Source: a virus. Taken from it: a stretch of 20,174 nucleotides of DNA. Position numbers and translations under genes: made by a program. The stretch spans positions 1 through 20,174 of IMG/VR virus record IMGVR_UViG_3300042691_002005; one strand, given 5' to 3'. Positions 1 to 20,174 of this stretch are shown here, one piece after another. The notes under the pieces are model-generated. The model made no database searches and had not been told where the DNA came from. It worked only from the letters and a program-made list of their open reading frames with translations. Positions within the stretch are counted from its first letter, which is position 1, and the number at the start of each line of letters is the position of its first letter.

Positions 1-184
1 ATGGTGATACATCATAGTAAGTAGCCGCAGCATTACTTGACGGAATCAGTTTACTTAAAATATACTGAGGAGCAGTAGGTGCTGATCCTGTTCCATTCCA
101 TATCCTTAATTCAATCTTTGTTTCTACTTGCCCTGCTTCGTTTATTGTTACGATATATGGGCTTCTTGCAAATATGTTAGCCAT
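1..184 (-). CDS. Phage structural protein, N-terminal fragment (partial at window edge)
   Basis: An open frame starts at ATG 184-182 and runs off the left edge, giving 61 residues that begin MANIFARSPYIV. The start overlaps the end of the gp10-like gene by 8 nt, which supports it. The fragment is rich in Thr, Ser and Pro, with short beta-strand-like stretches and no transmembrane segment. From memory, proteins with a similar opening occur in tail regions of flavobacterial phages, so a tail or virion role is likely, but this rests on recollection and position only. The C-terminus is missing. Confidence 0.7.
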   Translation of the reverse strand, partial: MANIFARSPYIVTINEAGQVETKIELRIWNGTGSAPTAPQYILSKLIPSSNAAATYYDVSP

Positions 185-722
185 TTTTCTTAATTATGTG
201 GTCTATTTGTTCGTTAAATAATTGCTCTGCATCTAATGCAAAAGATTTGATCAACTCATCCGGTAAATTCTTATAAGCTGCTTCAAATGGCTTTGTAAAA
301 AACATACTGGGCCTAATTCCTTTGTTATATATTCCTCTTGTAATTAGAAAAGCGGTTGATTCATAGCTCAAATACTTTCCAGTCTTTTTATCTGAAAACT
401 GAAATCTTTTTTGCTTTACCCATTTCTTAATTCCTTCAGTTAATCCACCTTGCTTACCTTTTCCGGATCCAAATTTATAAGGGCTATTAGGTGCTTTTGC
501 TGAGCTTGTTTTACCCTTGACACCTTGATCTTGATAAACACCGTAATCAGCCATACTAAACTCCAAAGAAAAAGAGTTCTGCATTGCCTTTACATCTCCT
601 TTAATTGAGTTGTATAAATTCTTAGATACGTTTTTATTATTGTTAGTTAAGTTTCTTCTTGAAACACTAACAACGTGGTTTCTAAATCTTTCTAATGCCT
701 TTTGTACTTCCGTCTTTTTCAT
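177..722 (-). CDS. HK97 gp10-like tail completion protein
   Basis: This 181-residue protein begins with a basic amphipathic helix (about 1-50) and then a beta-rich part with YGVYQDQGVKGK at about 60-71. A Tyr-Gly-x-Tyr-x-x-x-Gly motif of this type is typical of HK97 gp10-like head-tail connector/tail completion proteins, where the conserved Gly precedes a Lys/Ser/Gly-rich loop, here about 72-95. Length is slightly above the usual 110-160 residues. Its ATG overlaps the stop of the upstream gene as TAATG, so the two are probably translationally coupled. The assignment rests on the motif and on position downstream of the terminase; it is moderately secure. Confidence 0.6.
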   Translation of the reverse strand: MKKTEVQKALERFRNHVVSVSRRNLTNNNKNVSKNLYNSIKGDVKAMQNSFSLEFSMADYGVYQDQGVKGKTSSAKAPNSPYKFGSGKGKQGGLTEGIKKWVKQKRFQFSDKKTGKYLSYESTAFLITRGIYNKGIRPSMFFTKPFEAAYKNLPDELIKSFALDAEQLFNEQIDHIIKKNG

Positions 723-1174
723 TAACAGATAGTCATTTCATTAGGAACAACAATATCAAAAGTCATAGCCCAACCTGCCAGATTGTTCTCAAAACGCTCT
801 GAGAATGGCTCTAAAGTGGCTGTATCTTCAATTACAACCTTAGCATCCCATAAGCTACCTGCTTTCATTAGCTTGTACGCTCTGATCAGTACCGAATGCA
901 TTGCGTTTAGTGCATCTGTTTCGTTATCCATACCATAAAACAAATCAGTATCCTGTGCTTTGCTTAGATCAACTATATCCATTGCCATAATAGTTATGTT
1001 GTAACGTATTACGAACTCCTCAGCAGTTGAGTTGTTGATCATAATATGAACCAACGGAAAGATAGTTTTCTTGTTTAAGTCAATAGAAAATATATCTCCT
1101 TGCGTTATTTCGTTAACTACTGGATCAGAAGCAAAGTGCGCTCTTAAGGTATCTATGGTTGTAAAGTAATTCAT
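722..1174 (-). CDS. Putative tail terminator/connector protein of unknown family
   Basis: This is a 150-residue soluble protein without signal peptide or membrane segment. It has an N-terminal helix, a central alternating beta region (about 40-65, ending in NITIMAMDIVDLS), a helical segment (about 85-105), and a C-terminal beta hairpin. The size, the mixed alpha/beta pattern and the position directly before a gp10-like gene resemble tail terminator or tail completion proteins of siphoviruses. I see no diagnostic motif, so the role is an inference from context. Its ATG lies 2 nt downstream of the stop codon of the 252-residue gene. Confidence 0.55.
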   Translation of the reverse strand: MNYFTTIDTLRAHFASDPVVNEITQGDIFSIDLNKKTIFPLVHIMINNSTAEEFVIRYNITIMAMDIVDLSKAQDTDLFYGMDNETDALNAMHSVLIRAYKLMKAGSLWDAKVVIEDTATLEPFSERFENNLAGWAMTFDIVVPNEMTIC

Positions 1175-1178
1175 CGTC

Positions 1179-1937
1179 TTAATCTATCAAGTTGTCTTTG
1201 TTCAATTTCGTTTTTTTTCTTTTCAAACGTGAGAAACGTGAGGCATTTAGTAAGTCTGAGCTTGGCAACCTCATCGAACTTTGTAACATCTCCTTTAGCG
1301 AGTGCATATAAGCTTTGATACCATCCCCATCGTTTGGCAAATTGAGTTGTTTCTGAAAAGTCTTCAATAGTTCCGGATTCTTCTTGATCTCCTTCTCCAA
1401 ATAATTCAGGGTAGCCGGCAATAATTCGTTTCCTAAATTCCAAAAAAAAAGCGATGCTGCAATACAAACATCCAGCGGGGCAAACTTCATAAGCTCTTCC
1501 ATTTCTGGGCTTGGATTATACTCAGCAATCTGATATTTTTCTCCGTGTTTTTTTGTGATCGGTCTGTAAAGTTTAGCCATCGCCCTGTGAAACGTTGACC
1601 AACTGCTCAAAGTGCTTTCTAAATCTACGTACTCAGCAAAGCTAATTTCCTCAAGTTCTGGAATAAAACCAAACTCCATATCCTTAATTTTAAACGTAGG
1701 CTTAAATTTAGGCTTTACATCAAATAAAGTAATGAAATGAGCAACCAACTCCTGTAAAGACGTTAGTTTGATTTTTACAATATCCTTTAGCTGAATATCG
1801 CAAAAGATCTCAATCATCTTCTGGGCCACAAATTCTTCATCATTGGATTTTTCCTGCATATCAATATAAGCTTGGTAACGCTTTAACGTTATTTCACTTA
1901 GATCAGTAGGTACATTTATTTTTAAATCCATACTCAT
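1179..1937 (-). CDS. Hypothetical phage protein, possibly tail-assembly related
   Basis: A 252-residue acidic, mostly helical protein with a strongly basic C-terminus (about 230-245, rich in Arg and Lys). It opens MSMDLKINVPTDLSEITLKR, has a beta-rich section around 80-105, and carries a hydrophobic helix near 150-165 that is too polar at its borders to be a clear membrane segment. I do not recognise the family. In flavobacterial phages, proteins of this size beside small tail genes sometimes act like tail assembly chaperones; that is only a possibility. Two ATGs at 1937 and 1931 could both serve as start. The gene sits 5 nt after the stop of a 55-residue gene. Confidence 0.6.
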   Translation of the reverse strand: MSMDLKINVPTDLSEITLKRYQAYIDMQEKSNDEEFVAQKMIEIFCDIQLKDIVKIKLTSLQELVAHFITLFDVKPKFKPTFKIKDMEFGFIPELEEISFAEYVDLESTLSSWSTFHRAMAKLYRPITKKHGEKYQIAEYNPSPEMEELMKFAPLDVCIAASLFFWNLGNELLPATLNYLEKEIKKNPELLKTFQKQLNLPNDGDGIKAYMHSLKEMLQSSMRLPSSDLLNASRFSRLKRKKTKLNKDNLID

Positions 1938-1942
1938 ATAAC

Positions 1943-2110
1943 TTATTTTTTAGTTTGTTGTTGCACGTAGTTATACGCTTCACGTAGCATTATTAAGTGA
2001 ACTCGCAACTTCTGAGGGTTATTAAAGATTATTTGTATCCGTTTTCCTGTACGGTGTTGTATGTAAGCCTCGACTACATAGCACATTGCTCTTGTGTAAT
2101 CTTCAGCCAT
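1943..2110 (-). CDS. Small helical protein, 55 aa, unknown
   Basis: The gap between the large terminase gene and the 252-residue gene holds an open frame of 55 codons, starting MAEDYTRAMCYVVEAY and ending in a Gln/Lys-rich tail. The start ATG overlaps the terminase stop as TAATG and its TAA stop lies 5 nt before the next gene, so it fits the operon exactly. The protein is predicted helical and basic, with no membrane segment or cysteine motif. Position after the terminase is where many phages carry the portal gene, but this protein is far too small for that. Function unknown. Confidence 0.65.
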   Translation of the reverse strand: MAEDYTRAMCYVVEAYIQHRTGKRIQIIFNNPQKLRVHLIMLREAYNYVQQQTKK

Positions 2111-3270
2111 TAGCGAATATTATAAGTACCGTAGTTTTTCTTTAGGCCTAACGTTTCCATTTCGTGATATCTCAAAGCATCAATGGCGTGATCCAATCCA
2201 CCGGCTGGGTTTCTGCCTCTATTGCCTGACCTGTCAACATCCCAGCAGTAAGCTCTAAGTTCTTTGATTAGGTTTGTACTTTGTTTGGTTACTAAATACT
2301 CCTGTTGTTGCATTACATCAATACCGTAGTTAATTGAATCTTTGCCTTTGGTTACTCCTTTAATCGTCTTTCCGTAGCGTTTAATTTCATCAATACTTTT
2401 CGGTTCTGAACTATCAGCATAAATAACTACGCCAGACGGTAGTGCTTTGGCAATATCTGAGTTAAGCATTCCATTCCGGTAAATTAATTCGTTTACTATT
2501 CGCTTTCCGTTCCAATTATAAACCTCAATGATTGCAGTTGGATCATTGGTATATCCAAAGTCAAGTCCTATTCCAACCAAACGTGCATCTTGTGGCAATT
2601 TATCAATTTCTTTCCAGTTCTCGAATATTACCCCCTCAAGCATACCAACCTCTCCTAATCCATATACTCGCCACCAATTGGCCCAGTATGAACTCGTAGC
2701 TGCTTTGTCACGGTTCTTTTCTATTTGTGTGACAATACTCTGATCAAGTGCTTCGTTGTCTTTGTAGGTAAGGATGATGAAATCTGCATCTGGTTCGTCT
2801 TTTAGTTCCTTGTGAACCCAAAACTCATTGGCAGGGTTAAAGTCAAGGTAAATATCTTTTTTAGTACGGATAGACAGCTCATTGTAACTTTCAAACGTTA
2901 CGTTATTACACTCGTTGATATACAGGATGTCACGTCTTGCTCCTCTTAACTTAGATGAATCGTCAGCACTAAAAAATTCAATTACTGATCCGTTTCTAAA
3001 TTCGTATCTTAAAAGTGATTTGTTAAACTGTGAATCTATGTAACGATTCGTCCACTTCATAATTTTCAAGAAATCTTTTAATGCACCGCGACGCAAATGT
3101 GGTATTGATTCTGCAACTACTGAGATCTCTAAGTTATCTGATCTGATTGCTTTATCTATCAGAATTGGTAATATACCGAATGTCTTTCCTGCAGATGTAC
3201 CTCCCTGAATGATCTTAATTCGTTTTTTTAACGCTAGAATCTTATTTATTGAAGTAGTCCGTTTGAACAT
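2110..3270 (-). CDS. terL: Terminase large subunit
   Basis: This 386-residue protein is the packaging motor ATPase and nuclease that loads phage DNA into proheads. The ATPase part shows a Walker A motif GGTSAGKT at 23-30, a Walker B segment DILYINE with catalytic Glu120, and a motif-III-like LDFNPAN at 142-148. The nuclease part shows acidic residues expected of the RNase-H-like fold: Asp237 in GLDFGY, Asp286 in IYADSS, and Asp360/Asp364 in GGLDHAIDA. The length is typical of short terminases related to the SPP1/PBSX group. It is preceded by a small-terminase-like gene and an 81-residue gene that overlaps it by 29 nt. Confidence 0.95.
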   Translation of the reverse strand: MFKRTTSINKILALKKRIKIIQGGTSAGKTFGILPILIDKAIRSDNLEISVVAESIPHLRRGALKDFLKIMKWTNRYIDSQFNKSLLRYEFRNGSVIEFFSADDSSKLRGARRDILYINECNNVTFESYNELSIRTKKDIYLDFNPANEFWVHKELKDEPDADFIILTYKDNEALDQSIVTQIEKNRDKAATSSYWANWWRVYGLGEVGMLEGVIFENWKEIDKLPQDARLVGIGLDFGYTNDPTAIIEVYNWNGKRIVNELIYRNGMLNSDIAKALPSGVVIYADSSEPKSIDEIKRYGKTIKGVTKGKDSINYGIDVMQQQEYLVTKQSTNLIKELRAYCWDVDRSGNRGRNPAGGLDHAIDALRYHEMETLGLKKNYGTYNIR

Positions 3271-3487
3271 TTACTTTTAGTGTTAGGTAAATATATCCAC
3301 TTTTTAAACCTAAATAACCAACAGGTATAAAATCAATTTGATATCCTTTATATGTTTTAATTCCACAATCAAAGTTTGAAGCCGCATAAAAACCAAACTC
3401 TTTATTATTAATTTTAAATGCACTTTGTTTCATCATTGCAGTTAGAATCTTTTTAAAACTTCTTTTTGATGTAGATTTAATCTTCAT
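3242..3487 (-). CDS. Small basic protein between terminase genes, unknown
   Basis: An 81-residue basic protein that opens MKIKSTSKRSFKKILTA and continues as several short beta strands with Tyr and Gly. No cysteine cluster or membrane segment is seen. It overlaps the upstream small-terminase-like gene by 11 nt and the large terminase gene by 29 nt, which shows that it belongs to the packaging operon. I do not recognise the family. A DNA-binding or packaging accessory role would fit the charge and the location, but nothing in the sequence proves it. Confidence 0.6.
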   Translation of the reverse strand: MKIKSTSKRSFKKILTAMMKQSAFKINNKEFGFYAASNFDCGIKTYKGYQIDFIPVGYLGLKSGYIYLTLKVNVQTDYFNK

Positions 3488-3797
3488 TTACATCTGGGAA
3501 TAAAGGTTGTTCTAAAATTGTTTGTTCAATTTGTTGCAAAGGTTGTCCGTAACCTGAATCCATTAATGCTTTGTACGCAGAAACATCTCCCTCACGTGCT
3601 TTTTTAATTAAAGCCAAAGTCATTAAATCTTCTTGGCTCATTGTTTCACTTTCCCCTGTCAATGGGTTCTTAAGCGATTGATTAACTTCTAACCATTTAC
3701 GAGCTATTGTACTTCTGTTCTTACTGCCTTTTGGTCTTCCGTTTTTTGCCGGTTGATATTCTGAACTGAATTTTTTTAGATTGTCTTCTCTTGCCAT
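3477..3797 (-). CDS. Terminase small subunit-like protein (DUF5681 type)
   Basis: A 106-residue protein with an N-terminal basic motif YQPAKNGRPKGSKNRST at about 14-30. This GRPKGSKN signature is typical of DUF5681-type proteins, small DNA-binding proteins commonly encoded directly before phage large terminases. The rest is helical, with an acidic helix at about 50-80 and a Gly-Tyr-Gly-Gln-Pro-Leu turn near 82-87 that is also usual in this group. It probably recognises phage DNA for packaging as the small terminase. Family recognition is good, while the exact role is inferred from position. Confidence 0.75.
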   Translation of the reverse strand: MAREDNLKKFSSEYQPAKNGRPKGSKNRSTIARKWLEVNQSLKNPLTGESETMSQEDLMTLALIKKAREGDVSAYKALMDSGYGQPLQQIEQTILEQPLFPDVNED

Positions 3798-3819
3798 AAT
3801 CTCGTTTTATTCTCGTTAA

Positions 3820-4467
3820 TTAGAGCGGTTGGGTCGGATTCGCACCGCCTACCTTTTCACTGGATTGTGAACTGTTCAACTTATGAACTTCAACCGCTTG
3901 TTTTGGATATGGTTTACTTAAAGAAGTACACAAAGATATCAAAGTTTTATCAAGTGGATATAAATATTTTCTTTTACCGCTTCTTTTTCTTGTTTCGAGT
4001 TTTGATAAAAATTCTTTTGAGTAAGTATTTAACGTTCTATCGTGTCTCCATTTACCTTTATAAAAATAATCTTTTCCACTACTTTCATTTTCTTCTACAA
4101 AATACCAATTGGTTGCTTGATAAATTGTACCGTAGTGATTCTGACCTTTATCTGAATATGAAATTAATAACTTTACCGTAGGGCAGTCTTTTTTAATTAA
4201 TCTCATTGCAATAGACATCGCCTTACTTGTACTTTCTTGCTTCCCATTTAATGCCATCCTAGTTAATTCTAAATACTGACCATAGTTTAAACCATAAGGC
4301 TTACCCATATTTGCAGAAGCCCCTCCTCCAAATAATATAACTCCGCACCATTCTCCTAAATCATTAAACACTGAATATCCAATATATTGAGCAGGAACTA
4401 CTGCGGCATAGTGAAATTTTAAACAAGCGTATTGTACAGCTTTTTTTGATGCCTTTTCTAATTTCAT
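3820..4467 (-). CDS. Mom-like DNA modification protein (GNAT-like fold)
   Basis: This 215-residue protein resembles the Mom family of bacteriophage Mu, whose founding member converts adenines in phage DNA to N6-(methylcarbamoyl)adenine and so blocks many restriction enzymes. Seen here: KFHYAAVVPA at 17-26, the strand-turn GVILFGGGAS at 42-51, YLELTRMAL at 65-73, and ISYSDKGQNHYGTIYQATNW at 102-121, which matches the Ser-Tyr-(Ala/Ser)-Asp...His-x-Gly-x-Ile-Tyr-Gln-Ala core of Mom. ATGA overlap couples it to a ParB-like gene. The last 25 codons coincide with a 75-nt tRNA-like cloverleaf. The chemistry in this phage is inferred. Confidence 0.8.
   Translation of the reverse strand: MKLEKASKKAVQYACLKFHYAAVVPAQYIGYSVFNDLGEWCGVILFGGGASANMGKPYGLNYGQYLELTRMALNGKQESTSKAMSIAMRLIKKDCPTVKLLISYSDKGQNHYGTIYQATNWYFVEENESSGKDYFYKGKWRHDRTLNTYSKEFLSKLETRKRSGKRKYLYPLDKTLISLCTSLSKPYPKQAVEVHKLNSSQSSEKVGGANPTQPL
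3824..3898 (-). ncRNA. tRNA-like cloverleaf element overlapping the end of the Mom-like gene
   Basis: The minus strand can fold as a 75-nt cloverleaf. The outer stem is perfect over 8 bp (AGCGGTTG at 3898-3891 with CAACCGCT at 3831-3824). Inside it lie a D-arm-like hairpin GTTCA/TGAAC (3888-3874), an anticodon-arm-like hairpin TTCAC/GTGAA (3871-3856, 6-nt loop) and a T-arm-like hairpin at 3849-3832 with loop TGCGAAT, one base from the usual TTCGAAT. It is not a normal tRNA: the D loop lacks GG, the anticodon loop has 6 nt, and the T stem carries a bulged A. Function is unknown. Confidence 0.55.
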
Positions 4468-5003
4468 ACTTCACCTGCAGATATAGAATAAAAAGCTCCG
4501 TTATATTTTCTATCAATTAATTCCTGTATATCGTTTTCTGCTTCCTGTAATTGTTCAACAGTTTTAAACGTAATTTTCATAGTTGCAGGTTTATTCTTTT
4601 CTTCTCCTATAAGTTCGTCTAAACTTGGTTCCTCCATAATAACTGGCAGGTCTAAACCCCATTCGTCTAACTTTTCAGTATCCCATTCGTTAGCTAACAT
4701 ATCCCAGTCCCACTCTCCGAAGCCTACGTTATCTTTTACAATAAATTCGTCTTTCTGTTGCTCGGTTAGGTTCTCAGCTTTAACAATATACACTTCTTTC
4801 AATCCAGCTTCTTTACAGGCCTTTAAACGCATATTCCCGCCTAACACAATATTGTTTTCATCCACAACGATAGGTCGTAGCTCTAACATCTGAGGAAACT
4901 CCTGTATTGATTTGACTAACTTACGAAATTTATCGTCTTTTATTAGTCGTGGGTTTTTCGGGTTATTTTTTACCTCGCTTATTTTTACTTTGTTGACTTG
5001 CAT
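4464..5003 (-). CDS. ParB/Srx-fold protein next to Mom-like gene
   Basis: A 179-residue protein whose first 100 residues match the ParB N-terminal domain as found in phages: NNPKNPR at 13-19, the central segment RPIVVDENNIVLGGNMRLKA at 43-62, and FIVKDNVGFGEWDWDML at 87-103. In this family the Gly-Gly-Asn-x-Arg loop forms the nucleotide-binding site; ParB folds act as CTPases, nucleases or DNA-binding adaptors. The C-terminal 60 residues are acidic and helical. It directly precedes the Mom-like gene (ATGA overlap), a pairing that suggests a shared role in modifying or handling phage DNA before packaging. The ATG at 5003 overlaps the 58-residue gene by 41 nt. Confidence 0.8.
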   Translation of the reverse strand: MQVNKVKISEVKNNPKNPRLIKDDKFRKLVKSIQEFPQMLELRPIVVDENNIVLGGNMRLKACKEAGLKEVYIVKAENLTEQQKDEFIVKDNVGFGEWDWDMLANEWDTEKLDEWGLDLPVIMEEPSLDELIGEEKNKPATMKITFKTVEQLQEAENDIQELIDRKYNGAFYSISAGEV

Positions 5004-5139
5004 TTTCTGTTAATTGGTTTCTACAAACTGCTATTCTTTGGTTAATATCTGGAAATTCTTTAACCATTACCGGATCCATTATGCATCGTTGTACAAATTC
5101 TCCGGCCTGTTCTCTTGGTAATAACTTTGGTATTGGCAT
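4963..5139 (-). CDS. Small conserved phage protein, 58 aa
   Basis: Fifty-eight codons start at an ATG overlapping the metallophosphoesterase stop as TAATG and end inside the ParB-like gene. The protein has MPIPKLLPREQAGEFVQRC followed by a KEFPDINQRIAVC segment. A Phe-x-x-Arg-Cys ... Phe-Pro-Asp-x-x-Gln-Arg-x-Ala-Val-Cys pattern recurs in many small phage proteins encoded near head or packaging genes, as far as I recall; their biochemical role is not established to my knowledge. The two cysteines (19 and 39) are the conserved ones. The C-terminus is a basic Gln/Lys tail. Confidence 0.7.
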   Translation of the reverse strand: MPIPKLLPREQAGEFVQRCIMDPVMVKEFPDINQRIAVCRNQLTENASQQSKNKRGKK

Positions 5140-6014
5140 TAGATATTAAATAAGTGGGAATCTACTTTGTTGTAATAACTTTGCACTCCGTCTTTTTGTT
5201 TGCGGATCATCTTAATAGTTAAGATACGCCCGCCGAGTGGCTTTGGTGGTGCTCCCCTTTCAACGTGCCATCCGTGATCTCCATCTCCGTACTCTTCTTT
5301 ATAAGTACCGGTTAGCATCATATGTAAAGGTCTTTGTTCGCTTTTGTATCCGTTTTTAGGGTTGTGTACAATACTTTCTCTGACATCATTACGTGCTGAG
5401 TTCTCGTGAATGTGGCCCATAGTAAACACATCAAAATCCTCGTACATTTCTAAAGCTCTTGTTAAGTTTAAAGCTCCTTTTGTAACTACTCCACCGCCTC
5501 CAGATCCGTGGTAATATTTTACTTTAGTGCTTAAACGAGTGCTGCCATCGTGATTTTTAATGATCAACCAACCTCCGTAACCACCTGTCTGTACATTTGC
5601 TCCAGATCTGTAATTAAGTAGATCAACGAAACGAGTTAAGATATCCGTTTCTTGGTACTTAATAATTCCTGTTTCGTGGTTTCCGTAACCAATTACTGTC
5701 AGAATGTGAGCATACGGTAAAAACCATTCAACCGCAGTTTCAACAATCGAATCTAAATAACGTGCGTTGTTATGTTCTGGTCGGATATCTGACTTGTTGC
5801 GGCGATTATCTCCGCGTCCCTGCATTAAACAAAACGTATCTCCGTTTAAAAATACTTTGATATCGTGCTTTAAACAATAGTCAAGATGCTGTTTTAATAG
5901 CTCGTGATCGCATTTAGGGTTGTCCCAGTGTACATCACTAAGGAAAGCTATTTTAACGTCTTTAGAATCAAAATTTAATTCGTGTACGTTTCTTCCGTGT
6001 TTGATTAGTTTCAT
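5139..6014 (-). CDS. Calcineurin-like metallophosphoesterase
   Basis: This 291-residue protein carries the complete two-metal phosphoesterase signature: FLSDVHW with Asp27/His29, LNGDTF with Asp59, GYGNHE with Asn112/His113, a histidine at 169 in YYHGSGGGG, and MGHIHE with His201/His203. Such enzymes cleave phosphomonoester or phosphodiester bonds, and in phages they are often encoded beside packaging genes, perhaps as nucleases. It is soluble and of usual length. It overlaps the upstream cysteine-protein gene by 4 nt (ATGA) and the following 58-residue gene by 1 nt. The substrate cannot be read from the sequence. Confidence 0.92.
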   Translation of the reverse strand: MKLIKHGRNVHELNFDSKDVKIAFLSDVHWDNPKCDHELLKQHLDYCLKHDIKVFLNGDTFCLMQGRGDNRRNKSDIRPEHNNARYLDSIVETAVEWFLPYAHILTVIGYGNHETGIIKYQETDILTRFVDLLNYRSGANVQTGGYGGWLIIKNHDGSTRLSTKVKYYHGSGGGGVVTKGALNLTRALEMYEDFDVFTMGHIHENSARNDVRESIVHNPKNGYKSEQRPLHMMLTGTYKEEYGDGDHGWHVERGAPPKPLGGRILTIKMIRKQKDGVQSYYNKVDSHLFNI

Positions 6015-6367
6015 CCTTCGTAAGTGGCATAAACTGCCTTAAGGTCATTCATAATCTGTACCCAGCAACTTGAGCAAGTAGTCGGTGATTTTCTTTTGTT
6101 AAATACTCTTTGGTAAATATCCAAGATCTGCTTTTGTTCAGTCGGTGTTAAACTGTACTTATTATTGATATCTAACTCGGTAAGGTAATTGTACTCCTGC
6201 TCAGTTAAACAATTAAAGTACGGAAATCTTTGGTTTAGTTTCTCCTTACGTTCGTTGCATCCGCAATCATCTCCTGCGATAAATTTAACTACTGCTGCAA
6301 TACCGGTTGCTTCTAATACATTTTCAACCGTATCGCCTAATCCTTTTGCTTTCTTTGGTCTTGCCAT
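6011..6367 (-). CDS. Conserved phage protein with cysteine pairs, unknown function
   Basis: A 118-residue protein with a basic start MARPKKAKGLGDTVENVLEA, a short hydrophobic helix (about 20-32), DCGCNERK with Cys35/Cys37, Cys53, and a late CSSCW with Cys98/Cys101. The cysteines could hold one zinc ion. Similar proteins with the GLGDT...DCGC...KEKLN order are, from memory, frequent in flavobacterial phages and prophages just upstream of packaging genes, but no function is known to me. It follows the sigma-like gene after 5 nt and is coupled by ATGA to the metallophosphoesterase. Confidence 0.7.
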   Translation of the reverse strand: MARPKKAKGLGDTVENVLEATGIAAVVKFIAGDDCGCNERKEKLNQRFPYFNCLTEQEYNYLTELDINNKYSLTPTEQKQILDIYQRVFNKRKSPTTCSSCWVQIMNDLKAVYATYEG

Positions 6368-6372
6368 ATCAT

Positions 6373-6912
6373 TTAAATTAATTCATAATCTTGATTCATA
6401 TAATCTTGCCAATCTTCTCCGATGGCTTCGCTTAGTTTCTTTTTACAGTTGTTGATTGTTTGCCATATTGATCGTAAACCTATTCCGACTTCAGTTTCTA
6501 TTTTACGCATACTGAATCCAGAATTTCTGTAAAGGATAAATAATTGTCTGTCGTACTCATCCCAGTTTTGCATTTCTGCTTTTATTTTTAGTTCAATGCG
6601 TTCTAATGCTTCTAATCTTTCCGTGTTTTGCTGCGTTTTAACAACGTTTTGCACGGTTTCATATGGTATTAACTGCATTGATTCTTTTTTGTTGATTGTA
6701 AAGAACATATTGCGAAGCGTTACCCACATCAAAGCTCGGTTTATTTCTCCGTTTTCAAAGTATTTTTCAGGATCTCCAATCTTCATCAACTTAATATAGC
6801 ACTCCTGTACAATATCTTCTGGGTTATCAGTACCGAATAAACGTACAATGGCCACCCATTCTTTATGATGAGCGGCCACTGCTGTTATCCAATTTGTTTT
6901 GTTTAGTTCCAA
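6373..6912 (-). CDS. Sigma-70-like (ECF-type) factor
   Basis: A 179-residue two-domain protein. Residues about 15-75 resemble sigma region 2: DNPEDIVQECYIKLMKIG at 29-46 matches the core-polymerase-binding helix (Asp/Glu-Asp-x-x-Gln-Glu), followed by a region rich in Trp, Arg and aromatic residues. Residues about 117-165 resemble region 4: YDRQLFILYRNSGFSMRKIE, then the helix-turn-helix. A phage sigma factor placed between replication and packaging genes probably redirects host polymerase to late genes; this is inference. The start is taken as TTG at 6912-6910, because a stop codon lies just upstream in frame and no ATG precedes region 2. It overlaps the upstream small gene by 10 nt. Confidence 0.75.
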   Translation of the reverse strand: MELNKTNWITAVAAHHKEWVAIVRLFGTDNPEDIVQECYIKLMKIGDPEKYFENGEINRALMWVTLRNMFFTINKKESMQLIPYETVQNVVKTQQNTERLEALERIELKIKAEMQNWDEYDRQLFILYRNSGFSMRKIETEVGIGLRSIWQTINNCKKKLSEAIGEDWQDYMNQDYELI

Positions 6913-7034
6913 TCTAATTCAAATACAACATTCAAAATCATTAATCCCATTCCGCTGGTTGAAATTAGTAAGCCAAAACCGTAATTATCATCTACGTGAA
7001 CTTTGGCCTTAAACCTTTTAAATATTCGTTTCAT
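6903..7034 (-). CDS. Small membrane protein, 43 aa
   Basis: An open frame of 43 codons fills the space between the zinc-finger gene and the sigma-like gene. It begins MKRIFKRFKAKVHVDDN, a basic cytoplasmic stretch, followed by a hydrophobic segment (about 18-39, GFGLLISTSGMGLMILNVVF) that could span the membrane once. Its start overlaps the upstream gene by 17 nt and its stop overlaps the sigma-like gene by 10 nt, which is typical of this operon. The family is not recognised. Confidence 0.55.
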   Translation of the reverse strand: MKRIFKRFKAKVHVDDNYGFGLLISTSGMGLMILNVVFELDWN

Positions 7035-7431
7035 AAGTCGAAAGTATTTGTTTGTATAATTTTATTCTATCTATTCCTTTATTAATTGTATCTATGCGGT
7101 TATGCCATTTTGCGTAAAGCTCAGTCATTAAACCCATTTGTCGTAAAGCATTAATTGAAAACAAAACCATTTCTTTTCGTTTTTGCATACCGGCAAGTAA
7201 ATGATCAGCATCAGCTATAAAAGCCAATTCGTTGTTATATTCAAGTCCGTAAGTATCTTCTAATTTAAACAACATATTATCCAGATCTACTATCTTTCCT
7301 TTTCCGTTACAATCATCGCATTGCAGCTGAATATGATTCTGAGCATACGGTTCATAGTTTCCGGTTGTTTCTTCATCAATATACCCTCTGCCCTCGCAGC
7401 AAGTACATTCTAAATAGTTAATTGCAATCAT
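7018..7431 (-). CDS. DnaJ-type zinc-finger protein
   Basis: Starting at ATG 7431 the protein has 137 residues. The N-terminus carries two Cys-x-x-Cys-x-Gly-x-Gly half-repeats, Cys9-Cys12-Gly14-Gly16 and Cys38-Cys41-Gly43-Gly45, as in the zinc-binding region of DnaJ; no J-domain is present. The remainder (about 50-137) is helical with several Met and Leu. It may bind nucleic acid or act as a small chaperone. A longer frame opens at 7458, but that ATG lies within the promoter -7 element at 7456-7463 and so cannot be on the transcript from it; 7431 is the better start. Confidence 0.75.
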   Translation of the reverse strand: MIAINYLECTCCEGRGYIDEETTGNYEPYAQNHIQLQCDDCNGKGKIVDLDNMLFKLEDTYGLEYNNELAFIADADHLLAGMQKRKEMVLFSINALRQMGLMTELYAKWHNRIDTINKGIDRIKLYKQILSTYETNI

Positions 7432-7455
7432 TGTTTTTGTTTTAATGTTATAGGA

Positions 7456-7484
7456 CAAATATAATAATATTTTTAATTATACAA
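7456..7484 (-). promoter_or_regulatory. Bacteroidota-type promoter before the zinc-finger/sigma operon
   Basis: On the minus strand, TTG (7484-7482) is followed after 18 nt by TATATTTG (7463-7456), a perfect TAnnTTTG element at permitted spacing. The AT-rich spacer resembles those of the promoters at 16365-16394 and 11050-11078. A transcript would begin near 7450, about 20 nt upstream of the ATG at 7431, and could serve the sigma-like and packaging genes. Confidence 0.7.
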
Positions 7485-7689
7485 CATTTTTTAAATAATT
7501 TGCTAATTTTTGTAATGTTGGTGCTGAAAGGTTTTTGCCTCTTAGGAATAAAAATAAATTTGACTGATACATTTTAGCCTCTACGCTAAATGCAGTTAAT
7601 GTCATTCCGCTTTTTTCTAAATACTGGATGAGAGCGGCACGAACAATCTCCGTACCGCTTCCAATAATTTCTAACTGTTTTCTGCTCAT
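7477..7689 (-). CDS. Small Cro/C1-type helix-turn-helix protein
   Basis: A 70-residue protein with five predicted helices and a helix-turn-helix at about 29-52: GMTLTAFSVEAKMYQSNLF, then FLRGKNLSAPTLQKLANYL. The helix spacing and the Leu-Arg-Gly-Lys turn match small XRE/Cro-like repressors, though the recognition helix is less canonical than usual. It may control phage transcription; the promoter overlapping its 3' end (7456-7484) is one possible target. It starts 3 nt after the stop of the SSB-like gene. Confidence 0.65.
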   Translation of the reverse strand: MSRKQLEIIGSGTEIVRAALIQYLEKSGMTLTAFSVEAKMYQSNLFLFLRGKNLSAPTLQKLANYLKNVV

Positions 7690-7692
7690 ATC

Positions 7693-7920
7693 TTAAAAAG
7701 GTAGATCATCATCATTATTTACTAATGGTGTGTTTTGTGGTGCTACATAAGGCTCAGAGAATGATGCTGAGAAGAAACTTCCGTTTTTACCTTGCTTTAC
7801 CCATAGGGCAACTTCCATTTCTTTTCCGTTTACGTTTACTTTACCCCTGTAATCAGGGTGCTTGTCGCTCGTCTTTTTGTCGTTTTTAAAGATTGCTCCG
7901 GTGTTTAACTTGTTTTCCAT
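7693..7920 (-). CDS. Small single-strand-binding-like protein with acidic DDDLPF tail
   Basis: A 75-residue protein whose body (about 6-57) looks like a compact beta barrel: TGAIFKNDKKTSDKHPDYRG, then a strand with GKEMEVALWVKQGKNG and one ending SASFSEPY. This resembles DUF736-type proteins. The extreme C-terminus is NNDDDLPF, nearly identical to the acidic tip of bacterial SSB that docks SSB partners. It lies in the recombination/replication operon, so a role at single-stranded phage DNA is likely. SSB proper is longer (about 110-180 residues), so this would be a miniature version. Confidence 0.65.
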   Translation of the reverse strand: MENKLNTGAIFKNDKKTSDKHPDYRGKVNVNGKEMEVALWVKQGKNGSFFSASFSEPYVAPQNTPLVNNDDDLPF

Positions 7921-7928
7921 TGTATATA

Positions 7929-8042
7929 TTAATTAAGGTTACAAAATATTGCGTAGATTATTAGCATTAAACCTACTGCGAGAATAACCATAGTGCCATA
8001 AGCAGCCATCTCTTCTCGTCTATCGTCTTTGTTTAGTTTCAT
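7929..8042 (-). CDS. Single-span membrane peptide, 37 aa
   Basis: An open frame of 37 codons overlaps the stop of the MazG-like gene as ATGA and ends 8 nt before the SSB-like gene. The protein has a charged N-terminus MKLNKDDRREEMAAYG and a hydrophobic segment TMVILAVGLMLIIYAIF (about 17-33). Such single-span peptides are common in phage early operons and are often of unknown or host-takeover function. Nothing more specific can be said. Confidence 0.6.
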   Translation of the reverse strand: MKLNKDDRREEMAAYGTMVILAVGLMLIIYAIFCNLN

Positions 8043-8368
8043 TGTTTTTGCTTAAATGTTTCGTTAAATTCTTTTTCAATATCTGCTAATGACAAATCAC
8101 TATATGTCCAAGCAAATTCAATTATCTGCTGCTTCTCTATTTTTTTTGCTTCAGCAATTACATCTTGTTTTGATTTAACTTCTTGCTTCAGTTTTTCTAT
8201 ATACAGTGTGGCATCCATCAATTCTTCCTGCAAGTGATTTAACCAATCGGTGAGGTCTAAATCTGTTCGTGTTAACATAGTACCGTACTTTTCAATTCCT
8301 TTCTGGGAGCGTTCTGCATACTTGGCCAGAACTTTCATTACTATTGGATCTTCAATCTGTTGTTTCAT
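8039..8368 (-). CDS. MazG-like nucleotide pyrophosphohydrolase-related protein
   Basis: A 109-residue all-helical protein. The segment YAERSQKGIEKYGTMLTRTD, then DWLNHLQEELMDATLYIEKL (41-60), is typical of small phage proteins related to the all-alpha NTP pyrophosphatases. The Glu-Glu-Leu-x-Asp motif (Glu48, Glu49, Asp52) would provide part of the magnesium site. MazG-type enzymes hydrolyse non-canonical nucleoside triphosphates, and phages may use them to tune nucleotide pools or ppGpp. Only one acidic helix motif is clear, so activity is uncertain. Its ATG overlaps the stop of the upstream 54-residue gene. Confidence 0.65.
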   Translation of the reverse strand: MKQQIEDPIVMKVLAKYAERSQKGIEKYGTMLTRTDLDLTDWLNHLQEELMDATLYIEKLKQEVKSKQDVIAEAKKIEKQQIIEFAWTYSDLSLADIEKEFNETFKQKQ

Positions 8369-8529
8369 TGTTCCGTGTTTTCGTTATATACTTCTACTTC
8401 TTGCAAGGCTCGATATAAAATATCTAATCCTTCTCCAAATATGTTTTGGATAGTTTGATAGCTATGCATTAACGCAATAGCTTTAAGTAATGCGTGAGCA
8501 TCGTTTACTTGTTTAAATGTTGCTTTCAT
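8365..8529 (-). CDS. Small helical protein, 54 aa, unknown
   Basis: An open frame of 54 codons fits exactly between two accepted genes: it starts 5 nt after the stop of the 73-residue gene and its TGA overlaps the ATG of the MazG-like gene. The protein begins MKATFKQVNDAHALLKAIAL and ends with an acidic stretch. It is predicted as two or three helices without membrane segment or cysteine motif. Function unknown. Confidence 0.6.
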   Translation of the reverse strand: MKATFKQVNDAHALLKAIALMHSYQTIQNIFGEGLDILYRALQEVEVYNENTEQ

Positions 8530-8534
8530 ATTGT

Positions 8535-8756
8535 TTAATTTAGTGGTGCTATTGCATCTTTGTACTCATCTTCTGTTACTTCTTCCAGATAAATATCTTC
8601 TCCGCTGGTATATTGTATTATGTACTTTACATTCAATTCTCTTAGTAGATCTTCAAAGCGATCATTAATTAATTCAAATTGAGGTTCGTGTATGCTTATA
8701 ACAGCGATAAAATACCTATTTAGTTTTTTCCCATAAGGTTGTTGTACATTTCGCAT
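8535..8756 (-). CDS. Hypothetical phage protein, 73 aa
   Basis: A 73-residue protein with alternating beta and helix elements (RYFIAVISIHEP, a helix at about 27-43, then KYIIQYTSGEDIYLEEV). It has no membrane segment and no recognised motif. It begins 37 nt inside the 3' end of the exonuclease gene, an unusually long overlap, but no later ATG is available before the first strand. The role is unknown; it is likely part of the recombination operon. Confidence 0.55.
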   Translation of the reverse strand: MRNVQQPYGKKLNRYFIAVISIHEPQFELINDRFEDLLRELNVKYIIQYTSGEDIYLEEVTEDEYKDAIAPLN

Positions 8757-9391
8757 CCTATCTTTATTTTCTCTTTTGCTCGTTCAATATCTTGCTCGTT
8801 GTAATCTACATAAAATTGTTTTATTCTTTCGTGTTTAGGTATGTGATCAAAGTTATGCTGGGCCTCAACGTAAGCTCTTAACTCTTCGCTTTCGTCAATT
8901 AAATTCTGCTTCCAGTGTTCTCTGCGAATCTCATCCTCAAGGATTAAGTAAGGTGTATTAATCAGGCAGTAAACAACCAAAGCTCTACGCTTACCGGTCA
9001 ACCACATATAAGCCTGCATTTGCCAATAATAATCCGTGTTTGGTAACTCATCTTCAAAGAACGGAAACGTACTTGCGGACCAACTAACCTTAGTATCTAT
9101 AATCAGATCATTTGTAATTACATCCGGAGTGCCTTTAACAAAATCATTCTGGAACTTCTCTTCATTTTTAAATACAAATCCAAGATCCAAAACATCAGCA
9201 ACTAATTGTATTGCTTCATCTTCTGTTTGGTTACCCTTGTCCGTGTATCTTGAATTAAACTCTTTGTAAATTCCGTACTTGTCCTGTAACACTACTTCTT
9301 TAATGTAGCTTTTAGCGGTCTGAGAAAGCAGCTCCCCTTTTGATCGGGGAGTGGCCATCATTTTACCTAAAGCAGAGGCTCTAACTTTCAT
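8720..9391 (-). CDS. YqaJ-type exonuclease (PD-(D/E)XK, lambda-Exo/RecE-like)
   Basis: A 223-residue nuclease. The active site is visible as KGTPDVI with Asp90, and LIIDTKVSW with Asp99 and Lys101 (Asp-x-Lys), followed by YYWQMQAYMWL at 121-131, where Gln124 and Tyr128 correspond to the conserved helix of YqaJ-like exonucleases. These enzymes degrade one strand of double-stranded DNA 5' to 3' to make single-strand tails for an annealing protein. An ERF annealing protein two genes upstream supplies the partner, forming a phage recombination pair. Length agrees with YqaJ proteins of phages. Its ATG is coupled by TAATG to the ParB-like gene. Confidence 0.88.
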   Translation of the reverse strand: MKVRASALGKMMATPRSKGELLSQTAKSYIKEVVLQDKYGIYKEFNSRYTDKGNQTEDEAIQLVADVLDLGFVFKNEEKFQNDFVKGTPDVITNDLIIDTKVSWSASTFPFFEDELPNTDYYWQMQAYMWLTGKRRALVVYCLINTPYLILEDEIRREHWKQNLIDESEELRAYVEAQHNFDHIPKHERIKQFYVDYNEQDIERAKEKIKIGCEMYNNLMGKN

Positions 9392-10173
9392 TAGTAACGT
9401 AAGCTTATTTTGTTTCTACTCTTGTAATTATAGATATCTTCAATCAATGTTTTGTACTGATCTCGATTAGCGCAGTCAACTAATGCAGTTGGCTGGATTC
9501 TTAATTTATGCATAAACTCATTGAAATCAAATAATTCGTGTTTAAATAAAGTAGCCATTGTGCCTACAAAGCTTGATCTATTATATCCTGAATAATAAGG
9601 TTTAATCATTCTTATTTTATTAGCCCAATCTTGTGCAATTTGAATATCCTTACATTCCCATACTCCATTTTCAAAAGGCTTTTGACCATTATTTGTTGTT
9701 CCGCTATTTACTGAATTATTTGAACAAAGAGCAATACAATCATTTAATCCAAAATCATCATTTTTTTCACTGAATTTTTTGATCATAATATAATCTTTGA
9801 TTCCAATATTAGCGTATCCTTCCATAAAATCTTTTTTAGTCCAGTTCTTTTGGTTTAGGTTTAGCGTATGAACATCATCCAGTTTGTATCCATTTACAAT
9901 AATATAGTAAACAAAACTTTCTGTTTCTTTAGCTGCAAGTAATCTGTGTTGTCCATCAATAACTTCCATCTTTTCATTAACTAAAATTGGATTGCATTTC
10001 ATTCCATAAACTCGTATGCTATCTGCAAGCCTTTTTACGTGTTGTAGGCTTGGAACTCTATTACCATCAATTTGATTGAAAATTGACAAATTGTTTGTTT
10101 TGTAAACTTTGTTTACTTCTGTTTGCACTTGACTACTATTGTTCGTCATTGGTGCTGTTGCTGTGTTAAACAT
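9391..10173 (-). CDS. ParB-like protein in the recombination module
   Basis: A 260-residue protein with a ParB/Srx-type domain at about 25-110: VPSLQHVKRLADSIRVYG, NPILVNEKMEVIDGQHRLLA (61-80), and a following strand. The Asp-Gly-Gln-His-Arg motif is the ParB-type phosphate-binding loop as seen in phage and plasmid ParB-related proteins. The C-terminal half is helical and rich in Asn and Lys, and I recognise no second domain there. It is unrelated in its C-terminus to the ParB-like protein at 4464-5003. ATGs at 10173 and 10149 are both possible starts, because the first residues are low complexity. The role may be nuclease or DNA-binding. Confidence 0.75.
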   Translation of the reverse strand: MFNTATAPMTNNSSQVQTEVNKVYKTNNLSIFNQIDGNRVPSLQHVKRLADSIRVYGMKCNPILVNEKMEVIDGQHRLLAAKETESFVYYIIVNGYKLDDVHTLNLNQKNWTKKDFMEGYANIGIKDYIMIKKFSEKNDDFGLNDCIALCSNNSVNSGTTNNGQKPFENGVWECKDIQIAQDWANKIRMIKPYYSGYNRSSFVGTMATLFKHELFDFNEFMHKLRIQPTALVDCANRDQYKTLIEDIYNYKSRNKISLRY

Positions 10174-10205
10174 ATATATTAAATTAAATTGTTACGTGTT
10201 ATTAT

Positions 10206-10733
10206 TCAAATTGCATTTAAGATATCAATTTGACCTTGTGTTAATGCAAATGCCTTTTCTAAGTTTTCACGCTTATAAGATCCAGCTATGATTGCTTTTA
10301 CTGCTTCTTGAAATCTCTTTTCGTCAATACTTGGTAATATCTTTTCTTTCTTTACTTGTTCTCCAGAAGCATCCGTGTCTTTATCCGTTACTAATGCAAG
10401 ACTACTGGCCAATGCATACCTGCGATAGTAGGTCACGCCAGATCCAAATGACTGGTAATCATTCATACCTTTTAAACTTACGCTCGGTATCTCAGTGCGG
10501 CTTTCAAGACTTTCTCCGCTTTCTACGTGATAAATAATAGTATCTAAGTAATTAATACCATCCTTTGAATTAAGCAACTGTGTAAAGCCTAATCCGTGTT
10601 TTTTTAATAATGGATTGATTTTGTCAAATATCGCTGGAAGATCAGCATACGAGTAACCAAATCCTTGCGTTCCTTTGTGAATTACCGGAACTTCTTGCTG
10701 AAATGCAGCTAAACTTTTAAATAGATTTTTCAT
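10206..10733 (-). CDS. erf: ERF-family single-strand annealing protein
   Basis: A 175-residue recombinase of the ERF superfamily. It shows GFGYSYADLPAI at 24-35, a central strand KHGLGFTQLL, and the hallmark QSFGSGVTYYRRYAL at 94-108, followed by TDKDTDASG at 116-124. ERF proteins anneal complementary single strands and circularise or recombine phage DNA; founding members come from phage P22. The C-terminal tail (about 130-175) is a short helical part. It works with the YqaJ-type exonuclease and NinG protein in this module. It is clearly recognised. Confidence 0.92.
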   Translation of the reverse strand: MKNLFKSLAAFQQEVPVIHKGTQGFGYSYADLPAIFDKINPLLKKHGLGFTQLLNSKDGINYLDTIIYHVESGESLESRTEIPSVSLKGMNDYQSFGSGVTYYRRYALASSLALVTDKDTDASGEQVKKEKILPSIDEKRFQEAVKAIIAGSYKRENLEKAFALTQGQIDILNAI

Positions 10734-10755
10734 TTTGTTTTGTTTTTAGGGGTTA

Positions 10756-11025
10756 TTAAATTGATTTATAAGCTTCTTTGTAAGTTTCAAAAAATTCTTC
10801 TTCGTCTTGTTCGTGTTGATATACTATGTACTCAACAGGATTGCCAAAGCAAGAAGCTATTGAAATACCGTTTTCTAATGCTATGTAAACATAACCGGAC
10901 ATCTTGTTAAATCCGCATTCCATTATGTCTTCATCTTGAGCAAATTCCTTATATGCTCTTTGTACTAATATCCAGCTTTCGAGATCTGAATTTCTTAATT
11001 GTTGGATTAATTCTTGTGTTTGCAT
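10756..11025 (-). CDS. Hypothetical phage protein, 89 aa
   Basis: An acidic protein of 89 residues that begins MQTQELIQQLRNSDLESWIL, has a central Gly-Tyr-Val-Tyr-Ile-Ala strand, and ends with a Glu-rich helix. No family is recognised. A longer frame opens at 11052, but its extra nine codons lie in the promoter -7 region and untranslated leader (promoter at 11050-11078). The ATG at 11025 therefore fits better. Its product heads a transcript that continues into the ERF gene. Confidence 0.6.
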   Translation of the reverse strand: MQTQELIQQLRNSDLESWILVQRAYKEFAQDEDIMECGFNKMSGYVYIALENGISIASCFGNPVEYIVYQHEQDEEEFFETYKEAYKSI

Positions 11026-11049
11026 TGTTTTTAGTTTTGAATTATAGAA

Positions 11050-11078
11050 CAAATATAATATTAATTTTCAATATAAAA
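11050..11078 (-). promoter_or_regulatory. Probable promoter before the ERF/exonuclease genes
   Basis: TATATTTG (11057-11050, minus strand) is a perfect TAnnTTTG element in a 70-nt AT-rich gap. The region at 18-nt spacing (11078-11076) reads TTT rather than TTG, so the -33 box is weak. The spacer (ATTGAAAATTAATATTA) is nearly the same as at the promoter 16365-16394, which supports the call. Confidence 0.55.
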
Positions 11079-11097
11079 TAGTTTCCAAAAAATATTT

Positions 11098-11481
11098 TTA
11101 AATTTTTTTAGCCAAACTGATATCCAGCATTCCGTAAGTTTTCTCAATACGTTCCGTGTTTTCAAATTCAGTTGTCTTTGGCATCCTGCTATCTGTTTGC
11201 CATTGTGGTTCAATCCAACGTAAATCAAAAACAAATACTCCTTTTGGTGTTGAGTTTATATATAGTGGTATGTTGTTGAATATTGTGTAATGAGCCATAA
11301 GTTCCGTGTACTTATCTATTTCGATCATTAAGCTGGAGTAATGCGTATTTCTTGATTTTAGTTCTATTCGTGTTTTGTACTGATTGCTATAACAATCCCA
11401 CCTGCTATATTGATCATCTGCTCTGATTAGATCCGGAAAATAAGTTTGCTTTAAATAGTCGAATAGTTTAGCTTCATTCAT
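11098..11481 (-). CDS. PD-(D/E)XK-like nuclease, possible Holliday junction resolvase
   Basis: A 127-residue protein with the core SRWDCYSNQYKTRIELKSR (26-44): Asp29 followed by Glu40-Leu-Lys42 matches the Asp-x(n)-Glu-x-Lys pattern of small PD-(D/E)XK nucleases such as resolvases and restriction endonucleases. The remaining sequence gives alternating strands and helices expected for this fold. It is encoded with NinG, ERF and YqaJ proteins, so a recombination function such as junction resolution is likely. I do not recognise the exact family. Its start overlaps the NinG stop as ATGA. Confidence 0.6.
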   Translation of the reverse strand: MNEAKLFDYLKQTYFPDLIRADDQYSRWDCYSNQYKTRIELKSRNTHYSSLMIEIDKYTELMAHYTIFNNIPLYINSTPKGVFVFDLRWIEPQWQTDSRMPKTTEFENTERIEKTYGMLDISLAKKI

Positions 11482-11993
11482 AATTGCTTTATTTTTTCTT
11501 TGTAATGTTTAATTAGATCTCTGAGTTCTTGTTTTTCCCAACGTTTTTCCAAATGCGCTCTGCCTTGTAATTCAATTAATCTTTCAGCTCCTATTCGTTT
11601 TTCAATACCAATTTGATAATTCAAAAGATTGCCAGATAAATACGTATTACAGTGTTCACATTGTAAATGGCAATTATCTTCGTCAAACCTTACGTTTGAG
11701 TGGCCTCCTTGACTAAAATAGTGCCCGCAATTTTCTTTTTTAGCTGGTTTATCGCAGCTTATACAGTTCTTACCTTTATCTCGTAATCTGATATACTTAT
11801 TGAATACTATCTGAGCAGCCTTTAAAACGTCTTGCGTTGTTTCTAAGTTTGACTGCATTTTCTTTTTAGTCTTTTTCCATTCCTTAGCCTTGACTTCTTC
11901 TACAAACGCTTTAATACATTCGTCTTTTAGGCAATACTTGGCATTGAAACGGACAGGCTCGAACTTGTCTTTACAATTTTTACAACGTGGCAT
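11478..11993 (-). CDS. ninG: NinG/Rap-type recombination protein
   Basis: A 171-residue protein with the domain order of NinG. It starts with a zinc-binding part (Cys4, Cys7, Cys21, Cys26), continues with a basic helical linker (about 35-70), then an HNH-like nuclease part: CISC at 77-80, NCGHYFSQGGH at 88-98, and CHLQCEHCN at 108-116. The (C)GH(Y)xS(Q)GxH segment is diagnostic of NinG. In lambda the homologue Rap acts as a structure-specific endonuclease in Red-mediated recombination, cutting branched DNA. The neighbourhood of ERF and an exonuclease agrees with that role. Length is normal. Confidence 0.92.
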   Translation of the reverse strand: MPRCKNCKDKFEPVRFNAKYCLKDECIKAFVEEVKAKEWKKTKKKMQSNLETTQDVLKAAQIVFNKYIRLRDKGKNCISCDKPAKKENCGHYFSQGGHSNVRFDEDNCHLQCEHCNTYLSGNLLNYQIGIEKRIGAERLIELQGRAHLEKRWEKQELRDLIKHYKEKIKQL

Positions 11994-12654
11994 TTTCCTG
12001 GTTTAATATGTATTCGCTCCATTGTTTAGCCATAGCGTTTGCTATTCCGTCAAATGTTTTACTTCTTAGCGTTCGTCTTTGTTCAGGTGTTTTAGCTTGT
12101 TTTAAAGCTTCAAAATACCACTTCGGTTGTTTTTTTAACTTACCATTGTTACCAATAAACTCAATAAATTCACCCTTTCCTACTATGTTTGTAGGTTCTA
12201 AGTTTGGGAGTTTAAACAACCAAAGACACGTACTTTTTTGTGCTTCGTCGCCAAATTGCCACGGCTGAATTATTTGATTAGGCTTTCGTATTTCTGTACT
12301 TATTACACTTATAGGGTTTTCAATAGCTTTATATTTTATAGGCGCATTCATAAGTCGACCAACAAACTCAATAGCTTCTTGTTGGTTATTATATCGTTCT
12401 TGGTTTTTACTTCCGTCTTTATTATATAGCCAACGAGCGCCACTAACTGCCAGGTAAGTGCAAGGCGGGTGCGCTATCATTAAGTCCCAACCTTGATCAA
12501 TTACTTTAAAAACGTCTTCCTGGTAGTGCCATTCAGGGTGGCCACCGCTACAAGGTAATAAGTCACAACTAAAGGCTTCGTGCCCTAATTTTCTAAATGC
12601 TTTTGTTACTGCCTGGCTTTCTTCACAGGCTACTAATACTTTTAATCTTTTCAT
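11980..12654 (-). CDS. Rossmann-fold DNA methylase-like protein
   Basis: A 224-residue protein similar to small phage proteins annotated as cytosine-methylase-like. It starts KRLKVLVACEESQAVTKAFR, which takes the place of the SAM-binding motif I but lacks the normal Gly-x-Gly. It then has CDLLPC at 30-35, DLMIAHPPCTYLAVSGARW at 57-75 with the Pro-Pro-Cys (63-65) of motif IV, and IENPISVIS at 111-119 in place of the Glu-Asn-Val motif. The missing glycines and short C-terminus mean that methyltransferase activity is uncertain. It overlaps NinG by 14 nt. Confidence 0.65.
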   Translation of the reverse strand: MKRLKVLVACEESQAVTKAFRKLGHEAFSCDLLPCSGGHPEWHYQEDVFKVIDQGWDLMIAHPPCTYLAVSGARWLYNKDGSKNQERYNNQQEAIEFVGRLMNAPIKYKAIENPISVISTEIRKPNQIIQPWQFGDEAQKSTCLWLFKLPNLEPTNIVGKGEFIEFIGNNGKLKKQPKWYFEALKQAKTPEQRRTLRSKTFDGIANAMAKQWSEYILNQENATL

Positions 12655-12895
12655 TTTGTATATATTTTAAAGCTTGGTTTTTATTCTTGAAGTGGTGTAC
12701 TACAAACTTTCGTTCTGTAAAGTCGTATCTAACGGCTCGTAATTCACGCAGCACTCTTGCTCGTGTGCATCTGCGGCAACTAAATAGCTTTCCTTTTTGC
12801 GATGGTCTTTGGTATTCTCGGTGGTTATCGTCAAAGTGTTTTGTTTCTCTGAACTTAAAACAGGTGAAGCATTGTATTTTGTCATAATTCTGCAT
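12623..12895 (-). CDS. Small zinc-ribbon-like protein
   Basis: A 90-residue basic protein with two Cys pairs, CFTC at 9-12 and CRRC at 40-43, that would form a zinc ribbon or knuckle, followed by a basic helix rich in Arg (45-57) and a Lys-rich end. Such proteins usually bind DNA, RNA or a protein partner. It starts within the end of the coiled-coil gene (14-nt overlap) and overlaps the methylase-like gene by 32 nt. The family is not recognised. A competing frame at 12700-12885 lacks such a motif. Confidence 0.6.
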   Translation of the reverse strand: MQNYDKIQCFTCFKFRETKHFDDNHREYQRPSQKGKLFSCRRCTRARVLRELRAVRYDFTERKFVVHHFKNKNQALKYIQNEKIKSISSL

Positions 12896-13184
12896 CTATA
12901 TCTTTGAATTTTAGTTCGTCTTTTAATTCTTGATAAGCTACTCTAAGCTGAGCGTTACGTCTGGCAAGTTGATTGAGTTCTCGGTTCAGCCCTTTGATTT
13001 CGTTTTCCATTTCGATTATAATTAACTCGGTTTTTAGTAACTGCTCTTCAGATTCCTTACTTCCGTTAATATAATCTTTGGCATCCGGTTTGTCAATCTC
13101 CAGCTTTTCTCTTACGTTCTTGATTCGTTCTCGAACTACCCAAATAGTGTTTTTAGCCCATAATATTTTTAGTGATAAATCCAT
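12882..13184 (-). CDS. Coiled-coil protein, 100 aa, unknown
   Basis: A 100-residue protein that is almost entirely helical with heptad-like spacing of Leu, Ile and Val from about residue 18 to 95 (for example LIIIEMENEIKGLNRELNQL). It has no cysteine or membrane segment. Its start lies 1 nt after the helicase stop, so they share a transcript. It might be a helicase partner or oligomerisation factor, but nothing in the sequence specifies this. Confidence 0.6.
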   Translation of the reverse strand: MDLSLKILWAKNTIWVVRERIKNVREKLEIDKPDAKDYINGSKESEEQLLKTELIIIEMENEIKGLNRELNQLARRNAQLRVAYQELKDELKFKDIDAEL

Positions 13185-13185
13185 T

Positions 13186-14163
13186 TTAAAAGTTTTTGTT
13201 TATAGGTAATTTACTTTGAGTTTCTGGTTTGTATGGATTGCGATCAGCGTAAACACGATTGCCTTTAAAGTCAAGCATATAATACTGGTATTTATCTAAA
13301 TCTAAATACAATTTGTAAACTCCGTTTTTTGATACTCCTTTTGGTTTACTCTTAGCAACTTTCAAATGTACTTCATTTTTTTCAGCACCGGTACCATCTG
13401 CATCTAATAATCCATAAGGTGGCCTCCACGGAATTAATACGCTCAGACCTTTTCTAAACCATACTTGACCTCCTGCAAAATCTCTTGCACTTGGCATCGG
13501 AAAGTAACTTATGTCAGTTCCTGCTATTGTTTTAGCGCTTACCATTGGCTGATCCCTAACGTGATTAATTACGCAATTATGCCTGCCAGTCTTTCTTGCA
13601 TTTTTACGGACCATTCCTAAAATTCTACTCAAATACTTATCTTCTCTGCCTAAATCAGCTTGTATAAATTCCTCGGTAAGTTCATTCCACGGATCAATTG
13701 TTGTTGTATGTATTTTAATACCTTCTTTACGTTCAATTTCATCTACTAAATCGTAAAATTTAGTTATAGTTAAATCCTCATCAATAGGATCAATTACAAT
13801 GAAATGCTCATTTACAAACATTTCAGCACGTACCTGCTCTCCGTGTGTCATTGAGTTTTGACCTTGAACGTATGGCTGACCTATGTACTTATAACATAAC
13901 TCAGAAAATATTTCTGCACTTGATCCAGTTTCCGGAGAAAATACAACGTGATTCCAACCGTGTAAACAAGAAAGGTTTATAAGGAACTCAAACCAAAGTT
14001 CTGTTTTTCCAGATGCGGGTGCTGCTCCAATATACGTGGTACATCCTTCTTTGATTGTATAAGGTAACATATCCCAGCTCCAGCCAATTGATTTGCCTTT
14101 AACATCTACCTGTTGACGTAAAGCAAACATTTCTTTATTTAGGTCTGTAAGTCTTTTATACAT
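13186..14163 (-). CDS. DnaB/RecA-type replicative helicase
   Basis: A 325-residue RecA-fold ATPase. Walker A is YIGAAPASGKTELW at 44-57 (Gly-x-x-x-x-Gly-Lys-Thr), the Walker B strand is IHTTTIDPW at 151-159 with Asp157, and a late motif HNCVINHVRDQP at 195-206 ends a beta strand, as in the DnaB C-terminal domain. The usual DnaB N-terminal domain is absent, so the protein resembles phage single-domain helicases such as those of the gp4/Twinkle group without primase. The sequence immediately upstream is a replisome-organiser-like protein, so the two form a replication initiation module. Strand separation at the phage fork is the likely role. Confidence 0.85.
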   Translation of the reverse strand: MYKRLTDLNKEMFALRQQVDVKGKSIGWSWDMLPYTIKEGCTTYIGAAPASGKTELWFEFLINLSCLHGWNHVVFSPETGSSAEIFSELCYKYIGQPYVQGQNSMTHGEQVRAEMFVNEHFIVIDPIDEDLTITKFYDLVDEIERKEGIKIHTTTIDPWNELTEEFIQADLGREDKYLSRILGMVRKNARKTGRHNCVINHVRDQPMVSAKTIAGTDISYFPMPSARDFAGGQVWFRKGLSVLIPWRPPYGLLDADGTGAEKNEVHLKVAKSKPKGVSKNGVYKLYLDLDKYQYYMLDFKGNRVYADRNPYKPETQSKLPINKNF

Positions 14164-14780
14164 CAGTCAATGATTAAAGTAGGTTGATTAAATTTAGGCT
14201 TGTTTCTATCCTGTTGGTTTTTCTTCCAACGTTCTAAACGGAGTTCTAAATTAAAACTCTTTTCCTTTTCAAACCTCATTTTTTTATCTCGTTCTCCGTG
14301 TTCAGTCCAGTAATCGTAAAATTCACGTACCATAACCTTACCGTATGTATCTACAAAAGAACTTAGTTCAGAAGCAAACTTTTGTTTGCGATCAGCTATA
14401 TTATATTCTTTATCTTTATCTTCTTCTTTAATGCTAGAGCCTTGCTTTAGCGATGCTTTAGCCTTGCTTAAGCCACCCTTACGCCCAGATTCACTGAGTT
14501 TCAATCGTTTAGCTTCAATCTCAATTCTTTCAACATCCAAAAAAGAAATTACAATTTTATTTTTTTTAGTTTTTAAATATTGTTTTTCAATCAATGTATC
14601 CACTATTTCTGAATTACGTAAACGCAACTTAGCCTCTTCAATATTTAAGTTATTAGATCTGTTCCAATACTCAGCGCAAACTCGTATAAACGCTCCTTGT
14701 AATTCAAAAGATTCATAGCTAATATTACCGGTAATCCATTCGGTAGCATTAAACTTAAAAAATGGCAGTTCCTTACTCAT
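14163..14780 (-). CDS. Phage replisome organiser-like protein (DUF1376 type)
   Basis: Starting at ATG 14780 the protein has 205 residues. The N-terminal part, ELPFFKFNATEWITGNIS followed by a helical segment with GAFIRVCAEYWNRS, is typical of DUF1376-like winged-helix domains at the front of phage replication proteins. A variable Lys/Ser-rich linker (about 100-130) leads to a C-terminal DnaD-like helical part with FYDYWTEHGERDKKMRFEKEK. Such proteins bind the origin and recruit the helicase encoded next (ATGA overlap). A TTG at 14792 could extend the frame by four codons, but the ATG overlapping the upstream stop is more likely. Confidence 0.75.
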   Translation of the reverse strand: MSKELPFFKFNATEWITGNISYESFELQGAFIRVCAEYWNRSNNLNIEEAKLRLRNSEIVDTLIEKQYLKTKKNKIVISFLDVERIEIEAKRLKLSESGRKGGLSKAKASLKQGSSIKEEDKDKEYNIADRKQKFASELSSFVDTYGKVMVREFYDYWTEHGERDKKMRFEKEKSFNLELRLERWKKNQQDRNKPKFNQPTLIID

Positions 14781-14958
14781 AGCTTTTTTCAATAAAGTTT
14801 TCTAATGCTTTAAGTAACGTATAAGCTTGTCTTTCATCTAAACAAATTGTTTTTGATGATCCTTCTCCTTCGTAAACTTCAAAACAAATGTGATCTCCTT
14901 TAGATACAATCATCTTGTCTTTGTCGTTATACTGACAATTAAAATGAATATCATTCAT
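14773..14958 (-). CDS. Hypothetical protein behind the structured leader, 61 aa
   Basis: From ATG 14958 this is a 61-residue acidic protein beginning MNDIHFNCQYNDKDKMIVSK, with beta strands (about 4-40) and a C-terminal helix (DERQAYTLLKALENFIEKS). A longer frame opens at 14997, but its first codons form the right arm and U-tract of the intrinsic terminator at 14977-15027, so the ATG at 14958 is the plausible start. It is the first gene behind the structured RNA leader, so it may be controlled by it. No family is recognised. Confidence 0.6.
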   Translation of the reverse strand: MNDIHFNCQYNDKDKMIVSKGDHICFEVYEGEGSSKTICLDERQAYTLLKALENFIEKSYE

Positions 14959-14976
14959 ATTAAAAATTTTAGTAAT

Positions 14977-15027
14977 AAAAAAACCCCTGTATATCATCGC
15001 GGCTGGACTTGCGAATCAATACAAGGG
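14977..15027 (-). terminator. Intrinsic terminator at the end of the structured leader
   Basis: A 9-bp stem (CCCTTGTAT with ATACAGGGG, one G-U pair) has a 26-nt loop that contains half of stem A, and is followed directly by seven U. The long loop suggests that the terminator is conditional rather than constitutive. Confidence 0.55.
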
Positions 15028-15061
15028 TCAATAATACCGTTTGAGTTTATGGTGTCCAGCC
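14977..15061 (-). ncRNA. Structured leader or small RNA with interleaved stems and terminator
   Basis: On the minus strand two perfect or near-perfect stems interleave. Stem A pairs GGCTGGAC (15061-15054) with GTCCAGCC (15008-15001). Stem B pairs CCCTTGTAT (15027-15019) with ATACAGGGG (14992-14984), with one G-U pair, and is followed by seven U (14983-14977). The A-B-A'-B' order allows either a pseudoknot or a switch between an antiterminator and a terminator. It lies between a TATATTTG promoter element and the ATG at 14958. No known riboswitch family is recognised. Confidence 0.6.
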
Positions 15062-15071
15062 AACTCAAGAA

Positions 15072-15105
15072 CAAATATAACTATTTTATTTTAATAGCTG
15101 ATCAA
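15072..15105 (-). promoter_or_regulatory. Probable promoter before the structured leader
   Basis: The minus strand has TTG (15105-15103), a 23-nt spacer and TATATTTG (15079-15072). The -7 element is perfect, while the spacing is at the upper limit. It overlaps the end of the 96-residue gene. A start site near 15065 would place the first nucleotides of the transcript just ahead of stem A. Confidence 0.55.
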
Positions 15106-15376
15106 AAGTAAAGTTTTCTTTTACCCATTGTCTGAATGCACGTTGAATATCAATCTGTTGGTTCTGAGCATCTGCATCAGCACTGTCAATTATTAGCCTA
15201 TCCGTTTTTCTGATCTCATCCAAAAACATATTAGCTCGGCGTTTGACGTTCTTTTTAAAGATATTAGCATCGTTAAGATCTTCAATGTAATCTCCAAGCA
15301 CTGGGAGGATTGCAGTTAGTACAATAAGCTTTTCTAAATTACGCTTTACTGCTTCGGTGTATTCTTCTTTTTCCAT
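15086..15376 (-). CDS. Helical protein, 96 aa, unknown
   Basis: A 96-residue, mostly helical protein that begins MEKEEYTEAVKRNLEKLIVL, has a short hydrophobic helix (about 16-27), a basic stretch KKNVKRRANMF, and an aromatic end. No motif is recognised. It starts 1 nt after the stop of the 91-residue gene. It belongs to the block of small early genes before the replication proteins, where host-takeover functions are common. Confidence 0.6.
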   Translation of the reverse strand: MEKEEYTEAVKRNLEKLIVLTAILPVLGDYIEDLNDANIFKKNVKRRANMFLDEIRKTDRLIIDSADADAQNQQIDIQRAFRQWVKENFTFDQLLK

Positions 15377-15377
15377 T

Positions 15378-15653
15378 TTATAGTTTATTTATTTCTTGTT
15401 TAACTTCTTGCCAATAAATTCTTGTTGCTTCTAATCTTTTAGACAATTCTAATTCTAAATGATATTTTAAATTTGCTTGGTTATAGTGATCAATATAAAA
15501 ATACCTTTCATTAATTATTTCATCAACTGCAATTAAAGCACATTGCTTGGCGTGGTATTCACTATCAAAAGCATATTCTGTTACGTTGTCCCACTCAACG
15601 GTATGCTCCATAAATTGATCTAATAATTCAATTGCTTTTTCTTTTGGTGTCAT
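15378..15653 (-). CDS. Small conserved phage protein, 91 aa
   Basis: A 91-residue helical protein with MTPKEKAIELLDQFM, AKQCALIAVDEII (about 35-47) and a C-terminal YWQEVKQEINKL. This pattern of an N-terminal PKEKAxEL, central AKxCALIAVDEI and a terminal WxEVKxEI is, from memory, widespread in small proteins of flavobacterial phages and prophages, but no function is known to me. Its ATG overlaps the upstream stop as ATGA. Confidence 0.7.
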   Translation of the reverse strand: MTPKEKAIELLDQFMEHTVEWDNVTEYAFDSEYHAKQCALIAVDEIINERYFYIDHYNQANLKYHLELELSKRLEATRIYWQEVKQEINKL

Positions 15654-15931
15654 ATTCTTGATTTTACGATTTGGTAAGTTCTTCCATCTATATCAGCCAT
15701 ATCAACTTCACGTGATAGCTTGTAATCTTGTCTACCATACATTAAAAACATCTTGCCGGCATATTTATACGTATGATCAATTTCTTGAGTTCCGGAAAGA
15801 ATATGCTTTCGTAATTCTTTAACCATAGCATCAAAGCAAGGTTCGTTAGTGTACTCAACAATGATTTGCAAGCGTTTTGTTTTGTGCAGGATATTCTGAG
15901 TTTGATTATTATAGTATTGTTCTTTAGTCAT
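15650..15931 (-). CDS. Hypothetical protein, 93 aa
   Basis: From ATG 15931 this is a 93-residue basic protein (MTKEQYYNNQTQNILHKTKR at the start). The reading frame can extend to 15961, but that would overlap the preceding gene by 38 nt, while 15931 gives the 8-nt overlap usual here. The sequence is alpha/beta without motifs, with one cysteine (Cys32). Role unknown. Confidence 0.55.
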   Translation of the reverse strand: MTKEQYYNNQTQNILHKTKRLQIIVEYTNEPCFDAMVKELRKHILSGTQEIDHTYKYAGKMFLMYGRQDYKLSREVDMADIDGRTYQIVKSRI

Positions 15932-16175
15932 TGTATTTACGATTATAGCATCCTTCAGCATATTTTGCCCAAGATACCTTAAGTTCGTAATTAGGTTTCA
16001 TTTCTGTTTGCGGATCCGGTACTTTAGCATCTAATACAGGCGGCGTATTTGTACTAACCAACCAAACAAAGATTGAAGCAATTGGAATAAAGAAAATTAA
16101 AATATGTCGGAAAAAGTCTTTGTCATAATCTGGCAACTCTTTCCATTCTGCGATAATTGTTTTTACTGTGTTCAT
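15924..16175 (-). CDS. Single-span membrane protein, 83 aa
   Basis: An 83-residue protein with an N-terminal amphipathic part (MNTVKTIIAEWKELPDYDKD), one membrane segment at about 24-41 (HILIFFIPIASIFVWLVS), and a Pro-rich polar tail, which would lie in the periplasm if the positive-inside rule holds. It is unrelated to any family I know. It is the second gene of the early operon and overlaps the 55-residue gene by 1 nt (TAATG). Confidence 0.6.
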   Translation of the reverse strand: MNTVKTIIAEWKELPDYDKDFFRHILIFFIPIASIFVWLVSTNTPPVLDAKVPDPQTEMKPNYELKVSWAKYAEGCYNRKYND

Positions 16176-16342
16176 TATTTCTGTGTTATATGGTTAATTA
16201 ATTCGTTTACTTCTTGCCAAATAGCGTAATGTCTTTTAGTAACTGCGTGCAAGTTTCCGTTTGCATCACGTGCTTCTAAATACTCCTCCCAGAGTTGACG
16301 TTCTCTGGCTTGGATGAACTGGATAATTTCGTTTGCTTTCAT
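16175..16342 (-). CDS. First gene of the early operon, 55 aa helical protein
   Basis: A 55-codon frame begins at ATG 16342, about 22 nt downstream of the -7 element of the promoter at 16365-16394, and ends in a TAA overlapping the next ATG. The protein starts MKANEIIQFIQARERQLWEE and is helical with a central polar loop (RDANGNLH). The leader ahead of it is A-rich, as is usual for Bacteroidota starts. No family is recognised. Its position as first gene under the early promoter suggests an early phage function. Confidence 0.65.
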   Translation of the reverse strand: MKANEIIQFIQARERQLWEEYLEARDANGNLHAVTKRHYAIWQEVNELINHITQK

Positions 16343-16364
16343 AGTATTGTTTTAAATGTTTAGA

Positions 16365-16394
16365 CAAAACTAATATTAATTTTTAATATACAAA
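16365..16394 (-). promoter_or_regulatory. Early operon promoter
   Basis: On the minus strand TTTG (16394-16391) is followed after 18 nt by TAGTTTTG (16372-16365), a perfect TAnnTTTG element. The spacer is AT-rich and similar to those at 11050 and 7456. It lies in the gap between the lysis terminator and the first early gene, which makes it the most convincing promoter in the window. Confidence 0.8.
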
Positions 16395-16433
16395 CTATTT
16401 TAACGGATTTTTTTTAAAAAAGTTTCAGAAAAT

Positions 16434-16467
16434 AAAAAAGGGTTACCGCTTTCAACTGGCAACCCTT
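16434..16467 (-). terminator. Intrinsic terminator after the lysis genes
   Basis: On the minus strand AAGGGTTGCC (16467-16458) pairs with GGTAACCCTT (16447-16438) over 10 bp with one G-U pair and a 10-nt loop. Six U follow directly (16439-16434, partly shared with the stem). It lies 45 nt after the stop of the last lysis gene and should separate the late lysis operon from the early one. Confidence 0.9.
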
Positions 16468-16493
16468 CTTCTAATAACACTAAAAACAATTAT
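16434..16493 (-). ncRNA. Candidate small RNA between a promoter and the lysis terminator
   Basis: A promoter-like pair of boxes (16500-16530) lies just upstream of the intrinsic terminator. If it is active, the transcript would be about 60 nt long, starting near 16493 and ending in the 10-bp terminator hairpin. The 5' part is AT-rich and unstructured. This may also simply be the 3' untranslated end of the lysis transcript; the evidence does not separate the two. Confidence 0.3.
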
Positions 16494-16499
16494 GCTCTA

Positions 16500-16530
16500 C
16501 AAATGTAGCATTTAAAATTCATCAACCAAA
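16500..16530 (-). promoter_or_regulatory. Possible promoter or operator at the end of the lysis operon
   Basis: TTTG (16530-16527), a 19-nt spacer and TACATTTG (16507-16500) fit the Bacteroidota consensus. The -7 box lies within an inverted repeat, ATGCTACA with TGTAGAGCAT, which has a 2-nt bulge and could be an operator or a small hairpin. It overlaps the last codons of the YkuD-like gene. Confidence 0.4.
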
Positions 16531-17087
16531 CAATACGTTACAAATTTTTCGTTTTTAAGCAATTTGATCATCATTTTGTAGTTAGGAATATTGTTAACTA
16601 CTTGGCAACCGGCACTCCACCAGCCTATATTTGTTCCGGATCCTTTACTCAGATCATAGGTGTTAGGGTGAAAATTAATCCCAAAATAACCCGACTGTAA
16701 AGCTCCTTGTTCTTCTGACTGCGAATCTCGGTCTGTATCTCTATAAACTTGCACTTTGTTTCCGAGTTGCAACAAGGCTTCAACCTTTCCGTTATGCTTA
16801 CCATACTTCCAAACGTTATAATACCACTGATCAGCTTTTAATACTGCTGCTCCGTCTTTATTTACCTTTTCAAATTGTTTCAGCGTATTGGTGCCGGGAT
16901 TAGTTGTGGCTGAAGTAACCAATACAAACTCTTCTCCTTTGAATAAATAGATCTTATCATCAAAAGTGTTCGGAATATCATCCAAAGATCTTACGCCTAA
17001 TAACCAATAACCCGCAGGAATGTTCTTAAAACTATCCAGCTCCTTAACTCTTGCAAGCAATTGCTTGTCTGTATATTGTCTAACCAT
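16512..17087 (-). CDS. YkuD/L,D-transpeptidase-like protein, probable endolysin
   Basis: A 191-residue soluble protein. Near its end lies GINFHPNTYDLS with His140, followed after 17 residues by WWSAGCQVV with Cys161. A histidine separated by about 14-17 residues from Ser-x-Gly-Cys is the catalytic arrangement of YkuD-type L,D-transpeptidases (His-x(14-17)-Ser/Thr-His-Gly-Cys), here with Ala in place of the second His. There is no signal peptide. It follows holin-like and spanin-like genes, so cutting of peptidoglycan for lysis is likely. No lysozyme, amidase or CHAP motif is seen elsewhere in the cassette. The reaction direction is unknown. Confidence 0.6.
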   Translation of the reverse strand: MVRQYTDKQLLARVKELDSFKNIPAGYWLLGVRSLDDIPNTFDDKIYLFKGEEFVLVTSATTNPGTNTLKQFEKVNKDGAAVLKADQWYYNVWKYGKHNGKVEALLQLGNKVQVYRDTDRDSQSEEQGALQSGYFGINFHPNTYDLSKGSGTNIGWWSAGCQVVNNIPNYKMMIKLLKNEKFVTYCLVDEF

Positions 17088-17568
17088 TGATTAATAAATA
17101 ACGTCTAACTGCACGAACTACAAAAAACAAAGCAATAAGTAATAAACTAAAGAAGATCCAGCGCATAGCATCAGCAAAAGTATTTTTGTTTTCACTCTTT
17201 ACTTGCTTTAAATCAGTTTTAAGCGTTGTTTTCTTTGTTTTAAGAGCATATTTAAGCGAATCTGAGTAGATAGTTCGGATATGTTCTAAACTATCGTTAA
17301 AACGCTTTAAATCGAATCTTTGGATTATACGTGTTTTTGGAACGTATTGCTTCTGGATCTGAATAACTGTATCTTTCTGAGTAATGAACTTTTCCCATAC
17401 TATCGAATCACGAACAATAACCGGAAATGAATCAACTGTATTGATTCTGATTGTATCGTATACCGGTGGCTTGTAACCTTTCTTGATCGCTTTATTTAGA
17501 TGGTAGTTCATTGAGCAACCTGTCGCAAGAATAGTAGATATTAGCGACAAAATAAAGATCCTTTTCAT
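17080..17568 (-). CDS. Lipoprotein with C-terminal membrane segment, unimolecular-spanin-like
   Basis: A 162-residue protein with a lipoprotein signal (MKRIFILSLISTILATGC, predicted lipidation at Cys18), a periplasmic part with beta-rich and then Lys-rich helical sections (about 30-130), and a C-terminal membrane segment at about 137-153 (WIFFSLLLIALFFVVRA). A lipobox at one end and a transmembrane helix at the other is the architecture of unimolecular spanins such as T1 gp11, which join and disrupt the outer membrane in the last step of lysis. The position between holin-like and endolysin-like genes supports this. The sequence has no family match that I recognise. Confidence 0.65.
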   Translation of the reverse strand: MKRIFILSLISTILATGCSMNYHLNKAIKKGYKPPVYDTIRINTVDSFPVIVRDSIVWEKFITQKDTVIQIQKQYVPKTRIIQRFDLKRFNDSLEHIRTIYSDSLKYALKTKKTTLKTDLKQVKSENKNTFADAMRWIFFSLLLIALFFVVRAVRRYLLING

Positions 17569-17780
17569 TCCTTAATAGTTTTGTTCCATACTGTTAATCC
17601 AATCGCAGTAGCTGAATAAGTAAGCAGGCCTACAAAAACAAACTCGTGTACTTCAAACGGTCTAAAAAGCGGAATTAAAGCATAAGCAACCGATAGCCAA
17701 AAAGACGTAAAGGCACTTAAGCGTTTAATAGACCACTTGCCATTAGGCTTGAGTGTTTCTGCGATTAGTTTTTTTATCAT
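17565..17780 (-). CDS. Holin-like protein with two membrane segments
   Basis: From ATG 17780 this is a 71-residue protein, MIKKLIAETLKPNGKWSIKR, with two membrane segments (about 21-39 and 46-65) and a short charged tail. This is the normal build of class II holins. The reading frame extends upstream to 17879, but the extra part lies in the preceding gene and lacks hydrophobic character. The Asn-Gly-Lys-(Trp/Phe)-Ser-x-Lys-Arg...Ala-Phe-Thr-Ser-Phe pattern occurs in other flavobacterial phage lysis cassettes, from memory. It overlaps the next gene by ATGA. Confidence 0.65.
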   Translation of the reverse strand: MIKKLIAETLKPNGKWSIKRLSAFTSFWLSVAYALIPLFRPFEVHEFVFVGLLTYSATAIGLTVWNKTIKE

Positions 17781-17970
17781 TAGGTAAGATTGCAAATAAG
17801 CGTTCTGGAATGTTAATTCGTGTATTTGTAGCTTGTCTGAACGTCTGTTCTTTATAGCAGTCATACAAAGCAGTTTCAACCTTATTTAAGCGGTTGTCAG
17901 TATGCCAAAGCCATAAGGCAAGCACTCCAGTTACTCCGTACTTTTTAATGATCGTAACAAACTCGGTCAT
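17743..17970 (-). CDS. Short holin/antiholin-like membrane protein
   Basis: A 75-residue protein with an N-terminal membrane segment (about 9-23, KKYGVTGVLALWLWH), a following amphipathic helix with a Leu-Asn-Lys-Val-Glu motif, and a basic C-terminus. This topology resembles BhlA-type holin-like proteins. The position directly before the two-span holin-like gene suggests a lysis timing role. It overlaps that gene by 38 nt. Confidence 0.55.
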   Translation of the reverse strand: MTEFVTIIKKYGVTGVLALWLWHTDNRLNKVETALYDCYKEQTFRQATNTRINIPERLFAILPNDKKTNRRNTQA

Positions 17971-18323
17971 TCCTCAGTCAATAATTGCGGTTCGTATGGA
18001 AACTCTTCTTTAACACTATGCCCAGCGAAAGCGTGCTTCGGGTTCTTTGGTTCGACAAGGTTTGACCCGAAGTCATAGGTGTTGTCCGACATTACATCGT
18101 AGTGATATCCGTCAGCGTAGATAGGTTCGGTAACTACTTCCATTCCTTCCATTACGGGAGGGGTTAACATAATAAGTCCTATTTCTACAACTGCTTGAAC
18201 ACCTTCGCTGTATGCTTCGTGTTTTTCTCCGTCTATTCCTTCGACCTCGATTAGTATTCCTTTGGCGTAAAGGTCGGCAACTGCTTCGGCCTTGTCTGAA
18301 TAAGTCAATTTAAATATGTTCAT
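17967..18323 (-). CDS. Hypothetical protein between tail and lysis genes, 118 aa
   Basis: A 118-residue acidic protein (MNIFKLTYSDKAEAVADLYA at the start) with an alpha/beta N-terminal part and a C-terminal half rich in Glu, Tyr and Pro that looks extended. No membrane segment or motif. It lies between the tail-tip protein (TAATG overlap) and the lysis genes (ATGA overlap), where many phages carry small tail-fibre-associated proteins. Function is not established. Confidence 0.6.
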   Translation of the reverse strand: MNIFKLTYSDKAEAVADLYAKGILIEVEGIDGEKHEAYSEGVQAVVEIGLIMLTPPVMEGMEVVTEPIYADGYHYDVMSDNTYDFGSNLVEPKNPKHAFAGHSVKEEFPYEPQLLTEE

Positions 18324-20056
18324 TACAAAGTTGTTAAGGTTGCTAATTGAGCGTTAGTAAGGCGAGTTTTCCAAAGGGCTGCGGCTTTAATGTTTATTGT
18401 TTTAGTGGCTGAATTAGTTGTAACAGGGTCATAAAAAACTACTGCCGAAGTCGCTGGAATTGTTGCACTCGTGTCTGTGCCAATTTGAACCCCATTAACG
18501 TAACCCACTACATCATTATTTTTATAGGCTAAAGCTATCTTATATGCCCCGCTTGTTGAAGCACTTGTTGATATTGCTACTTGCGTTGTATTGCTTAATC
18601 TAATAAATAACAAAATAGTCCCAACACCACCACCGTAATGGAAAATACTGATTAAATTATTTGATGTTCCGTCAGTTAAACTTATTAGCGTGTCATCTAA
18701 ACCGCCATTGTTTTTTGCGTTGCTATCATATATCTCATCAACAAACAAAGTCCCCTCTGTTTGCCCTATAAGCGAACTTATACCAGTCTTTGAAATAACA
18801 TCAGCGTTTCGTGTTACACTTTCTGAGGTTGTAGGTATGTAACTTGTACTATAACTTCCGACTTCAATCTGTGCGCCCCAAAAATAACCATATTCAGAAG
18901 TGCTACCTTGATAAGTAGGATTTTTATTTCCACTATCAAAAGTTGGTGTTGCAGAATTACTTAAGCTGTAAATTACATAAGTGTCACCAGCACCAGCAGG
19001 GTTTGTACCACTCAATGTAGCTCGCACCCAACCATTACCAAAATCAGTTATTGTATTACTTACGCTTGTAAGACCATTTGAACTATTTGAAGTAGCGGTT
19101 AAATTGTCTGCATCAAAAACTTGAGTGTAGCTATTTCCACCTATTTGAATTTTAATTGAAAAGAATTGACGAGTACCTTTTTTGTAAAATACACTTGCGG
19201 TTGCAGTTGTAGTTGATGGTGGTGTTATATTGTAAAATAGATGGTTTCCATTTGAGGAATCTTCAGTTACTTTATCAGCGTTTTGAGTTCCATCTGGGCT
19301 TGTCACATTATTAGCCACAATCGTAACTCCACCTTTATCCCACTCAGCGTTATCAAAAGACGAACTATATTTAACAAGGTTTGTCCTTTGCGGTTCTACA
19401 AGTAAACTTGGACAAGTTCCGTTTGAGTAGTCAAGTCTTGGTATGTTAAGTCTTGTTTCCGTTTTTTGGTAGTCTTTAGCGGTTGAGCCCTCGACTGCTT
19501 GCGCAAATGTAAAGTCAATAGCCTGACCACTTGACCAAGTAAAAAACGCACCTAACAGAATAGCTGTAGTGTTTGAATCTGCGACAAATGAATATTGAAA
19601 CTCTTGCCATTGTGTGGTGTAGCTTATGTTATTTTGTGGCGACAAAACAGCTCCGCCGTGATTAAGGTTGATAACACCTGAGGTTGCGCCTTTAATCCAA
19701 ATTGTAACAACATAAGTACTGCCTATGTTAGTAGCAATATCTTGCGTAACTATTCCATTAAACCCAGCAAAAGAAGTCATTCGCACTCCAGTAGTCCCAC
19801 CATTTGGGTCTGTTATTCCAGTTGTTACATTCGATATGTTAATCTTATTCCAAGCTGCGTTGTCGAATTTCTCCGAATAACTAAAGAGGTTATAAGGCAC
19901 TAACTCTACCAAGCCAGCAGAGTTTACTCGTGTTGCGGTGGTCGCTCGTGTTACTGACATATCGCCACTTCCGTCCGACGGAATAATGGAATAAAGTTTG
20001 CCTTCCTTATATCCGTTTGGTGTTACAATTAAAGAGGCAGTATCTAATAGGCTCAT
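18323..20056 (-). CDS. Tail-tip/receptor-binding protein with two repeated modules and LamG-like end
   Basis: A 577-residue, Ser/Thr/Asn-rich beta protein. After a short N-terminal region (VTRATTATRVNSAGLVELVP, then NLFSYSEKFDNAAWNK) come two related binding modules, roughly 55-195 and 225-405, each opening with an Asn-Leu...Tyr-Ser...Phe-Asp-Asn-Ala-x-Trp segment typical of CBM-like/jelly-roll modules. A conserved linker, PRLDYSNGTCPSLLVEPQR, separates them. The C-terminal part (about 430-577) resembles a LamG/concanavalin-like domain (GTLFVDEIYD, GYVNGVQIG). Cell-surface sugar binding is likely. The ATG at 20056 overlaps the previous stop as ATGA and is preferred over an upstream ATG at 20092. 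Confidence 0.8.
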   Translation of the reverse strand: MSLLDTASLIVTPNGYKEGKLYSIIPSDGSGDMSVTRATTATRVNSAGLVELVPYNLFSYSEKFDNAAWNKINISNVTTGITDPNGGTTGVRMTSFAGFNGIVTQDIATNIGSTYVVTIWIKGATSGVINLNHGGAVLSPQNNISYTTQWQEFQYSFVADSNTTAILLGAFFTWSSGQAIDFTFAQAVEGSTAKDYQKTETRLNIPRLDYSNGTCPSLLVEPQRTNLVKYSSSFDNAEWDKGGVTIVANNVTSPDGTQNADKVTEDSSNGNHLFYNITPPSTTTATASVFYKKGTRQFFSIKIQIGGNSYTQVFDADNLTATSNSSNGLTSVSNTITDFGNGWVRATLSGTNPAGAGDTYVIYSLSNSATPTFDSGNKNPTYQGSTSEYGYFWGAQIEVGSYSTSYIPTTSESVTRNADVISKTGISSLIGQTEGTLFVDEIYDSNAKNNGGLDDTLISLTDGTSNNLISIFHYGGGVGTILLFIRLSNTTQVAISTSASTSGAYKIALAYKNNDVVGYVNGVQIGTDTSATIPATSAVVFYDPVTTNSATKTINIKAAALWKTRLTNAQLATLTTL

Positions 20057-20174
20057 ATTTGAGAAAGGTTTAAAATGGTTAAAGACATACAAAAAGACGA
20101 TTCCAAAACTCCACCCTCTGAGGCTACTCTTAACTCAAGTTCAAAAGGTGCATTAAAGGTTGTAGTAGCGTAAT
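20053..20174 (-). CDS. Upstream structural protein, C-terminal end (partial at window edge)
   Basis: An open frame enters from the right edge and ends with TGA overlapping the ATG of the tail-tip gene (ATGA). About 40 residues are visible, containing TTTFNAPFELELRVASEGG. The other two minus-strand frames hit stops quickly, so this is the coding frame. Context suggests a tail or virion protein. The family is not recognisable from the tail end alone. Confidence 0.6.
   Translation of the reverse strand, partial: YATTTFNAPFELELRVASEGGVLESSFCMSLTILNLSQI

What the first reader, a model, noticed from the sequence alone, without database searches (positions are those of the whole stretch)
1..20174. 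The tetranucleotide CATG is completely absent from the window
I read every CAT and ATG in the window: all of the many ATG trinucleotides are preceded by A, T or G, never C (the ATG at position 1 has no visible preceding base). At roughly 35% GC about 60 CATG sites would be expected by composition, yet none is present. CATG is palindromic, so both strands are covered. Other 4-bp palindromes such as GATC, CCGG, GTAC, ACGT, GCGC and CGCG do occur, so this is not general palindrome avoidance. The likely cause is selection against an NlaIII-like (CATG) restriction system in current or past hosts. It also implies that the Mom-like modification does not, or did not, give full protection at this site.
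Basis: partly seen in the sequence, partly recalled or inferred. Interest (0 to 1): 0.8.

Follow-up and report, generated by a model that had tools for sequence, protein, structure and literature searches.

The report
A phage that lacks CATG entirely
This stretch of a bacteria-infecting virus really does contain no CATG, most likely because its hosts carry enzymes that cut DNA at that word; many of its uncultured relatives lack the same word and several other cutting sites, a known kind of viral evasion seen here in a strong and fast-changing form.

Summary
Confirmed and extended. CATG occurs 0 times in 20,174 bases against 37 expected from trinucleotides and 41 from synonymous-codon shuffles; it is the only missing tetramer. 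GATC, CCGG and GGCC are not depleted.

Pooled over 80 related viral contigs, CATG is the most depleted of 256 tetramers (243 seen, about 2,300 expected; zero in 50 of 80). The six most depleted are all palindromes: CATG, CTAG, GATC, GGCC, CGCG, CCGG. The purged set differs between near relatives. At sites where three CATG-tolerant relatives have CATG, avoiders keep about 1% but 48-49% of control palindromes, mostly through one-base changes. This fits selection by type II restriction and argues against mutation bias.

Host and enzyme were not found; Bacteroidota is inferred. Beside the packaging genes is a slot holding different DNA-modification genes in different relatives (Mom here; TAGT, TET or methyltransferases elsewhere). 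Relatives with Mom may purge CATG or keep it, and an apparent TET-tolerance link was not borne out for one TET type and stays open for another. Restriction-site avoidance is a known strategy; this is a strong new instance.

The parts
1..20174 (.). CATG-free stretch, the whole window; contig L002 aligns at 99.97-100% identity over positions 1-3321 and 3358-7059 and is CATG-free too
3234..3237 (.). one of only three CTAG sites left in the window
4259..4262 (.). second remaining CTAG site, inside the Mom-like gene
14434..14437 (.). third remaining CTAG site
3820..4467 (-). Mom-like DNA modification gene (PF25680, 115.3 bits; phrog_1384), in a slot that holds other modification genes in relatives
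4464..5003 (-). ParB_N-domain gene on one side of the slot; in several relatives it is fused to a PF01555 DNA methyltransferase
3477..3797 (-). DUF5681 gene (PF18932) on the other side of the slot; presumed small terminase only from its place next to the large terminase
2110..3270 (-). large terminase (PF04466, PF17288), used as the family marker
11980..12654 (-). protein of PHROG family phrog_757 ('DNA methyltransferase'); no Pfam match; specificity unknown

Best explanation
The phage lacks every CATG site in this stretch, and nearly every CTAG site, because its hosts, now or recently, carry type II restriction enzymes that cut those words. Each site that arises by mutation or recombination lowers survival on entry, so sites are removed, mostly one base at a time and often by synonymous changes. 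Shown here: the absence, its independence of protein sequence, its recurrence across the phage family, its turnover between near relatives, and selective loss at aligned sites. Inferred: that the agent is a restriction enzyme of the NlaIII/FatI specificity, and that the host belongs to the Bacteroidota.
For: 0 CATG against 37-41 under three nulls. CTAG 3 against 36-39 in the same window. Pooled over 80 related records, the six most depleted of 256 tetramers are CATG, CTAG, GATC, GGCC, CGCG and CCGG, all palindromes; CATG 243 observed against about 2,300, zero in 50 of 80 records, O/E <= 0.1 in 61 of 80. Six other palindromes have pooled O/E of 0.71 (TCGA), 0.80 (GTAC), 0.83 (AGCT), 0.86 (TGCA), 0.88 (ACGT) and 0.89 (GCGC). 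Near-identical terminases carry opposite states, e.g. L026 CATG 0/34 and L030 45/86; the tree of 116 terminases needs at least 16 changes for CATG. From CATG-tolerant L030, L034 and L075 to 31, 33 and 31 avoiders, 5 of 333, 2 of 271 and 2 of 180 aligned CATG sites are kept, against 48-49% of control palindromes; tolerant relatives keep 45-67%. From L073, L021, L081 and L055, 0 of 14, 0 of 9, 0 of 24 and 0 of 12 are kept in avoiders. At 14 window positions aligned to CATG in one of six near relatives, 10 differ by one synonymous base. Site purging is an established phage strategy aimed mainly at type II sites (PMC6286503, abstract and Results read).
Against: No host, no CATG-specific endonuclease or methylase, and no host CATG count was obtained; the one genome-contig scan found a single contig binned as Saccharibacteria at 42% identity. 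L281, whose terminase falls in the window's own clade, has CATG 5/11 and CTAG 6/13, so the purge is not fixed even among the nearest relatives. A paper on F. psychrophilum restriction systems has no 'CATG' in its main text (passages), although a phage of that species (FPSV-S2, the best isolate hit, terminase 54%) has CATG 2/131. The window is a fragment; of the rest of this phage only the part in L002 was seen.
Confidence: 0.85

Rival explanations
1. Mutation bias or general composition in the phage or its host removes CATG, with no selection against cutting.
For: CTAG is low in many bacterial genomes for reasons not fully tied to restriction (recalled). Host genomes could not be counted here.
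Against: CATG is about half of expectation in relatives of similar G+C (L030 45/86, L034 30/72, L073 17/32), L030 and L034 having almost the same terminase as avoiders, and normal in the named Bacteroides phage BU183P1 (108/109). Aligned CATG sites are lost far more often than control palindromes.
Confidence: 0.05
2. A CATG-reading host system other than a classical type II restriction enzyme (for example a nuclease outside R-M, or a DNA-binding defence protein) drives the purge.
For: The agent is not identified; only its target word is visible.
Against: The other purged words in the family are also 4-bp palindromes of the type II kind (that all are common type II targets is partly recalled), and published avoidance is largely confined to orthodox type II sites (PMC6286503, Results read).
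Confidence: 0.08
3. The phage itself makes a CATG-specific nuclease, used on host or rival phage DNA, and must lack the site itself.
For: Some phages are known to encode site-specific nucleases (recalled). Many window proteins match no family, so a nuclease could be hidden.
Against: All 42 putative window genes were compared with Pfam and/or PHROGs (40 of 42 with Pfam); the nuclease-like matches were NinG, an exonuclease (phrog_5715), a DNA-repair exonuclease (phrog_7339) and ParB-like families, none a restriction enzyme. Avoidance spans several words and lineages.
Confidence: 0.03
4. Chance, or an assembly or library artefact.
For: None found.
Against: Minimum of 300 Markov simulations is 23 and of 500 codon shuffles 27. 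The same absence recurs in records from different metagenomes.
Confidence: 0.01

Closest known systems
Restriction-site avoidance by prokaryotic viruses (Rusinov et al. 2018, PMC6286503; abstract and Results section read)
   Same: Near-total elimination of short palindromic sites from a dsDNA phage; the paper counts elimination (CB < 0.1) for 7.1% of type II sites in its set.
   Different: Here the host and enzyme are unknown, several words are purged at once in many relatives, and the purged set changes between near-identical relatives.
CATG restriction enzymes (NlaIII, FatI specificity)
   Same: The missing word is their target; FatI = CATG is stated in PMC2722675 (passages read); NlaIII = CATG is recalled.
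   Different: No such enzyme was found here. That FatI and FaeI come from Flavobacterium aquatile, and the CTAG enzyme FspBI from a Flavobacterium, is recalled and comes from no call.
Phages with modified DNA (Mu Mom; TET/TAGT hypermodification; 7-deazaguanine)
   Same: Family members carry Mom, TAGT, TET, methyltransferase or 7-deazaguanine-type genes beside the packaging genes.
   Different: In the coliphages of PMC6286503 a hydroxymethylase goes with less avoidance (2.4% against 55.8% of sites); here modification genes of several kinds coexist with strong avoidance in many records.

Membership tests
Restriction-site avoidance in phages | Short palindrome far below Markov expectation | tested here: met
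   0 against 37.4, z -7.3; simulations
Restriction-site avoidance in phages | Depletion not explained by protein sequence or codon usage | tested here: met
   500 synonymous shuffles: mean 40.6, minimum 27, observed 0
Restriction-site avoidance in phages | Selective loss of the word compared with control palindromes at aligned sites | tested here: met
   about 1% kept against 48-49% for controls in three tolerant-to-avoider comparisons in the family; for the window itself 14 aligned sites, none kept
Restriction-site avoidance in phages | Host carries a restriction enzyme with that specificity | not testable with these tools
Restriction-site avoidance in phages | Host genome does not show the same depletion | not testable with these tools
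   host unknown; seven named Bacteroidota phages vary from 2/131 to 108/109, which says nothing direct about the host
Mom DNA modification family | Sequence match to the curated family model | tested here: met
   window 3820-4467, PF25680 115.3 bits against cut-off 27.1
Mom DNA modification family | Modified adenine in virion DNA | not testable with these tools
   needs virion DNA

The most novel reading that the evidence does not exclude
An uncultured phage family runs two anti-restriction layers at once: a swappable DNA-modification cassette beside the packaging genes, and genome-wide purging of whichever 4-bp palindromes its current hosts cut. The purge is gained and lost faster than the terminase diverges, so the set of missing words would be a readable fingerprint of the restriction enzymes of each phage's hosts, with CATG cutters the most persistent pressure.
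Probability: 0.3. Interest if true: 0.6.

Novelty: new member of a known kind. Interest (0 to 1): 0.42.

Why it matters
Restriction-site avoidance is known, largely from phages compared with named hosts. Here one uncultured family offers many near relatives in opposite states for the same word, so the rate and route of gaining and losing avoidance can be measured directly, and the missing words may tell which restriction enzymes unseen hosts carry.

Tried and rejected
TET as the cause of CATG tolerance: in the first set a TET_JBP gene cluster occurred in 3 of 13 tolerant and 0 of 60 avoiding records, the window included (uncorrected Fisher p 0.0046, the best of many gene clusters). A larger sample did not bear it out for one TET type: of 11 scored family members with the L067-type TET, 7 have CATG O/E <= 0.1, among them L100 and L101 whose TET is 99% identical to L067's. 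With the L055-type TET only 2 of 11 scored are at <= 0.1, but these are few lineages (five rows share one identical terminase), so that part stays open.

Mom as the cause of GATC tolerance in the window: L068 carries a Mom protein 100% identical over residues 1-215 yet has GATC 4/14, CCGG 0/5; L075 with another Mom has GATC 1/80.

Phage-encoded methyltransferase as the cause of CATG tolerance: PF01555, PF00145 and PF02086 were sought in 50 of the 80 records; 9, 8 and 0 had matches. Of the 13 tolerant records 8 were among the 50 (L021, L030, L033, L034, L055, L073, L075, L079); of these only L034 had a match, a weak PF00145 one (33.5 bits). Most records are fragments, so absence is weak evidence.

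Host through plasmids: the NinG protein hit 50 plasmids; the 20 listed are of Pasteurella, Klebsiella, Arsenophonus, Pseudomonas, Escherichia, Shigella and Salmonella; not pursued. Literature on FspBI/CTAG (34 papers, 12 listed) and on Mom with ParB, TET and glycosyltransferase (0 papers) gave nothing usable.

Rows dropped before counts: L001 (a piece of the window) and L082 (42% terminase, Saccharibacteria bin) were left out onward where the family was counted; L008 was counted as its whole record (L083+L084). In the tree, rows with terminase under 70% identity or 95% coverage were left out, and 10 of 116 rows had no CATG state (expected under 7, or O/E between 0.1 and 0.25). In one search records aligned over fewer than 1,500 bases, or with CATG O/E between 0.1 and 0.25, were left out. 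Some records were extended with pieces that overlap slightly, so totals are very slightly high.
Full report
WHAT WAS CHECKED. The window is a 20,174-base virus record. CATG occurs 0 times; the maximal-order Markov expectation is 37.4 and base composition gives 63. It is the only tetramer of 256 with a zero count, and has the lowest z (-7.3). 300 order-2 Markov simulations gave a mean of 37.3 and a minimum of 23. Shuffling synonymous codons among 42 hand-picked genes 500 times gave a mean of 40.6 and a minimum of 27. The coding signature is plain: 0 of 132 internal Met codons are preceded by C though C is 15% of third bases (972 of 6,479), and His before G is written CAC 36 times and CAT never.

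CTAG is almost as depleted: 3 against 36 (Markov) or 38.6 (codon shuffle); CGCG is low (3/14). TCGA is near the Markov expectation (23/28) but below the codon-shuffle one (23 against 49). GATC and CCGG are if anything above expectation (79/62 and 31/27; codon shuffles 78 against 59 and 31 against 17). So the window's fingerprint is CATG and CTAG purged, GATC, CCGG and GGCC tolerated.

THE FAMILY. Pooled, the six most depleted of 256 tetramers are CATG (O/E 0.10), CTAG (0.14), GATC (0.25), GGCC (0.34), CGCG (0.37) and CCGG (0.40), all palindromes; CATG is zero in 50 of 80 records and at O/E <= 0.1 in 61 of 80, with 6 between and 13 at >= 0.25. Six other palindromes lie at 0.71 (TCGA) to 0.89 (GCGC). 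Long records show how far this goes: L028, 31,009 bases counted, has CATG 0/72, CTAG 2/76, GATC 0/99, CCGG 0/15, GGCC 0/7. The window's nearest records L002-L005 share its fingerprint: CATG 0 in all four, CTAG 0 to 2, GATC 31/39, 26/18, 28/22 and 40/32. But L281, found later and placed in the same clade, has CATG 5/11 and CTAG 6/13.

TURNOVER. On a tree of 116 terminases the CATG state (77 avoid, 29 tolerate, 10 unscored) needs at least 16 changes, CTAG 7, GATC 13 (FastTree, 34 of 91 inner branches weakly supported, and these phages exchange modules, so the numbers are a guide). L026 (0/34) and L030 (45/86) lie in one group of near-identical terminases. Aligned-site counts are stronger. From tolerant L030, L034 and L075 to 31, 33 and 31 avoiding records, 5 of 333, 2 of 271 and 2 of 180 CATG sites are kept, while 48-49% of six control palindromes are kept; most CATG sites differ by one base (258, 200 and 161). 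Tolerant-to-tolerant (5 records each), 45%, 46% and 67% of CATG sites are kept against 60-65% of controls. From L073, L021, L081 and L055, 0 of 14, 9, 24 and 12 are kept in avoiders, controls 35-49%. The pairs are not independent, since one source record is compared with many relatives. For the window itself, 14 positions align with CATG in one of six near relatives; 10 of the 14 differ by one synonymous base, and at the other 4 restoring CATG would change the protein.

INTERPRETATION. Specific loss of a palindrome at the DNA level, achieved largely by one-base changes, recurring and reversing between near relatives, is what restriction by host type II enzymes predicts. Mutation bias does not predict opposite states at the same composition. 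The enzyme and the host were not seen. Bacteroidota hosts are inferred from similar isolates: Flavobacterium phages at 54% terminase identity and Nonlabens phages at 41% for the exonuclease (most other hits there are Acinetobacter phages). Among seven named Bacteroidota phages CATG ranges from 2/131 (FPSV-S2, F. psychrophilum), 9/100 (CRP5, Riemerella) and 11/92 (Arctus_1) through 29/66 (lillamy9-2), 53/85 (P12024S) and 72/92 (Danklef_1) to 108/109 (BU183P1). CATG and CTAG enzymes from Flavobacterium species (FatI, FaeI, FspBI) are recalled; only FatI = CATG was read (PMC2722675 passages). Against this, a paper on F. psychrophilum restriction systems names, in the passages I saw, CCGG, CCNGG, GCSGC, GATC and CGCG, and has no 'CATG' in its main text (PMC11837570).

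THE MODIFICATION SLOT. Between a ParB_N gene and a DUF5681 gene, presumed small terminase by position only, the window carries a Mom-like gene (PF25680). The same place in relatives holds TAGT glycosyltransferases (Pfam-tested in L004, L007, L009, L079; others by clustering), TET_JBP (Pfam-tested in L055; L007 and L067 by clustering), a protein with ABC-ATPase and acetyltransferase matches (tested in L003), a ParB-fused PF01555 methyltransferase (Pfam-tested in 11 of the 17 records so classed; three more, three by clustering only), a C5 methyltransferase (L059) or, in L052, QueE-like and GTP-cyclohydrolase genes of the 7-deazaguanine kind. 29 of 80 records have a different gene before the large terminase and no ParB match. 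The slot does not cleanly predict the purged words: records with and without modification genes both purge CATG. Of family members with a Mom gene, 10 of 16 scored, window and L002 included, have CATG O/E <= 0.1. So Mom does not replace purging. The window's ParB-Mom-DUF5681 region is 92% identical over 1,493 bases to that of L068, whose large terminase is only 81% identical, showing that the module moves.

PLACE AMONG KNOWN THINGS. Site avoidance is a known phage strategy; Rusinov et al. (PMC6286503, abstract and Results read) found elimination for 7.1% of type II sites in their set and less avoidance in coliphages with a DNA hydroxymethylase. This case is a new, strong member. What seems less usual is the number of words purged at once and the speed of change. 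Two searches of the held library for a report in flavobacterial phages (terms with GATC, 4 papers; with CATG, 5 papers) listed nothing on avoidance there, judged by titles and starts of abstracts, plus passages of two of them.

LIMITS. The window is a fragment; L002 adds about 3.5 kb beyond its left end, also CATG-free. Short contigs have few expected sites. Host, enzyme, host composition and a baseline over all viral contigs remain to be done.

Noticed in passing
window 3477-5003; L003, L004, L007, L009, L052, L055, L059, L067, L075 and others upstream of the large terminase: Hot spot between a ParB_N gene and a DUF5681 gene holds interchangeable DNA-modification genes: Mom, TAGT, TET, methyltransferases, 7-deazaguanine genes, or nothing.
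   Followed up: partly
window 3553-5042 and L068:1606-3095: The ParB-Mom-DUF5681 module is 92% identical between phages whose large terminases are only 81% identical: recent module exchange.
   Followed up: partly
window, 20174 bases: CCGG and GATC are above the synonymous-shuffle expectation (31 against 17, 78 against 59), and TCGA below it (23 against 49).
   Followed up: no
L052:985-2396: QueE-like radical SAM and GTP cyclohydrolase I genes just before the DUF5681-cluster gene, a 7-deazaguanine-type pathway, in a phage that keeps CATG (12/16) but has CTAG 0/9 and GATC 0/11.
   Followed up: partly
family pool of 80 records: CCAG and CTGG are the next most depleted tetramers after the six palindromes (O/E 0.43 and 0.49), perhaps from CCWGG or CCNGG avoidance.
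   Followed up: no
L324 (Riemerella phage CRP5): ACGT 7/96, GCGC 1/50, GATC 3/109, GGCC 1/64, CATG 9/100: a named phage with many palindromes purged at once.
   Followed up: no
window 11980-12654: phrog_757 'DNA methyltransferase' protein without any Pfam match; tblastn found relatives in only 3 of 81 loci (L017, L028, L045).
   Followed up: no
window 11098-11481: 127-aa protein with no Pfam or PHROGs match; by eye it has an E-x-K stretch of the kind seen in PD-(D/E)xK nucleases; relatives in 3 of 81 loci.
   Followed up: no

What the first reader, a model, noticed from the sequence alone, without database searches (positions are those of the whole stretch)
14958..15105. Interleaved-stem RNA leader with a conditional-looking terminator in the early operon
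Between a TATATTTG promoter element and the 61-residue gene, two long stems are arranged A-B-A'-B': GGCTGGAC/GTCCAGCC (8 bp) and CCCTTGTAT/ATACAGGGG (9 bp), with seven U directly after B'. Half of stem A lies in the loop of the terminator stem. This is either an H-type pseudoknot or a switch in which stem A opposes the terminator. The region is non-coding once the start of the 61-residue gene is moved to 14958. I know no riboswitch family with this order of segments. It could sense a ligand, a phage protein or ribosome movement, or be a free small RNA.
Basis: partly seen in the sequence, partly recalled or inferred. Interest (0 to 1): 0.72.

Follow-up and report, generated by a model that had tools for sequence, protein, structure and literature searches.

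The report
Kissing-loop attenuator RNA in Bacteroidota phages
Just in front of their DNA-replication genes, many phages of Flavobacterium-like bacteria carry the same intricately folded, roughly 95-letter RNA ending in a transcription stop signal. It is absent from the public RNA-family library and probably decides whether the replication genes are switched on.

Summary
On the minus strand at 15068-14977 there is a compact RNA that starts at the +1 of a Bacteroidota promoter (TATATTTG, 15079-15072) and ends in a terminator-like stem and U7, 18 nt before the 61-residue gene. It is not a bare A-B-A'-B' arrangement. 'Stem A' (8 bp) is a kissing helix between the loop of a 5' hairpin P1 and the loop of a small hairpin P3 seated on 'stem B', the terminator stem P2.

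I collected about 90 homologues. 97% of pair cells form, 25 of 27 pairs show double-sided changes, and the kissing helix covaries although the model omitted it. All 53 phage loci retrieved only by the downstream replication protein carry such a leader. Rfam has no match at E<=1.

Best reading: a cis-acting transcription attenuator of the phage replication operon. It works like the guanidine-IV riboswitch, where a kissing loop competes with completion of the terminator stem, but it belongs to a separate, undescribed family. What controls it is unknown, and conditional termination is inferred, not shown.

A sister type has a third covarying copy of the kissing sequence just before the start codon, as in the seqA/seqB/seqC logic of phage P4.

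The parts
15072..15079 (-). Bacteroidota -7 promoter element TATATTTG; expected +1 near 15067
   Evidence: Sequence. TAnnTTTG lies at -12 to -5 in Flavobacterium psychrophilum (PMC9723704). Present upstream in 89 of 89 aligned homologues, but a TTG at about -33 in only 26 of 89
15062..15068 (-). P1 hairpin, 5' strand (TTGAGTT)
   Evidence: Pairs with 15047-15041; all 5 counted P1 pairs show double-sided changes, 99.1% of cells paired
15054..15061 (-). K5, 8-nt kissing sequence GGCTGGAC in the P1 loop ('stem A' 5' half)
   Evidence: Complementary to K3; column pairs covary though not part of the covariance model
15048..15053 (-). 3' part of P1 loop ACCATA, unpaired; A..ATA conserved
   Evidence: A 0.92, then A 0.86, T 0.91, A 0.86 weighted frequencies
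15041..15047 (-). P1 hairpin, 3' strand (AACTCAA)
15030..15040 (-). Unpaired conserved linker (AAAGRNRTTATT consensus, here ACGGTATTATT)
   Evidence: Length 13-14 nt between the modelled stems in 77 of 88 homologues; TTATT positions 0.86-0.98 conserved
15019..15029 (-). P2 terminator stem, 5' strand ('stem B')
   Evidence: 9 of 10 counted pairs with double-sided changes, 99.3% paired, many G-U
15015..15018 (-). Internal loop 5' side (TTGA here; TGAA consensus)
   Evidence: UGAA/GGAU purine-rich internal loop conserved
15011..15014 (-). P3 stem, 5' strand (TCGC)
   Evidence: 4 of 4 pairs with double-sided changes, 98.6% paired
15001..15008 (-). K3, 8-nt kissing sequence GTCCAGCC in the P3 loop ('stem A' 3' half)
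   Evidence: Directly abuts the P3 3' strand in 81 of 84 parsed homologues
14997..15000 (-). P3 stem, 3' strand (GCGA)
14993..14996 (-). Internal loop 3' side (TGAT here; GGAT consensus)
14982..14992 (-). P2 terminator stem, 3' strand
14977..14983 (-). U tract (7 T), expected 3' end of terminated RNA
   Evidence: Sequence; last five columns 0.91-1.00 T across homologues
14776..14958 (-). First gene after the leader: 61-aa early protein, start codon 18 nt after the U tract
   Evidence: Homologous starts in relatives; weak match to PHROG 1377, unknown function
14163..14780 (-). Replication-operon protein of 205 aa downstream of the leader; relatives used to collect leaders
   Evidence: PHROG 19415/29280, unknown function; same superfamily is the first large ORF in 81 of 91 leader loci
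13186..14163 (-). Helicase/primase-helicase-like protein, next in the operon
   Evidence: PHROG 239 primase/helicase 3.6e-11; relatives follow the leader in 75 of 91 loci

Best explanation
The element is a cis-acting transcription attenuator of the phage replication operon. RNA polymerase starts at the base of P1. P1 folds first and presents K5. When P3 emerges, its loop (K3) kisses K5 over 8 bp. P2 is completed last and, with the U tract, stops transcription 18 nt before the first gene. P2 zipping and the kiss share no bases, but zipping all 11 bp of P2 while the kiss holds stretches the 13-14 nt linker to about its limit, so the kiss and full terminator formation oppose each other mechanically, as proposed for the guanidine-IV riboswitch. 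A trans factor (phage or host protein, or a small molecule) that reads the folded P1-kiss-P3 core and its conserved unpaired A..AUA and AAAG..UUAUU strands would shift the balance and set how much replication initiator is made. Shown: the fold, its covariation, its position and its spread. Inferred: that P2/U7 terminates, that termination is regulated, the direction of the effect, and the existence of a factor.
For: Fold. Eighteen of the top 20 APC-corrected covarying column pairs are structure pairs, including kissing pairs absent from the model. Geometry: K5 abuts the P1 5' strand in 82 of 84 and K3 abuts the P3 3' strand in 81 of 84; P1 loop 14 nt in 69 and P3 loop 10 nt in 73. Position: always directly after the promoter, with the first start codon mostly 16-21 nt after the U tract, leaving no room for another promoter. 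Of loci fetched only by the downstream protein, 53 of 53 carry it (38 type I, 11 type II, 4 others by eye). The first large ORF is one replication-initiator superfamily in 81 of 91, followed by a helicase/primase family in 75. The conserved U tract and the U-G pairs in P2 show that this strand acts as RNA. Precedent: in guanidine-IV, elongation of P2 shortens the P1-P2 linker and opposes the kissing loop (PMC11611296). Type II leaders replace type I before 84%-identical copies of the same protein, so the leaders are interchangeable.
Against: No RNA data. The simple terminator scan does not call P2, because its rule allows loops of only 3-8 nt. No alternative antiterminator helix is conserved. 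The kiss is long (8 bp, duplex -14.7 kcal/mol) and hardly needs a ligand to form. No trans factor is identified. Upstream early transcripts may enter the leader from another promoter.
Confidence: 0.55

Rival explanations
1. Leader-derived trans-acting small RNA. The roughly 90-nt terminated RNA is the product; its K3 (or K5) loop pairs with other copies of the leader or with the read-through mRNA to limit replication or exclude related phages, as in P4 CI RNA, P1 C4 and Gifsy-1 IsrK.
For: Type IIa leaders carry a third copy of K5 directly before the start codon that matches K3 in 19 of 19 cases and five sequence variants, like seqA/seqB/seqC of P4 (PMC4825925). Kissing sequences are diverse: 26 pairs in 84 leaders.
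Against: Type I leaders, including this one, have no third copy downstream and no excess of K5 copies elsewhere in the phage (6 observed, 6.5 expected). The element was not found away from such operons in the loci examined. Only 1 of 301 Flavobacteriaceae genomes holds it, so prophage-based immunity is unlikely to be its main role.
Confidence: 0.2
2. Constitutive partial terminator and 5' cap: the fold protects the mRNA 5' end and sets a fixed low expression level, without regulation.
For: Very stable fold starting at +1; the kiss is strong enough to form unaided; no partner identified.
Against: A plain hairpin would suffice. Strict loop geometry, conserved unpaired strands and the internal-loop motif imply recognition or a mechanical role for the kiss.
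Confidence: 0.17
3. DNA-level element (operator repeats or replication origin): K5 and K3 are inverted copies of a protein-binding site and covary because the protein's specificity drifts.
For: K has almost no G-U pairs (2 of 668). The element lies beside replication genes.
Against: An operator does not predict covarying P1 and P3 stems placing both copies exactly in hairpin loops, nor many U-G pairs in P2 on one strand.
Confidence: 0.04
4. Processive antitermination element: the RNA loads onto RNA polymerase and makes it ignore later terminators, as HK022 put does (own knowledge).
For: Position immediately after an early promoter; folded RNA with no obvious partner.
Against: It carries its own terminator-like 3' end, conserved in nearly all members; put elements do not (own knowledge).
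Confidence: 0.04

Closest known systems
Guanidine-IV (mepA) riboswitch
   Same: 5' hairpin P1, linker, terminator hairpin P2; a kissing loop between P1 and P2 loops competes with completion of the terminator stem, and P2 growth shortens the linker (PMC11611296)
   Different: Here the kiss is 8 bp, presented by an extra P3 hairpin on a purine-rich internal loop. Genes are phage replication operons, not guanidine exporters. No Rfam match.
Satellite phage P4 CI RNA / seqA-seqB-seqC leader attenuation
   Same: Leader of a phage replication operon, premature termination, and in type IIa one segment complementary to an upstream and a downstream copy (PMC4825925)
   Different: P4 CI is processed and acts in trans as an immunity factor. 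Here the pairing is intramolecular in a compact fold. The window's type I leader has no third copy.
Gifsy-1 prophage IsrK
   Same: Short RNA ending at its own terminator at the 5' end of an operon, plus read-through mRNA (PMC4825925)
   Different: No kissing architecture was described for it in what I read; Salmonella; trans action shown there, not here.
P1/P7 C4 antisense RNA (RF01695)
   Same: Phage RNA thought to act through complementary sequences in loops near a ribosome binding site (PMC12197685)
   Different: C4 targets antirepressor (ant) mRNA, and no C4 match was found by Rfam.
Bacterial structured-RNA motifs of comparative scans (e.g. Flavo-1, Bacteroid-trp, Bacteroidales-1; PMC2864571)
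   Same: Found by covariation; some in Bacteroidota
   Different: None matches the window in Rfam 15.

Membership tests
Guanidine-IV riboswitch | Kissing loop between the P1 loop and a loop on the terminator hairpin | tested here: met
   Kissing helix covaries, two segments 91.9% and 93.5% of cells paired
Guanidine-IV riboswitch | Sequence/structure match to any Rfam family | tested here: not met
   cmscan of the window against all Rfam 15 families, none at E<=1; I did not check separately that the library holds a guanidine-IV model
Guanidine-IV riboswitch | Upstream of guanidine exporter genes | tested here: not met
   Replication initiator and helicase operons
Guanidine-IV riboswitch | Binds guanidinium | not testable with these tools
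   Needs in-line probing or transcription assay
P4 CI / seqA-seqB-seqC attenuation | One segment complementary to an upstream and a downstream copy | tested here: not met
   Type I (this window): no third copy. Met only in the sister type IIa, 19 of 19
P4 CI / C4 antisense RNA | Acts in trans as antisense RNA | not testable with these tools
   No experiment possible; no excess of K5 sites in the same phage
C4 antisense RNA (RF01695) | Matches the covariance model | tested here: not met
Intrinsic terminator | G+C-rich base of stem followed directly by U tract | tested here: met
   11 bp P2 plus U7; U tract 0.91-1.00 conserved. The simple scan misses it because of its 3-8 nt loop rule
Terminator/antiterminator attenuator with mutually exclusive helices | Conserved alternative helix excluding the terminator stem | tested here: not met
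   Linker:P2 pairing equals shuffled (5.05 vs 5.05) and no such columns among top covarying pairs
Riboswitch | Binds a small molecule | not testable with these tools
   No ligand suggested; downstream genes are replication genes with varied first ORFs

The most novel reading that the evidence does not exclude
A new RNA class in which a phage counts or recognises itself. The kissing sequence drifts between phages like an identity tag, and kissing between leaders (and, in type IIa, pairing of K3 with the copy at the start codon) couples the amount of leader RNA to expression of the replication initiator, giving replication control or exclusion of sister phages in Bacteroidota.
Probability: 0.13. 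Interest if true: 0.9.

Novelty: new variant of a known kind. Interest (0 to 1): 0.72.

Why it matters
The RNA has very strong comparative support, is widespread in Bacteroidota phages including cultured ones, and is absent from Rfam. It points to RNA-level control of the step from infection to DNA replication in a group of phages whose gene regulation is largely unstudied. The kissing-versus-terminator layout gives clear, quantitative mutants, and the type IIa triple copy makes a switch between termination and translation control directly testable. It also extends the kissing-loop attenuator principle, known from a metabolite riboswitch, to phage replication operons.

Tried and rejected
(1) Rfam scan: nothing at E<=1. 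(2) Classical antiterminator formed by the linker and the P2 5' strand: no more complementarity than shuffled. (3) H-type pseudoknot of two bare stems: rejected because P1 and P3 covary around both halves of stem A. (4) Extra K5/K3 copies as trans targets in type I phages: none in excess. (5) Chromosomal RNA: the pattern in genome contigs gave only chance matches (1 weak model hit in 80 loci); 1 of 301 Flavobacteriaceae genomes has it. (6) blastn of the region or a consensus leader against named phages: no useful match; homologues were reached through the downstream protein instead. (7) Leader peptide: an AUG occurs in the P2/internal loop of many members but not in this window, so there is no conserved upstream ORF. 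(8) Literature searches for a prior description found none in the held library.

Full report
What is there. The window is a 20,174-base virus record with Bacteroidota phage genes: terminase large subunit, ERF recombinase, ParB-like protein, helicase-like protein. On the minus strand, a TATATTTG element (15079-15072) is followed by a non-coding stretch ending in seven T (14983-14977), then 18 nt, then the ATG of a 61-residue gene (14958) and the replication proteins. TAnnTTTG lies at -12 to -5 in Flavobacterium psychrophilum (PMC9723704), so the RNA is expected to start at about 15067, the base of the first stem.

The fold. Two further stems were missed. P1 (TTGAGTT/AACTCAA) is a 5' hairpin whose 14-nt loop begins with the 8-nt GGCTGGAC. 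P3 (TCGC/GCGA) is a 4-bp hairpin whose 10-nt loop ends with GTCCAGCC. P3 sits on the terminator stem P2 through a 4x4 purine-rich internal loop (UGAA/GGAU in most relatives). The 8-bp 'stem A' is therefore a loop-loop kissing helix. Both kissing strands directly continue a stem strand, K5 abutting P1 in 82 of 84 and K3 abutting P3 in 81 of 84 parsed members, the geometry needed for coaxial stacking.

Comparative support. Relatives of the downstream 205-aa protein were fetched from viral contigs. Of 53 loci with upstream sequence, 38 have the same leader type by the parser, 11 have a second type, and 4 more have a kissing-plus-terminator leader recognisable by eye. These loci were not selected for the RNA. 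A MAFFT alignment of 36 distinct leaders gives 94.0% paired cells, 23 of 30 pairs with double-sided changes, and at most 49% paired when partners are slid. A covariance model built without the kissing helix found 61 matches in 69 sources from a pattern scan and 42 in 55 other sources. On the resulting 88 distinct rows 97.3% of cells pair and 25 of 27 pairs show double-sided changes. In an APC-corrected mutual-information ranking 18 of the top 20 column pairs are structure pairs, including kissing pairs. The kissing sequence itself is diverse, 26 different pairs in 84 leaders, almost always Watson-Crick (666 to 2).

Conserved unpaired parts. The 3' side of the P1 loop (A..AUA), the linker (AAAGRNRUUAUU) and the internal loop (UGAA/GGAU) are the sequence-conserved parts. 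The linker is 13-14 nt in 77 of 88.

Where it occurs. In the loci examined, the first start codon lies mostly 16-21 nt after the U tract. The first large ORF belongs to one replication-initiator superfamily in 81 of 91 loci, followed by a helicase/primase family in 75, while the first small ORF varies among some 20 families. Caution: the pattern scan required the promoter and linker, so promoter adjacency in L083-L159 is by construction; in L002-L055 it is not. Cultured phages have it too: Cellulophaga phi19:1 (E 1.6e-9) and Flavobacterium morran9-1 (E 0.0013) by the model, and by eye or by the parser phage 11b, phi13:2 and, with two kissing pairs, Nekkels_1 (not statistically tested). One of 301 Flavobacteriaceae genomes has it, also before a replication-like gene. 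It is a phage element, and rarely found integrated.

A sister type. Eleven loci with up to 84%-identical copies of the same downstream protein carry a different leader (type II): P1 of 3-4 bp, a 6-nt kissing loop, and an AGUA/GAA internal loop that resembles the loop-E motif (own knowledge). An unselected pattern scan gave 27 distinct promoter-bearing members, and K5 and K3 are exactly complementary in all of them. In the 19 whose K5 ends in CAG (five variants: GTGCAG, AGGCAG, GAGCAG, AAGCAG, GGGCAG) an exact third copy lies directly before the start codon; in the other 8 it is absent. Counts are; alignment A3 was restricted to members with the third copy. K3 can thus pair either with the P1 loop or with the start-codon region, which suggests a switch acting on translation of read-through RNA. 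The window's type I leader has no such copy, and its kissing 8-mers are not enriched elsewhere in the phage.

How it most likely works. Because the U tract ends about 18 nt before the gene, transcripts from this promoter must pass P2 to express the operon; that is an attenuator layout (inferred). The classical two-helix switch is not supported: the linker does not covary with the P2 strand. A mechanical switch is more plausible. P1, kiss, P3, internal loop and P2 stacked end to end span about 32 bp, roughly 90 A, and the 13-14 nt linker that joins the two ends can span at most about that (own rough estimate). Completing P2 while the kiss holds therefore strains the linker. This is the mechanism proposed for the guanidine-IV riboswitch, where elongation of P2 shortens the linker between P1 and P2 and hinders the kissing loop (PMC11611296). 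Whether the kiss raises or lowers read-through, and what controls it, is unknown. Different first genes behind the same leader argue against feedback by one fixed first-gene product.

What it is not. It is not an Rfam family, not a coding region (relatives' starts lie after it), and not a bare H-type pseudoknot. Its position before one operon type makes a free small RNA less likely, though the terminated RNA may have a second life in trans, as P4 CI RNA and IsrK do (PMC4825925).

Verdict. Observation confirmed and strengthened; interpretation partly supported. The structure is as secure as comparative sequence can make it; the regulation is inferred. It is a previously undescribed structured RNA family as far as Rfam and the held literature show, working like a known kind (kissing-loop attenuator), hence a new variant of a known kind.

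Noticed in passing
window 16507-16430, minus strand: A second promoter-plus-terminator unit between the lysis-side genes and the first early genes: TACATTTG, about 45 nt, then AGGGTTGCC AGTTGAAAGC GGTAACCCTTTTTT. The loop AGTTGAAAGC recurs with changed stem letters in relatives, so it may be another small RNA or leader.
   Followed up: partly
L317-L354 (type II leaders), e.g. L002:4906-5008, L340:2900-3009: Third covarying copy of the kissing sequence immediately before the start codon of the first gene.
   Followed up: yes
L362:3340-3480 (Cellulophaga phage Nekkels_1): The leader appears to have two separate kissing pairs (TTGGAA/TTCCAA and GTCTAAC/GTTAGAC) and a 17-bp terminator stem (by eye).
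   Followed up: no
L052:4407-5001: An HNH-endonuclease-like reading frame lies between the leader and the replication gene, so a mobile gene seems to have inserted just after the leader.
   Followed up: no
window 14776-14958 and first ORFs of relatives: Many unrelated-looking proteins of about 60 residues with a similar strand-strand-helix look occupy the first position after the leader; possibly one diverged early-protein family.
   Followed up: no
loci L002-L055, about 0.5 kb upstream of the leader: A gene with a DnaA-domain-IV-like motif (G..HHATIIHGLR) precedes the leader in many relatives (family at median -531 in 52 loci; a similar gene is annotated DnaA in phi13:2), but the window has an unrelated 96-aa ORF there.
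   Followed up: partly
A2 linker columns 45 and 47: Two linker purines swap together (GGNA versus GANG), as if under joint constraint although not base paired with the rest.
   Followed up: no
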